Assembly: GCA_030141605.1 (NCBI GenBank)
Contig: JAQGDQ010000512.1
Span: forward strand, 1 to 64,000
Length of the DNA: 64,000 nucleotides
DNA from: Tubiluchus corallicola
Taxonomy: Eukaryota; Priapulida; Priapulimorpha; Priapulimorphida; Tubiluchidae
Direction of reading: 5' to 3'
Shown here one piece after another: positions 1-64,000 of this stretch (positions within the stretch are counted from its first letter, which is position 1; the number at the start of each line of letters is the position of its first letter). A program made the translations under genes and the position numbers. The notes under the pieces are model-generated. The model was given only the letters and a program-made list of their open reading frames with translations. It was not told the origin of the DNA and ran no database searches.

Positions 1-494
1 TGTTGGCATCCTTCTGTCTCGGAAGACAATGGAACGTGCGCCAAGAGAGTCCGATCCTTGAACGTCTCCAGGGCACACGCTTGGGCAAGGTGTATCCCAA
101 GATCCTGAGTTGCCCAGACAACAGGAACCCCCTCTCTTCCTCCCTGGTGTAGTCCAAAGGAAAGCGGAGCGATACGTTTGGCACCAGGTTGGCTGCAGAA
201 GCTGCCGGAGTCAGTGAGCATGCTGCACTGGTCCGCCTTCGGGGCTCCACTCCTGATTTGGAAGGTTTACTCCTCTACACATGGCCGTTGGGTCACTTTA
301 CCTCCACCGCCCTCTAGCCGTTGGTTGCTTGTACAGCTCCTTCGCCTAGTGTCGAGATACAGTGTGGGCATCCCCCAAGCCTACAGCACCTGGTATTCCT
401 AGGCGGTCACCCATCCAAGTACTAACCAGGCTCTACGTTGCTTAAAATTCGGTGATCAGACAAAAACCGGTGTTTTCAACGTGATTTAGCCGTA
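1..494 (-). mobile_element. 5S rRNA-headed SINE, copy 1
   Basis: On the minus strand positions 494-379 read as a nearly complete 5S rRNA: the internal promoter region GTTAAGCAACGT-like, GGATGGGTGACCG and GGTGCTGTAGGC are recognisable on reversing. A unique tail runs from 378 to 1 and ends in a GGATGCCAACA-type 3' end. The same head plus tail recurs at 22946-23417, and the tail alone at 12913-13161, which makes this a retroposed SINE rather than a functional 5S gene. The element reaches the window edge, so its 3' target duplication is not visible. Confidence 0.8.
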
Positions 495-1092
495 GTTAAT
501 AACTGTTAATAACTATTATAAGTGTAAAGAAATTGTAAAAAATTTGACACCTGTTGCATTCATGTAGATGAAGTCCGGACATTTTATACCCAGCGTGTCC
601 CAGTTGTTCGTAACCATGGGAACCAGTTCTGGATTCAGCTTCATGAAGTAGATGAGAATGTCAGTTAATGATGGTCTGGGTGGATGCTGAAAGGTACACA
701 GTCGAATTACAATTTCATTAACTTTATTCTTTTGCAAAAATGTGCAAGAATTAAAGTAACGTTTTAGCAAAAGTGCAGTCTGTGGTTATTTAATTAAATT
801 GTTTAGTCTAGAATTTATTTATTTTTTTCTGGATTTACAAAACAGACTGCCTCTGATACAGGTATCTCCACGGTACAAGTGCTGAGTGCAAAGTGTTAAT
901 AAGAGAATAAAGGACATCACAACTAATAATTATCTCACTCGATTCGATAAAGCATTTGATTCAATTACAACCAGCAGATTTTGGTTAAACTTACATACAT
1001 TAACAGTATGAACACAATATTTTAATAGCAGCAGTAATAATAAAAATACATTTACAAAGTAAATTCTATTGTATTGTAACGCGCAAGGTTGA
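495..1092. other. No recognisable gene (probable intron)
   Basis: AT-rich sequence upstream of the first recognised exon of the plus-strand gene. I see no exon with good splice sites and no long coding frame; the open frame at 516-770 on the minus strand has no recognisable motif. Confidence 0.5.
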
Positions 1093-1108
1093 TTTAATAA
1101 TAATAGTA

Positions 1109-1177
<69 letters not shown>

Positions 1178-1260
1178 GTTATTATTATCATCATCATTAT
1201 CATCATCATCTTCATCATCATCGTCATCATCATTATTATTATTATTACTAATAATTAATA
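1093..1260. repeat. (ATT)n/(ATC)n microsatellite
   Basis: Uninterrupted TTA units pass into TCATCA-type units; simple-sequence repeat, non-coding. Confidence 0.95.
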
Positions 1261-1551
1261 AAGCAAGATGGAGGACCAGTTTTGAATTTTTCGAATACGT
1301 TTCTGTATAACACTACAGGATTATAGTTTTGTAAAAATTCACGTGTTACAATCTGGTGGTTGAGTAGGTCGTCTAATAATGCCGTTCTGGCTCTATCATA
1401 TTTTACTTCTTTAAGTATTTATGACTTACATGACTTAATCTCCATACATTACTTACGATAGGTTGTCTAAAATGACTCATTGTACCTTTCAAGTCGCATG
1501 TACAATGATAAGTGGTTCAGTAAAATTTAGTTTCTTTTAGTTAAAGGAAAA

Positions 1552-1692
1552 CATGATGATTTTCCATATCTTACTCCATTTTGAAGTACGGTTAAAAGTA
1601 TACATGATGATTTCCATATCTTACTCCATTTTGAAGTACGGTTAAAAGTATACATGATGATTCTCCATATCTTACTCCATTTTGAAGTACGA
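1552..1692. repeat. ~51-bp tandem repeat, 3 copies
   Basis: Three successive copies of a unit starting CATGATGATT and ending GAAGTACG lie directly before the 24-bp array. The last copy runs straight into the minisatellite. Confidence 0.9.
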
Positions 1693-2822
1693 AGTAATTT
1701 GTTCTCTATCAGGTAAAGTAATTTGTTCTCTATCAGGTACAGTAATTTGTTCTCTATCCGGTATAGTAATTTGTTCTCTGTCAGGTACAGTAATTTGTTC
1801 TCTATCAGGTACAGTTATTTGTTCTCTATCATGTACAGTAATTTGTTCTTTAACCGGTACAGTAATTTGTTCTCTATCTGGTACAGTAATTTGTTCTCTA
1901 CCAGGTACAATAATTTGTTCTCTATCAGGTACAATAATTTGTTCTCTATCAGGTACAGTAATTTGTTCTCTATCAGGTACAGTAATTTGTTCTCTATCAG
2001 GTACAGTAATTTGTTCTCTATCAGGTACAGTAATTTGTTCTCTATCAGGTACAGTAATTTGTTCTCTATCAGGTACAGTAATTTGTTCTCTATCAGGTAC
2101 AGTAATTTGTTCTCTGTCAGGTACAGTAATTTGTTCTCTATCAGGTACAGTAATTTGTTCTCTGTCAGGTACAGTAATTTGTTCTCTGTCAGGTACAGTA
2201 ATTTGTTCTCTGTCAGGTACAGTAATTTGTTCTCTATCAGGTACAGTAATTTGTTCTCTATCAGGTACAGTAATTTGTTCTCTATCAGGTACAGTATTTT
2301 GTTCTCCATCAGGTACAGTAATTTGTTCTCTATCAGGTACAGTATTTTGTTCTCCATCAGGTACAGTAATTTGTTCTCTATCAGGTACAGTAATTTGTTC
2401 TATATCAGGTACAGTAATTTGTTCTCTATCAGGTACAGTAATTTGTTCTCTATCAGGTACAGTAATTTGTTCTCTATCAGGTACAGTAATTTGTTCTCTA
2501 TCTGGTACAGTAATTTGTTCCCTATCAGGTACAGTAATTTGTTCTCTGTCAGGTACAGTAATTTGTTCTCTATCAGGTACAGTAATTTGTTCTCTATCAG
2601 GTACAGTAATTTGTTCTCTGTCAGGTACAGTAATTTGTTCTCTATCGGGTACAGTAATTTGTTCTCTATCGGGTACAGTAATTTGTTCTCTATCAGGTAC
2701 AGTAATTTGTTCTCTGTCGGGTACAGTAATTTGTTCTGCATCAGGTACAGTAATTTGTTCTCTGTCAGGTACAGTAATTTGTTCTCTATCAGGTACAGTA
2801 ATTTGTTCTCTATCAGGTACAG
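1693..2822. repeat. 24-bp minisatellite, ~47 copies
   Basis: The unit AGTAATTTGTTCTCTATC plus AGGTAC repeats with few substitutions. Because 24 is a multiple of three and the unit lacks stops in several frames, long open frames appear on both strands (CSLSGTVI, NLFSIRYS and NKLLYLIE repeats). They are repeat artefacts: there is no non-repeat domain or supporting splice structure. Confidence 0.95.
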
Positions 2823-2879
2823 AGTATTTTGCCCTGCGACAAGAGTTAGAACCCTCTGAAAACAGAATGAGACCGTTTC

Positions 2880-3126
2880 AGTTACTCGTGTTTGTTGTCA
2901 GATTTGTTTTGCTAGAGATGAACTTTGTGAACGTGGCATGGAAGCCCAGAATCCAGAACACTTGATATACCGATGTCCTCGAGTCAATGCAAATAGGCGA
3001 AATGTACTACTAAACGAACAGGGAAATGAGAATTTAAATCTTGTGTGTTGGACCAAAAATGAAAATTTAATATCGGCACTAACCTACTTTGTAAAGGACC
3101 CTTTTATTTTAAGATCCTGCTGTTAA
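2880..3126 (+). mobile_element. LINE 3' fragment, zinc-finger end of ORF2
   Basis: One frame reads CCQICFARDELCERG and then EHLIYRCPRVNANRRNVLL, the CxxC...H....C arrangement with following R residues found at the C-terminus of many non-LTR retrotransposon reverse transcriptases. Only about 80 residues are preserved and nothing upstream is recognisable because the 24-bp minisatellite abuts it. It is a 5'-truncated relic in an intron. The family (Jockey/I-like or other) cannot be settled by eye. Confidence 0.65.
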
Positions 3127-3471
3127 TTTTTAGTAAAATAGTAAATTAAATTTGTGTAGTTCTTGAGATTACTGATTGTAACTCTTGTGGATTTAAACAT
3201 TGAATTGGAATTTAATAATTTGATATATCAATTTATTTGCATTTTTGTGTTACTTCACAGGAAACTTGCTGCATTAATAACCTTGATTTTAGCACGCACT
3301 TCAATACTTCTTGTTTAATATCACTGTAAGAAATGTTATACGCACAAATTAGAAAAGCTAATTACAGAATCCGAAAATGTAATATTGTAGAATTCACTCT
3401 GTCTAGTGTCTATGTAAAATTGTATAATGTTAGTACAGATATTTTTGCCTGCAAAAAGAGGCTAATAAAGA

Positions 3472-3498
3472 CTTATCATCATCATCATCATCATCATG
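3472..3498. repeat. (ATC)n microsatellite
   Basis: Run of CAT/ATC units that ends 19 bases before the acceptor of the 3518 exon. Confidence 0.9.
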
Positions 3499-3517
3499 AT
3501 CATGTGTTTGTTTTCAG

Positions 3518-4117
3518 AACCGGAGGCTGACTATGACATTTACGAATCATGTGAGGTATCATCAAGAGCCAGCAGCAGCGGAGACACCATAACTCCCGAC
3601 AACGTCAACGTCCGACTCCGAAAAGCACCCCAGAGCAGCAACAACGTCGCCTCGCCGAGACCGCTGTCCATTCCGGCGGCAAAAATCACTCTGCCTACGT
3701 CCAAGGTGCCAGAAAGACCATCCTCCATGGTGCCCGAAAGACCTTCCTCCATGGTGTCGGAAAGACCATCCTCCATGGTGCCGGAAAGACCATCCTCCAT
3801 GGTGCCGGAAAGACCATCCTCCATGGTGCCCGAAAGACCATCCTCCGTGGTGCCCGAAAGACCATCCTCCATGGTTGTCACAAGCCTTCCCAACAGACCA
3901 GTCTCTGTTCAAGCAACAATCAAGGCTTCCCCAGTGCGGTCATCAGCGTTCAAGCCGACTGTGGTCAACAGCAGGAAAGTTGAAGTTGCCGACCGTCAGT
4001 GCGCCACAATACAACAAGCGCCACCTGTCAGCAAGCCCTCCCCTCCACCCTTACCACCCCCACTTACGAAGCCACACAACTTGCCACTCGAACCGATATA
4101 CATAAACAGCTGTGCAG
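3518..4117 (+). CDS. Adaptor-like protein, internal exon (Pro-rich, VPERPSSM repeats)
   Basis: Acceptor TTTTCAG at 3511-3517 and donor GCAG|GTATGT at 4118 bound a 600-bp exon that enters and leaves in phase 1 and shares frame with the three exons downstream. It encodes about 199 residues. It begins EPEADYDIYESCE (Tyr in an acidic setting), then a Ser-rich stretch, seven tandem VPERPSSM units, a basic linker, PPPLPPPL, and EPIYINS near the end. YxN is the consensus for Grb2-type SH2 docking and PPPLPPPL is an SH3/WW-type ligand, so a signalling scaffold is a reasonable inference. No catalytic domain is visible and I do not recognise the family. The 5' part of the gene lies upstream or is hidden in repeat-rich sequence. 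Confidence 0.8.
3706..3873 (+). repeat. Coding 24-bp repeat, 7 units of VPERPSSM
   Basis: Seven exact-length 24-bp units (168 bp) inside the exon encode VPERPSSM with variants VSERPSSM and VPERPSSV. Silent differences between units (GTGCCA, GTGCCC, GTGCCG) show they are not all newly copied. A PERPSS-rich repeat would be a disordered, phosphorylatable segment. Confidence 0.95.
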
Positions 4118-4241
4118 GTATGTTAAATGCAAAGAAAATTTAATTTTAAAGATCGACTTAAGAGAATTTCCATACAAAGTTATACTACTTAGAATTATGC
4201 TTACCTGCTTGCATTGCTCATGTAATCAGAAAAGCAGATTC

Positions 4242-4922
4242 TTAAAGGACAAGAAAAGAGGTACCTGAAGTAGGTTTCAGAAAAATTACCTTAAAAATTA
4301 TATTTATAGCAATTTTATGCGTGTATAAAACTGGTATTGAAAGGATTTTTAGTTTGTTTTCATTTTAAATCTCCCGCGATACTGTTCCGAAGTCGCCATT
4401 ACATGACGTCATGTACCAAACGTAAATCAAGGGAAGAAAAGACAATGTTAAATTATGTCTCAAAAGACTTTCCATGCAAATCTATATTACTTAGATTTTC
4501 GCTTACCTACTAGAAAGACTTATGTAACTAGAAAAGAAATTATTAATTATTTAAAATGTTTTCACCAATTGGTAAAATGTCGCTGACTCCCCTCCAGGGT
4601 GCACAACTCATTAACCAAAAACATATTTTTAATTTTATTGACAAGATACAGTAATTTTAAACTTTACTTAGTTAGTGACTTGAGCGCTACGAAAGGTATG
4701 ATTATTTTTTCAAACTTTACACAATGTAGTCTAAACTTGCCTCAAATGACGTGTCGTCAAAATGGCTGCGTCTAACGGTCAACGCAAAAGCTTAAATTTA
4801 GATGTTTTATACAGCGTGACTGCAGATTGAAGTCCTGCACGCAAAAAGGCAGTATGTAAGCAATATACATTTTTTAAGGTTTATGTTTATTAAGGGTTTT
4901 CTTGTGCTTTAATAACTTAAAA
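4242..4922 (+). mobile_element. TTAA-flanked MITE, family T2 (~680 bp), copy 1
   Basis: It begins TTAAAGGACAAGAAA and ends TTTCTTGTGCTTTAA, inverted repeats that differ at one position, flanked by or including TTAA. Similar elements, all on the same strand, lie at about 15997, 31889, 36193 and 45776. TTAA ends with short inverted repeats suggest mobilisation by a piggyBac-type transposase; no coding sequence is present. Confidence 0.75.
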
Positions 4923-5163
4923 TGATCGCATCACTTGATAACACATCACTGCATCGCCATCCCAGCGTGCACCACTGATTCACTAAAAACACATAATTAA
5001 TCTTATTATGAATATAAACTAATTTAAACTTTTCCTTAGTTAGCGAAGCGTGTACTATGAATGTACTGGTTATATTTTTCAAACGCAGTGTTATTTAAAC
5101 TTGTTTCAAACGACCTACCATTAAAATGGCTGCGCCTAACGGTCATCTTTTCTTGTCCTTTAA
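4923..5163 (+). mobile_element. Partial T2 MITE abutting next element
   Basis: It repeats the second half of the T2 element (GGCTGCGCCTAACGGTCAT is shared) and ends in the T2 terminus TTTCTTGTCCTTTAA. Its terminal TTAA is also the first TTAA of the family T1 element that follows, so the T1 element inserted at or into this end. Confidence 0.6.
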
Positions 5164-5626
5164 CCCTTTCAGTCCCAAATTATTTTTTAATAAGAAAAAA
5201 TTTTTGGCTTGGTACTTTTGTTCAGTATGTCCATCTTGTTTACACATAATAATTATTTTTTTCTACCTGTGCCCGTGTGCTAAATATAGCCTGTATCCCA
5301 CGGGATACATTGGGACTCAATGCTTGTTAAACATGATAAAAAGCAAATGCTGATAATTTTTAAAGTATTTAAGGCATTTAGTATGCATACTATGCTGATC
5401 TGTACAAAGTCATCTCTAAAGTACTGTACCTTGCGCAGTTTATTATGCCATGTAGATTTTCTAGTTTGCCATTTTATCACTATTTTTAGTCTATTGTTAT
5501 TGGCTTAAATCAAAATAACTATTAACAGATCAAATAACTCTCAGTTTTAAAATTTTATTAATTCTAAAGGCAGAAATATTTAATATTCTCGTATCCCATG
5601 GGATACAACAGATATCAAAGGGTTAA
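5160..5626 (+). mobile_element. TTAA-flanked MITE, family T1, copy 1
   Basis: TTAACCCTTTCAGTCCC at the left and ATCAAAGGGTTAA at the right; TTAA on both sides. Near each end sits a GTATCCC..GGGATAC inverted motif. Non-coding and about 467 bp. Other copies lie at 27885, 35311, 37032, 42578 and 45319, in both orientations. Confidence 0.8.
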
Positions 5627-5724
5627 AAGATGTAATTTAATCTTGATTATGACTTAGTAAGCAGCAGGCAGACTCGATAAATGCAGCAATAATTTGCAAG
5701 ACTTTCTTTTATTGGTCCTTCTAG

Positions 5725-5979
5725 GTGAACAGGACAGGTACTTTAACAAAGACGTTGCCAACACGGGCACAAAGACAGTCCGTCCGGCGAAAAAATCCCG
5801 GTCGCGTTTAAGCAAGTTTCAGACGATGCCGACTTCGACTCGCGCCGCAACAATTGAGAAACTGAGAGAGATGAGCATCCAAGAGAACCACCGGAAGTGT
5901 GTGGAGAACAACCGGAAGTGTGTTGATGCCATGGCGATGAGGGACAAGATGCCTCTGCCAGAGGAAATAAATAACAATG
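5725..5979 (+). CDS. Adaptor-like protein, internal exon (basic/helical)
   Basis: Acceptor CCTTCTAG at 5717-5724 restores frame from the previous exon's phase-1 donor (G|GT gives Gly). The exon encodes GEQDRYFNKD, a Lys/Arg-rich segment (PAKKSRSRLSKF) and a probable helix (TIEKLREMSIQENHRK) in which HRKCVEN/NRKCVDA is a short internal repeat. I place the donor at ATG|GTATCC (5980), giving 255 bp, phase 1 in and out. If that donor is skipped, the frame ends at a stop at 6009-6011 after ten more residues, an alternative short C-terminus. Function unknown. Confidence 0.75.
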
Positions 5980-5995
5980 GTATCCAAGTCAATAA

Positions 5996-6375
5996 GGCAT
6001 TTACAGTTTAAGCGATTGATGATGATCGTGAAAAGGTCAAAGGTTAAGTGTACCAGATAACGCAATTGTGCACACGTGACAACGTCTCGCACTCCATGCT
6101 ATTGTAATAGTAAACGTTTTAACATGTTTTAACAGCTAGCTAGAACCTTACCTAGTTTATTTTTCTTGTTCCCAAGTAAGATCCTGCACAGATTAATGCA
6201 TATTTAAGTAAAGTCCACTTAAAACAACCGAATTTACTGAACTAATGCGAGAGACGGCTTTGTTTTACCCACACGTCAGGTGACGGTTGTACTTAAGACG
6301 CGCTGTTGTGGTAAACTTAACCTTTGACCTACAACAACTGCGCATGCGTATAGCGAAACTGCGAAAAACTTATTT
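5996..6375 (-). mobile_element. MITE family M3 (TTTTCACAGTTT ends), inverted copy
   Basis: It shares GGTCAAAGGTTAAGTGTACCA, GCATGCG and CGGCTTTGTTTTACC segments with the copies at about 7645 and 14371, in the opposite orientation, and has GATTGATGATGATC at one end. Non-coding and diverged. Confidence 0.6.
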
Positions 6376-6654
6376 TTATGAGCACTCACACTATTATAAA
6401 AAGAAAACATAATATTGTTTATTAAAAGTTTATAAAATTTTTAAAAAGCGTGCCACAGCCTGCCGTCACCATCAATAATAGTATACCTATGTATCTTATT
6501 CTTTTATAGAACGTCTGTTTTAACATTAAAATTAATTAAAATTCGTTACATATCTGGCTTCCTTGTAAATACACTTTGTAAATATCTTTGTATTAACCAG
6601 CAAGAAATTATGTCTTAACACAAGACTTCGATTATTTAATGCTTACGTTACCAG

Positions 6655-6955
6655 CATATTTATGTACAACAGTGAAACTCGGGGTTTAACGATTACTCAA
6701 GAAAAGCAGCAGATTGACACATTTCATAGAAGTCTTCTTAGGAAAGTTTTTATGATAAGATGGCCATACATAATCAGAAACGAAGATTTTTACACCAAAA
6801 TAAAAGAAATTTATTGGAGTTCAAAAGTCAAGATCCGAAGATTAAGATGGCTACGACAACTTCTAAGATTACCAAATAAAGCACCAGTAAGAATTGCCTT
6901 AAAGGAAGCCTTAAAACCTTTAAAAAAAACACCTGCTAAACCTAAGACAACTTGA
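6655..6955 (+). mobile_element. LINE 3' fragment, ORF2 C-terminus
   Basis: The open frame reads YNSETRGLTITQEKQQIDTF, then HRSLLRKVF, IRWPYIIRNEDFY, KIRRLRWLRQLLRLP and PVRIALKEAL. This is the characteristic region after the reverse-transcriptase core of many non-LTR elements (YxSETW, FHRRxLRxIL, RWxGHxxRxP). Truncated at both ends and lying in an intron of the adaptor-like gene. The same protein region has been amplified as a 92-bp satellite at 29555 and 43517. Confidence 0.75.
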
Positions 6956-7151
6956 ATGGCTAGATTCCAGATTATCACATTTACTGTAAACATTTCGCGT
7001 TCCTTCATACTTTTGTGTTGTAGAATTCTCGCATAATAAACTAGTTTAATTTGACGAAGTGTTTTCTGGTTTTCTCTACGAGACTTCAGAGAGAAACAAA
7101 ACACAACAGCTTATGTTAATTTTTCACCGAAAAGCCGACTTTAAATAAAGG

Positions 7152-7380
<229 letters not shown>

Positions 7381-7440
7381 TCTCCAACTAGAGATTATAT
7401 GACTCCGCAATGTAAAATTTGTTTACAAATTCTTTTCCAG

Positions 7441-7620
7441 GTGCTAAATACACAAGCATAACACAAATAGCAGGGAAGAACTCTGCACCCAACAACAAGT
7501 TGATCATTGACCACCGTCCAGCCAACGAAAAAAACGACGAAGCACAGAAATTGACCGTGAACGAGATATTCTCTACTCTGGAAGCAAACAGACAGGGTAA
7601 AAACCCCGTGAAGCCAAAAG
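7441..7620 (+). CDS. Adaptor-like protein, internal exon
   Basis: Acceptor TCTTTTCCAG ends at 7440 and donor AAAG|GTAAGC starts at 7621. The 180-bp exon is phase 1 on both sides and encodes GAKYTSITQIAGKN, HRPANEKND, LTVNEIFSTLEANRQ and NPVKPKG. No domain is recognised; the segment is polar with one probable amphipathic helix. It belongs to the same transcript as the 5725 and 9644 exons because both junctions are phase 1 and rebuild Gly codons. Confidence 0.75.
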
Positions 7621-7644
7621 GTAAGCTGTACATGAATCATCCAT

Positions 7645-7995
7645 TCCACAATTTCATTGTGTGCACGCACAGTTGCTGTAGGTCAAAGGTTAAGTCCATA
7701 GCTATGCGTCTTAACCACAACCGTTACGTGGCATATGGTTAAAGCAAAGCCGTCTGGAGCTTCAGTTCAATAACTTCAGTTGTATTACGTGGCCTTTACT
7801 AGCAGGATCTTGATTGGAAACAACAAAAAATGAACTAGGCAAGGTTCTAGCTAGCTGCTAAAGCTGTTACTATGGCAACAGTATGAGCTGCGAGGCGTTG
7901 TCAAGTGTACACAAATGCGTTGTTTGGTACACTTAAGATGACAACCTATGACCTCTTCATGATCATCATCAATCGCTGAAACTGTGAAAAAGCTT
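7645..7995 (+). mobile_element. MITE family M3, copy 2
   Basis: It starts near a CACAATTTC end and finishes CTGAAACTGTGAAAAAG; it contains GGTCAAAGGTTAAGT near one end and its inverse-type GACCTCTTCATGATCATC near the other. It starts only about 25 bases after the exon donor. Confidence 0.6.
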
Positions 7996-9089
7996 AATGA
8001 ATTGACGTCAATTTTTACAGCGTCAGTAGTAACTGTTGCTAAGTAACACTTGTTACTCGGTCATTAAATTCTGCGTTGTCCACAAGACCCTCTGCTCAGA
8101 CAACCTAGCAGGCCTCCTACAGCAACAACTAGCCAGTCTCGCATAGCAAGTCCCAAGTTATATGAAAGAAATGTTGTAGGTTGGTGGACATAATCTGATT
8201 CCTCTCACCATTTGCAATTGGTTTGGCCTTGCTGATTTATTTACATTTATTACATTCTTATGACAATCTTATGTGAATCCAATTTTTCGTTTTTTTTATT
8301 TTTATTTTTCTGTCACTTTCATATTACATCTTCATATCCTTTCACTTTTCATGCTCCTTTCCTTCCCATTAACCACCTGTGGATGCGCCCAGTCCAGGCA
8401 AAGAAACGGCAAAAATCAGTATTGAACTGCGCGATAGACCTGCAATTTATTAAAATAACAGATCACAAAAAGTGCTTAAGAACGTGCTGAAGCTTATTAC
8501 TATTTAGATAAAATGAAAAGTTAGTTTTAAGAAGACTGAAGCACAAATTATTACTTTATGATTCTAGATATTTGAAGCAATTCTAACCAATTTAGACTAT
8601 TAACTAATTATTAAAGTAGATGGTGACTTACATTTACTGGTGACAACTTTGGCTTGAAAATACAACTAGTGACTGTTAAACTGCAACAAAATAGACAAAG
8701 CAATGCAAGTATCACCAAACGGCATGATCAGCATAGCGGCAACAGAAAATCTAACTACGTGTAAGAACAACTGTGATTGATAGGTGGCGTATACTACTAA
8801 AGCTTAGGTCACATGACTAAGGCTGGCTTCGCTTTAAACAGTTTCAGCAAATGCATGTTTGTAAAAATGCGAAAAGAAAACAAATGATTATAGAATGCTA
8901 GATTAAATTGCTTGACACCAACAACACCTTTTATTCTTGCAGCTATGCTTTTCTTTCTATTTGCTACTCAGGGGGCTTGACATTACTATCTGTTATATTT
9001 ATTGTGTTTGATGTTCAATAAACGTGTATTCTACTTGATTTATCAGTGTCTTAGCACTTACCTTTAGAAACTTCTTCATACATGGCAAA
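7996..9089. other. Intron of adaptor-like gene, no feature
   Basis: AT-rich sequence without a recognisable exon, repeat unit or RNA gene. The open frame at 8260-8490 shows no conserved motif. Confidence 0.5.
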
Positions 9090-9096
9090 TTGGATA

Positions 9097-9586
9097 AACT
9101 AAACTAAACTACACTACACTACACTACACTACACTACACTACACTACACTACACTACACTACACTACACTACACTTCACTACACTACACTACACTACACT
9201 ACACTACTCTACACTAAACTAAACTAAACTAAACTAAACTAAACTAAACTAAACTAAACTAAACTAAACTAAACTAAACTAAACTAAACTAAACTAAACT
9301 AAACTAAACAACTAAACTAAACTAAACTAAACTAAACTAAACTAAAGTAAACTAAACTAAACTAAACTACGCTACGCTAAGCTAAGCTAAGCTAAGCTAC
9401 ACTACGCTACGCTACGCTAAGCTAAGCTAAGCTAAGCTAAGCTAAGCTACACTACACTACACTACACTACACTACACTACACTACACTACACTACACTAC
9501 ACTACACTAAACTAAACTAAACTAAAACTAAACTAAACTAAACTAAACAACTAAACTAAAATAAACTAAACCAAACTAAACTAAAT
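9097..9586. repeat. Pentanucleotide satellite (ACTAA/ACTAC/GCTAA)n
   Basis: Blocks of ACTAA, ACTAC and GCTAA units alternate over about 490 bases. The CTAAA period equals the 3' tail of the LINE fragment at 47683-48367, so a LINE tail may have seeded it. Confidence 0.95.
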
Positions 9587-9643
9587 ATCAAGACCTGTCG
9601 TTCATTCCACGGTTGGATTAGGCAACTTTTCTACATCTTTCAG

Positions 9644-9768
9644 GTTTTGAGGGACATCATCGATTCTTCGAGGAGCTGAGTCAAATCACAAGAAAACTGA
9701 AGTTCCGCAGCGTCAGAGACAAGGACAAAAGCAGAAGCTACGGCAACATTACCGTCATCAACGTCTAG
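9644..9768 (+). CDS. Adaptor-like protein, last coding exon
   Basis: Acceptor ACATCTTTCAG ends at 9643. The phase-1 junction from the 7441 exon gives G-FEGHHRFFEELSQITRKL, then KFRSVRDKDKSRSYGNITVINV and a TAG stop at 9766-9768. The stretch HRFFEELSQITRKLKF looks helical and basic. That four consecutive candidate exons keep one frame and end in a stop followed by AATAAA supports a real 3' gene end. The C-terminus is not one I recognise. Confidence 0.75.
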
Positions 9769-9958
9769 CATAAACATACTGTCGATATTTACAAAAACGT
9801 TACTTTTGTTGCCATAGCAACACAATTTGTGAGGTCGTGGACATAGGATAGCATCAATACAGTCTTACATACGTAAGAAGATGGACAATTGTTATGACAA
9901 TATAATTTCAAATGATATTTTTATGGCAACTTCTTTGAGAATGACTACAGACAATATA

Positions 9959-9964
9959 AATAAA
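9959..9964 (+). terminator. Poly(A) signal of adaptor-like gene
   Basis: AATAAA lies 191 bases after the stop codon, inside an AT-rich 3' UTR. Confidence 0.5.
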
Positions 9965-10355
9965 AATAACAAATTGTGATGTTGTTTAGTGAAAGGAACC
10001 TGCAATGTGTGATCAGGGCTGTAATGGAGATGGGATGGAAAGTGAGAACGAATTATTTAACTTTTGTGCCAAGAAAATCGGTACAATATGTAACTAAGAA
10101 AACAGGACTAAAGACAGGCGGTAGAATTTTATTTTGACAACACTACAGCGTGACAATGAAAATGTCATGTTATATAGCGTGTATGAACTGTCTGACGACA
10201 TTACAATGTCTACCTTTCTCCATTATGAAGTATTCTTCAAAAGTAAAGAAGTTATACAGAGGTCTTTTTGTGTGAAATCCATCCACGTGGCAAATCTGCC
10301 TCCCTTTGAGTTATTAAATAGTTTGATTCGTGGAAAGCTTTAATAAGTGGACTAT
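9965..10355. other. Intergenic, no feature
   Basis: No splice-supported exon or repeat recognised; the short frame at 10134-10343 has no family signature. Confidence 0.4.
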
Positions 10356-10850
10356 CTTCCTGAAATCGCAGAGCATTAAAGTGGACTGTCTTCTAGTAAT
10401 CCCAGAGCATTAAAGTGGACTGTCTTCCAGTAATATCAGAGCATTAAAGTGGACTGTCTTCCGGTAATCCCAGAGCATTAAAGTGGACTGTCTTCCTGAA
10501 ATCGCAGAGCATTAAAGTGGACTGTCTTCCAGTAATATCAGAGCATTAAAGTGGACTGTCTTCCAGTAATATCAGAGCATTAAAGTGGACTGTCTTCCAG
10601 TAATATCAGAGCATTAAAGTGGACTGTCTTCCGGTAATCACAGAGTATTAAAGTGGACTGTCTTCCGGTAATCGCAGAGCATTAAAGTGGACTGTCTTCC
10701 GGTAATCGTAGAGCATTAAAGTGGACTGTCTTCCAGTAATCGCAGAGCATTAAAGTGGACTGTCTTCCGGTAATTGCAGAGCATTAAAGTGGACTGTCTT
10801 ACAGTAATATCAGAGTATTAAAGTGGACTGTGTTCCAGTAAGCTGACAGC
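10356..10850. repeat. ~35-bp minisatellite, about 14 copies
   Basis: Unit AGCATTAAAGTGGACTGTCT followed by TCCAGTAATNNCAG, with substitutions in the last third. Confidence 0.95.
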
Positions 10851-11531
10851 ATAGTGACCATGTTTATAAAAATCTGTGATCAGCTGTCAGACGAGGCATA
10901 ATTTTGTGACCAAGTGGCATGCGTTGCTTAGCAACAGTCACTAGCGACGCAGTAAGAACCTAACATCAAATGAATTCATGTTGAGTGAGTGTCCTACGTT
11001 CAGATACTGGAACAACATTTGTGTAACGGTATGGAATGCCTAGAATAGCTCTGATAGTGGAAGCAGCTCAAAGAAAATAGAAAGAAAAATAGCATAGTAA
11101 AATGGAAATTGTTATTTCAAGAAAAAGAACAGTTGTTTACAGATAATCACACTCCTATTAAAAGCTATAATGTAAATAATTATTACTACTCCCTAAAGGG
11201 ACAGAAAATGTAAAGAAATCTATATAATCGTACCGAAAACCTAACGTATGTTCTTGTAGTTAATATGCTGTATTATCATTTAGCTAGAGTAATGTTCTTG
11301 GCAGTAAAACGCTGTAGTCAGTGTAAAAATATATCTAAATCTGTTAATATGTTATTGATACTATAATCATAATGCTGTCATTACTAAGTTATACTAATTA
11401 ATAAGTACGAAAATACTGAAAAAAGTAATTTTATTATAAAACGTGTTTCTTGTTGCGTAACATTTAATAATGATTTCGGAATAGAATCTTAAATGATCGA
11501 CAATGCAGCAAAATGAGCTTAGGCTATTCAT
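10851..11531. other. Intergenic, no gene seen
   Basis: AT-rich. The stretch at 11123-11165 resembles 12868-12907, which shows an older local duplication or a shared repeat; nothing else is recognisable. Confidence 0.4.
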
Positions 11532-11911
11532 AAGGGGTGAGCATTCAAAGGCTTGAATTCGATTCGAACGAGTTTTTTTGGTTCGAACTCGATTCCAATC
11601 CAAAACTATAGATTCGAATAATTCAGCACTTTAATCACACGTTCTTTATCACTAAAACGATTGAAACATTATGCAGTTAGCATAATTTAGCAGTGTTTTC
11701 TGTGCTCAATTTTAAACAAATTACTAGTCGTTTTATTGCGGAACAAAATTGAATGATATGCATGATCTTTGAAAGACTCATTTTTACTGGTGGTTCGAAA
11801 ACTTGCTCGAAAATCGTTCAATCTCAATTCGAATTTGAAACACTGAAGTTCGGTTCGATTCAAATTCGAAAGTCACAAATTTCGCTTTCTGGTAGAGAAT
11901 GCTCACCCCTA
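11532..11911 (+). mobile_element. hAT-like MITE, family H1, copy 1
   Basis: Termini AGGGGTGAGCATTC and GAATGCTCACCCCT are inverted, and the 8-bp duplication CTATTCAT sits on both sides (11524-11531 and 11912-11919). Internally it has repeated ATTCGAATC-type motifs. A second copy with its own duplication is at 59945-60382. Confidence 0.9.
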
Positions 11912-11919
11912 CTATTCAT

Positions 11920-12900
11920 ACCAAATCTGCTAGTGCGTTATTTAAGTCATCCAAATGAACACATGAAACTCCTAGCATGGTGATAGGTTTCTGTGTCTAA
12001 TTATAAGTTTTCAAGACGAAAAAACACGTATGTTTTTATGTAAAACCCGTAGATCTAAATTTTTGGTATTATGTACTTTTAGAATGTATTTTGTATATGT
12101 TGAAATAAACAAATTTATCAATCAGTTCTTTGAAGTTTCATTATTATCACATTCAGTATAATATAATGACATTATGCACACGGTGACATCAAAATTGTTA
12201 CTTCATACTATAATAAATTATGTTTCATACACTATCGTTATCATAAAAGAATAATTGTACCGCAATGGGCTAGAAAAGCAAAGGCTTGTATAAGCCCACT
12301 GTCATGTGAACCCGATAAAAAAAGAATGGATGAGTGAACAAAAAAAGAACTGAGAGAAAGGTTAGTAGGAAGAAAGATAATGGATTGTGCTACGTTGACA
12401 TCAGCTCTAAAGATTTATCAATGATGCCTTGTTTTGTATAACCTGTACCAGGATTGTGGTATGACAGCTGCAGTAGATGTAGGATATCAAGAAGTATTGT
12501 GCTTGTTGAAAATCATTGCATTATATTTCTTTTTATACTTTTGAATTGGCGGAATAGTTTTTGGTTCGTCATTTATGTCATTCCAAAGCCTTGGACCAAA
12601 ACTGCAATGAATTGCCATGCCACTTACTAGGAGTCAGTGACTGCACTTATAAAGACATTGTAGATGCGATCATTTAAAGAATATAAGACAAATAATAACA
12701 ATAATGATAATAATAATAACAAAAAATAAGAATTTATTTCGTACAATTATTTGTTACTTATAGCCCTTGGCAATTTTATCTGCGACAATTATTTGTATAA
12801 AAAACGTTGAAAAGCGTTAATCTCCAGCGTGTTTCTTGTTGATGAGTTCTCATGGTGGAAGGGTGAAAAAGAACAGTTGTCTACAGATAATCACGCTCCT
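11920..12900. other. Intergenic, no gene seen
   Basis: AT-rich sequence with a short ATA/AAT-rich tract near 12690-12725. No coding exon is supported. Confidence 0.4.
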
Positions 12901-12912
12901 ATTAAAATCTTG

Positions 12913-13161
12913 CAGCCAACCTGGTGCCAAATGTATCGCTCTGCTTTCCTTTGGACTACACCAGGGAGGAAGAGAGAGTATTCCTGTTGTCTGGGCTACT
13001 CAGGATCTCCACACACCTTGCCCAGGCGTGCGCCCTGGAGACGTTCAAGGATGGCACTGCTCAGCCACAGTCGACGCTGCAGCTCCATCAATGTGATCAA
13101 TAACTGACTCTCTTGGCACACGCTCCATTGTCTTCCGAGACAGAAGGATGCCAACCAACCA
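12913..13161 (+). mobile_element. 5S-SINE, copy 2, 5'-truncated
   Basis: Matches the SINE tail only, from GCAGCCAACCTGG to GGATGCCAACCAACC. A 12-bp target duplication ATTAAAATCTTG flanks it (12901-12912 and 13162-13173). The 5S head is absent, as in 5'-truncated target-primed insertion. Confidence 0.9.
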
Positions 13162-13173
13162 ATTAAAATCTTG

Positions 13174-13511
13174 AGTGTCATGTGAATCTGGCTAAGTTAG
13201 GCATAAGATTGCCATGTTGCTCTGTTACAGATAATGAGAAACATTAAAATCCTACTGTCGAATATTAATGCTTAAAAGGCCAGCCAGCTGAATTATAATA
13301 TAGTTGGTGTTTTCATTCTTTGGGGTATTTCAGACATTTCAATTATGCTTGAATCTCTAAATCCCCTTTCTCATCGATTGGTCGAGTTCTTCCGAATACG
13401 TGTTGTTCAGTGCACACAATGAAACATATGCCGTTTTCAGATTCCAGGTGGTTCGTTACATTTTGTTCAGCATAGCTAACTCTTGTTATAGGCTATCAAA
13501 TTTTGCAAATA
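13174..13511. other. Intergenic, no feature
   Basis: No gene or repeat recognised between the SINE and the pogo-like MITE. Confidence 0.4.
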
Positions 13512-14108
13512 CAGTGTTCCCTCACTTATCACGGATGTTCCGCTCCAGGCCCACCTGCGATAAGTGAATTTCCGCGAAGTAGGGACGCTATACTTATTTT
13601 AGTAGTTATACATTATTTTAAGTCTTTATAAAACCTCCCCACACTCTTATACATAACCCTTTCCCATTCCCTTAATCACTTTTCCCATACTGTACATGTA
13701 CCTTTTAAAGAACTTCACTTAAATGTTCATAAAAATGTTTTAAACTCTTAAGCTTAGATACGTAATTTTAAAAATATGACGTGTGTACAATCTCACGTCG
13801 GCAAGTAGCATCTCAAACGGGCGCAAGTACTACATTTCGTTTTTGGTGTGTATTCATCCGCCGAATAAATACACTATTTACTGTAAATAGTAATTTTTTA
13901 TGATCTATAATATTTTTTTATGTTAGAATTAATATTTTTAATATATTTTTATACATTTTGTGATTTTTTATGCAAAATTCATCAAATCTATACACTACTG
14001 TACAATATGTACTACGCATGTGCAAAAATACTTTAGACGGAGTACCGCAAAAACCCGCGAAACAGCGAGTCCGAGATAAACGAACCGCGAAGTAGCGAGG
14101 GAACACTG
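13512..14108 (+). mobile_element. pogo/Tigger-like MITE
   Basis: Inverted ends CAGTGTTCCCTC and GAGGGAACACTG are bounded by TA on both sides (13510-13511 and 14109-14110), with CGCGAA and GATAAGTGAA motifs inside the ends. The TA duplication and CAGT-type ends are typical of the pogo/Tigger branch of Tc1-mariner. At 597 bp it has no transposase frame and is non-autonomous. Confidence 0.9.
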
Positions 14109-14370
14109 TAAATCACTAATTAACAGCTTTGATGTCATCACACGTCGCCGCCCAGCACAAAACTCACATCCACAGATTTCAAAATGGATACCGAGGCAGG
14201 GAAAGGCACAATCGAACTGAAGTAGCAAAAAAACTTCTCTTTAGCTTTCAGTTGAGGTGATCAACTGTTTGCTTGATCTCTGCGCAGTTCCAGCACCTCC
14301 ACACCTGTGCCAACGATGAAAACACGCACTGCATCCCTACAAGAAGTAAACACGGCAGAATGAGCTTGGC

Positions 14371-14755
14371 TTTTCACAGTTTCGTTGTACGCATGCGCAG
14401 TTGCTGCAGGTCAAAGGCTAAGTGTACCACAGCAACGCACCACAACAACAACCACCACATAACATGTGGGTAAAGCAAAGCCGTCCGCTGATTCAATTCA
14501 GTAACTTCTGTTGTTTTACCTGGACTTTACTTAATTACACATTGGTATGTGTCTGTGCGTAGAGTGATTTACTAGTAGGACCTTGCTTAGGAACAAGAAA
14601 CAATGAACATGGTAAGGTTTTAGCTAACAGTTAAAACTGTTACTATTACAATAGCATGGGCTGCGAGGCATTGTCAAGAGTAAACAAATGTGTTGCCTGG
14701 TAAATTTAACCTTTGACCTTTTCATGATCATCATCAATCTCTGAAACTGTGAAAA
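14371..14755 (+). mobile_element. MITE family M3, copy 3
   Basis: Ends TTTTCACAGTTTC and GAAACTGTGAAAA are exact inverted repeats. Internal GGTCAAAGGCTAAGTGTACC and GCATGCGCAGTTGCTG match the copies at 6.0 and 7.6 kb. Best-preserved copy in the window. Confidence 0.8.
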
Positions 14756-15100
14756 TGCTTTGTACATTTACCTTGCTTTCTGTTTGACAATATACATGTA
14801 CACATGATTTGCATTTCTAAACATCATGCTTTATTCACTTGCTGCACTTGCCGCTGCTGTTGCTATTGTTGTTGTTCTGCTTGCAAGCAAGGAGAGATGA
14901 ATATGCACTAGCCTTATAGGAAATTCCTTCGTTCATTTGTGCATTAATTCACTCGTTCATTCAAACTTATTATAACCAGTCACTCATTCACAGAATCACT
15001 CATTCTTTTGTTCATTTGTTCTTTCGCCCATACATCTGTCCATTCATTCATTCTTTCATTCATTCAAAGGAGTTTAGAATTCCCCACACAATTTAAATGC
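14756..15100. other. Intergenic, weak TTCATTCA-rich sequence
   Basis: No gene. From about 14930 the sequence becomes rich in ATTCATTCA units that lead into the larger array. Confidence 0.5.
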
Positions 15101-15143
15101 CCTAACCCTAATCCTAATCCTAATCCTAATCCTAATCCTAATC
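15101..15143. repeat. Short telomere-like (CCTAAT)n tract
   Basis: CCCTAACCC followed by about six CCTAAT units: TTAGGG-like then ATTAGG, only about 43 bases. An internal hexamer microsatellite rather than a telomere. Confidence 0.8.
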
Positions 15144-15164
15144 CGCTTCATTAACCAATTTCTT

Positions 15165-15700
15165 GTGTGTATAGAATTGCAAACTTTAGCCCATTCATTC
15201 ATTAACACACTCACTCATTCATTCACCCACTCACTCATTCATTCTTCCATTCATTCAGCTACCTTTTCATTCACCTATCCTCCATCTGTCCATTCAGTCA
15301 TTCACTCATTCATTCACCCAGTCATTCATTCATTCTTCCATTCATTCAGCCACCTTCCATTCACCTATCCTCAATGTGTCCATTTATTCACTCATTCATT
15401 CACCCACTCATTCATTCAGCCACCTTCCATACACCTATCCTCCATCTGTCCATTCATTCGTTCACTCATTCATTCACCCACTCATTCATTCATTATTCCA
15501 TTCATTCAGCCACCTTCCATTCACCTGTCCTCCATCTGTCCATTCATTCATTCACTAATTCATTCACCCACTCATTCATTCATTCTTCCATTCATTCAGC
15601 TACCTTTCCATTCACCTGTCCTCAATCTGTCCCTTTATTCACTCATTCATTCATCCACTCACTCACTCTTTCTTCCATTCATTCATCCACCTGTCGATGC
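15165..15700. repeat. TTCA-based higher-order repeat
   Basis: ATTCATTCACCCACTCATTC and CACCTATCCTCCATCTGTCC blocks alternate with a period of roughly 120 bases. The Ser/His/Phe/Ile/Thr-rich frames (SFIHSFTHS) are by-products of the repeat. Confidence 0.9.
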
Positions 15701-15996
15701 ATCTATCTCTCCGTCCATCATTCGTTCACAAACCCATATTGTCCAAGCTACATCTAACATGGTCAATCATTACTAAATTGAAGTCTCAGAAAGTGCCAAA
15801 AGAAACTTTCAGATGGCAGCACTGTCGCCTTTACTACAACTCACCTAGACGTCCAAACATCAATCGAAGAAATATCTGCCACTTGTGTACACTTACACGA
15901 CAGCTGCTGTATCTGAAAAAAAGGAAAAGGTTTATTGATACCGAGATTTGTGTATCCTGAATAGACTAATACGAACGCATACGCCATACTGATGCC

Positions 15997-16671
15997 TTAA
16001 ACGACAAGAAAAGGGGGACCTGAAGTACAGTTCAGAAAAATTACCTCAGAAAAATATACTACTTTATAGCATAATTATGCACGTATCGTACTCATGTTGA
16101 AAGCAATTTTCATTTGCTTTCATTTTAAACCTCCTGCAATACTGTTCTGAAGTCTCCGTTACATGACGTCACTGCACAAATGTAAATCAGGGGAAGAAAA
16201 GGAAATGTTAAATTATGTCCCAAAAATTTTTCCATGCAAATCTATATTACTTAGCATTTCGCTTACCTGCTGGAAAGACTTATGTAACTAGACTAATAAT
16301 TTAAAATGTTTTCACCAATTGGTAAAATGTCATTGACTCACCCTCCAGGGTGCACCACTCATTAACCAAAAACATATTTTTAATCTTATTGACAAGATAC
16401 AGTAATTTAAAATTTTACTTAATTAGCAACATGTATGCTACGAATGCTCTGGTTATTTTTTCAAACTTAATGTTATCAAAACTTGTTTCAAACGACCTAC
16501 CATCAAAATGGCTGCGCCAAACGGTCATTGCGGCAGTTTAAATTTACGCGTTTTATAAAGAGTTACGGCCGATGCTAGCCATGCATACGAAAAGGTAGTA
16601 CGTAAGTGGTGTAAAATTTCAAAACGAATTTTTTAAGCTTTATGTAAGTGGAGGGGTTTCTTGTGCTTTAG
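15997..16671 (+). mobile_element. T2 MITE, copy 2
   Basis: TTAAACGACAAGAAAAG start, CCTCCAGGGTGCACCACTC and GGCTGCGCCAAACGGTCAT internal markers, TTTCTTGTGCTTTAG end. Same strand and similar length to the 4242 copy. Confidence 0.75.
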
Positions 16672-16701
16672 ATATCGTCCTTCAAAAATGCTATCCATTA
16701 G

Positions 16702-17284
16702 TAGGGTTACCATACATCCGGGTTTCCCGAGACACGTCATTTTTTTGGGCCTCTATCCAGGCAGGTTTTCAAAAACTCGGCAGTTTGTCCGGGTTTTGCC
16801 TCAATCCGTAAGTATGTACGGACATTGCCAACTGCAGAGGCGTACGACAGTACGAGACAAAGAAAAGCTCGTTAATTTTCAATACAAGATGTTGCTAACA
16901 TCTCAATATGCAACTCTTGTAAGAGCTTTGTGTACATATTTACTGAACAAATGTAAGCAATGCGCTCATCACTGTGGGTCACGCGACTCACACCGCTGTC
17001 GATACTCGGCGTATTCGCTAACGACTTGAAATGATGTCAACTTCCGGGAGCCATTTTGTTTGTTTTTATGTGAATTTCTTTAAATTTGTATAGTTTCGCT
17101 GTTTTGCAGTTTTGAGCATAACTGGTAAAAGTTAATTAGAAAGTAGCAATGCCGAAACGACAGTGCGCATTTACAGATGAAATGAAGGCCAAGTACCCGT
17201 GTTTTCGCGCAGGTCGATATTACTGGGAAGCTGAATGCTCAACATGTGGTCCTCTTGCTCAACTCAGACAATATGGTAACCCTA
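16702..17284 (+). mobile_element. hAT-like element, family H2, with transposase N-terminus
   Basis: Perfect 13-bp inverted ends TAGGGTTACCATA / TATGGTAACCCTA and an 8-bp duplication TCCATTAG on both sides (16694-16701 and 17285-17292). It retains the first part of a coding region (17149 onward), so it is an internally deleted autonomous element rather than an unrelated MITE. Confidence 0.9.
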
Positions 17285-17292
17285 TCCATTAG
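17149..17292 (+). pseudogene. Remnant transposase N-terminus, BED-type zinc finger
   Basis: From ATG the frame reads MPKRQCAFTDEMKAKYPCF, then RAGRYYWEAECSTCG. A basic start, an FTDE(M/L)KAKYP segment and a CxxC resemble the BED-like finger at the N-terminus of hAT transposases. The frame runs out of the element at the right inverted repeat and stops in flanking DNA after 47 codons, so the catalytic domain has been lost. Confidence 0.55.
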
Positions 17293-17380
17293 CACAACGT
17301 TAACATGTAAAGGGAGTAACACAAGTAATCACAATAACACAAAAACACAATTCTACACCTCCTTCCGCGGTAGACGTCAG

Positions 17381-17922
17381 CAGGGCCTATTTCAGCCTAA
17401 GCGAGGCCCGGGGAAGTGGGGCGTTGGAGGGGGGGGGGCAGGTACCACCATGGTTGGCACCCAGAAAATTTTTGAACTGCTAGAATGCCGGAGAAGCATA
17501 TTCGAAAAGAAAATATGGAGTTATACAGTTGTTAAAGGAAAGAACAATTGAAAGAAAAACTGCTTTATTCTCAAGACCAGTCCTTAATACTTGTCAAATA
17601 GTCAAATCAAAAACAGCATCTTTGCAATATGTAATACCGCACTCTCACTTCCGTACAAGCCAGCCATCTTCTGACTTTTTGTTTCGCAAACTTATCAATT
17701 AGCTCGTTAAAATCAAGGCCTCTTTGCTACATCCACCCTCATTCGAATAATTGACAGACCGTTTAACCGACCCTGGGTCATCGTCGAACGATTGTCGCTT
17801 CTGATATTTTTTAACGCACTGAAAGAGCATTCACCGAAAAAATGTTACCTCGGCGCGAGGCCCCCCTGGAGGGTGAGGCCCCGGGGAAGTATCCCCACTT
17901 TCCCCACCTGAAATAGGCCCTG
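17381..17922 (+). mobile_element. hAT-like MITE, family H3, copy 1
   Basis: Inverted ends CAGGGCCTATTTCA / TGAAATAGGCCCTG and a perfect 8-bp duplication GACGTCAG (17373-17380 and 17923-17930). Subterminal GC-rich GAGGCCCGGGGAAGT motifs recur near both ends. Related copies at 23593-23950 and 51463-51927. Confidence 0.9.
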
Positions 17923-18005
17923 GACGTCAGTCTCCGCAAGAACAGGACAGGTTAGCATCAATATAGAATAACATACAGCATCTTATCATCAAAAGCAAGA
18001 ATTAC

Positions 18006-18100
18006 CATCATTTCCCCATTCTTTCTATGGACCTGCCACAAGGTGACTCTCTGGTCGATGGAAGCAGTTAGCAGCAGATCTGTGCTTATTAGTTTCACAC
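18006..18100 (-). CDS. WDR6: WDR6-like, exon near C-terminus (WD repeat)
   Basis: Acceptor TTTTACAG just above 18100; the phase-1 junction with the 19499-19630 exon gives G-VKLISTDLLLTASIDQRVTLWQ, followed by VHRKNGEMM. LLLTASIDQRxTxW is the last WD repeat signature of WDR6 proteins. I place the donor at ATG|GTAATT (18005). Without a splice the frame would reach a stop at about 17964 after 14 more residues. The final WDR6 residues expected after this point are not found with confidence at lower coordinates. Confidence 0.8.
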
Positions 18101-18239
18101 CTGTAAAATGGACAACATTGTTAAAATATTACTGATCATCTATATTGTGGAAATTGTAACTGTATATTTTTAGGTGCTGCCATCTATTAACTAATCCTTT
18201 TACATTTTACTAGCTAAACTCACCCCTAGTATAATTGTA

Positions 18240-18800
18240 CGGTCCAGTGAATGCATATTCACTGGATCTCCCCTATTTTACAGTAATGGTCTTTGTGAAG
18301 CCAAGTTTGCATAATCACCTATACCTATATATACTGACTGGATTTACTTTCTAGTCACTGTCTCACTCTCAGTGCAGTGCAGAAAAATGACTTTAATCGT
18401 TTTTTGCGGATGCGTTGTCAATGTGCATTTCATGAAATACATGGTATCTTCATCAGACAAAGGAGTAGACTGAGGGAAATATTGTGACAGGCCTATTGAT
18501 TTTGGACAAACAGCCTGTAAACAAAAAAAGGTTCTAGCGGCATCCAGTGTGACTCTTGGAAGGAGATATATGGCTCTTTAGAAAGAGGAAGAACAGGGCT
18601 ACACAATGATGTAGGCTGTATTTAAGAACACTTGCTTTCTGAGGAGCCGTGACGAGTTGATTGGAGGTTCCATTTCGCAAAATTTTCGCTTGGAAAACTG
18701 CTGACGCAAAGCCATTGTTCTGACGTCATCCATTATACTCTGTCTATAACCTTATAACTTTAATTCAGTAAAAGTTGCTACTGGCTTTGCTTTGTAAATG
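18240..18800. repeat. Interspersed repeat shared with ~20440-20870
   Basis: Shares GTTCTAGCGGC, CTTTAGAAAGAGGA, GGCTACACRATGATGT and GGAAAACTGCTGACGCAAAGC with the 20.4-20.87 kb region. It lies in a WDR6 intron; ends and class are not resolved. Confidence 0.55.
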
Positions 18801-19498
18801 AAGACAATTTTTGATTACACAAATTTTTTTCCGGGTCTTTTGCTAGTTTATAAGAACGTGAGAATGCAAGAGTAGACACAGGCATCAAATTATGCATTGT
18901 ATAGAACCAACTGTGGCCAAACACCACATGCTTTCACCCAGTCCACCATATACTTCAACAGTGTACCCAATACAATCATTTCCTCTCCTTCTTTAAAAAT
19001 GGCTACCAAACAATATAAGATATTTTTATTTAGTAAATATTCATTGGCGTAGAAAACCAGAGGTTTTTTCTCTTTTTGTGCACGTGTGTCTTTTTGCACT
19101 AATGTTTTTCTTTTACTAATAGGTATCATTACGACCTTTGTTACTTTATTAGTAAAAGGTATAAATCAATTTAAATGAAATTATTCATTCATCACAGCCT
19201 ATATCATTATCGTAATTACATATTATGTTTTCCTTATATTTCCTTGCTATTATTACATTATTTACTTTATTACATTAAGTCATCTACAAAAGCACGCATA
19301 ACTTCAATCATTTTTTCATTTAAGTAAGGTGAGTGTGTTAATGACCGTATGGTCGTACACTCACCTCACACTACTCAAATCATTTTATTTATTGTTTATT
19401 AATGTGTACAATATTGTATTTTGATGTGTGAAAATAAATTCATAATTCAAACACTGAATTAAAATCTGAACAGAAAATGACCATTTCCCGATGCTCAC
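18801..19498. other. WDR6 intron, no feature
   Basis: AT-rich sequence; the minus-strand frame at 18890-19129 shows no WD signature. Confidence 0.45.
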
Positions 19499-19630
19499 CG
19501 GTTATTTGTGCAGCATGAGCGTCAAGCGTCGTCGCCTTGTCGACCAACGTCACGGTCAGCTGTTCGGAAATCTGCAACTTGGCAACTTGGACTGCGTTGT
19601 CGTCGCCGCCGCTGATGATTGTTACTTCGT
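19499..19630 (-). CDS. WDR6: WDR6-like, exon with SGGDDNAVQV WD repeat
   Basis: Minus-strand acceptor TTTTTTAG above 19630 and donor CCG|GTGAGC below 19499; 132 bp, phase 1 in and out. It encodes DEVTIISGGDDNAVQVAKL, then QISEQLTVTLVDKATTLDAHAAQITG. SGGDDNAL-type and AHAAQ(V/I)TG motifs are hallmarks of the C-terminal WDR6 propeller. WDR6 (yeast Rtt10/Trm734) partners FTSJ1/Trm7 for 2'-O-methylation of tRNA position 34 in the cytosol. The assignment rests on motif order across seven exons. Confidence 0.88.
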
Positions 19631-19769
19631 CTAAAAAACAAATAAGCCTTTGAAACCTCAAAAGCAGTGAAGAACAAATCAGTTTCTTCTAGAAAATGAG
19701 CAGGTTTTAGTTTTCCTTTTGTCACGATTAACTGGCAGGACACTATATTTATTTAAACCTCAAATAGCG

Positions 19770-20360
19770 TGAAAAAAGTTTAAAAATTAAGGAACGGTTT
19801 ACGAAATGTTGTTGCACACAAGATGTGTATAAAATGTTGCTGCATAAATGGAAAGTGCAAAATGGTGATTCGGGATGTGTGAATAACTAGAAAAGCATTT
19901 ACTGTCAACTTATGGACGACTTTGCTACGCAGCCACACATTTCCTATACCCAACTTTGTTCCATCTTTCTACAGCAAAGTAAGAAATACAGTAAATAAAA
20001 TCTTCACAAAATGCACAATTAGCCAATGCAAATGAGATGATGTCACTTTTGACCAATCAAATAGTGCATTAGGTGCATCATTCCGAACTTGCTGATCAGT
20101 GATCGCTCGTGTGGGTGGACAGGAACCCGATTCATTGCCAACTTGTTCTCAAAGTTCAACTCAAGCGTATTAGCAACAGATGAAGAACGTTTGGTTGCAA
20201 CAATTAGTTATTTTTTGTGCTTAGATTTGATGGAGACGGAAATGAATTTGATGAGGTAAGGAAGGTTTACCTGTAGTGTAAAGCATGCCGTAAACGCTGA
20301 TAGAAAGTCAAGCTAGAACTGATCATGGTGTAATGTAATGTTGCTTAGTCTAAACATAGA
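19770..20360. repeat. Interspersed repeat RD, inverted relative to ~50095-50640
   Basis: The stretch with TTGCCAACTTGTTCTCAAAG and GATGGAGACGGAAATGAATT recurs as its reverse complement at 50.1-50.6 kb, and pieces recur at 20880-21000 and 62370-62520. It sits in a WDR6 intron. No coding sequence. Confidence 0.7.
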
Positions 20361-20439
20361 GGTAGTAATATTAAATGAATTTTAGTTGCTTAGGTTCGTT
20401 TTGGTATTAATTGACTATCTGTATAATTAATTTTGGTGG

Positions 20440-20870
20440 TATGTTATATATATATATAAGATTACATATATATATATAAGATTAAAGCCTACAGCTCCGA
20501 CGACTCCACCATTTGCGTCGATCTATATGTCTAACGAAAGGTCTTGATCCAGTATCGTGCCGGACCTAACTCCCGATTTTTTCAAAATTTTGGCCAAACA
20601 TCCCGTAAAAAAACGTTCTAGCGGCGCCTGGTGGAACTCGCGGAGGTAGGTATGTAGATCTTTAGAAAGAGGAGGAACAAGGCTACACGATGATGTGTGC
20701 TATGTTTTAGGACACCGCATTCAAGAGTCGTGGCGACGAGTTAATTAGAGGGTCCATTTTCGGCAAGTCTTACTAGGAAAACTGCTGACGCAAAGCCATC
20801 GTTCTGACAATCATCAGCATCAAGGTGATCTATCTCGCCTGAATCATCTCGTGTAAAGCATCTACTGAAA
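20440..20870. repeat. (TA)n plus interspersed repeat
   Basis: A TATATATA tract is followed by GCTACAGCTC..CACCATTTGCG.CGATCTAT-type sequence shared with 41456-41560. The second half matches 18.4-18.76 kb. Confidence 0.6.
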
Positions 20871-21007
20871 TAGTGCCAAGAAAGTTTAATAATTAAGGAA
20901 GAGTTTTCAAAATGTTGTTGCTAGGAAACTGCAAAATGGAGATTCAGGATATGTGAATAATTGCCGACTTGTGTATGACTCTGCTATACAAGCCCACATT
21001 TCATTAC

Positions 21008-21152
21008 CGTTGTTCACGGCGACATCTAGCGAGTTGATTCCTGACTGATGAGCACCCAAAATGTACAGAGGAGAATTCATGTGCGATGAACAACTTTCGC
21101 CCATTTGCACTGCATTGTCTTCTGGACATCGGTCACTCAGAAAGTCTTTATG
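21008..21152 (-). CDS. WDR6: WDR6-like, exon with AHQSGINSL motif
   Basis: Acceptor CTTTTTTTCAG above 21152 and donor AACG|GTAATG below 21008; 145 bp, phase 0 in and phase 1 out. It encodes HKDFLSDRCPEDNAVQMG, then NSPLYILGAHQSGINSLDVA. AH(Q/S)xGINSL is the diagnostic start of a C-terminal WDR6 repeat. The preceding exon in frame is 57739-57577, so the intron between them is about 36.4 kb and contains the LRR cluster. Confidence 0.88.
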
Positions 21153-21269
21153 CTGAAAAAAAGAAAAATTCGGAAAAAACTGGCAAAACAGTGCAGCACT
21201 CATGTTTTCAGTGACCAAGTAAAGCTCCATGGCATCTTTAACTGCATTGCTTTAGGCGTTTAACCTTTG

Positions 21270-21830
21270 GATATTTCAAGTTTGGGCAGTGGCGGCTCGT
21301 TTATGAGTACTGTGGACTGCAGCACCCCCTATTTTCATCAATATTATCAATAATATTCAATATAACGAATTTTTTTTCTTTAGTTCTTTCTTTATACTTG
21401 TACGGTCCAGAGCACATGAGGGTGGTACTGTTTGCTTCACAGCCCAGCACAGTGTGCTCATAGCTCAAGCAACTATTTGACTGTTGCGCGCATGCCTGAA
21501 ACCATACGCTTCACTTTAGGTGCTATCACTCACTCAGAGTGTGTTTTCAGTTGTCACGTGCTTAAAAGCCTGGAACAGGCACATTCTGGAACTGCGACAA
21601 TTTAGGCAATTCGTAAGCAAATAATATTTTTTGTTTACGATTTTTTTCAAGTTTATGTACAAATTTTTGTATGTTTGTTTATTTAAAATTACAATTACAA
21701 ATTGCAACATTAAACTAGCATATGTTTGTTTCGTTTTATACCGTATTAAAAGAATGGCTAAAAATTTCCTGAAGCAGCACCCCCAACAATTTCAGCTATG
21801 AGCTACCACAGAGTTCGCGAGTATATTGAT
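21270..21830. mobile_element. Possible hAT-like element (CAGTGGCGGCTCG end)
   Basis: A CAGTGGCGGCTCGTTTATGA start and a CAGCTATGAGCTACCAC end look like inverted termini, and GCAGCACCCCC occurs near both ends, but I cannot find a convincing target duplication. Confidence 0.4.
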
Positions 21831-21854
21831 GTTGGCAATGCATTGCTAAATTTG

Positions 21855-21957
21855 GCGGTGGTGGTCGGTGGTGGTGGTTATGGTGGTGGTGTTGGTGGTG
21901 GTGGTGCAGCAACAGCAGCAGCAGCAGTAGTAGTTGTAATAGTAGTAGTAGTAGTAT
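21855..21957. repeat. (TGG)n/(CAG)n/(TAG)n trinucleotide tract
   Basis: Successive GGTGG, CAGCAG and TAGTAG runs. Confidence 0.9.
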
Positions 21958-22149
21958 GTTTATTGACCAATTATTAAAGGAGTACCATTACAAATCAACA
22001 CTTGATTTGATAAGCAATTAATTAGCCTAACATATTACATAGTGTAAATTACTACTCTTTCCTTCAAAGGAAGACGGGAGTTTTCATATACTACCCCATT
22101 TTCAAGTCCGATACAGTATACATTTTAAGACATTTAGTACTGCAAAAGC

Positions 22150-22660
22150 TTTTCCGATAATTATGTAACAGATTAAAAACTTAATTAATGGCAGGCAAGC
22201 ACAACTATTTATGACATCACAAACTAACATGATTTTCAACAGAAAAAAATTTTCCACGGGCGTGTTGCACGTGCTTGCAAAAGCAAAAATTGAAGTACAG
22301 TGCAGCTGTAAGATATTCAGTGTGTCGTATTAAAACTAGGCAAATTTTACGATAAAAATTCAAATTGCAAATTTACCGCTGTGCTCACGCATGAGCTGTC
22401 GAACGTGTGTAGCTCATCACAATCTAACACATCTGAACGGAGAGGTACAGCCCCTGTTTTTTGTGCAATGCATTTCCAAAATGCAGGCGCTAGTGCCCAT
22501 CTAACTAGCAAATAGCAAAATGCATCTAACAGCGAAGAACTAGTGATGCAAACGTGAAATTGTGTTTTTCTCATCATAATTCTCTCACGTAAGTCATTTT
22601 TGAAAAAGTAACATGTTTCCTTTCAATATTTTAAAGAGTAGATTGTTTCCACCTACAGTC
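22150..22660 (-). repeat. Interspersed repeat RC, copy 1
   Basis: Reverse complement of sequence also at 28340-28830, 43057-43517 and (partly) 54182-54500: ACTAGTTCTTCGCTGTTA and GCATTTCGGAAGTGCATTGC are shared. Non-coding, class unknown. Confidence 0.7.
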
Positions 22661-22945
22661 CGGTTTTGCTTTAAGTACAAGATCAGTATTTAAGATAGCA
22701 GCATACAATCATATTTTAAAATCAATTTTAATATCGGTGCTATTAAACAAGTTGCCTAGGTTTTCAAACTTAAGACCGAGATTCCTATTAATTATTGTAA
22801 TCTCATTCTAAGATGTTCACTAATTTCTCATTCACAAAGAACAGGTTGCTCTGTATGTACACTTTCTCCACATTAGCATAGCGTATCTTGTCAGCTTACG
22901 TAGTCTATTTATCAAAATTTAAATATTAGCATGCTAAGGCAAAAT

Positions 22946-23417
22946 TACGGCCATATCACGTTGAAAACACCAGTTCTCGTCTGATCACCGAAGTTAAGCA
23001 ACGTAGAGCCTGGTTAGAACTTGGATGGGTGACCGACTAGGAATACCAGGTGCTGTAGACCGGAGGAGGTCAAGTGACCCAACGGCCATGTGTAGAGGAA
23101 TAAACCTTCCAAATCAGGAGTGGAGCCCCGAAGGTGGACCAATGCAGCATGCTCACTGACTCTGGCAGCTCTTGCAGCCAACCAGGTGTCAAACGTATCG
23201 CTCCGCTTTCCTTTGGACTACACCAGCGAGGAAGAGAGGGGGTTCCTGTTGTCTGAGAAACTCAGGATCTCCAAACACCTTGCCAGGCGTGCGCCCTGGA
23301 GACGTTCAAGGATCACACTGCTCAGCCTCAGTCGACGCTGCAGCTCCATCAATGTGACCAATAACTGACTCACTTGGCGCACACTCTATTGTCTTCCGAG
23401 GCAGAAGGATGCCAACA
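22946..23417 (+). mobile_element. 5S rRNA-headed SINE, copy 3 (full length)
   Basis: 22946-23060 is a complete 5S-like head (GATCACCGAAGTTAAGCAAC, GGATGGGTGACCG, GGTGCTGTAGAC), so the internal Pol III promoter layout is present. The tail to 23417 matches copies 1 and 2. AAGGCAA before the head and after the tail may be the target duplication. The head is too diverged in its middle to count as a functional 5S gene. Confidence 0.85.
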
Positions 23418-23592
23418 AGGCAAGTGTAAATATTTGAATTCGTGAAAGAATAGTACGTTCCCTTTCAATATTTTATGAGTACGATTCTTCTGAGCTATAG
23501 TTTAAAACTGAACCCAGTTTCCTTTTAATTTTTCTAGATGCATTACAACTCAACAATATTGTGTGTATTCAACCAATTTTAGCGATTATGAC

Positions 23593-23950
23593 CAGGCCCT
23601 ATGCAAACATACTGCTTCCTCTCTCCCTCTCTCTGTCTGTCTGTTTCTCTCTCGCGCTCTCTTCCCCCCTCTCTCTCTCTTTCTCTCTCCCCCCTCTCTC
23701 TCTCCCTCTCTCTCTCTCTCTTGCCGCATGCATGCCATTTGCCAGTATTGACAAGTATTAAGGACTGGTCTTGAGATTAAAGCAGTTTTTCTTTCAATTG
23801 TTCTTTCCTTTAACAACTGTATAACTCCATATTTTGTCTTCGGAAATGCTTCTCCTGCATTCTAGCAGTTCTACCCCCCAACCCCCCACCCCGAGGGCGC
23901 CTCACACGCCCCCACTTCCCCGGGCCTCGCTTAGGCTGAAATAGGCCCTC
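23593..23950 (+). mobile_element. hAT-like MITE, family H3, copy 2
   Basis: It ends in GGCTGAAATAGGCCCT like copy 1 and is flanked by a perfect 8-bp duplication ATTATGAC (23585-23592 and 23951-23958). The interior is a CT-rich expansion (23610-23725), a tract also present in shorter form in copy 3. Confidence 0.85.
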
Positions 23951-24073
23951 ATTATGACACTAGTTTTCAGCTACCAAGTGTACATAAAATTATGTGACCA
24001 GATGTAAATTATAAAAAACAACACAATTATCGTCAAAATAAGATACACTGCGTATTATTAATATATATTAAGG

Positions 24074-24312
24074 CTAGTTCTGAGACCAAACAAGAATGAC
24101 AGCAATACACGTTATTAAAACACACAATTGACTTCGCCTGGTATATAATTTGACTGCTCTTGCTACCAGGTCTTGTGGACAATGGGCAAAATCCATGGCA
24201 GTAATTTCACTTTCATTGTGCAACCGCCTTGGTTCGGCACAGTCAACTAAGCTTGATTTCCATTGCACAAGTTTTACCCACTTAAGACGGCAGTCACAGA
24301 TCAGCTTGTTAC
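24074..24312 (-). CDS. LRR gene A, exon 2 (LRRCT cap and hydrophobic tail)
   Basis: The minus-strand acceptor TTTCCTAG precedes GTAACAAG at 24312. With the phase-1 donor of exon 1 it gives G-NKLICDCRLKWVKL, QWKSSLVDC, EITAMDFAHCP, a basic linker and the hydrophobic tail LCVLITCIAVILVW, then SQN and a stop. Cys spacing CxC...C...C is that of an LRR C-terminal cap. The tail could be a GPI-anchor signal or a membrane segment; no good polar omega region is obvious. Exons 1 and 2 join to 843 bp (280 codons plus stop). Only this member is on the minus strand, the same strand as WDR6. Confidence 0.85.
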
Positions 24313-24623
24313 CTAGGAAACAATAGAACATGCCTGTGAAACAAGTGAACAGAGACACGGAAACAAAGAAAATACACGTGCTAAAAGTACTGTACCAACA
24401 ATTTGTAACAAAGCAGCAAAACCATGCGTGTTTTTTTTTAAATTGTGCACAGAAATCGCATTAATTTGTGCGGACTGCATGCTGTTTCAAATGTTTCGGG
24501 GATAAGGAGCATAAGAAGGTAAAGTAGTGATTATGCATAATTATAGATTGGAATCAAACTCGAATAAAAATATCCTCATTCTGTATTGAACGTTCGATGC
24601 TCATTCCTACTAAACATCTAAAG

Positions 24624-25044
24624 CAGGGGTGTGCAAATTATCTGACTAGCCGGACCACATTAAACATTCCCACAATTCCTGTGGGCCACATGCAGTTTGG
24701 TCAAGGAGCCAAGTACAGTAGGACCTGGTAACGATTTTTTTGCATCCGATTTGCGCACATCATTAACTACTACACTCAAGAAACTATTTTAGAAGTTATT
24801 AAAATTTATATTAAAAACCATATCGTCATGTCCGACAGTGACATTAGGTGACAACCGTCTTGCATGGGTTAATGTATTCCGATCTAGAGGAAAAAACTAC
24901 CCGCACTATCTTTGCGATATTGGCGCAGACTTCAGCTGGATAGCGTGGGCCGCACTTTCATTACGTTGACAAACCTCTTCGCGGGCCGCGCAAGATCTCT
25001 CAGGGGCTGCAAGTGGCCCGCGGGCAGCAGTTTGCACACCCCTG
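24624..25044 (+). mobile_element. hAT-like MITE, family H4, copy 1
   Basis: Ends CAGGGGTGTGCAAAT / TTTGCACACCCCTG are inverted, with an 8-bp duplication ATCTAAAG/ATCTAATG differing at one base. GC-rich GCGGGCC motifs lie near the right end. It sits in the intron of LRR gene A. A second copy is at 58712-59209. Confidence 0.9.
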
Positions 25045-25295
25045 ATCTAATGTTTCTGAGTTTGACTGTTTGGCATACATAGTAAACTGCACACCTTTAA
25101 TTACTATTACTTATGAGACATTGGTATTTTGTGCCACGAAGTGTCAAAGGTCACAAGGCCATCTTAACACATGTGTATGCTGGGTACTTCGCCAATCCCC
25201 CCCCCCCCAAGCATAGGGGCCCCTTGCTAATCTATGCATTTTGTGACAGTTAGTGGTCGTGTTAGCAGAGACGGCAGTGTATTGCTTTGACGTGT

Positions 25296-25296
25296 A

Positions 25297-25363
<67 letters not shown>

Positions 25364-25393
25364 TTTACTTACTTACTTACTTACTTACTCACA
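25296..25393. repeat. (TTAC)n microsatellite
   Basis: About 24 TTAC units, in the intron of gene A. Confidence 0.95.
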
Positions 25394-25399
25394 TACATG

Positions 25400-25525
25400 A
25401 GTCAAAACGGCTTTACTTTGCCCACATGTCATGCGATGGTTGTAGTTAAAGACGCGTTGCTGCGTTACACTGAACCTTTAACCTACAGCTACTGTGCGTG
25501 TGCACGATGAAAAGTGTGAAAAGGT
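25400..25525 (-). mobile_element. MITE family M3, fragment
   Basis: GGCTTTACTTTGCCCACATG, GAACCTTTAACCTACAG and GTGAAAAG segments match one end of the M3 family. Confidence 0.55.
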
Positions 25526-25604
25526 TTATTATCTCACACCCAGCTCTAACGAAATTGTCGATAAGAATTGTCAATAAACATTTAGTTTTGTCAAGTAACC
25601 TTAC

Positions 25605-26208
25605 CCGTGAAATGCAGATTTATCCCTGAAATTTGTTTGTGTGGAAATGTTAACGCTGGCATAGTCATTGTCTCGATAGCTGTGCCAGTGATAATAATGT
25701 CCTCCAAACACAAATTCCCAAAGAAATCGAAGTCCCCCGTTTCTAAGGCTGGACAGTTCTTGATATGAAAGGTGTGCATGCATGCATCTATAAGCTTAAA
25801 TGCATCTTTCTCGATCATTATCAACCCACTCAAGTCATCTAGCAGCAATTTGCGTCTGGGGAGGGCCGCAACCGCCGTACTGCTGATGTTTTCCAGGGTC
25901 TTCGAGTGTGCAATTGTTAAATATTCCATTTGTATTCCATCCAAGAACCCATCTGGCAGAAGTTTATCTTCGTAACCGAAGATCATGAGCTCGAGAATCT
26001 CACGTTTCGGCATTTTGGATGCTCCTCTCCTTGCGGTTTCACTCGAGTTAAAATTGCAAGTAATCTGGCACATTTCTGGCCTGTCGTAGTCTGATACACA
26101 CTCGCACAAGTGCACCACTTCCTGCATTTGCTCACAGTTGCACGAAGCTTTGCATCCGACCACTAACCAAAGTAGACCGATTCCTGCTGCTACGGTCGCC
26201 AAGCTCAT
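25605..26208 (-). CDS. LRR gene A, exon 1 (signal peptide, Cys cap, LRRs)
   Basis: ATG at 26208-26206 starts a hydrophobic signal MSLATVAAGIGLLWLVVG. A Cys-rich cap follows (CNCEQMQEVVHLCECV, CQITC) and then degenerate leucine-rich repeats with LxxLxI spacing. They end in the family block FHIKNCPALETGDFDF, IIITGTAIETMTMP. The donor ACG|GTAAGG falls after 25605 in phase 1, as in paralogues B-E. Only a few residues would follow unspliced before a stop. Among known proteins the layout recalls small secreted LRR proteins of invertebrates with LRRNT/LRRCT caps, but I do not recognise an orthologue. Role unknown; cell-surface or secreted recognition is inference. Confidence 0.85.
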
Positions 26209-26725
26209 TTTGAAGAGTATAATTGCATATATTTTAGATTGGTTCAGAGTTCTTGTGGATTTGCACTGCAGAAAGCTTTAGTTGCAAGCAGCCATGCAGA
26301 GTTTGGGTGTGTCTCTGATGTGCATGCACTGCCATGCAGATGTTACCATGGAAGTTTACTCTCATTATGAACTAAGCTTCTTAACCAAGCAACACTTTTG
26401 CAATGTTGCGAAAGGTTGCTATGCATAACAAAACATTAGATCTGCGAACTGTGGTTACTATACTTGATGCACAAAATAAAGAATAGTCCTAAATTGTACA
26501 CAGGTATGTTCTGTACGTTTATTGATCAATAGTACAACAAAGAATAAAGATATTACAGAAGTAAAAATTAACCAGTTTATCCAATTAATAGGTAACGTGG
26601 TCAAATTAGTGACCACAGCATTTTAGGTTAGAGCTTTTTGCAGATTCCAAAACAATAGATTATTTGTTGATAGCCTGATATTGTTTTTTTATTTTACAAT
26701 GTTGAACTTACCAAAGATGGATTAG
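26209..26725. other. Upstream of gene A, no further gene
   Basis: 5' flank of gene A. GTTACCATGGAAG at 26342-26354 is a half-matching X-box-like site. The rest is unremarkable AT-rich sequence. Confidence 0.45.
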
Positions 26726-26945
26726 CCTTTCAAAAACAATAAGCTCCCACTTCTTAAATACCCTAGTATGAACAACAGAACACTAAATTTAAGAAACATT
26801 AGAACGAACAATCAATATGGAAGGAATTCCATTACTAAGCAAGCAATACAACTTTGGAATTCATTACCGACATCACTAAAACATGGCAGCTCTTTATCAA
26901 TAGTCAAGTCTAAATTAAAAAAAAACATTTAATGACTCGTTTTGA
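26726..26945 (+). mobile_element. LINE ORF2 C-terminal fragment
   Basis: Reads RTNNQYGRNSITKQAIQLWN, then SLPTSLK and LSIVKSKLKKNI with interruptions. This is the conserved LWNSLP / SxxxFKxxLKxxL end of a reverse transcriptase ORF. The minus-strand relic at 40619-40858 belongs to the same type. Confidence 0.65.
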
Positions 26946-27884
26946 ATATCCGACATATGAACATACGACATACGAATCATAATTTCATTTTTTCCTAGAC
27001 CTTACTAAACTAGTTTATATTTTATTTTTGAATTTCTAGTTGCACTTATAGTGCAGCTTGCACCAGACGCATTTGCCCAGAACAGTATACGTTTTTTATA
27101 TGAACTAACACTGATTGTCTGTCTTTTATTATGATGATCAATGTTTTTAAAATGGCAAATAAGATTTTACTACTACTACTAGGTATATAAAAATATTTGT
27201 AGCAAAACTGAAATCATTGCACAATAGACATGCCAAAGTATGTATTTTCCACTAGTTTTGACATTCAAATTTTGAAATGTTGGCAAATAATTTTTTCAAG
27301 TGAAAAGTCACAAATATTTCCTAAAATGAGAATAATAAATGGTACAGTGGGCAGGTTAACAATGACACAAGTTTGAATACTATTCCAAGTAGAAAAACTT
27401 ATTCAGTTATTGGCTGAGTGTGGCTTCCCACAATGCACCGCCAGTCTAGGAAAATTCTCTATTTTCACACCCAAATCAGAAACCCAACTTCCACACAAAA
27501 CCAATCCAAATGATTGGGTGTTGAACTGGGTCCTTGTGACTTTACATCTAAAAACTTTTGGTTTCAACCACAACAAGCAGAGTTAGAGTGATAAAACTAA
27601 ACACTGGCAGGCACATTGTGTAGTTAATTGAATTCAGTTCAATTCAATAGTATTTATTTCAAATCAATAGTACGTCATAGTAACTTATGTTTTTAAGCTT
27701 TATGTAAGTGGAGGGTTTTCTTCCACTTTAGCATTAGTGTTAGTGTGATTGCTACACTACAGAGAAGCACCTCTTTCAAGACTTTTCCCGCTGTGTTAGT
27801 GGATATACATGTAATTAGCTACTAGATGTTTGTACTTCTACTGCAATTTATAAACTACAGTGCTAATAATTTTGTGTATAATCA
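26946..27884. other. Intergenic within WDR6 intron, no gene
   Basis: AT-rich. 27690-27770 shares GTAAGTGGAGGGTTTTCTTC with the T2 element end at 36.86 kb, and GCATTAGTGTTAGTGTGATT also recurs near 36.88 kb, so part of this stretch is duplicated. Confidence 0.5.
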
Positions 27885-28336
27885 TTAACCCTTTCAGTCC
27901 CAAATTATTTTTTAATAAAAAAAAATTTTGGCTTGGTACTTTTGTTCAGTATGTCCATCTTGCTTACACAATAATTTTTTTCTACCTGTGCCCGCGTGCT
28001 AAATATAGCCTGTATCCCACGGGATACATTGGGATTCAGTGGAAGCATAAAATGTGCTTCATTTTGCAACTGCTGATAATTTTTTAAAGTATTTAAGACA
28101 TTTAGTATGCATGCTATGCTGATCTATACAAAGTCGTCTCTAAAGTACTGAACCTTGTGCAGTTTTTTTATGCTATGTAGATTTTCTAGTTTGCCTATAT
28201 AGATAATCTATTGTTATTGGCTTAAATCGGCTAAAACTATTAGCAGATCGAATAACTGTCAGTTTTAAAATTTTATTAATTTTAAAGGCAGAAAATATTC
28301 TCGTACCCCACGGGATACAACGGGTATGAAAGGTTC
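27885..28336 (+). mobile_element. T1 TTAA MITE, copy 2
   Basis: TTAACCCTTTCAGTCCC at the left; GGGTATGAAAGGTTCA at the right, where the TTAA has mutated. It marks the left side of the B/D segmental duplication (compare 42578). Confidence 0.8.
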
Positions 28337-28339
28337 AAA

Positions 28340-28830
28340 CTGTAGGTCAAAACAATCAACTCTTTAAAGTATTGGAAGGAAACGTACTATTTTTTTCAAA
28401 AATGACTTACGCGAAAGAATTATTACCACACAAACACAATTTCACATCCGTGCCACTAGTTCTTCGCTGTTACATGCATTTCACCATTTGCTAGTTAGAT
28501 GGGCACTAGCACCTGCATTTCGGAAGTGCATTGCACAAAAAACAGGTGCTGTACCTCTGGGGTTCAGATGTGGTAGTTTCTGACAAACTACACACTTTCA
28601 ACAGCGCATGCGCAAGCAGAGCAGTACATTTGAAATTTGAATATTTATCTTAAAACAGTAATTTTAAGTTTTAGTCCCAGTACAACATGCTTAATGTCTT
28701 ATAGTAGCGCTATACTTCAAATTTCACTTTTGCAAACACGCTCATGAATTATTTTTGCTGCTAAGAATTATGTTTGTTTGTGACATCATCAACAGTTGGG
28801 CTCACCAGTCGTTAATTAAGTTTTTAAACT
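28340..28830 (+). repeat. Interspersed repeat RC, copy 2
   Basis: GTAGGTCAAAACAATCAACTC start, shared base for base over long stretches with 43057-43517, as part of the B/D duplication. Confidence 0.75.
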
Positions 28831-29514
28831 ATTATTTAATTATTGTGTTAATTAATGCATACTTGAACAAAGGTGGACCTTAAACAAAACAGATCTCTCC
28901 AGCAAGACAATCCCATAATGTTCTGCCCCACTTAGCAATAAGCAATCGCAGAGATCTTCAACCACACAAAAACCACACATCTATTTTAATGTAACACAAG
29001 TGTTTTCGGAAACAGAATTTCCCGCCCAATGAAACCAAGAATACACTTATAGGTTTTTGCACTGGTAATAGTGCAGCTCCAATTATTTCTCTTTCCAAAC
29101 TGCGAAAAGACTCTCTCCAAAACCCACACGAAGACACACATAATCCGTATGCAATTTTTTAACGCGTCCAATCAAAAATTTGGAAAAACTTGCTGTGTGG
29201 TTCGGAAAAATGCTAATTCCTGGAAGCCGGAATGCTGCTTGCTCTTACGAAATGATAGCACACCAACTCTTTACTGTCCCCGTTTTACAAGTGTTGCAAA
29301 AAGAGGCGAAAAAATGTCCAAAGGGGGGGAGGTTTCACCGGCCGTTTCTCTCACACATCCTGAATCAAGAAATAAACTCTTTAACAATAAAATCGGAATT
29401 AGCAGCTGTGCTTGGAATATGTTGCCTCATTTTGCATAGCAATTGCATCACCACGGCAACTATACAATAAATTAAGTCTTTAGGTGCAATAATAAATAAA
29501 ATAGCTATGTCATT
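28831..29514. other. Unit-B-only sequence, no gene
   Basis: This stretch is missing from the corresponding place before gene D, where RC is joined directly to the 92-bp array. Short open frames at 29071-29470 have no domain. Confidence 0.5.
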
Positions 29515-31000
29515 TCAAATGAGCAGCTGTATTCCAGAACCAAAGAAGAACATTGGAGCACTAAAATCGGAATCAGAGACTAAGATGGGCAAGCCATTTA
29601 ATGAGATTACCAGAAACAACACCAGTAAGATTAGCATTAAACATTGGAGCACTAAAATCAGAATCAGAAGACTAAGATGGGTAGGACATTTAATGAGATT
29701 ACCAGAAACAACACCAGTAAGATTAGCATTAAACATTGGAGCACTAAAATCAGAATCAGAAGACTAAGATGGGTAGGACATTTAATGAGATTACCAGAAA
29801 CAACACCAGTAAGATTAGCATTAAACATTGGAGCACTAAAATCAGAATCAGAAGACTAAGATGGGTAGGACATTTAATGAGATTACCAGAAACAACACCA
29901 GTAAGATTAGCATTAAACATTGGAGCACTAAAATCAGAATCAGAAGACTAAGATGGGTAGGACATTTAATGAGATTACCAGAAACAACACCAGTAAGATT
30001 AGCATTAAACATTGGAGCACTAAAATCAGAATCAGAGACTAAGATGGGTAAGCCATTTAATGAGATTACCAGAAACAACACCAGTAAGATTAGCATTAAA
30101 CATTGGAGCACTAAAATCAGAATCAGAAGACTAAGATGGGTAGGACATTTAATGAGATTACCAGAAACAACACCAGTAAGATTAGCATTAAACATTGGAG
30201 CACTAAAATCAGAATCAGAGACTAAGATGGGTAAGCCATTTAATGAGATTACCAGAAACAACACTAGTAAGATTAGCGTTAAACATTGGAGCACTAAAAT
30301 CAGAATCAGAAGACTAAGATGGGTAGGACATATGAGATTGCCAGAAACAACACCAGTAAGATTAGCATTAAACATTGGAGCACTAAAATCAGAATCAGAG
30401 ACTAAGATGGGTAAGCCATTTAATGAGATTACCAGAAACAACACCAGTAAGATTAGCGTTAAACATTGGAGCACTAAAATCAGAATCAGAAGACTAAGAT
30501 GGGTAGGACATTTAATGAGATTACCAGAAACAACACTAGAAAGATTAGCAATAAACATTGGAGCACTAAAATCAGAATCACAAGACTAAGATGGGTAGGA
30601 CATTTAATGAGATTGCCCGAAACAACACCAGTAAGATTAGCAATAAACATTGGAGCACTAAAATCAGAATCAGAAGACTAAGATGGGTAGGACATTTAAT
30701 GAGATTGCCAGAAACAACACCAGTAAGATTAGCATTAAACATTGGAGCACTAAAATCAGAATCAGAAGACTAAGATGGGTAGGACATTTAATGAGATTAC
30801 CAGAAACAACATCAGTAAGATTAGCGTTAAACATTGGAGCACTAAAATCAGAATCAGAAGATTAAGATGGGTAGGACATTTAATGAGATTGCCAGAAACA
30901 ACACCAGTAAGATTAGCATTAATCGAGGCACTGTAATTCACTAAATGACCTCCAGATAAACCAAAAACAACTTGGATATCAATAATAAATAAAGATTAGC
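29515..31000 (+). repeat. 92-bp satellite (~15 copies) expanded inside a LINE fragment
   Basis: It starts with LINE-like coding EQLYSRTKEEHWSTKI. From about 29555 to 30925 a 92-bp unit repeats about 15 times, and it leaves with RLALIEAL and KPKTTW, the LINE continuation. Each unit encodes KIRIRRLRWVGHLMRLPETT. Because 92 is not a multiple of three, the frame rotates and only short open frames survive. The same protein block is seen in single copy at 6655-6955. It ends about 210 bases before the ATG of LRR gene B. Confidence 0.9.
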
Positions 31001-31173
31001 AACGGCTGGTAAACTTATCAATAGCATTACAGGAGTTGAAAATTTCGGCTGCGAACAGGAAACACTGAAGTGCTCTAATAAACAACGTAGGCTCTACATC
31101 AACTGTACAATAGATGTTTAGAGCAACAGAAGAAGAAGAAGAAGAAGGCGCGATGTCCTAGCAACAGACATTG

Positions 31174-31187
31174 GTTACCATAGTAAC
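31174..31187 (+). promoter_or_regulatory. X-box-like palindrome before LRR gene B
   Basis: GTTACCATAGTAAC fits the RFX X-box pattern GTHNYY-AT-RRNAAC exactly and lies 27 bases before the ATG. The surrounding GCAACAGACATTGGTTACCA is conserved before B and D and recognisable before C and E. RFX control is an inference. Confidence 0.5.
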
Positions 31188-31214
31188 ATCACAAAGCACG
31201 ACAAAGCATTCATC

Positions 31215-31848
31215 ATGGCAGAACTTAAAAAGTGGAGTCAGTTGTTAAATATGGCAACAATTAGTCTGTTATGGGTAGCTGTAGGATGCAGAGAACACTG
31301 GTGCAACTGTGACAACATGAAAAATGGTGAACTAATGACAGAAAACCTCTGCACATGCATCAAAGACCCGGGAAATATAAACAAATGCCAGCTGACCTGC
31401 AATGCAATGGATGCCAAGGCTGCCATGAAAATGGACGGCCTCATCCCAACGGATGGAGTCGATCAGCTCACAATTAGTGACTACACGGAAGAGGAGTTGC
31501 CAAGTAAATATCTACGCGGAACCATCATTAGGAAACTAATTATCAAAGATTCTGAAAAACTCAAGTCTATCGGAGAGACAACATTCAGCATCAAGGATGT
31601 GCAGCAGATAATTCTGGACAGCTTACAGGAGTTAAGCAAGATCGACAGCAGAGCATTTCACCTCATGACCACACTGCACGTGTTCACGATTAAGAACTGC
31701 AAGGCTTTAACGACAGGAGACCTTGATTTTAGTGGGAGTCCGCTTCTATCAGAAATTTCCATTACCGGCACGGCAATAGAAAAGATGAAGATGCCAATGC
31801 TCAAAGCTGGACTAGATCAGACAAAGCATGTGAAATTAGAATTGAGAG
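31215..31848 (+). CDS. LRR gene B, exon 1 (signal peptide, Cys cap, LRRs)
   Basis: The ATG in TTCATCATGGC opens MAELKKWSQLLN followed by hydrophobic MATISLLWVAVG, a signal peptide. The cap has CNCDN, CTCIKD and CQLTC. LRR-like lines follow: VDQLTISDY, IIRKLIIKDSEKLKSIGETT, VQQIILDSLQELSKIDSRAF, LHVFTIKNCKALTTGDLDFS, and ISITGTAIEKMKMP. Donor GAG|GTAAGC, phase 1. With exon 2 the mRNA frame is 858 bp (285 residues). Nearest relative is D (same start KKWSQLLN, same introns and flanks), a recent duplicate. Function not known; a secreted or surface-anchored recognition protein is plausible. Confidence 0.9.
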
Positions 31849-31888
31849 GTAAGCAAGTCTGTTAACACTTCTGTACCAAGTTTACACT

Positions 31889-32577
31889 TTAAAGGACAAG
31901 AAAGGGGGTACCTGACGTAGGTTTCAGAAAAATCGCTTTAAAAAAGTATATTACTTTATAGTAGTTTTATGCATATATCTTACTCGCACTGAAAAGAATT
32001 TAGTTTGTTTTCATTTTAAATCTCCCGCAATACTGTTCCGAAGTCGCCATTGCATGATGTCATGTAGCAAACGTAAATGAAGGGAAGAAAAGGCAATGTT
32101 AAATTATGTCTCAAAAGACTTTCCGTGCAAATCTATATTACTTAGATTTTCGGTTACCTACTAGAAAGACTTATGTAACTAGAAAAGAAAATTATTAATT
32201 ATTTAAAATGTTTTCATCAATTGGTAAAATGTCGCTGACTCCCCCTCCAGGGTGCACCACTCACTAACCAGAAAACGCATTTTTAATCTTACTGACAAGA
32301 TACAGTAATTTGAAATTTTACTTACTTAGTGACGTGTGCATTGCGAATGCTCCGATTTTTTTTCAAACTTTAGAAAATGTTATCTAAACTTGTTTCAAAT
32401 AACCTGTCCTGAAAATGGCTGCGTCTAACGGTCATCGCGGGAGCTTAAATTTAGATGTTTTATACAGCGTGACTGCCGATTGAAGTCATGTGTGCAAAAA
32501 GACAGTATGTAAGTGGTGTAAAATTTCAAGACGAATTTTTAAGCTTTATGTTTATGAAGGGTTTTCATGTGCTCTAA
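31889..32577 (+). mobile_element. T2 TTAA MITE, copy 3 (intron of B)
   Basis: TTAAAGGACAAGAAAG at the left, a decayed TTTTCATGTGCTCTAA end at the right. It is at the same intronic place as the copy in gene D, so it predates the duplication. Confidence 0.75.
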
Positions 32578-33225
32578 CTTATCCCAAATGAATCTTTTTT
32601 AGTTTTTTTATCCCAAATCTAAATTGCAGTGCCGGATTAAAACATGGGCTCTATGGGCTGCAGTCTCTACAAGCTGAGGGGTTTCCAGAAATTAAATGAA
32701 ATTAATTAAATTCACTGTGAAAAGTTACTTCAGAATGAAAGTAGAACTATGCTGATTTATCTCTTTCAAAGGGACTTAATTAATTAATATATTATATAAT
32801 ACATTGGAACTGTTTCTTTGCTCATTATTCCAAGTCACAGCTACTACCACCCCAGTAATTAATTTATTGCAATTTGTATGCACTATATTTAATATTTCAA
32901 AAACTTATTTTAATTTTGTAAATATCAGAATATCTCTTCTCTTTTTGTTGTTTTTGACTTGCACCCATCTATGTGGACCTAATGTTGGCATTATGTTGTA
33001 GAAGTTGAACATAAACTGATTTCAAGAATCCAACATTCACGCTTTTGATAATTGTCACTGGGGGCCTAATATTGGCATTATGTTGTAGCAGTTGAATAAA
33101 CTGATTTCAAGAATCCAACATTCACGCTTTTGATAATTGTCGCTGGGGGCCTAATGTTGACATTATGCTGTAGAAGTTGAATAAACTGACTTATTAAAAA
33201 ATAATTTGGGACTGAAAGGGTTGAA
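32578..33225. repeat. Intron of B: ~80-bp tandem units and T1 end fragment
   Basis: Shared with 46459-47112 in gene D. 33030-33190 holds tandem copies of GAATCCAACATTCACGCTTT plus GGGGGCCTAATGTTG. 33200-33222 is an isolated right end of a T1 MITE (TTTGGGACTGAAAGGGTT). No exon seen. Confidence 0.7.
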
Positions 33226-33310
33226 ATGATAGCTTACAAAGTCCGAGAACATTGAAACGGCGCAAGTAAAGTTCAACTAGATGTTCACTTGTTTTGTTTT
33301 TGCTTTGCAG

Positions 33311-33534
33311 AAAACAAGCTCGTTTGTGACTGTGAGATGCAGTGGGTGAAAACCCTTCCGTGGAAGGAATCGAAAATCGACTGCGAAAAACCCAAGAAAC
33401 TGTCTGGGAAAAGTGAAATTACAGCCAAATATTTTTACCGCCATTGCTCAAGTTCTACGTCAGTCAGAATGCATATTTTCTTGATTTCATCCTGCATTCT
33501 GATTATAACATTTTCAGTCAGGTTATCCAGTTAA
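33311..33534 (+). CDS. LRR gene B, exon 2 (LRRCT cap and hydrophobic tail)
   Basis: Acceptor TGCTTTGCAG ends at 33310; with the phase-1 donor it codes E-NKLVCDCEMQWVKTLPW, KIDCEKPKKLSG, EITAKYF and HCSSSTS. A strongly hydrophobic end MHIFLISSCILIITFSVRLSS then runs to the stop at 33532. The Cys pattern is CxC, C, C. SSSTS before a C-terminal hydrophobic run fits a GPI-attachment signal. Confidence 0.88.
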
Positions 33535-33560
33535 CTGAAACAAGTAATACTGACAGCCTC

Positions 33561-33566
33561 AATAAA
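33561..33566 (+). terminator. Poly(A) signal, LRR gene B
   Basis: AATAAA 27 bases after the stop codon, identical in gene D. Confidence 0.6.
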
Positions 33567-34060
33567 ACAATTGGTGTCATTGTGAATTCATTTTAAAACA
33601 ACAACTTGTCAACCTATTGAGAAAGAACTATCGTACACAATTTATTACCTCATTTTTGCCAAATAAAGTGCTACTTTGACGTGCACTTGTAACTAAGCAA
33701 CTGTAGAAAAAAATAAACAAAAGTATAGTTGTAATAAAACTATTCATACATCATTTTGCTTATTATTTCAATTTCAATTTTATTTCAGACATAAAGGTGT
33801 TCACATAGCTAGCTGTACACAGTAAGCGATAAAAGATAAACGAGAGTTAGGGGAGAGTGCGCTATAGCGCGCCCCCTAGGGTTCGAAGTGTTTTTACCTA
33901 GTCGGCTGCATAAATGCGTATTCACAGTATATCACTTGACAAAACGTACTTTAAAATTTGCTTGCTATCAATTTCAGGCTAATTTAATTGTAAAATTTTA
34001 AATTATTTGATCAAAAGTAATTTTGGTCAAAAGGGGCACTTCGGGAAACATTGTTCCTAT
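33567..34060. other. 3' flank of gene B, duplicated after gene D
   Basis: No gene. Contains GGGGAGAGTGCGCTATAGCG, shared with the sequence after gene D; the two differ by a LINE insertion after D. Confidence 0.6.
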
Positions 34061-34980
34061 AGCGCACACCCTGCGTTCCCACAGCGCCCACAACAATAGG
34101 TAAAATGTTCCTATAATGCCCACTGCAACAGGTAAAATGTTCCTAATGCCCACTGCAACAGTAAAATGTTCCTTAATGCCCACACAAAGGTAAAATGTTC
34201 TTAATGCCCACTCAACAGGAAAATGTTCCTAAGCCCACCAAAGAAAATGTTCCTAAATGCCCACTGCAACAGGTAAAATGTTCCTATAATGCCCACTGCA
34301 ACAGGTAAAATGTTCCTGTAATGCCCACTGCAACAGGTAAAATGTTCCTATAACGCCCATTGCAACAGGTAAAATGTTCCTACAACGCCCACAGCAACAG
34401 GTAAAATGTTCCTGTAATGCCCACTGTGACAGGTAAAATGTTCCTATAATGCCCACTGCAACAGGTAAAATTTTCTTATAATGACCACTGCAACAGGTAA
34501 AATGTTCCTATAATGCTCATTGCAACAGGTAAAATGTTCCTATAATGCCCACAGCAATAGGTAGAAAGTTCCTATAATGCTCATTGCAACAGGTAAAATG
34601 TTCCTGTAATGCCCACTGCAACAGGTAAAATGTTCCTATAACGCCCATTGCAACTGGTGAAATGTTCCTATAATGCCCACTGCAACAGGTAAAATGTTGC
34701 TATAATGCTCATTGCAACAGGTAAAATGTTCCTATAATACCCATTGCAACAGGTAAAATGATCCTATAATGCCCATTGCAACAGGTAAAATGTTCATATA
34801 ATACCCACTCGCAACAGGTAAAATGTTCATATAATACCCACTCGCAACAGGTAAAATGTTCATATAATACCCACTCGCAACAGGTAAAATGTTCATATAA
34901 TACCCACTCGCAACAGGTAAAATGTTCATATAATACCCACTCGCAACAGGTAAAATGTTCATATAATGCCCACTGCTCTG
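34061..34980. repeat. 32/33-bp minisatellite S32, array 1
   Basis: Unit GCAACAGGTAAAATGTTCCT plus ATAATGCCCACT (32 bp). At 34776-34976 a 33-bp variant (ATACCCACTCGCAAC form) is homogenised, giving open frames such as QQVKCSYNTHS that are artefacts. Every unit contains CAGGTAAAAT, a splice-donor-like string. Confidence 0.95.
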
Positions 34981-35310
34981 AACGACAAATTTAATGTAGC
35001 AAGCAACACGAATGTCACCCAGTCTGCAATTTTTATGATCTGTAATTTAACAGCTTTTTAAGTATTGATTTTATTCAGCTGTAATCACAGTTCTATGTTC
35101 AGAACTCAGTTACTATGATTAGAAATTTTAAATGCTACAAGTGTTTCCCAATTTTGCAAATCTGTGTTTGTTCCTGTAATAAAATCTTTATTAGTCGAGA
35201 AATACAGAAAAGTTTAAATGTTTTAATTTTTGGAAAATGTAGCAGATCACGCAACAAAAAAAACTATCTGTTAACAGCCGACGTGTATTTAAAAACACAA
35301 TATAGAATTA
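34981..35310. other. Intergenic, no feature
   Basis: AT-rich, no gene recognised. Confidence 0.4.
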
Positions 35311-35765
35311 TTAACCCTTTCATACCCGTTGTATACCGTGGAATACGAGAATATTCTCTGCAAAATTTTAAAACTGAGAGTTATTTGATCTGTTAATAGT
35401 TGTTTTGATTTAAGCCAATAGCAATAGACTAAAAATGGTGATAAAATGGCAAACTAGAAAATCTACATAGCATAAAAACCTGCTCAAGGTACAGTACTTT
35501 AGAGACGACTTTGTACAGATCAGCATAGCATGCATACTAAATGTCTTAAATACTTTAGAAAATTATCAGCAGTTGCAAAATGAAGCACATTTTATGCTTC
35601 CATTGAATCCCAATGAATCCCGTGGGATACAGGCTATATTTAGCACGCGGGCACAGGTAGAAAAAAATAATTATTATGAGTAAACAAGATGGACATACTG
35701 AACAAAAGTACCAAGCCAAAAATTTTTTTCTTATTAAAAAAATAATTTGGGACTGAAAGGGTTAA
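35311..35765 (-). mobile_element. T1 TTAA MITE, copy 3
   Basis: Inverted copy: TTAACCCTTTCATACCCG at the left and GGGACTGAAAGGGTTAA at the right; TTAA on both sides. Confidence 0.85.
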
Positions 35766-36192
35766 TGAACATCAACATAAGGTCATTATAATTATTTACT
35801 TAATTAATTCTAAAGTTGGTGTAAAAACACAGAGCAAACATTGCATCTAAATTGGATGTATAATGCCAAAGTTACAAACAAACAAGAATTATGTGATTTT
35901 GGAACAATTCACATTGTGTCAGAATCACATGATCACACACGTCACAAGCATTTCCACATGATTGGCGGAACCATTGGGCATACGCAGTGCACTGCAATCA
36001 GTCCTCCTCTGGAGGGTCAACATAAAGTTACTCACAATAAATACATTTAAAACGGGCATCAAGTAAGTAAGAAGCAGCAAGCGCTACCATTAACACACCA
36101 CAATGCTTTAAACTGTGCGGAAACACATAAGCACAGTTTTCTCTACATGCGAGTGTGCTGTGAACATCCCGTCCCAGGTGTGCAAAATGTCA
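35766..36192. other. Intergenic, no feature
   Basis: No gene or clear repeat between two TTAA elements. Confidence 0.4.
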
Positions 36193-36883
36193 TTAAAGTA
36201 CAAGAAAAGGGGTACCTGAAGTAGGTTTCAGAAAAATCGCCTTAAAAAATTATATTACTTTACAGCAATTTTTATGCGTATATCTTACTTGCACTGAAAG
36301 GAATTTTTGTTTGTTTTCATTTTAAATCTCCCGCAATACTGTTCCGAAGTCGCCATTACATGACGTCATGTCCCAAACGTAAATCAAGGGAAGAAAAGGC
36401 AATGTTAATTTATATCTCAAAAGACTTTACGTGCAAATCTATATTACTTAGATTTTCGCCTACCTGCTAGAAAGACTTATGTAACTAGAAAAGGAAATTA
36501 CTAATTACTTAAAATGTTTTCGCCAATTGGTAAAATGTCGCTGACTCACCCTCCAGGGTGCGCCACTCACTAGCCAAAAATGTATTTTTAATCTTATTGA
36601 CAAGATGCAGTAATTTAAAATTTTACTTAATTAGCAACATGTATGCAACGAAGGCACTGATTATTTTTTCAAACTTTACTTAATGTTATCAAAACTTGTT
36701 TCAAACGACCTACCATCAAAATGGCTGCGCCTAACGGTCATCGCGGGAGTTTAAATTTACACGTTTTATACAGAGTTACGGCCGATGCAAGCCATGCATA
36801 TGAAAAGGTAGCATGTAAGTGGTATAAAATTTCAAGACGAATTTTTAAGCTTTATGTAAGTGGAGGGTTTTCTTCCACTTTAG
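36193..36883 (+). mobile_element. T2 TTAA MITE, copy 4
   Basis: TTAAAGTACAAGAAAAG start; GGTTTTCTTCCACTTTAG decayed end. Confidence 0.75.
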
Positions 36884-37031
36884 CATTAGTGTTAGTGTGA
36901 TTGCTACACTACAGAGAAGCACCTCTTTCAAGAACTTTTCCCGCTGTGTTAGTGGATATAATTAGCTACTAGATCTTTGTACTTCTACTGCAATTTATAA
37001 ACTACAGTGCTAATCATTTTGTGTATAATCA

Positions 37032-37498
37032 CTAACCCTTTCAGTCCCAAATTATTTTTAATAAGAAAAAAAATTTGGCTTGGTACTTTTGTTCAGTATG
37101 TCATCTTGTTTACACGTAAGAATTTTTTGTTTCTACCTGTGCCCGCGTGCTAAATATAGCCTGTATCCCACGGGATACATTGGGATTCTGTGGAAGCGTA
37201 AAATGTGCTTCATTTTGCAACTGCTGATAATTTTTTAAAGTATTTAAGACATTTAGTATGCATGCTATGCTGATCTGTACAAAGTCGTCTCTGAGGTACT
37301 GTACCTTGCACAGTTTTTTATGCTATGTAGATTTTCCAGTTTGTTATTTCATCAACATTTTTAGTCTATTGTTATTGGCTTAAATCAAAATAACTATTAA
37401 CAGATCAAATAACTGTCAGTTTTAAAATTTTATTAATTTTAAAGGCAGAAAATATTCTCGTATCCCATCATAGGATACAACGGGTATGAACGGGTTAA
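37032..37498 (+). mobile_element. T1 TTAA MITE, copy 4
   Basis: CTAACCCTTTCAGTCCC start (TTAA mutated) and GGGTATGAACGGGTTAA end. It sits 200 bases before gene C. Confidence 0.8.
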
Positions 37499-37602
37499 CT
37501 ATACAGTACGTATGATGACTGCCTGACAAAAATCTAGCTGAACAATTAAACACCGAAGACTTAAAAGTAACTCGCAGTATTCCTCCTAGCAACTGACACG
37601 TG

Positions 37603-37674
37603 GTTACCATAGGAACATCACAAAGGAAAACAACTTTTCGTCATGGCAGCAACAGACATGGTTACCATAGAAAC
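37603..37674 (+). promoter_or_regulatory. Duplicated X-box-like sites and leader before LRR gene C
   Basis: Two tandem copies of a ~58-bp leader each carry an X-box-like site: GTTACCATAGGAAC (37603-37616) and GTTACCATAGAAAC (37661-37674). Each copy ends AACTTTTCGTCATGG, so the duplication also created an upstream ATG at 37643 that is out of frame with the LRR protein. Confidence 0.5.
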
Positions 37675-37700
37675 ATCACAAAGGAAAACAACTTTTCGTC

Positions 37701-38346
37701 ATGGCTGGCTACTGTGGACAGCTAGTTGAAAATCGGTGCCTAGCTCTGATCATTCCAGTAACTATTCTACTCTCGCTAGCTGTACAGTGCAGGGGAGAAT
37801 GCAACTGTGATGAAATAAACCAGGGGGAACTAATGACGCAAATGCTCTGTTTGTGTATTAGAGACATGAAAGATGCAAAACTCTGCCAGATGATCTGCAC
37901 TCCCTCAAATGCGGAGGCTGCCATCACGGTGCAGCGACTCCTCCCGAGGCAAGGCATCACGCAGCTCACGATCGCAGGTTACGCGGACACAGAACTTCCG
38001 GATAAATTTCTGGCGGGAATAACCACGCATCAACTGGTTATTGCGGCAGCAGACAAAATTCAGAATATCGGAAAGACGGCATTCGGCATTGTCAACGTGG
38101 AGGAAATGATAGTGGATAACCTGGGCGGACTGAAGACGATCCACATCCGTGCATTCCAGCGCATGGAGACACTGGCCAGTCTTATGATCAGAAACTGTCA
38201 GGCTTTAACGACGGGAGACCTGGACCTCTCCGGGAGTCCAAATCTGATAAGAATTTCAATCACTAGTACAGCAATGGAGACAATGAGAATGCCAAAACTG
38301 TACGCTAACTCAAGACAGGCAATACAGATGGAACTGGAATTGAGAG
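37701..38346 (+). CDS. LRR gene C, exon 1 (signal peptide, Cys cap, LRRs)
   Basis: I chose the second ATG (37701) because it opens the conserved frame: MAGYCGQLVENRCLALIIPV, then a hydrophobic TILLSLAVQC, CNCDEINQG, CLCIRDMKDAKLCQMIC. The LRR block has ITQLTIAGY, HQLVIAAADKIQNIGKTAF, EEMIVDNLGGLKTIHIRAFQ, LMIRNCQALTTGDLDLSGSP and ISITSTAMETMRMP. Donor GAG|GTAAAA after 38346, phase 1, weaker than in B, D and E. With exon 2 at 41196 the frame is 873 bp (290 residues). More diverged than B/D. Confidence 0.88.
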
Positions 38347-38416
38347 GTAAAAAATTTAAAAAAGCCGAATTTCTGTAACGACTTCAATTTATCTCTCGAA
38401 CTCGAACCAAACGCAG

Positions 38417-38612
38417 AAGTAAGCAAGCAAGCAGGCAGGCAGGCAGGCAGGTAGGTAGGTAGGTAAGTAAGTAAGTAAGTAAGTAAGTTTATGAGTGAGT
38501 GAGTGAATGAGTGAGTGAGTGAGTGAGTAAGTAAGAAGTAAGAAGGTAAGTAAGTAAGTCAGTCAGTCAGGCAGTCAGTCAGTAAGTAAGTAAGTAAGTA
38601 AATAACTAAGTT
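38417..38612. repeat. Compound tetranucleotide tract (GCAG/GTAG/GTAA/GAGT)n
   Basis: Successive 4-bp motifs drift from GCAG through GTAG, GTAA and GAGT; starts about 70 bases after the exon-1 donor of gene C. Confidence 0.95.
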
Positions 38613-39270
38613 TATTAGTTTATCACCGTTTTTAAAATAGCAAAATACATAACTAAGAGATTTATAAATCTGCACAACATACAATAATATTACAAAGTGC
38701 AAAAGTAATTACTGATTAGTGGTGAAAGGGTAGCGAAAGAAGAATAAGTTATTTAGGTAAGCCACCCTCTCAGGATTGTTACTAATATAATTAATTAATG
38801 TGCATGTGCCAGGTAATTAAAAATTATCAGATTTTGCATTTAAGGCGAATGAAAATTGAATTATTATACGAACGTGTTCGTTTATAATAAAATAATGTTC
38901 AGTAATGGGAAAGAAGAGATACACGTGACTATCTTTAAATAATAATTTAACCATTACGTATTAAGAAGAGGTATTATGAATGTAGAACAGTCACTAGAGC
39001 AAATATGACATTGACCTTGGCTTTGAAAATCGGTAGGATTTTTCATAATTGCTAGGCTTCTACTAGCTAGAAGTGGGCTGGTCACTTGCCATGCCATAGC
39101 TCTGCCGTGGTGCTCCCATATGTGGAAAGTTAATGTCAAGCTTAGTTTTATTCAGTCTTGGATACGAGAAAACTGTCATGCCAAACATAATATCAACATA
39201 CACTCATATCTAGGTTTACCGGAAAAATCGGAAAAATCGTAAAAAAATCTGGACTGTTAAGGAGTTCCAC
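38613..39270. other. Intron of gene C, no feature
   Basis: AT-rich; no exon or repeat recognised. Confidence 0.4.
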
Positions 39271-39855
39271 ATATTACGAACACAGTCTGTTTTTTCACAG
39301 GCTGACCGCTAGGTGGCAGGTCATCACTTTGTTGCTTAGTATTAGTTGCTTAATTATTACGAACACAGTCTGTTTTTTTACAGGCTGACCGCTAGGTGGC
39401 AGGCCATCACTTTGTTGCTTAGTATTAGGTGCTTAATTATTACGAACACAGTCTGTTGGTTTACAGGCTTACCGCTAGGTGGCAGGCCATCACTTTGTTG
39501 CTTAGTATTAGTTGCTTAATTATTACGAACACAGTCTGTTTTTTCGCAGGCTGACCGCTAGGTGGCAGGCCATCACTTTGCTGCTTAGTATTAGCTGCTT
39601 AATTATTACGAACACAGTCTGTTTCTTCGCAGGCTGACCGCTAGGTGGCATGCCATCACTCTGTTGCTTAGTATTAGTTGCTTAATTATTACGAACACAG
39701 TCTGTTTTTTCGCGGGCTGACCGCTAGGTGGCAGGCCATCACTTTGTTGCTTAGTATTAGTTGCTTAATTACGAACACAGTCTGTTTTTTTGCAGGCCGG
39801 CCGCTAGGTGGCAGGTCATCACTTTGTTGCTTGGTATTAGTTGGTTAATTACCGT
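39271..39855. repeat. ~84-bp tandem repeat, about 7 copies
   Basis: Unit ATTACGAACACAGTCTGTTT, GCAGGCTGACCGCTAGGTGG and CATCACTTTGTTGCTTAG; last copies shortened. In the intron of gene C. Confidence 0.95.
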
Positions 39856-40600
39856 TACTTGGTATCTGTACATCACTACATCAGTATAACCACGTGCATA
39901 CCTCTACATATAAAAATATATATCTCTATATTATGCGGAATTATTTGAGTCAACTGCCAACAGTTTTGTGTACTTTTGCGTAGGAGCGTGGGACGTTTGT
40001 GAGATAGTAACGCGATTGATTCTGCATTACTGTTAGTTGAATACATGGCGCTGTACTAGTACATTTTTACTGTACTAGTCTAGTATCGATAAATACGGAT
40101 AATCGGCAAATTCGGACAGACGTCCTCCCCCCCTTTTGTCTGGCAAACCGGGATACTAGTGTAGATTTTTGTTGCAAAATGAAAATGTCTACAGTGAACA
40201 AGAGAATAGAAAAGCTTGCTATATTTATCAGCTCCAAAACGAAAATACAGTTCAATTGGTGGAATTAAATGGCTATACGTTTTATGCAAAATTCACCTTC
40301 ACAAACACAGTTGTCTATTTTCTTTGTTGGAATTTGTCGACAGTATATATATGTATGTAATGATCTTTATTTGCCATTAAAATTCATTGATAATCACTGA
40401 TAAAAACTTTACAGAGATGATCAATCAGTGTTAGTTAATAAAAACTTAAACTGCTAAAGGCAAATGCTTCAGTGCAATCTAAACTACTGTGCAGTAATGG
40501 AAAGTAACGACAAATAAAATCAAACATATTTACAACTATGCACAAAAAATGAAAAACTATGATTTAATTAATATGGCCGTGGGTATATGAATTCTGAATT
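39856..40600. other. Intron of gene C; isolated decoy fragment near 40300
   Basis: 40298-40345 carries AACACAGTTGTCTATTTTC and TTTGTCGACAGTAT, the non-exonic part of the decoy units at 40.9-41.1 kb. Otherwise no feature. Confidence 0.6.
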
Positions 40601-40609
40601 AGTGTGTAT

Positions 40610-40860
40610 GTTGTCGTACTAGTGTGATGGTATTTCATATCTGGTTAATATTAGTGATTTTAATTTTGTTTCATGTGCTGATAGGGACTTGATTTGTTTA
40701 ACCTGTAATGGTAGAGAATTCCAAAGTAGAATTGCTTGTTTGATTACAGAGTTTGTTCCATAGTGGGTATTTGTCCTAATTTGTTTTAGATTGTTTGTTC
40801 TGGAATTAACGATAGGATTTGGAAAAAAGGCAAATCTGTTATGTTTTGAATATTTCATTC
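40610..40860 (-). mobile_element. LINE ORF2 C-terminal fragment
   Basis: Minus-strand frame contains RTNNLKQIRTNTHYGTNSV, IKQAILLWNSLPLQVK and ETKLKSLIL, the LWNSLP end of a reverse transcriptase ORF. It lies directly before the decoy exon copies of gene C. Confidence 0.65.
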
Positions 40861-41128
40861 CAGCATTTCAAGAACGTATTTGCCGTTCACTTGTTTGTTG
40901 TTGTTTCCTAGGTAACAAGCTGATTTGTGACTGTGCAGCAAACACAGTTGTCTATTTTCTTTGTTGGAATTTGTCGACAGTATGTTTTGAATATTTCATT
41001 TCAGCGTTTCGAGAATGTATTTGCTGTTCACTTGTTTGCTGTTGTTTCCTAGGTAACAATCTGATTTGTGACTGTGCAGCAAACACAGTTGTCGATTTTC
41101 TTTGTTGGAATTTGTCGACAGTATGTTT
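40845..41128 (+). repeat. Two tandem decoy copies of the exon-2 acceptor of gene C
   Basis: A ~142-bp unit repeats before the true exon 2. Each copy has the polypyrimidine tract, CCTAG acceptor (exon would start at 40912 or 41053) and the first 27 bases of exon 2 (GNKLICDCA or GNNLICDCA), followed by foreign sequence. Reading through from either gives Cys-rich frames that stop at 41195 without the LRRCT cap. Each copy also has a possible donor CGACA|GTATGT, making a 68-bp cassette that would shift the frame if included. Confidence 0.8.
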
Positions 41129-41195
41129 TCTGAATGTTTCATTTCAGCGTTTCAAGAACGTATTTGCCGTTCACTTGTTTGTTGTTGTTTCCTAG

Positions 41196-41422
41196 GTAAC
41201 AAGCTGATTTGTGACTGTGCAGTTAAGTGGGTAAAGTTGGAGCTGTGGAAACTATCCAAAATTGACTGTGAAGAACCAAAAAGGCTGCACGGTGAAAACG
41301 AAATTACAGCTGAAGATTTCGCCCATTGCCCTAAACCTGCCAGGGCCACAGCAACCACACAAAATGAAGCCAGTTTTTTAATAATATGTATCTCTGCCAC
41401 ACTCGTTTGGTTTCAGAACTAA
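41196..41422 (+). CDS. LRR gene C, exon 2 (LRRCT cap and hydrophobic tail)
   Basis: The third CCTAG acceptor (41191-41195) is the only one followed by the complete cap: G-NKLICDCAVKWVKLEL, SKIDCEEPKRLHGE, EITAEDFAHCP. Then a TATTQNEA linker, hydrophobic FLIICISATLVW, FQN and stop at 41420. The tail matches gene A's (…LVWSQN) rather than B/D's. Together with exon 1: 290 residues. Confidence 0.88.
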
Positions 41423-41426
41423 CAGT

Positions 41427-41432
41427 AATAAA
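41427..41432 (+). terminator. Poly(A) signal, LRR gene C
   Basis: AATAAA five bases after the stop codon. Confidence 0.45.
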
Positions 41433-41455
41433 AATATCTATCATATTAATATTCT

Positions 41456-42577
41456 TGGTATATATATATATATAAGATTCGAGGCTACAGCTCACACGAC
41501 GGCACCATTTGCGGCGATCTATACATCAAACGAAAGGTCTCGGATCTAGTGTCGTCTCATTGGGGGTTTATTTTTCGAATCGGGCGCACTGGGATTAGCG
41601 GGAGGCAAAAAACCTCCAAAAATGGCCATTTTTCGGCCGTTTTTTGCAAAAGTTATACGGCTGAGATGTAGAGAACGGTAATGGGCCGAGGGTGGTGCTG
41701 GGTATGGGTAGATAACCCGTTCAGCGGTGGTGTAGTAGGCCTAATTAGAATTCGCGAGAGGGCCACGGGGTCCCGTATTTGACAATATCTCGTTTTTGCT
41801 AATCTGACATCAAATCACGTAAGTACATGTGTTATAAGTGAGAAATAGTTGCCATAGGTGTGAGTATTCTTGCTTTTTCAGCTGCCATCTTCCTGGCTGT
41901 GAACAGAAATAGCTTTCTGGCAATGTGCTACGTCACCCAAAAAGCTAAAATCAATAATTAACCCTGAAGAGAAAAAATGCAGTTTCTTCACACCTCCGTA
42001 GACCACAAGCAGTAACACAGCACTCAGTGGCCTAACCAACGATTGTGTGACATTACCGAAGCTCGGCTCCTTGTTATGAATATCCCTCTAAGACGAGGCA
42101 GTGAACTGGCAGAGGTGACTTAGCCACAGCACTCAATGCCCTAACCAACGATTGTGTGGCATTACCGAAACTGGCCTCATTATTATGAATATCCCCCCTC
42201 CAAGATGAGGCAGTGAACTGGCAGCGGCGTCTTATCCACATTAGGATCCGCTGTGTGGAGTAAACAGTCGGGATCGGCATGGCGAAATTGGCGTTAATCA
42301 CTTTTTAATCTATGACCCGGGGTGCCATTCAGTTTGTCTAAATGAGGATACAGTACAAGCCAGTGTGCTCAGTATTGGAGCTATGTCTGTGTCTAACACT
42401 CCCATTTTTGGTACGGCCCCTACGCAAATGAAAAAGCTGAAAAATTATAGAGAACATAAATCCTAATGAAAAAAAAATTGACAAAGCTCTTACGCGCTTG
42501 ATGTCAGAATCAGCATTCACAGAAATGCGTGCGTAACAAAATAACATTTATCAAAGCAAAACAGGAACCAATCTTAA
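41456..42577. repeat. (TA)n, interspersed repeat and two ~110-bp tandem units
   Basis: 41456-41560 matches the repeat at 20.45-20.55 kb. 42010-42240 contains two copies of a unit with CTAACCAACGATTGTGTG and GAGGCAGTGAACTGGCAG. No gene is recognised in the remainder. Confidence 0.65.
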
Positions 42578-43054
42578 TTAACTCTTTCAGTCCCAAATTG
42601 TTTTTTTAATAAGAAAAAATTTTTGGCTTGGTACTTTTGTTCAGTATGTCCATCTTGTTTACTCAGAATAATTATTTTTTTCTACCTGTGTCCATGTGCT
42701 AAATATAGCCTGTATCCCACGGGATACATTGGGATTCAAAGGAAGCATAAAATGTGCTTCATTTTGCAACTGCTGATAATTTTTTTAAAGTATTTAAGAC
42801 ATTTAGTATGTACGCTATGCTGATCTGTACAAAGTCGTCACTAAAGTACTGTACCTTGAGCAGTTTTTTATGCTATCAATTGCTATGTAGATTTTATAGT
42901 TTGCCATTTTATCACCATTTTAGTCTATTGTTATTGGCTTAAATCGAAATAACTATTAACAGATCAAATAACTGTCAGTTTTAAAAATTTATTAATTTTA
43001 AAGGCAGAAAATATTCTCGTATCCCACGGGATACAACGGGTATGAAAGGGATAA
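42578..43054 (+). mobile_element. T1 TTAA MITE, copy 5
   Basis: TTAACTCTTTCAGTCCC start; GGGTATGAAAGGGATAAA end. Counterpart of the 27885 copy in the B/D duplication. Confidence 0.8.
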
Positions 43055-43056
43055 AC

Positions 43057-43517
43057 TGTAGGTCAAAACAATCAACTCTTTAAAGTATTGGAAGGAAACG
43101 TACTATTTTTTTCAAAAATGACTTACGTGAAAGAATTATTACCACACAAACACAGTTTCACATCCGTGCCACTAGTTCTTCGCTGTTACATGCATTTCAC
43201 CATTTGCTAGTTAGATGGGCACTAGCACCTGCATTTCGGAAGTGCATTGCACAGAAAACAGGTGCTGTACCTCTGAGCTCAGATGTGTTTTCTGACAAAC
43301 TACGCACTTTCAACAGTGCATGCATAAGCACAGCAGTACATTTGAAATTTGAATATTTATCTTAAAACAGTAATTTTAAATTTTAGTTCTAGTACAACAT
43401 GCTGAATGTGTTATAGTAGCGCTATACTTCAATTTTCACGTTTGCAAACACGCTCATGAATTATTTTTGCTGCTGAGAATCACGTTAATTTGTGACGTCA
43501 TCAATAGTTGGGCTCAC
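43057..43517 (+). repeat. Interspersed repeat RC, copy 3
   Basis: Matches 28340-28815 closely, then jumps at GGGCTCACC into the 92-bp satellite, a deletion junction relative to unit B. Confidence 0.75.
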
Positions 43518-44460
43518 CCGAGATTGCCAGAAACAACACCAGTAAGATTAGCATTAAACATTGAAGCACTAAAATCAGAATCAGAGACTAAGATGGGTAG
43601 GACATTTAAAGAGATTGCCCGAAACAACATCAGTAAGATTAGCAATAAACATTGGAGCACTAAAATCAGTATCAGAAGACTGAGATGGGTAGGACATTTA
43701 AAGAGATTGCCCGAAACAACATCAGTAAGATTAGCGTTAAACATTGGAGCACTAAAATCAGCATCAGAAGACTGAGATGGGTAAGCCATTTAATGAGATT
43801 ACCAGAAACAACACCAGTAAGATTAGCATTAAACATTGGAGCACTAAAATCAGCATCAGAAGACTGAGATGGGTAGGACATTTAATGAGATTACCAGAAA
43901 CAACACTAGTAAGATTAGCATTAAACATTGGAGCACTAAAATCAGAATCAGAAGACTAAGATGGGTAGGAAATTTAATGAGATTACCAGAAACAACACTA
44001 GTAAGATTAGCAATAAACATTGGAGCACTAAAATCAGCATCAGAAGACTAAGATGGGTAGGACATTTAAAGAGATTACCAGAAACAACACTAGTAAGATG
44101 AGCATTAAACATTGAAGCACTAAAATCAGAATCAGAAGACTAAGATGGGTAGGACATTTAATGAGATTGCCCGAAACAACATCAGTAAGATTAGCAATAA
44201 ACATTGGAGCACTAAAATCAGAATCAGAAGACTAAGATGGGTAGGACATTTAATGAGATTGCCCGAAACAACATCAGTAAGGTTAGCGTTAAACATTGGA
44301 GCACTAAAATCAGAACCAGAAGACTAAGATGGGTAAGCCATTTAATGAGATTACCAGAAACAACACCAGTAAGATTAGCATTAATCGAGGCACTGTAATT
44401 TACTAAACGACCTCCAGGCAAAACCAAAAACAACTTGGATATCAAGAATTAATAAAGATT
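43518..44460 (+). repeat. 92-bp satellite, second array (~9-10 copies) with LINE end
   Basis: Same unit as at 29555, with CATCAG/CACTAG variants; leaves with the LINE-like RLALIEAL and ACAACTTGGATATCAA at 44385-44445. Ends about 215 bases before the ATG of LRR gene D. Confidence 0.9.
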
Positions 44461-44633
44461 ATGAACGGCTGGCAAAGTTATCAATAGCATTACAGGATTT
44501 GAAAATTTCGGCTGCAGACGGGAAACAGTGAAGTGGTCTAATAAACGACATAGGCTCTACATCAACTGTACAATAGATGTTTAGAGCAACAGAAGAAGAA
44601 GAAGAAGGCGCAATGTCCTAGCAACAGACATTG

Positions 44634-44647
44634 GTTACCATAGTAAC
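44634..44647 (+). promoter_or_regulatory. X-box-like palindrome before LRR gene D
   Basis: GTTACCATAGTAAC, identical to the gene B site and at the same distance from the ATG (27 bases). Confidence 0.5.
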
Positions 44648-44674
44648 ATAACAAAGCCTGACACAGCATTCATC

Positions 44675-45305
44675 ATGGCTGCACTTAAAAAGTGGAGTCA
44701 GTTGTTAAACATAGCAACAATTAATCTGTTATGGGTAGCTGTAGGATGCAGAGGATGGTGCATCTGTGAAAAGATAAAAAAAGGTGAACTAACGACAGAA
44801 AACCTCTGCACATGCATCGATGACCCGGAAGATCGGAACCAATGCCAGCTGACCTGCAACGCAATGGACGCCAAGGGGGCCGCGAAAACGGACAGCCTCA
44901 TCCCATCGTATGGAGTCGATCAGCTCACAATTAGCAACTACACGGGAGAGGAGCTGCCAGATAAATATCTACAGGGAACCATCATGAGGAAACTGATTAT
45001 CACAGATTCTGAAAAACTCAAGTCCATCGGAGAGACGACATTCGGCATCATAGAAGTGGAGGAGATAATTCTGAACAGCTTACATGAGTTAAGCAAGATC
45101 GACAAAGGAGCATTTCAGCTCATGACCATACTGGAGGTGTTCACGATTAGGAACTGCAAGGCTTTAACGACAGGAGATTTTGATTTTAGCGAGACTCCGT
45201 TTCTATCAAATATTACCATTACCGGCACGGCAATAGAAAAGATGAAGATGCCAGTACTCAACGGAGGACTAGATCAGGCAAGCCATATGCACTTATTTAT
45301 GAGAG
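44675..45305 (+). CDS. LRR gene D, exon 1 (signal peptide, Cys cap, LRRs)
   Basis: MAALKKWSQLLNIATINLLW opens a signal peptide, then CICEKIKKG, CTCIDD and CQLTC. LRR lines are VDQLTISNYTGEELPDKYL, RKLIITDSEKLKSIGETTF, EEIILNSLHELSKIDKGAF, LEVFTIRNCKALTTGDFDFS and ITITGTAIEKMKMP. Donor GAG|GTAAGC, phase 1. Joined to exon 2 it gives 861 bp, 286 residues. Paralogue of B with many amino-acid changes in the cap and mid-LRR surface positions. Confidence 0.9.
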
Positions 45306-45318
45306 GTAAGCAAGTCTG

Positions 45319-45752
45319 TTAACCCTTTCATACCCGTTGTATCCCGTAGGATACGAGAATATTTTCTGCCTTTAAAATTAATAAAATTTTAAAACTGGCA
45401 GTTATTTGATCTGTTAATAGTTATTTTGATAACAATAAACCAAAAATGGTGATAAAATGGCAAACTAGAAAATCTACATAGCATAAAAAACTGTGCAAGG
45501 TACAGTACTTTAGGTACGACTTTGTACAGATCAGCATAGCATGCATACTAAATACCTTGAATACTTTAAAAAATGATGAGCAGTCGCAAAATGAAGCACA
45601 TTTTTTGCTTTTGTTGTGTTTTTAAAAAAGTCGGACTTTGTTTTTTTGCATATGACAAAGAATGTTGTGTATCCCACAGGATACATTGGGAACAAAAGTT
45701 CCAAGCCAAAATGTTTTCCTATTAAAAAATAATTTGGGACTGAAAGGGTTAA
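45319..45752 (-). mobile_element. T1 TTAA MITE, copy 6, inserted next to gene D donor
   Basis: TTAACCCTTTCATACCCG ... GACTGAAAGGGTTAA, flanked by TTAA on both sides. The same place in gene B reads GTCTGTTAACACTTCTGTACC without an insert, so B is the empty site. It begins 13 bases after the last base of exon 1. Confidence 0.92.
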
Positions 45753-45775
45753 TACTTCTGTACCAAGTTTACGCT

Positions 45776-46458
45776 TTAAAGGAGAAGAAACGGGCACCTG
45801 AAGTAGGTTTCAGAAATATCGCTTTAAAAATTATATTACTTTATAGTAGTTTTATGCGTATATCTTACTCGCACTGAAAGGAATTTTAGTTTGTTTTCAT
45901 TTTAAATCTCCCGCAATACTGTTCCAAAGTCGCCATTACATGACGTCATGTACCAAACGTATATCAAGGGAAGAAAACGCAATGTTAAATTATGTCTCAA
46001 AAGACTTTCCATGCAAATCTATATTACTTACATTTTCGCTTACCTACTAGAAAGACTTATGTAACTAGAAAAGAAAATTATTAATTATTTAAAATATTTT
46101 CATCAATTGGTAAAATGTCGCTGATTCCCCCTCCAGGGTGCGCCACTCACTAACCAAAAACGCATTTTTAATCTTATTGACAAGATACAGTAATTTTAAA
46201 TTTTACTTACTTAGTGACGTGTGTGTTGCGAATGCTCTGATTATTTTTTCAAACTTTACTCAATGTTATTTAAACTTGTTCCAAAAACCTGTCCTGAAAA
46301 TGGCTGCGTCCAACGGTCATCGCGGGAGCTTAAATTTACATGTTTTATACAGCGTGACTGCCGATTGAAGGCAAGCACGCAAAAAGGCAGTATGTAAGCG
46401 ATATAAAATTTCAAAACGAATTTGTCAAGCTTTATGTTTATGAAGGGTTTTCATGTGC
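45776..46458 (+). mobile_element. T2 TTAA MITE, copy 5 (intron of D)
   Basis: TTAAAGGAGAAGAAAC start, same internal markers as the copy in gene B, decayed right end. Confidence 0.75.
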
Positions 46459-47112
46459 TCTAACTTATCCCAAATGAATCTTTTTTAGTTTTTTTATCCC
46501 AAATCTAAATTGCAGTGCCGGATTAAAACATGGGCTCTATGGGCTGCAGTCTCTGCAAGCTGAGGGGTTTCCAGAAATTAAGTGAAATTAATTAAATTTA
46601 CTGTGAAAAGTTACTTCAGAATGAAAGTAGAACTATGCTGATTTATCTCTTTAAAAGGGACTTAATTAATTAATATATTATATAATACATTGGAACTGTT
46701 TCTTTGCTCATTATTCCAAGTCACAGCTACTACCACCCCAGTAATTAATTTATTGCAATTTGTATGCACTATATTTAATATTTCAAAAAATTATTTTAAT
46801 TTTGTAAATATCAGAATATCTCTTCTCTTTTTGTTGTTTTTGACTTGCACCCATCTATGTGGGCCTCAAGTTGGCATCATGCTGTAGAAGTTGAATATAA
46901 ACTGATTTCCAGAATCCAACATTCTCGCTTTTGATAATTGTCGCTGGGGGCCTAATGTTGGCATAATGTTGTAGAAGTTGAATAAACTGATTTCAAGAAT
47001 CCAACATTCACACTTTTGATAATCGTCGCTGGGGGCCTAATGTTGACATTATGCTGTAGAAGTTGAATAAACTGACTTATTAAAAAAATAATTTGGGACT
47101 GAAAGGGTTGAA
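46459..47112. repeat. Intron of D: ~80-bp tandem units and T1 end fragment
   Basis: Counterpart of 32578-33225 in gene B with the same isolated T1 right end (TTTGGGACTGAAAGGGTT). No exon seen. Confidence 0.7.
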
Positions 47113-47197
47113 ATGATAGCTTACAAAGTCGAAAAACATTGAGTTGGCGCAAGTAAAGTTCAACTAGATGTTCACTTGTTTTGTTTTTGTTTCGCAG

Positions 47198-47427
47198 AAA
47201 ACAAGTTCGTTTGTGAATGTGATATGCAGTGGGTGAAAACCGGTGAATATAATCGGTGGAATACATCGACTATCGACTGCGAAAAACCCAAGAAACTGGA
47301 TTTTATTACAATACAATATTTTTGGTTGCTGATTGGTTGCACAGGTTCTACGCCGGTCGGGATGAATATTTTCCTGATTTCATCCTGCATTTTGATTATA
47401 ACATTTTCAGTCAGGTTATCCAGTTAA
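47198..47427 (+). CDS. LRR gene D, exon 2 (LRRCT cap and hydrophobic tail)
   Basis: Acceptor GTTTCGCAG ends at 47197. E-NKFVCECDMQWVKTGEY, STIDCEKPKKLDF and then FLISSCILIITFSVRLSS to the stop at 47425. Compared with B, the last cap segment is rewritten (EITAKYFYRHC in B; ITIQYFWLLIGC here) and CDC has become CEC, yet the four cap cysteines and hydrophobic tail are kept. This argues for a working gene under loose or diversifying constraint rather than a pseudogene. Confidence 0.85.
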
Positions 47428-47453
47428 CTGAAACAAGTAATACTGACAGCCTC

Positions 47454-47459
47454 AATAAA
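47454..47459 (+). terminator. Poly(A) signal, LRR gene D
   Basis: AATAAA in the same position after the stop as in gene B. Confidence 0.6.
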
Positions 47460-47682
47460 ACAATTGGTGTCATTGTGAATTCATTTTAAAACAACAACTT
47501 GTCAACCTATTGAGAAAGAACTATCGTACACAATTTATTACCTCATTTTTGTCAAATGAAAGTTGTACTTTGACGTGCACTTGTAACTAAGCAACTGTAG
47601 AAAAAAATAAACAAAAGTATAGTTGTAATAAAACTATTCATACATCATTTTGCTTATTATTTCAATTTCAATTTTATTTAGT

Positions 47683-48367
47683 TTAGTTTAGTTTAAACGT
47701 AATTTATTTAGGATTGGATCAGACAGTTTGAACAACATGATTTAGGATCCTCACCACAACAGAGTTTATACACTATTTACAAGAACATTTACAGTAAGAA
47801 TTGACTATAACTACACAAGCTGACAAGTTTTACTACAAGATTACATTAGACATTATTAGAAAATGATGGTTAGGAAATATTAATGTACGAATATTTAAGA
47901 CTGATGCATTTCATATCAGATAGAAACTACTGGAAGCGTTTAGTACGTAATATAAAGTCATGTATACATTGGAATATTTTACAGTTAGTAACATAGTTAA
48001 ATTCATCTTTTCCGAACAATAACAACTTCAACAGATCATTAGTTCCTAAGGCAGCTATATTAAGGTTTTCAGGCAGAAGTATTTCATTTAATTTATCAAA
48101 CATAACAACCCTAGTTTGTTGATACAATGGGCAGTGCAACAAAAAGTGTTCAACAGACTCAAATCGAAATCCACAGTTACAATTCGGCAATGTTGGATGA
48201 CCGTTATTATCTTTACAGCCTTTAGAGAAAAGGTCATAGTTTAGCTGAGCAAATCCGATTCTCATGTGCGTATGATGCACTGAAACTGGAGGTTTACCAA
48301 ATGAAAAATATTTCTTACGCAACAAAAACTTAAAAGAGATTTGAGCTCTTGTTTGAATCGTGAATAG
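47683..48367 (-). mobile_element. 5'-truncated LINE with (CTAAA)n tail
   Basis: The minus-strand frame (48325-47927) carries HTHMRIGFAQLNYDLFSKGC, CNCGFRFESVEHFLLHCPLY and QQTRVVMFDKLNEILLPE, the Cys-His finger at the end of non-LTR ORF2. It ends in TAAACTAAACTAAACTAAAT. TTCAATTTTATTT occurs on both sides and only once at the matching site after gene B (about 33775), so this is an insertion younger than the B/D duplication. Confidence 0.88.
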
Positions 48368-48604
48368 TGTTTCAATTTTATTTCAGACCTAAAGGTGTCC
48401 ACATAGCTAGCTGTACACAGTAAGCGATAAAAGATAAACGAGAGTTAGGGGAGAGTGCACTATAGCGCACCCTCTAGGGTTTGAAGTGTTTTTTACCTAG
48501 TCGGCTGCATAAATGCGTATTCACAGTATATCACTTGATGAAACGTACTTTAAAATTTGCTTGCTATCAATTTCAGGCTAATTTAATTGTAAAATTTTAA
48601 ATTA

Positions 48605-50068
48605 TTTGATCAATTTAGGTAAAATGTTCCTGTAATGCCCACTGTGACAGGTAAAATGTTCCTATAACGCTCGCTGCAACAGGTAAAATGTTCCTATAAT
48701 GCACACTGCAACAGGTAAAATGTTCCTATAATGCTCGCTGCAACAGGTAAAATATTCCTATAACGCCCACTGCAACAGGTAAAATGTTCCTATAATGCCC
48801 ACTGCAACAGGTAAAATGTTCCTGCAATGCCCACTACAACAGGTAAAATGTTCCTGCAATGCCCACTACAACAGGTAAAATGTTCCTGTAATGCCCACCG
48901 CAACAGGTAAAATGTTCCTGTAATGCCCACTACAACAGGTAAAATGTTCCTGTAATGCGAACTGCAACAGGTAAAATGTTCCTGTAATGCTCACTACAAC
49001 AGGTAAAATGTTCCTGTAATGCCCACTGCAACACGTAAAATGTTCCTGTAATGCCCACTATAACAGGTAAAATGTTCCTGTAATGCCCACTACAACAGGT
49101 AAAATGTTCCTATAACGCTCGCTGCAACAGGTAAAATGTTCCTATAATGCACACTGCAACAGGTAAAATGTTCCTATAATGCCCACTGCAACAGGTAAAA
49201 TGTTCCTGTAATGCCCACTGCAACAGGTAAAATGTTCCTGTAATGCCCACTACAACAGGTAAAATGTTCCTGTAATGCCCACTACAACAGGTAAAATGTT
49301 CCTGTAATGCGAACTGCAACAGGTAAAATGTTCCTGTAATGCTCACTACAACAGGTAAAATGTTCCTGTAATGCCCACTGCAACACGTAAAATGTTCCTG
49401 TAATGCCCACTATAACAGGTAAAAAATGTTCCTGTAATGCCCACTACAACAGGTAAAATGTTCCTATAATGCACACTGCAACAGGTAAAATGTTCCTATA
49501 ATGCCCACTGCAACAGGTAAAATGTTCCTGTAATGCCCACTGCAACAGGTAAAATGTTCCTGTAATGCCCACTACAACAGGTAAAATGTTCCTGTAATGC
49601 CCACTACAACAGGTAAAATGTTCCTGTAATGCGAACTGCAACAGGTAAAATGTTCCTGTAATGCTCACTACAACAGGTAAAATGTTCCTGTAATGCCCAC
49701 TACAACAGGTAAAATGTTCCTGTAATGCCCACTACAACAGGTAAAATGTTCCTGTAATGCCCACTGCAACAGGTAAAATGTTCCTATGATGCCCACTACA
49801 ACAGGTAAAATGTTCCTGTAATGCCCACTACAACAGGTAAAATGTTCCTGTAATGCCCACTGCAACAGGTAAAATGTTCCTATAATGCCCACTACAACAG
49901 GTAAAATGTTCCTGTAATGCCCACCGCAACAGGTAAAATGTTCCTGTAATGCCCACTACAACAGGTAAAATGTTCCTATAATGCCCACTGCAACAGGTAA
50001 AATGTTCCTGTAATGCGAACTGCAACAGGTAAAATGTTGCTATAATGCCCACTGCAACAGGTAAAATC
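48605..50068. repeat. 32-bp minisatellite S32, array 2 (~45 copies)
   Basis: Same unit as at 34061-34980. Larger blocks of several units are themselves repeated (a GCGAACTGC variant recurs with a ~335-bp period), which shows amplification in multi-unit segments. The FTCCSGHYRNILPV-type frames are artefacts. Confidence 0.95.
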
Positions 50069-51110
50069 TACCTCTATGTTCGGACTAAGCAACATTACAT
50101 TACACCATGATCAGTTCTAGCTTGACTTTCTATCAGCGTTTACGGCATGCTTTACACTACTGTTATACCTTCCTTACCTCATCAAATTCATTTCTGTCTC
50201 CATCAAATCTGAGCACAAAAAATAACTAATTGTTGCAACCAAACGTTCTTCATCTGTTGCTAATACGCTTGAGTTGAACTTTGAGAACAAGTTGGCAATG
50301 AATCGGGTTCCTGTCACCCACACGAGCGAGCACTGATCAGCAAGTTCGGAATGATGCACCTAATGCACTATTTGATTGGTCAAAAGTGACATCATCTCAT
50401 TTGCATTGGCTAATTGTGCATTTTGTGAAGATTTTATTTACTGTATTTCTTACTTTGCTGTGGAAAGATGGAACAAAGTTGGGTATAGGAAATGTGTGGC
50501 TGCATAGCAAAGTCGTTCGTAAGTCGGCAATTAAGCTTTTCTGGTTATTCACATATCCTGAATCACCATTTCATGAGGATCATTTTGATACCAAGTTCAT
50601 CGCTCTATGTTATTTCTAAGCTGAGATAATCCAGATTGAAGTTGAGGTGCAGGCTACGCACTGAAAAACATAACCTTGAGAAAATCACTGTTTAAATTGG
50701 CCATTGTTTTTTGTGGTGTTTCTGCAAAACACTTAGCAACCGCACAAATGTTGGTTGCCATGGACTTCGCAAGAACAATACGAAGTCCTGTTTAAATCCA
50801 GTAGATGGCTCTTTCTGAAGAACGTCTGAGCTTGGCAACAGAAATGGGAAAAGTGAAGCAAAATGATTGCTTCCATGAGCTACAATCGGAGTTGTTTATA
50901 CAAGTTTTTTACAATTTCAGTACTAGTTTTTAGCCAGAACAGTGGATAAGGAGTTATAAAATTAGATTTGTAGTATGGTTTGAACATTTTCTCGACAATT
51001 TGATGCTAGAATATAAAAAGCCAATATATTTAGCATTTGTTTTTATAAAAAAACAAACAAAAAATTGACATTTGACAAAATTTTTGGGTCATTCTTCTCT
51101 GATGCACCAT
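50069..51110. repeat. Interspersed repeat RD, inverted counterpart
   Basis: 50095-50560 is the reverse complement of 19.9-20.36 kb. 50565-51110 is the reverse complement of about 61.93-62.46 kb. No coding exon recognised. Confidence 0.65.
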
Positions 51111-51462
51111 AACATAGTTTCAACTATGCCGACTCATGGACGATTTTGGTTTGCAGGCACACAAATAGAAAATTTCAATAGAAAAAGCTTAGCCCTGTCA
51201 GACAATGATAATGACGATGATGGCTGCCGTAAGTAATTTTGTGGTAAAGTACTGTTGCTTTTAGTCTACTTTTACCAAGGAAAAGGCTGCAGCAACAAGG
51301 TAGGTCTCACAAAAACCGTTTTTAGTACCATTGCCAACAGCATAAGCTTAATTTTTACTATGCATAGCAAAGTTTAGACATCATAGTAGATGCCTTTTAT
51401 ATCAAAATGGAGATTTGGGTGAAAACCACCGTATTTACGAAAATCACTTGTAGTTCCATAAT
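51111..51462. other. No gene seen
   Basis: Unremarkable sequence between a repeat and a hAT-like MITE. Confidence 0.4.
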
Positions 51463-51927
51463 TAGGCCCTATTTCAAGGTGGGGGGGAGTGGGGATACTT
51501 CCCCAGGGCCTCACCCTGCAGGGGGCCTCGCACCGAGGTAATTTTTTTTGGTTTATACGAACATACTGCCTCTTCTCTCCCTCTTTCTCTCTTGCCGCAC
51601 GAGCGCCGTTTGCCTTGTGCGGCTCGGTGCGGATGTTCAGCTGTTTTCAATTTCGGAATTTCTAACACCAGCTTGTGCGGAAGTGTGAGTACGGTATTAC
51701 ATATTGCAAAGATGTTGTTTTTGATTTGACTATTTGACAAGTATTAAGGACTGGTCTTGAGAATAAAGCAGTTTTTCTTTCCTTTAACAACTGTATAACT
51801 CCATATTTTCTCTTCGAAAATGCTTCTCCGGCATTCTAGCAGTTCAAAAATTTTCTGGGCACCCCCCCCCCGAGGAGGCCTCACACCCCCACTTCCCCGG
51901 GCCTTGCTTAGGCTGAAATAGGCCCTG
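51463..51927 (+). mobile_element. hAT-like MITE, family H3, copy 3
   Basis: TAGGCCCTATTTCA / TGAAATAGGCCCTG ends and 8-bp duplication TCCATAAT (51455-51462 and 51928-51935). Confidence 0.88.
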
Positions 51928-52127
51928 TCCATAATTACTATTGTCGCGAAAAGGTCGATTTTGGTGTGACAGCTCACACATGAACTGTTTGAAGCACTAC
52001 TGCATTGTGCAAATTCTGAATTTTTAGCATGACTACTGCATGACATTGTGTTGTCATGAAAAAACGCATTAAAGTTTAGCATAACTGAATTTAAAACGTT
52101 AGATTCAACTCCTAGCAACGGATATTG

Positions 52128-52141
52128 GTTGCCAAGGTAAC
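52128..52141 (+). promoter_or_regulatory. X-box-like palindrome before LRR gene E
   Basis: GTTGCCAAGGTAAC, 27 bases before the ATG, preceded by TCCTAGCAACGGATATTG as in the paralogues; the spacer is AA instead of AT. Confidence 0.45.
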
Positions 52142-52168
52142 GCCGCAAAGCAAAACGAACCTTTCTTC

Positions 52169-52841
52169 ATGGCAGCACTGTTAGTGTTTGCTACAGACGG
52201 GGGGCTACCACACCTAGTTATAAAGTGGAGCCAGATACTAACCATAGCAGCAGCTAGTGTATTATGGCTAGCAGTAGAATGTAGAGTAAAAAACTGCGAC
52301 TGCAGTGTGATAGAGAAAGGAGGGCTAACCACAAAAAAGCTCTGCATATGCCTCGCAGATCAAGAAAATGTGGAGACATGCCAGTTAATCTGCAGTCCAT
52401 TGAAAGAGGGGCCTGCTAAGGCAATGGGGGATCTCATTCCATCACAAGGAGTCAGACAACTCACAATCACTCGTTACGATGACAAACAATTTCCGGATCA
52501 ATTTCTGTCGAAAATAAAAGTCCAGCAACTGACCATCTCACAGTCAAGCACCCTGGAGTTTATCGGTGAGACGACGTTTGGCATCACCAACGTGGAAGAA
52601 TTGATGCTGGACGGGTTGGAGACATTGATGAAGATCGACAGCGAGACGTTTGCTCGCATGACAACGCTGCGGACGCTCGCGATTACGGACTGCAAGGCAC
52701 TGAAAACCGGAGACTTCGACTTTCCTCAGAGCGATAAACTAATGAAAATTTCCATTACCGGGACAGCGATAACGACAATGAGAATGCCAAGGCTCAACCG
52801 AGGACTCGATCAGGCAGCAAACATAGATCTAGAAGTGAGAG
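52169..52841 (+). CDS. LRR gene E, exon 1 (signal peptide, Cys cap, LRRs)
   Basis: The ATG at 52169 is the only in-frame Met before the signal. The N-terminus is longer than in B/D (MAALLVFATDGGLPHLVIKW) before hydrophobic ILTIAAASVLWLAVEC. Cap: CDCSVIEKG, CICLAD, CQLIC. LRR lines: VRQLTITRY, VQQLTISQSSTLEFIGETTF, EELMLDGLETLMKIDSETFA, LRTLAITDCKALKTGDFDF and ISITGTAITTMRMP. Donor GAG|GTAAGC, phase 1; joined frame 894 bp, 297 residues. Confidence 0.9.
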
Positions 52842-52894
52842 GTAAGCAAGTTTAATAGGCTTCTTATACCAAACTTTATGCTTTAACATATTAT

Positions 52895-54002
52895 TCCACA
52901 TCAAACGATACCTTTTGGTACGCCGTCTAAAACATGACACGTCCCACCTGTTGATGTACACCGTCTAAAACATGACACGTCCCACCTGTTGATGTACACC
53001 GTCTAAAACATAACACATCCCGCCTGTTGATGTACACCGTCTAAAACATAACACATCCTGCCTGTTGATGTACACCGTCTAAAACATGACATGTCCCACC
53101 TGTTGATGTACACCGTCTAAAACATAACACATCCCGCCTGTTGATGTACACCGTATAAAACATGACATGTCCCACCTGTCCAACTGTTGATGTGCACAGT
53201 CTAAAACATAACACGTCCTACCTGTTGATGTACACCGTCTAAAGCATAACACATCCCGCCTGTTGATGTACACCATCTAAAACATAACACATCCCACCTG
53301 CCTGTCGATGTGCGCCGTCTAAAACATGACACGTCCCGCCTGTTGATGTACACCATATAAAACATGACACATCCCAACTGTTGATGTGCACCTTCTAAAA
53401 CATGACACGTCCCCCTGTTTATGTACACCTTCTAAAACACAACATGTCCCCTCTGTTGATGTACACCGTCTCTAAAACATGACACATCCCAACTGTTGAT
53501 GTGCACCTTCTAAAACATGACACGTCCCCCCTGTTTATGTACACCATCTAAAACACGACACGTCCCCTCTGTTGATGTACACCGTCTAAAACATGACACA
53601 TCCCACCTGTTGATGTGCACCGTCTATAACATTACACATCCCACCTGTTGATGTGCACCGTCTATAACATTACACATCCCACCTGTTGATGCACACCGTC
53701 TAAAATAAAACATGACACGTCCCCTCTGTTGATGTACACCGTCTAAAAGATGACACATCACACCTGTTGATGTGCACCGTCTATAACATTACACATCACA
53801 CCTGTTGATGTGCACCGTCTAAAACACAACACGCCCCCTCTGTTGATGTACACCGTCTAAAACATGACACATCCCACCTGTTGATGTGCACCGTCTATAA
53901 CATTACACATCCCACCTGTTGATGTGCACCGTCTATAACATGACACGTCCCACCTGTTGACGTACACCATCTAAAACATGACACATCCCGCCTGTTGATG
54001 TC
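52895..54002. repeat. ~37-bp minisatellite in intron of gene E, about 29 copies
   Basis: Unit GTCTAAAACATGACACGTCC followed by CACCTGTTGATGTACACC, with TATAACATT and CTTCTAAAA variants. Frames such as CYVLDGVHQQ are artefacts. Confidence 0.95.
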
Positions 54003-55257
54003 ATGCATTCCGGTCCGCTACCACCGCCCACGAGGGATCATCACTCAAATCTAGAGTCGTATTTACCAAACCACTTTGCAGTATATCTACACACATCAGT
54101 AGCTGTCCGCCTCTCGGCTTTTTTGTCGTTTGCTATAGGAACGCCATATAGTATGATAAGAGGAGACTCATGAGGAGACTCAAAACAATCTACTCTCTAA
54201 AATATTGAAAGGCAACATACTACTTTTTCCAAGAGTGACTTACGTGAAAGAATTATTACCACACAAACACCATTTCACGTACACACCACTAGTTCATTTT
54301 TATCTTAAAACTTGCCTAGTTTTAGTACAACACACTGAATATCTTACTATAGCCCCGTACTTCAATTTACGCTTTTGCAAACACGTGCAACACGCTCGTG
54401 GAATATTTTCGCTGCTGAAAATTACGTTAGTTTGTGACGTCATCAACAGTTGGGCTCGCCCGCCGTTAATTAAGTTTTTTAATCTATTATTTAATAGAAA
54501 CACTTTTGCAGTATTAATTGAGTTAAAATGTACACTTTTTATTGTATTTGAAGATGGGGTAGTATATGAAAAATCATCCTGTCTACCTTTTAGTAAACTA
54601 TGTAAAGCCAACTTATAATAACTCTAGTAGGCCTACCTAAATAAACCACGAAAGAACACACAATCGAGTTAAGTTCAGTAGGCATGTTGAAATAAATTAT
54701 ATTAAAACTTCTACAAAATACATCACTAGTTCTCGGTGTTCATATTCGCAGTTTTATTTCCTGAATCCACTTGCACCTTACCTATGCTCCAATCCTGGCA
54801 AGCTCTTACGAAGCCAAAAGAGCAGTTAATTAGTGCAGAATGCAATGGGTTACTCCCTTACTAAATTTCTTACGAACGACTGTCACGGCTTTGAATCTCC
54901 TTTTCTAAAAACTTAGAATGCGGAGTAACTATTGTGACGTCTCAATATGTAAACTGGCTAAAAACAGAGATATAACACTGGCATCGTGATGAACACATCC
55001 TGCAACGTGTCCATGAATATTTTTGTTGTTGAAAATTACGTTAGTTTGTGACGTCATCAATAGGGTTATATTATAGTAACTCTATAGAGTTACTTCATAA
55101 TGAGTGACCCAAAAATCAACATAAATGAAATACGAACGAGCCTAGAAGAGTGGCTATGAAGCAAAGTCAGAACGACAGCTCCACAAAAGTCGTCAACACT
55201 GAGACTATGCCAAAAGAACTCGGCTGGACGTTCACTTGTTTTGCATTTCTTTCGCAG
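54003..55257. other. Intron of gene E with repeat RC, copy 4
   Basis: 54182-54500 matches repeat RC (TTACGTGAAAGAATTATTACC, then GTGACGTCATCAACAGTTGG). The remainder is without recognisable features. Confidence 0.6.
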
Positions 55258-55478
55258 GAAACAAGCTGATCTGTGACTGCACCGTGCAGTGGGTGAAGAG
55301 AGTCGAGTGGAAAGAATCGAAAGTCGACTGCGAGGATCCCAAGCGAGTGTTTGGCATAAACGAAATTACGACCAAGGATTTCGAACACTGCCCGGCATTT
55401 ACAATTGCTGCTGCAGCAAGAATGTACAGTATGTTAAATGTGTTTTGCATTTTGGCAACATGTTTTACTGGTAGATAA
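55258..55478 (+). CDS. LRR gene E, exon 2 (LRRCT cap and hydrophobic tail)
   Basis: Acceptor TTTCTTTCGCAG ends at 55257. G-NKLICDCTVQWVKRVEW, KVDCEDPKRVFG, EITTKDFEHCP, then AFTIAAAARMYSMLNVFC, ILATCFTGR and stop at 55476. Same four-Cys cap; the tail is less hydrophobic and ends in a basic residue, so the membrane anchoring suggested for the paralogues is less certain here. Confidence 0.88.
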
Positions 55479-55678
55479 TGGTAGACATCATAACTCCTCA
55501 TCAATTTATGTTTACATTAAATACTAACCTGTTTGTAAGGAACTATTGTCTAATCTTATCAATCATTAAATCATTTAATCCTAGTCACATTAGTATGTGT
55601 TTTTTGTACGTTTGCGCATATGTATGAAAAAATGCGATGAAAAAAATATAAAATGATATAGTAAATTATAGTTTAACT

Positions 55679-56053
55679 CAGTGGTTCCCAAAGTAGGGGT
55701 AAATTACCCCTTGCGGGTAATTTGTTTTTTTTGGGGGGGGGGTAACGGGCACCCCTCTGAAAATTTTTAAAACTTTGCTCGGAATGCATTTTACGTAGTT
55801 TTCTTCTTGAAGAGACTGCCTGCTCACTCAGTAATGAGCAGGTTCAGTAATTGTAATTCTTGTTTTGGCAACAGTACAACAACAACACCTGGAAATTTAT
55901 TTATGTCACGAGCAAACATAAATAATTTTGCTTGCTTGTGGCATATACGTGTGTTTACTTTTTGAGTTGGAGAAGTAGTACTAGGTGGAGGATAATGTAC
56001 ACGACCGGGTTTCCCGATTTGGGTAACGGTCCGAGAAAGTTTGGGAACCACTG
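55679..56053 (+). mobile_element. hAT-like MITE, family H5
   Basis: Ends CAGTGGTTCCCAAAG / TTTGGGAACCACTG and a perfect 8-bp duplication GTTTAACT (55671-55678 and 56054-56061). The CAGTGGTTCCCAAA end is common to many animal hAT elements. Confidence 0.92.
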
Positions 56054-56061
56054 GTTTAACT

Positions 56062-56360
56062 AATTGTAACAAGATATAAATAAACAGTCGTTTACCAGGC
56101 TGGAACTGTAAGACATGGAATAAAGTAATAAGTGAAGATACAAGATGTGTCTGAACAATGTAGAAGAGTTTATAACATATTTAATAGATACTTTAGAACG
56201 CACTATTATAACCGTGTCTTGAAGGTTATGACATGGCGGAGACTGCTCTCCTGTTATGTATGCGCATATTAAATAGTTATTAAGATATTATTACAATAAG
56301 CTTCATTGCATTTCCATAAAATTGCTCTGATTAAGCTCAAATGACATCAAAATGACACAC
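56062..56360. other. No gene seen
   Basis: AT-rich spacer after the hAT MITE. Confidence 0.4.
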
Positions 56361-56880
56361 AAACTGACTACTTCATTAACTACTTCATTGACTACCTCAC
56401 TGACTATTCAATGACCACTTCATTGACTACTTCAATGACTACTTCATTGACTACTTCATTGACCACTTCATTGACTACCTCACTGACTACTCAATGACCA
56501 CTTCATTGACTATTTCAATGACTACTTCATTGACCACTTCATTGACTACTTCATTGACTACTTCATTCTGCTTCATTGACTACCTCACTGACTACTTCAT
56601 TGACTACCTCACTGAATACATTAATGACTACTTCATTGACCACTTCACTGACTACTTCATTGAATACCTCACTGACTACTTCATTGACTACCTCACTGAC
56701 TACTTCATTGACTACTTCATTGAATACCTCACTGACTACTTCATTGACTACTTCATTGAATACCTCACTGACTACTTCATTGACTACTTTATTGAGCACT
56801 TCTTTGACTACTTCATTGACTACATCATTTACTACCTCATTTACTACCTCATTGACTATGTACATTTTCATAGACGAATG
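56361..56880. repeat. 12-bp based repeat (TTCATTGACTAC)n
   Basis: TTCATTGACTAC and CTCACTGACTAC units alternate irregularly; frames TSLTTSLT, DYFIDYLT and NEVVNEVV are artefacts of the 12-bp period. Confidence 0.95.
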
Positions 56881-57054
56881 ACTGATTGACTAATTGGAGA
56901 ACCAAATCCTCAGCAATGCTTAAACATGGCTTCATTTACTTGAGATGTTACGAAAGGATATAAATCACTGTTGTCGTTAATTAATCTCGTATCTCTTAAT
57001 TAATCAATGTTATTATTTCTTAACATTATAACATTAATGTTATTATTTCATGGT

Positions 57055-57275
57055 TCCCAAACTAGACAACTGCAAAACAGACAAACTTGATAATCACAAA
57101 GGCTACATCATTTACAAAAGACATTCAACAAGAAGCCGTGACTACCAAACTAGACAACTGCAAAACAGACAAACTTGATAATCACAAAGGCTACATCGTT
57201 GACAAAAGACATTCAACAAAAAGCCGTGACTACCAAACTTGACAACTGCAAAACAGACAAACTTGAAAGGCTGTT
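57055..57275. repeat. Two to three copies of a ~115-bp unit
   Basis: ACTAGACAACTGCAAAACAG and GATAATCACAAAGGCTACAT recur about 114 bases apart, with a third partial copy. Confidence 0.85.
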
Positions 57276-57576
57276 ACAAGCTAAATTTTTCCCCTCGCCT
57301 GTAACACAGTCGTATCCGTCAGTGCTTGTATCTCCAGTAAATCAGCAAATGTTCCGACTAGATCAACCAATTTGTTATACAGATAAATAATAGGCATTGA
57401 TAATATATTGATAATAATACGATTTGACACATTTGTCATACGGGATTTCGGTTATTTCGGACGTCAGACAACCGCGAATTACCCCAGTTGCGAGCTACCC
57501 AACATGAATAGGTCACGACAATAGAGGGTTTACTAATGAACGTGAAATATCAGCCCAGCTCTATAATTTCACTCAC

Positions 57577-57739
57577 CCATGTAATGTTCCACAGCGCGAT
57601 CTGTCCACCGGTACTGGCGGAAACCAACAGGAGGCAACCGTGAACGTATAGATGTTCGACTTGCGTGACGCAGCGACCGTGAAAATCTGTCGAATCTACA
57701 GTCGTGAACGATCTTTCGTGCTGTCCGAAACCAAATAAC
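57577..57739 (-). CDS. WDR6: WDR6-like, exon with LLLVSASTGGQIALWNIT WD repeat
   Basis: Acceptor TTTGCAG above 57739 and donor ATGG|GTGAGT below 57577; 163 bp, phase 2 in, phase 0 out. It encodes LFGFGQHERSFTTVDSTDF, GRCVTQVEHLYV and GCLLLVSASTGGQIALWNIT. WDR6 proteins have the matching LLxxSAxTDGxLAFWDLT repeat just before the AHxxGINSL repeat. The next exon in frame is 36 kb away at 21152. Confidence 0.88.
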
Positions 57740-58065
57740 CTGCAAATTACACAAAAACCGCTCGAAATGAAACTACCGTAAAAGCACGACTCAGTAATCG
57801 AAGACTAACCTCAACATAGACTGACCAAAAATGACCAAAAAGAAGAATTTTCAAGAACTTGACACGCTACCAACTTTTGTTGCCCAACTTCGGCACACTG
57901 CAAATAGGAATCCATCAGTTAATCTCTTCACAACATGGTATACATATTTTTTCCACAAGCTTTTTTATGCTGCCATCAGTACGGCAAAAGAAATTGCCCA
58001 GAATGAGTATTGAACACAGGCGGTTGCTGTGATTATCTTACTAAAATAGAAAATGTTTCACTTAC

Positions 58066-58582
58066 CGGATCTTGCCATCCGAACAACCAGCAGCAATCAG
58101 GTAGAAACCCGAAGAACCAGCTTCGCCGATGCCATCATCATCATCATCATCATCATCGGCAGAAGCGTCACCGTTGCTACGAGAACAAATGCGAACGGCA
58201 GTCAACGACATGAATCTGGTGTCGGGCGACGCTACCAGATGGCGACTCTTCCAAAGTTTCTTACGTTGCTGACTGCGGCGAGAAATACTAGTCGATGCCA
58301 GCAGTTGATATTGTAAATGGGCGAGGAGGTCCCGAGAACTTAAATCGGGGTTGGAGGTATTCGCAAAACCCCCGTCGTTATTGCAGTCATTCCTCTGCGA
58401 CTCTGACCTATCACAGTCGTGTTCATGATCACAGGGTAACGCACCGTCCGAAGGCGCGACGGTACGCCTTTCGACCTCCGAACGTACGTACGTCGAGCGA
58501 GAAGATTCCTGGTGCGTTGAGAACAATTTCCAGGCCATGATCTGCGCTCTTCCACCGGCGGTAAACAGAATGACAGGCAAAC
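58066..58582 (-). CDS. WDR6: WDR6-like, long exon with GGRAQ, MSLTAV and AAGCSDG motifs
   Basis: Acceptor GCTCTCAG above 58582, donor ATCCG|GTAAGT below 58066; 517 bp, phase 1 in, phase 2 out. It begins GLPVILFTAGGRAQIMAWKL. A polar, probably disordered insert follows (DGALPCDHEHDCDRSES), then LLAHLQYQLLA, DTRFMSLTAVRICSR, an Asp run from a (GAT)n microsatellite, and FYLIAAGCSDGKIR. The blocks GGRA(E/Q), (D)TR(Y/F)MSL and AA(A/G)CSDG occur in this order in WDR6. The poly-Asp run is a lineage-specific coding microsatellite. Confidence 0.9.
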
Positions 58583-58711
58583 CTGAGAGCATCAATAAAA
58601 TTCCAGTAACTAACAATAAAATGATACCAGAAACAAGTTCACCGATGCTAATTAAAATGCAACATTTGAAGATATAATATACAGAACTGTCATAAATTCA
58701 TTCACATATAA

Positions 58712-59209
58712 CAAGGGTGTGTAAATTATCTGACTAGCCGGGCCACATTAAACTTTCCCACAATTGTTGCGGGCCACAGCCAGTTTGATCAAGGAGTCAA
58801 GTACAGTAGGGCCTAATAATGATTTTTTTGCATCCGACCTGCGTACATCATTACTACTACACTCAAGAAACTATTTTAGAAGTTATTAAAATTTATATTA
58901 CAAACCATATATTTCTACTTTCAGGACAGATAGTGGTAATTTCATTACAATGCATATTAGTAATGAATCACACAGTCTGTGTAGTACTGTGACATTAAGC
59001 TACAACCGTCTTGTAAGGGTTACTGGCATCCGATCTAGTAGAAAAAACTACCCGCACTATCTTTGGGATCGTGGCACGGACTTCAGCTGGATACACTCAG
59101 TTAATCGCCCGGGCCGCACTTTCATTAGGTTGACAAATCTCTTCGCGGGCTGCACAAATTCTCTCGGCGGGCCGCAAGTGGCCCGCGGGCCGCAATTTGC
59201 ACACCCCTG
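58712..59209 (+). mobile_element. hAT-like MITE, family H4, copy 2
   Basis: CAAGGGTGTGTAAAT / TTTGCACACCCCTG ends with a perfect 8-bp duplication ACATATAA (58704-58711 and 59210-59217). In a WDR6 intron. Confidence 0.92.
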
Positions 59210-59217
59210 ACATATAA

Positions 59218-59944
59218 CAATAGAACGAAAAAATACAATAGTCGTGTTTAATCATGCCTGCGAAAAGTAAGTCTATGAATATGCACTGGGGAAGAGAAAA
59301 ATTTGAAAATCAACCACGGAACACGTTTGAACGTGGGGGAAAAATAAGCGAAGTGGCACATGTTTCTAAATAAAACATGTTGCGATTTTAGTTAGTTCGA
59401 CGTCCATCATCAAAAACACAGATAAAATAAAGACTATAGATAGGATCACAGATGTTATAATAAAAAAATGTTTTTATTCATTAATAAACAAATATTTTGC
59501 AGCCCATCACAAGTTGCCTCCTCAATGTAAACATTAGCAATATGCACCACCTTTCAAAATGCAAAATAACTGAATAGAGCCACGCTCCCCGACTACACAA
59601 ACATCAAGTAGAGTAACTCTTTCCTTGAATGCTACATACTGGCTTACAATATGTTAACATACAAAACAAATAGTATCATATCTCTTTTTTATACAAAAAT
59701 CGATGCAGCCACGATAATTACTCATCTCAATTAGCCATTTTTGTGCTACGTAAACGCCTCACCTGAAGAGCTCTGATCTCCCACAGCCAGGGTTCGAACG
59801 CTAGATATATGGTTCGTTAATCTATGCAATACCTTTAAGCTGCAAGCATCTCCTTTGTCTGGAAAATGGCGTTAAAGAAAATTGACACTGTACAGTACAA
59901 ATTTACTATATTTGCACGTTTACTATCATCAAACGTCCGATTAT
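59218..59944. other. WDR6 intron, no feature
   Basis: AT-rich; GGTTCGAACGC near 59792 resembles a Pol III B box but no tRNA or SINE structure was found around it. Confidence 0.4.
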
Positions 59945-60382
59945 TAGGGGTGAGCATTCTCTACCAGAAAGCGAATTCGAATCGAACTGAATTTGTGACT
60001 TTTGAATTCGAATCGAACCGAATTTGTGACTTTGGAATTCGAATCGAACCGAACTTCAGTGTTTCGAATTCGAACCGAATTCTAATTGAGATCGAAAGAT
60101 TTTCGAACAAGATTTCAAACCACCCGGAAAAATTAGTCTTACAAAGATCATGCGCATCACTAAATTTTGTTCTGCAATAAAACGACTAGTAATTTCTTTA
60201 AAATTGTGCACAGAAATCACATCTAAATTATGCTAATTACATGATGTTTCAATCGTTTTAGTGATCAAGATCATGTGTGATTGAAGAGCTGAATTATTCA
60301 AATCTATAGTTTTGGATTCGAATCGAGTTTGAACTAAAAAAACTCGTTCGAATCGAATTTGAGCGTTCGATGCTCACCCCTA
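59945..60382 (-). mobile_element. hAT-like MITE, family H1, copy 2
   Basis: TAGGGGTGAGCATTC / GATGCTCACCCCTA ends, 8-bp duplication CCGATTAT (59937-59944 and 60383-60390). Inverted relative to 11532-11911 and richer in CGAATTCGAATCGAAC repeats. Confidence 0.9.
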
Positions 60383-60390
60383 CCGATTAT

Positions 60391-60770
60391 TACATCTTTT
60401 TTGGAATTTGTACTGAACAATAATTTTTTTGCCTAAAATTACTCCCCCATCGAGCATTACACCTCACAGAAAGACTTTGGTTGACAACTTTTTTAGTCAC
60501 TTTAGTGCCATAGATGATGAAATTTCTTACCACCAATAAATTTGTCACCAATAAAATACATTGAGTATAGAAAAATATCGTGCAAATTTTGACCTTGAAA
60601 AACTCCAGAAAAAAAATGATCAATGAAAAAGAAATCATCAGTTTTGAAAAGTTTAAAATTATCTTAGGAAACACAATAATATTTCTCCTTTTTATCTTAC
60701 TTTGCAAGCATTCAGCTCAGAAACAATTGTGAGGTATTTTCAATGAGTTGCTTAGTAGTTCATAAATTTG
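60391..60770. other. WDR6 intron, no feature
   Basis: AT-rich. The minus-strand frame at 60390-60707 is low complexity and without WD motifs. Confidence 0.4.
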
Positions 60771-61040
60771 TCATGGTTTTTGATTTTGTTTTGTTTTTTG
60801 CTGTTGTTGTATTTTTGTTTTGCTATTTCTGCACGCTTATGTATTTTTTAATATAGTTGTGTCTGCTGTCATTAGAGTCTTTTTGCTTACTGTCCTTTGA
60901 GAAGGGTGGTTGACTCGCTAACCTTTGGTTTTTCGCCACCCTTTCTCCCATGTTCGTTTGTATTTTTGTGTATTTTATTGTCAAATCATTGTAAATTTAT
61001 GGAGAAAAATAAAATCACTATTACTATTATTACTACCGCA
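60771..61040 (+). mobile_element. Probable LINE 3' UTR and tail
   Basis: A moderately complex block (TTTGGTTTTTCGCCACCC, then TTGTATTTTTGTGTATTTTA) ends AAAAATAAAATCACTATTACTATTATTACTA, that is, a poly(A)-like signal followed by a short simple-repeat tail. No coding part is preserved. Confidence 0.45.
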
Positions 61041-61309
61041 AGCATTTAGTTTTAAATTTGTGACTCATAAGTGAAATAACTCCAATTACATTAATTTTGT
61101 CTAGCCAAAAAATATGCACTTGGTGCAAAATATTTAGTTAAAGGTGAAAATGTTCATAAAGCTATAAAGACAAATCCATGAGCTAATGAATGACAGACAT
61201 AATGCGAAAATTGTAAATAAATAGATAATATATAATGCAGTTTATAATATCGCATACGAGTACGTGCAAAATTTCGCGAATATCACCATCTGGAGCAACA
61301 CTGTTGAAA

Positions 61310-61655
61310 ACATATACAATACACATATATAATATTGAATACATACATAATACACATATATAATATTGAATACATATATAATATACAAATATAATATTAA
61401 ATACATACACAATATACATATATAACATTGAATACATACATAATATACATATATAATATTGAATACATATACAATATACGTATATAATATTGAATACATA
61501 TACAATATACATATATAATATTGAATACATATACAATATACGTATATAATATCGAATACATATACAATATACGTATATAATATCGAATACATATACGATA
61601 TACGTATATAATATTGAATACATATAAAATGCACATATATAATATTGAATACGCA
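61310..61655. repeat. 31-bp AT-rich minisatellite, ~11 copies
   Basis: Unit GAATACATATACAATATACG plus TATATAATATT. Minus-strand frames rich in Tyr, Ile and Val are artefacts. Confidence 0.95.
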
Positions 61656-62582
61656 GATACAAAAGTACGCAGTTACAGTGCTTACAGTTTAAGTTAGTAA
61701 TTACAGCTTGCTGGTTTTGAGAAAACGCAAGCTATATTCACGTATCTACATGGTTGCACATTACTTAGCATCAACAGAAGTTCTTATAACTTAGCTAACT
61801 GAAAAAACATTGTCATATGTTTACTGAAGCATGTAAAAAATGCTTAAATGTGTTGCTTGCAAACCATCCATAAGTCAGCATAGTTAAAACTACGTTATGA
61901 TGCTTCAAAGTAGAATGTATCAAAAATTTGGTGGAAATAATGTCAATTTTTTTTACTTTTTATGAAAACAAATGCAAAATATATTGGACTTTTATTCTAG
62001 CATCAAATTATCAGGAAAATGTCTAAAAATACTAAAAATCTAATTTTATGACACCGAATCCACTTTTATGGCTAGAAACTAGTACTTGAAATTGTAAAAA
62101 AAACTTGTATTTTCAAACACTGATTGTAGCTCGTGGAAGCAGCCATTCTGCTTCGGGTTTTTTCTGTTGACAAGCCCATATCTTCGTCAGGAAGAGCCAT
62201 CTATTGGATTTAAACGTAACTTCAATTTGCTCTTGTAAAATCCATAGCAACCACACTTTTACACGGTTGCTAAGCGTTTTGTAGAGATGCGACAAAAAAC
62301 AATGGCTAACTTTAACAAGTGATTTTCTCAAGATTGTGTTTTTCAGTTTGTAGCCTGCACCTCAACTTCAACGTGGATCATCTCAGCTTAGTAACAACAT
62401 AGAGCGATGAACTTGGTATCAAAATGATCCTCATGAAATGGAGTCAGGATATGCTAACAATTAGAGAAGCTAAATTGCTGACTTAGGGACGATTTAGCTA
62501 TGCAAGCTCATAAATAATCATTTATAGTCATTTCGCTAACGCAAACCGAAAAATCTGCAGATGAAATCTTAGAAAAGGATAC
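61656..62582. repeat. WDR6 intron, repeat RD pieces
   Basis: 61.93-62.46 kb is the inverted counterpart of 50.57-51.10 kb. No exon found between 61656 and 62582. Confidence 0.6.
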
Positions 62583-62712
62583 CCTCTATCGAAAATAAGT
62601 TAACATCGGTATCTTCACTTGCAGTCGCTAGAACTGAAACGCTGCTGCCATCTGTAGTCCGGCAAGCAAACAAATGCTTTACGGCGTTTATCTGACTAGA
62701 GTGAAATGCATC
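62583..62712 (-). CDS. WDR6: WDR6-like, exon with ATASEDTDVNLFSI WD repeat
   Basis: Acceptor ATTTTCTAG above 62712, donor GAGG|GTATCC below 62583; 130 bp, phase 0 in, phase 1 out. These are exactly the phases needed between 63548-63362 and 58582-58066. It encodes DAFHSSQINAVKHLFACRTT, DGSSVSVLATASEDTDVNLF and SIEG. xSQINAVK and the (T/A)xSEDTxV core correspond to the WDR6 repeat containing CSEDTTV. The exon is shorter than the corresponding human region, so one small phase 1-1 exon may still be missing before 58582. Confidence 0.85.
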
Positions 62713-62799
62713 CTAGAAAATACGGTTTCACTGAGAACTTGACTTTTAGACAAAAAAGAAAAAAGAAGAAAATTGCAACACAGTTTTCAATCTTCACTG

Positions 62800-63002
62800 A
62801 GTTTGCCATAACAAAATGTAGTCAAAGCCAAAAAAGTGAAAGAAAAAGAGAGAACAAGGAAGAGAAAGGCAAGAAAAGATAAAGCGAATCAGGCAGAGAG
62901 ATGGAAAGATTGCAAGAAGAGAGGATGAAAACAGAGGCGAGTGAAAGAGAGGGAAGAAGGTATAAAGAAGAAAGATAAAGAAAAAACAAGAGGAAAATTG
63001 CA

Positions 63003-63071
<69 letters not shown>

Positions 63072-63165
63072 AAGAAAGAAAGAGAGAGAAAGATAGAAAG
63101 GGAGAGGCAGAAAAAAGGAATGGAGGGAGAGATGGCGAGTGGAGAGATACAGACGAAAAACAGAC
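62800..63165. repeat. Purine-rich (GA)n region
   Basis: GAGAGA tract at 63006-63066 flanked by AAGAAAG/GAGAGG-rich sequence. Ser/Leu/Phe frames on the minus strand are artefacts. Confidence 0.9.
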
Positions 63166-63361
63166 AAAGCAGCCAAAAGAATGAATGGGGTGAAAGGCTA
63201 TACGTAGCCTCAAATATTGAACTTTGAAAACAAAAAGTATTTGTGTTTATATTCGTAATGTTGGCATCATCTTGTGCGAGATTCTTCACAGAAATTATCA
63301 CAACAGCCCAAGTTTTTGTCACTGCAACATTTAATGTATTCCAGTGAAATTTCACACATAC

Positions 63362-63548
63362 CTTTAATACGAGCGGAAAACGAAGTTCAGCTTTGCCCGC
63401 GTGTGTCGATGACGACTTTATGTACACGTATGAGCAATTTCTTGGCACGGAAGAGCTTGTGTCGAATCTCAGATCCCAAGACCGATGTCCGCCACCGCAC
63501 GGAATCGATAACAAGCAGACGTTCTGTGCGGTGCTCCAGACCACCAAA
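63362..63548 (-). CDS. WDR6: WDR6-like, exon with CGGGHRSW motif
   Basis: Acceptor TAGTCTAG above 63548 and donor AAAG|GTATGT below 63362; 187 bp, phase 2 in, phase 0 out. It encodes LVVWSTAQNVCLLSIPCGGG, HRSWDLRFD, and AELRFPLVLK. CGGGHRSW is one of the most conserved WDR6 motifs, mid-protein. Upstream exons lie beyond the right edge of the window. Confidence 0.92.
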
Positions 63549-63945
63549 CTAGACTAGAAGAAAAATGCAGTAAGTTGCAGCCAGCCGGGTAAAACATTGA
63601 CACTTAACGACCACGCAAAGTGGAGACGTGCGTCTGTTTGCTTTGCTCCATTTAACGTTCTTTTTGTTGTTAATAACGTTATTAATTCAGTCTTATCCAT
63701 GTTGAGCGTAGCTCATAAGTTGATTTCTTCTACCACGCTGGTAGCACTGCAATGCATTGTTAATTAGTAATTTTATAACAGAGGCAAATATGTCTGTGAC
63801 AGAGAAAGGATATGGAAAAGGGCATTTACATGTATACAAGAATAAAAATATTCCAGACCTACAAGAGAACATACAGTAGAAAAATATGCGTCTAGTCTCT
63901 AAATTGAACAAAGTACATGTACAGGTGTATAACGCAAGTGAGCAA
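63549..63945. other. WDR6 intron, no feature
   Basis: No further WDR6 exon recognised up to the window edge. Confidence 0.4.
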
Positions 63946-63952
63946 AAAAGGA

Positions 63953-63984
<32 letters not shown>

Positions 63985-64000
63985 ACACACACACACACAC
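63946..64000. repeat. (CA)n microsatellite at window edge
   Basis: ACACAC run with one CTC interruption, continuing to the end of the window. Confidence 0.95.

Follow-up and report, generated by a model that had tools for sequence, protein, structure and literature searches.

The locus analyzed here raises the question of whether a conserved gene of the WDR6 type, WDR6 being a partner of tRNA 2′-O-methyltransferase, truly carries a cluster of LRR genes within a single intron and, if so, how the cluster arose there. The window, i.e., the entire 64,000-nucleotide stretch that was analyzed, lies on contig C440. The best explanation, to which we assign a probability of about 0.86, is a real nested cluster, with five LRR genes in one intron of a WDR6 gene whose reading frame is intact. 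So read, the locus is a clean case of a conserved gene whose intron has been expanded by gene-family growth, with one of the duplications still legible in the DNA.

The WDR6-like host gene

Ten exons on the minus strand, running from 63553 to the stop codon at 14261, join into one WDR6 frame with a single stop at its end; the remaining two frames of the joined model contain 28 and 31 stops. The exon at 63362..63553 (containing CGGGHRSW) comes from this frame model and from a tblastn search with a human WDR6 sequence, and those at 62583..62712 and 59763..59858 come from the frame model. The exon at 58066..58582 (GGRAQ, a run of Asp and then AAGCSDGKI) is also found by genome search and by alignment with yeast TRM734, as are the exons at 57577..57739, 21008..21152 and 19499..19630, whereas the exon at 18006..18100 (containing TASIDQRVTLWQV) is placed by the TRM734 alignment and the frame. 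The last two exons, 15845..15912 (containing QVADISSIDVW) and 14261..14336, which ends the gene with the stop codon, presumably belong to WDR6, judging from the frame, the splice sites and a motif.

Between 57577 and 21152, the coding sequence is interrupted by an intron of 36,424 bases (21153..57576, minus strand), compared with 326-2724 bases for the eight other introns of the model in the window. The exon 5′ of this intron, 57739-57577, has the acceptor TTTGCAG and the donor GTGAGT, and the exon 3′ of it, 21152-21008, has the acceptor TTTTTTTCAG and the donor GTAATG; the two are consecutive WDR6 exons joined in phase 0, both being supported by splice sites, genome search, TRM734 similarity and frame. 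In a phmmer comparison, residues 154-343 of the WDR6 query match TRM734 (6jp6, where it is labeled a non-catalytic tRNA methyltransferase subunit) with an E-value of 7e-17, and the alignment is ungapped across the 57577/21152 junction. The similarity to TRM734 extends along the C-terminal WD region of the WDR6-like gene, and the Pfam WD40 model matches its product with an E-value of 7.5e-11. Frame, phase and the TRM734 alignment thus agree with the earlier note, which had proposed a 36-kb intron between exactly these coordinates, and its identification of the host as a WDR6-like gene holds on the 10-exon frame and the TRM734 similarity.

A search of the 36,424-base intron for a further WDR6-like exon found none. 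With a whole human WDR6 protein as the query, the best E-value was 3.5, and a junction piece gave 0.055 with an alignment that runs through a stop codon; this candidate for a missing exon was rejected. Upstream on C440, matches to human WDR6 are spaced ~1.1-5.3 kb apart, and the whole gene probably spans more than 70 kb. The earlier note had pointed to a second complete set of WDR6 3′ exons elsewhere as the observation that would speak against its reading. Genome-wide, four of the 10 exons in the window were searched for copies in the 343.5-Mb assembly (58066..58582, 57577..57739, 21008..21152 and 19499..19630, the last two being 3′ of the intron), and no second locus was found for these four: beyond the pieces on C440, there was one match, with an E-value of 3.1.

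The five nested LRR genes

The intron contains five intact LRR genes, W1-W5, each with two exons separated by a GT-AG intron of phase 1. W1 (exon 1, 25605..26208; exon 2, 24074..24312) is on the minus strand, in the sense orientation relative to WDR6, and the four others are on the plus strand, antisense to the host: W2 (31215..31848 and 33311..33534), W3 (37701..38346 and 41196..41422, the second exon being the last of three tandem acceptor copies), W4 (44675..45305 and 47198..47427) and W5 (52169..52841 and 55258..55478). For each nested gene, the coding sequence is wholly enclosed by the same pair of host coding exons, and the arrangement previously described, with five genes between 57577 and 21152, four antisense and one sense, is confirmed. 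All tblastn matches to the LRR family at E ≤0.05 in C440:1-102000 fall within the WDR6 intron, and among the 150 matches scored of 383 genome candidates, those on C440 are W1-W5 only.

In the encoded proteins, a start that resembles a signal peptide and a set of invariant cysteines accompany apparent, degenerate LRRs; the second exon looks LRRCT-like, and the tail is hydrophobic. In W1, the second exon shows both an LRRCT-like cysteine block and the tail. Judging from these features, the products would be short secreted or surface LRR proteins, and the hydrophobic tail is probably a GPI signal. The LRRCT-like pattern CxC..W...C...P was recognized by eye in all five second exons and resembles the LRRCT motif; Pfam gave no LRRCT match in the two of the five proteins that were scanned. 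In the same scan, one of the two matched LRR_5 with an E-value of 1.6e-4, below the cut-off of that model, and the other matched no LRR model with an E-value better than 0.05. A profile built from all five proteins detected LRRC15 (E-value 9.5e-4) and LRRTM (E-value 0.0047). The proteins look fast-changing, which suits a role in recognition, a function that we infer.

Duplication within the intron

In the phylogenetic tree (28 rows, with two identical rows dropped), W1-W5 group together to the exclusion of 23 sampled relatives, and location in the window amounts to one change on the tree. The support of this clade is 90/80, which falls under the star threshold of treekit, with W1 on a long branch; the clade is recovered in 88% of 200 bootstrap trees. 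Among the 150 scored of the 383 candidates, nothing outside the cluster comes close to a copy of it, the nearest match by E-value being 36% identical.

The most recent history of the cluster is written in W2 and W4. The block around W2 (29549..34974, plus strand), which consists of a 92-bp minisatellite, the gene and a 32-bp minisatellite, corresponds to a block around W4 (43520..49573, plus strand), with aligned pieces 86-93% identical across ~5 kb and the intron of W4 ~0.4 kb longer than that of W2. This correspondence points clearly to a block duplication that took place within the WDR6 intron. The proposal that the family grew by duplication inside the intron is accordingly upheld, directly for the W2/W4 block and, more generally, by the grouping of the five genes; the older duplications, we infer, also occurred in place. 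For the two older pairs tested, maximum likelihood (ML) estimates of omega are 0.45 (W2-W5) and 0.36 (W3-W5), indicating constraint.

Between W2 and W4, the exons differ by 13-16% and the intron and flanks by 1-8%. Omega is 1.08 by the Nei-Gojobori method and 1.46 by ML (1.44 for exon 1 and 1.00 for exon 2), and the overall selection test is non-significant (2dlnL 1.97). Simple positive selection was rejected as an explanation because, in addition to this non-significant test, the synonymous divergence (0.125 by ML and 0.153 by Nei-Gojobori) also exceeds the divergence of the intron (0.05). Conversion of the non-coding sequences or exchange of exons is therefore needed as well.

Comparison with known nested clusters

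ECM2, ASPN, OMD and OGN are LRR proteins. Their genes are nested in CENPP, which resembles the WDR6 locus in that several genes of the LRR superfamily are clustered opposite one host (PMC3933685). CENPP differs in being a vertebrate locus with another host and other LRR proteins, whereas in the WDR6 intron one of the five nested genes is in the sense orientation and the DNA still bears the traces of one duplication. In insects, GMC oxidoreductase genes occupy the second intron of Flo-2; in D. melanogaster, the cluster measures 80.9 kb and the intron >83.2 kb. Here, a tandemly duplicated family likewise fills one very large intron and the host is opposite almost all nested genes, but these encode enzymes rather than LRR proteins, and the nest is conserved in four insects (PMC1891103). 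CG18675 also carries several related genes, the TipE cluster, in a single intron, its last; these, however, encode sodium-channel subunits, a retrogene origin is suspected for one of them, and the terminal exons of the host and TipE overlap (PMC3240667). The LRRTM genes in alpha-catenin introns (PMC3933685) and 2mit in tim2 (PMC3786989) are genes for LRR surface proteins antisense within the intron of an unrelated host, but with a single nested gene per host and longer LRR proteins. The characterization of the WDR6 nest as unusual was thus overstated, given that tandem families in introns, LRR genes included, are already documented (PMC3240667, PMC1891103, PMC3933685). Among the papers searched, none joined WDR6, intron and nested, none dealt with lineage-specific nested families, and none was closer than these cases.

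Origin of the nest and alternative explanations

Under the preferred reading, an ancestral LRR copy would have entered the WDR6 intron, which local duplication and repeat arrays would then have swollen; the LRR genes would run from their own promoters and WDR6 would be spliced across the cluster. The intron would be a niche in which the host tolerates the cluster, and any effect of the nesting on WDR6 would most likely be weak. The earlier note had itself raised the concern that two loci might have been misassembled; here, the LRR segment would have been falsely inserted between two WDR6 exons. The intron is indeed full of minisatellites and other repeats, where assemblies err, and matches to the LRR family on contig C786 are mirror images, so that artefacts may occur in this assembly. 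However, misassembly would require two false joins within one intron of a gene that is apparently single-copy (for the four of 10 exons searched), and it is improbable because the two halves of WDR6 keep their order and strand on either side of the cluster and the window contains no N bases; moreover, none of the scored genome matches is a near-copy of the cluster, the next by E-value being 36% identical. Still harder to credit is a broken WDR6, with transcripts that stop inside the large intron and 3′ exons that are relics: it is suggested by the size of the intron alone, and yet in the five exons 3′ of the intron neither the frame nor any splice site is lost before the stop codon, and the similarity to TRM734 spans the first three of them.

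A regulatory role of the nesting, whereby antisense LRR transcription would lower or time the output of WDR6 or WDR6 transcription would shape LRR expression, in line with the coupling or interference suggested in the earlier note, is unlikely. Four of the five genes are antisense, and a host gene may, owing to nesting, undergo intron retention, exonization and cryptic polyadenylation (PMC3192792). Conversely, one LRR gene is sense, expression of the TipE cluster shows no significant correlation with that of its host (PMC3240667), and nesting is described as evolutionarily neutral in the current view (PMC3786989). The nested cluster, with WDR6 intact and most likely little affected, remains the preferred reading.

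A second nest in a DLG5-like gene

Relatives of the LRR family on contig C545 are also antisense inside a conserved gene, in this case one that resembles DLG5, which brings the nested loci of the family to two of the six loci read. One may tentatively speculate, although this is rather doubtful, that conserved genes (so far WDR6 and the DLG5-like gene) have repeatedly been colonized by the family, whose members insert into their introns mostly in antisense orientation, that gene conversion keeps the non-coding sequences alike while selection diverges the exons, and that recognition genes can thereby diversify under the protection of host introns, which serve as their nurseries. Together, the two nests make testable the intron preference of such families, the cost to the host and the faster divergence of exons than of their surroundings.

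The order CARD, coiled coil, PDZ and guanylate-kinase-like is that of DLG5, and the host on C545 shows it on one strand. The link from the CARD exon to the coiled-coil exon is out of phase, and the match to Takusan is weak (E-value 0.0099). A comparison of the first CARD exon with PDB gave RAIDD as the best, non-significant match (E-value 0.12); the CARD itself was detected with an E-value of 2.5e-16. Coiled-coil exons were also found, the PDZ domains lie at 243.9 and 248.2 kb, and the guanylate-kinase-like domain lies at 253.9 kb.

The WDR6-like host gene and its large intron

The WDR6-like gene was rebuilt on the minus strand as 10 exons in the window, running from 63553 to a stop at 14261 in one frame with a single terminal stop (28 and 31 stops in the other two frames). 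The exon 5′ of the large intron (57739-57577) leaves in phase 0 into GTGAGT and the exon 3′ of it (21152-21008) enters in phase 0 after TTTTTTTCAG, so that the exon coordinates proposed in the earlier note are exact. The intron between them spans 36,424 bases, and the remaining eight WDR6 introns in the window 326-2724 bases. Yeast TRM734 (6jp6, E 7e-17) aligned to query residues 154-343, gap-free at the large-intron junction. A human WDR6 query gave presumptive WDR6-like pieces upstream of the window exons, which follow one another in the expected order as far as about 87.6 kb, separated by about 1.1-5.3 kb; a scan of the large intron with the same query found no WDR6-like exon. One WDR6 exon contains a CAT microsatellite (58133-58157) that encodes a run of eight aspartates.

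The assembly comprises 343.5 Mb in 2344 contigs; contig C440, of which the window is positions 1-64000, has 157,097 bases, with no N in the window and one 5-N run outside it (77093-77097). Four of the 10 window exons, two from each side of the large intron, were searched against the whole genome; they matched the four C440 pieces themselves and gave one chance match (E 3.1), and WDR6 therefore looks single copy. A second set of WDR6 3′ exons elsewhere, raised in the earlier note, was not found with these four exons. A false placement of the LRR segment between two WDR6 exons looks unlikely: it would require two false joins inside one intron, and the two halves of the apparently single-copy WDR6 border the LRR cluster on both sides in correct order and strand. 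In favour of misassembly, matches to the LRR family on another contig, C786, are mirrored about the contig centre (e.g., 12250 minus versus 68634 plus), which suggests an assembly palindrome there.

The nested LRR genes

In all five nested genes (W1-W5), exon 1 encodes a signal-peptide-like start (by eye) followed by degenerate LRRs, with eight invariant cysteines, six of them grouped directly after this start, and exon 2 encodes an LRRCT-like block of cysteines, followed by a hydrophobic tail, the most hydrophobic stretch of which ends 0-7 residues before the protein end and would suit a GPI signal. The introns between the two exons are GT-AG, phase 1. As described earlier, four genes (W2-W5) are antisense to WDR6 and W1 is on its strand. 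A Pfam scan of two of the five proteins gave LRR_5 below its cut-off in one and weaker matches only in the other; a profile built from exon 1 of all five genes matched, among chains of solved structure, LRRC15 (E 9.5e-4) and also LRRTM (E 0.0047). The 5′ end and splice acceptor of W3 exon 2 are repeated about 2.7 times in a 141-bp unit (40840-41222), giving three candidate acceptors, and the full second exon is reached from the last only.

With 150 matches scored out of 383 candidates, across many contigs, the family is large; W1-W5 are the only scored matches on C440. In a tree of 28 rows (W1-W5 plus the 25 highest-ranking loci from outside the window, minus two identical rows), W1-W5 cluster together with support of 90/80, and 88% of 200 bootstrap trees show this grouping. 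The W2 and W4 blocks align at 90.7% (30062-31870 versus 43520-45327) and 92.8% (31861-33785 versus 45748-47679), and the adjoining minisatellites are 86% alike; judged by these alignments, which bear out the earlier proposal of growth by duplication inside the intron, the pair arose by block duplication there. The 92-bp minisatellite (29549-30922 and 43520-44384) translates to ...RLRWVGHLMRLPETTPVRLAL..., which resembles a LINE reverse transcriptase tail, and a similar tail lies at 6569-6955. In all other pairs, Nei-Gojobori dS is at least 1.1 or saturated and ML omega is 0.45 and 0.36 in the two older pairs tested; the genes of these pairs have therefore been under constraint and are not debris.

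Between W2 and W4 (30923-33785 versus 44385-47680), the exons are 13-16% diverged (exon 1, 83/631 sites; exon 2, 35/215), whereas the intron (72/1458) and the flanks (3′, 3/251; 5′, 23/289) are 1-8% diverged (Fisher p 2e-15). The differences are spread near-evenly over codon positions (45, 33, 45), ML omega is 1.46, not significantly above 1 (1.00 for exon 2 alone), and synonymous sites are also more diverged than the intron. The pattern is read here as diversifying or relaxed exons combined with non-coding sequence that has been homogenised; alternatively, exons may have been exchanged with an unsampled copy.

A second nest and known parallels

On contig C545, LRR family first exons identified by family genome matches (219445-219783 and 223577-224104) and a second exon (within 218080-218376), all on the minus strand, sit between plus-strand exons for a CARD (212.8-214.7 kb; Pfam E 2.5e-16 for the joined domain) and, from 230.1 kb onward, exons for a coiled coil. 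PDZ matches (243917-244057 and 248214-248384; 33.0 and 31.8 bits) and a guanylate-kinase-like match (253858-254082; 28.3 bits) follow on the plus strand, all over the cut-off, in the domain order of DLG5. For the coiled-coil piece, Takusan was a weak match (E 0.0099), under the cut-off and outranked by another match. The CARD and coiled-coil pieces have genome matches on C545 only (3 matches). Since the frame leaves the second CARD exon in phase 1 and enters the coiled coil in phase 0, one or more linking exons, or a different splice site, must be unseen. By this gene model, family members are antisense inside a DLG5-like gene body (212789-254082), the exact intron being provisional.

The surroundings of six family loci, among the 150 scored matches, were read by eye over flanks of about 3-10 kb; two (C440 and C545) are nested, two (C2239 and C2262) show no sign of nesting in these flanks, and two (C676 and C1817, the latter with a contig end nearby) were put in neither class, so that two of six is no estimate of a rate. 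The genes beside the family loci on C2239 and C2262 look DZF-type, and like EMC7 and ankyrin.

The large WDR6 intron is most likely a tolerated niche for LRR genes: a copy would have landed there and then duplicated locally, with host and guests both staying functional. The four genes nested in CENPP presumably encode LRR proteins. The nesting that the earlier note called unusual is confirmed and is of a known kind with close precedents: CENPP hosts four nested genes (PMC3933685), GMC genes are nested in Flo-2 (PMC1891103) and TipE in CG18675 (PMC3240667), to which 2mit in tim2 (PMC3786989) and LRRTM in alpha-catenins (PMC3933685) can be added. A limited literature search found no report of WDR6 as host of a nested cluster. 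Interference of the cluster with WDR6 is possible, by analogy with nested genes discussed in one study (PMC3192792). In PMC3933685, LRR genes figure in 12 of the 19 old nested structures that frog or chicken has lost.
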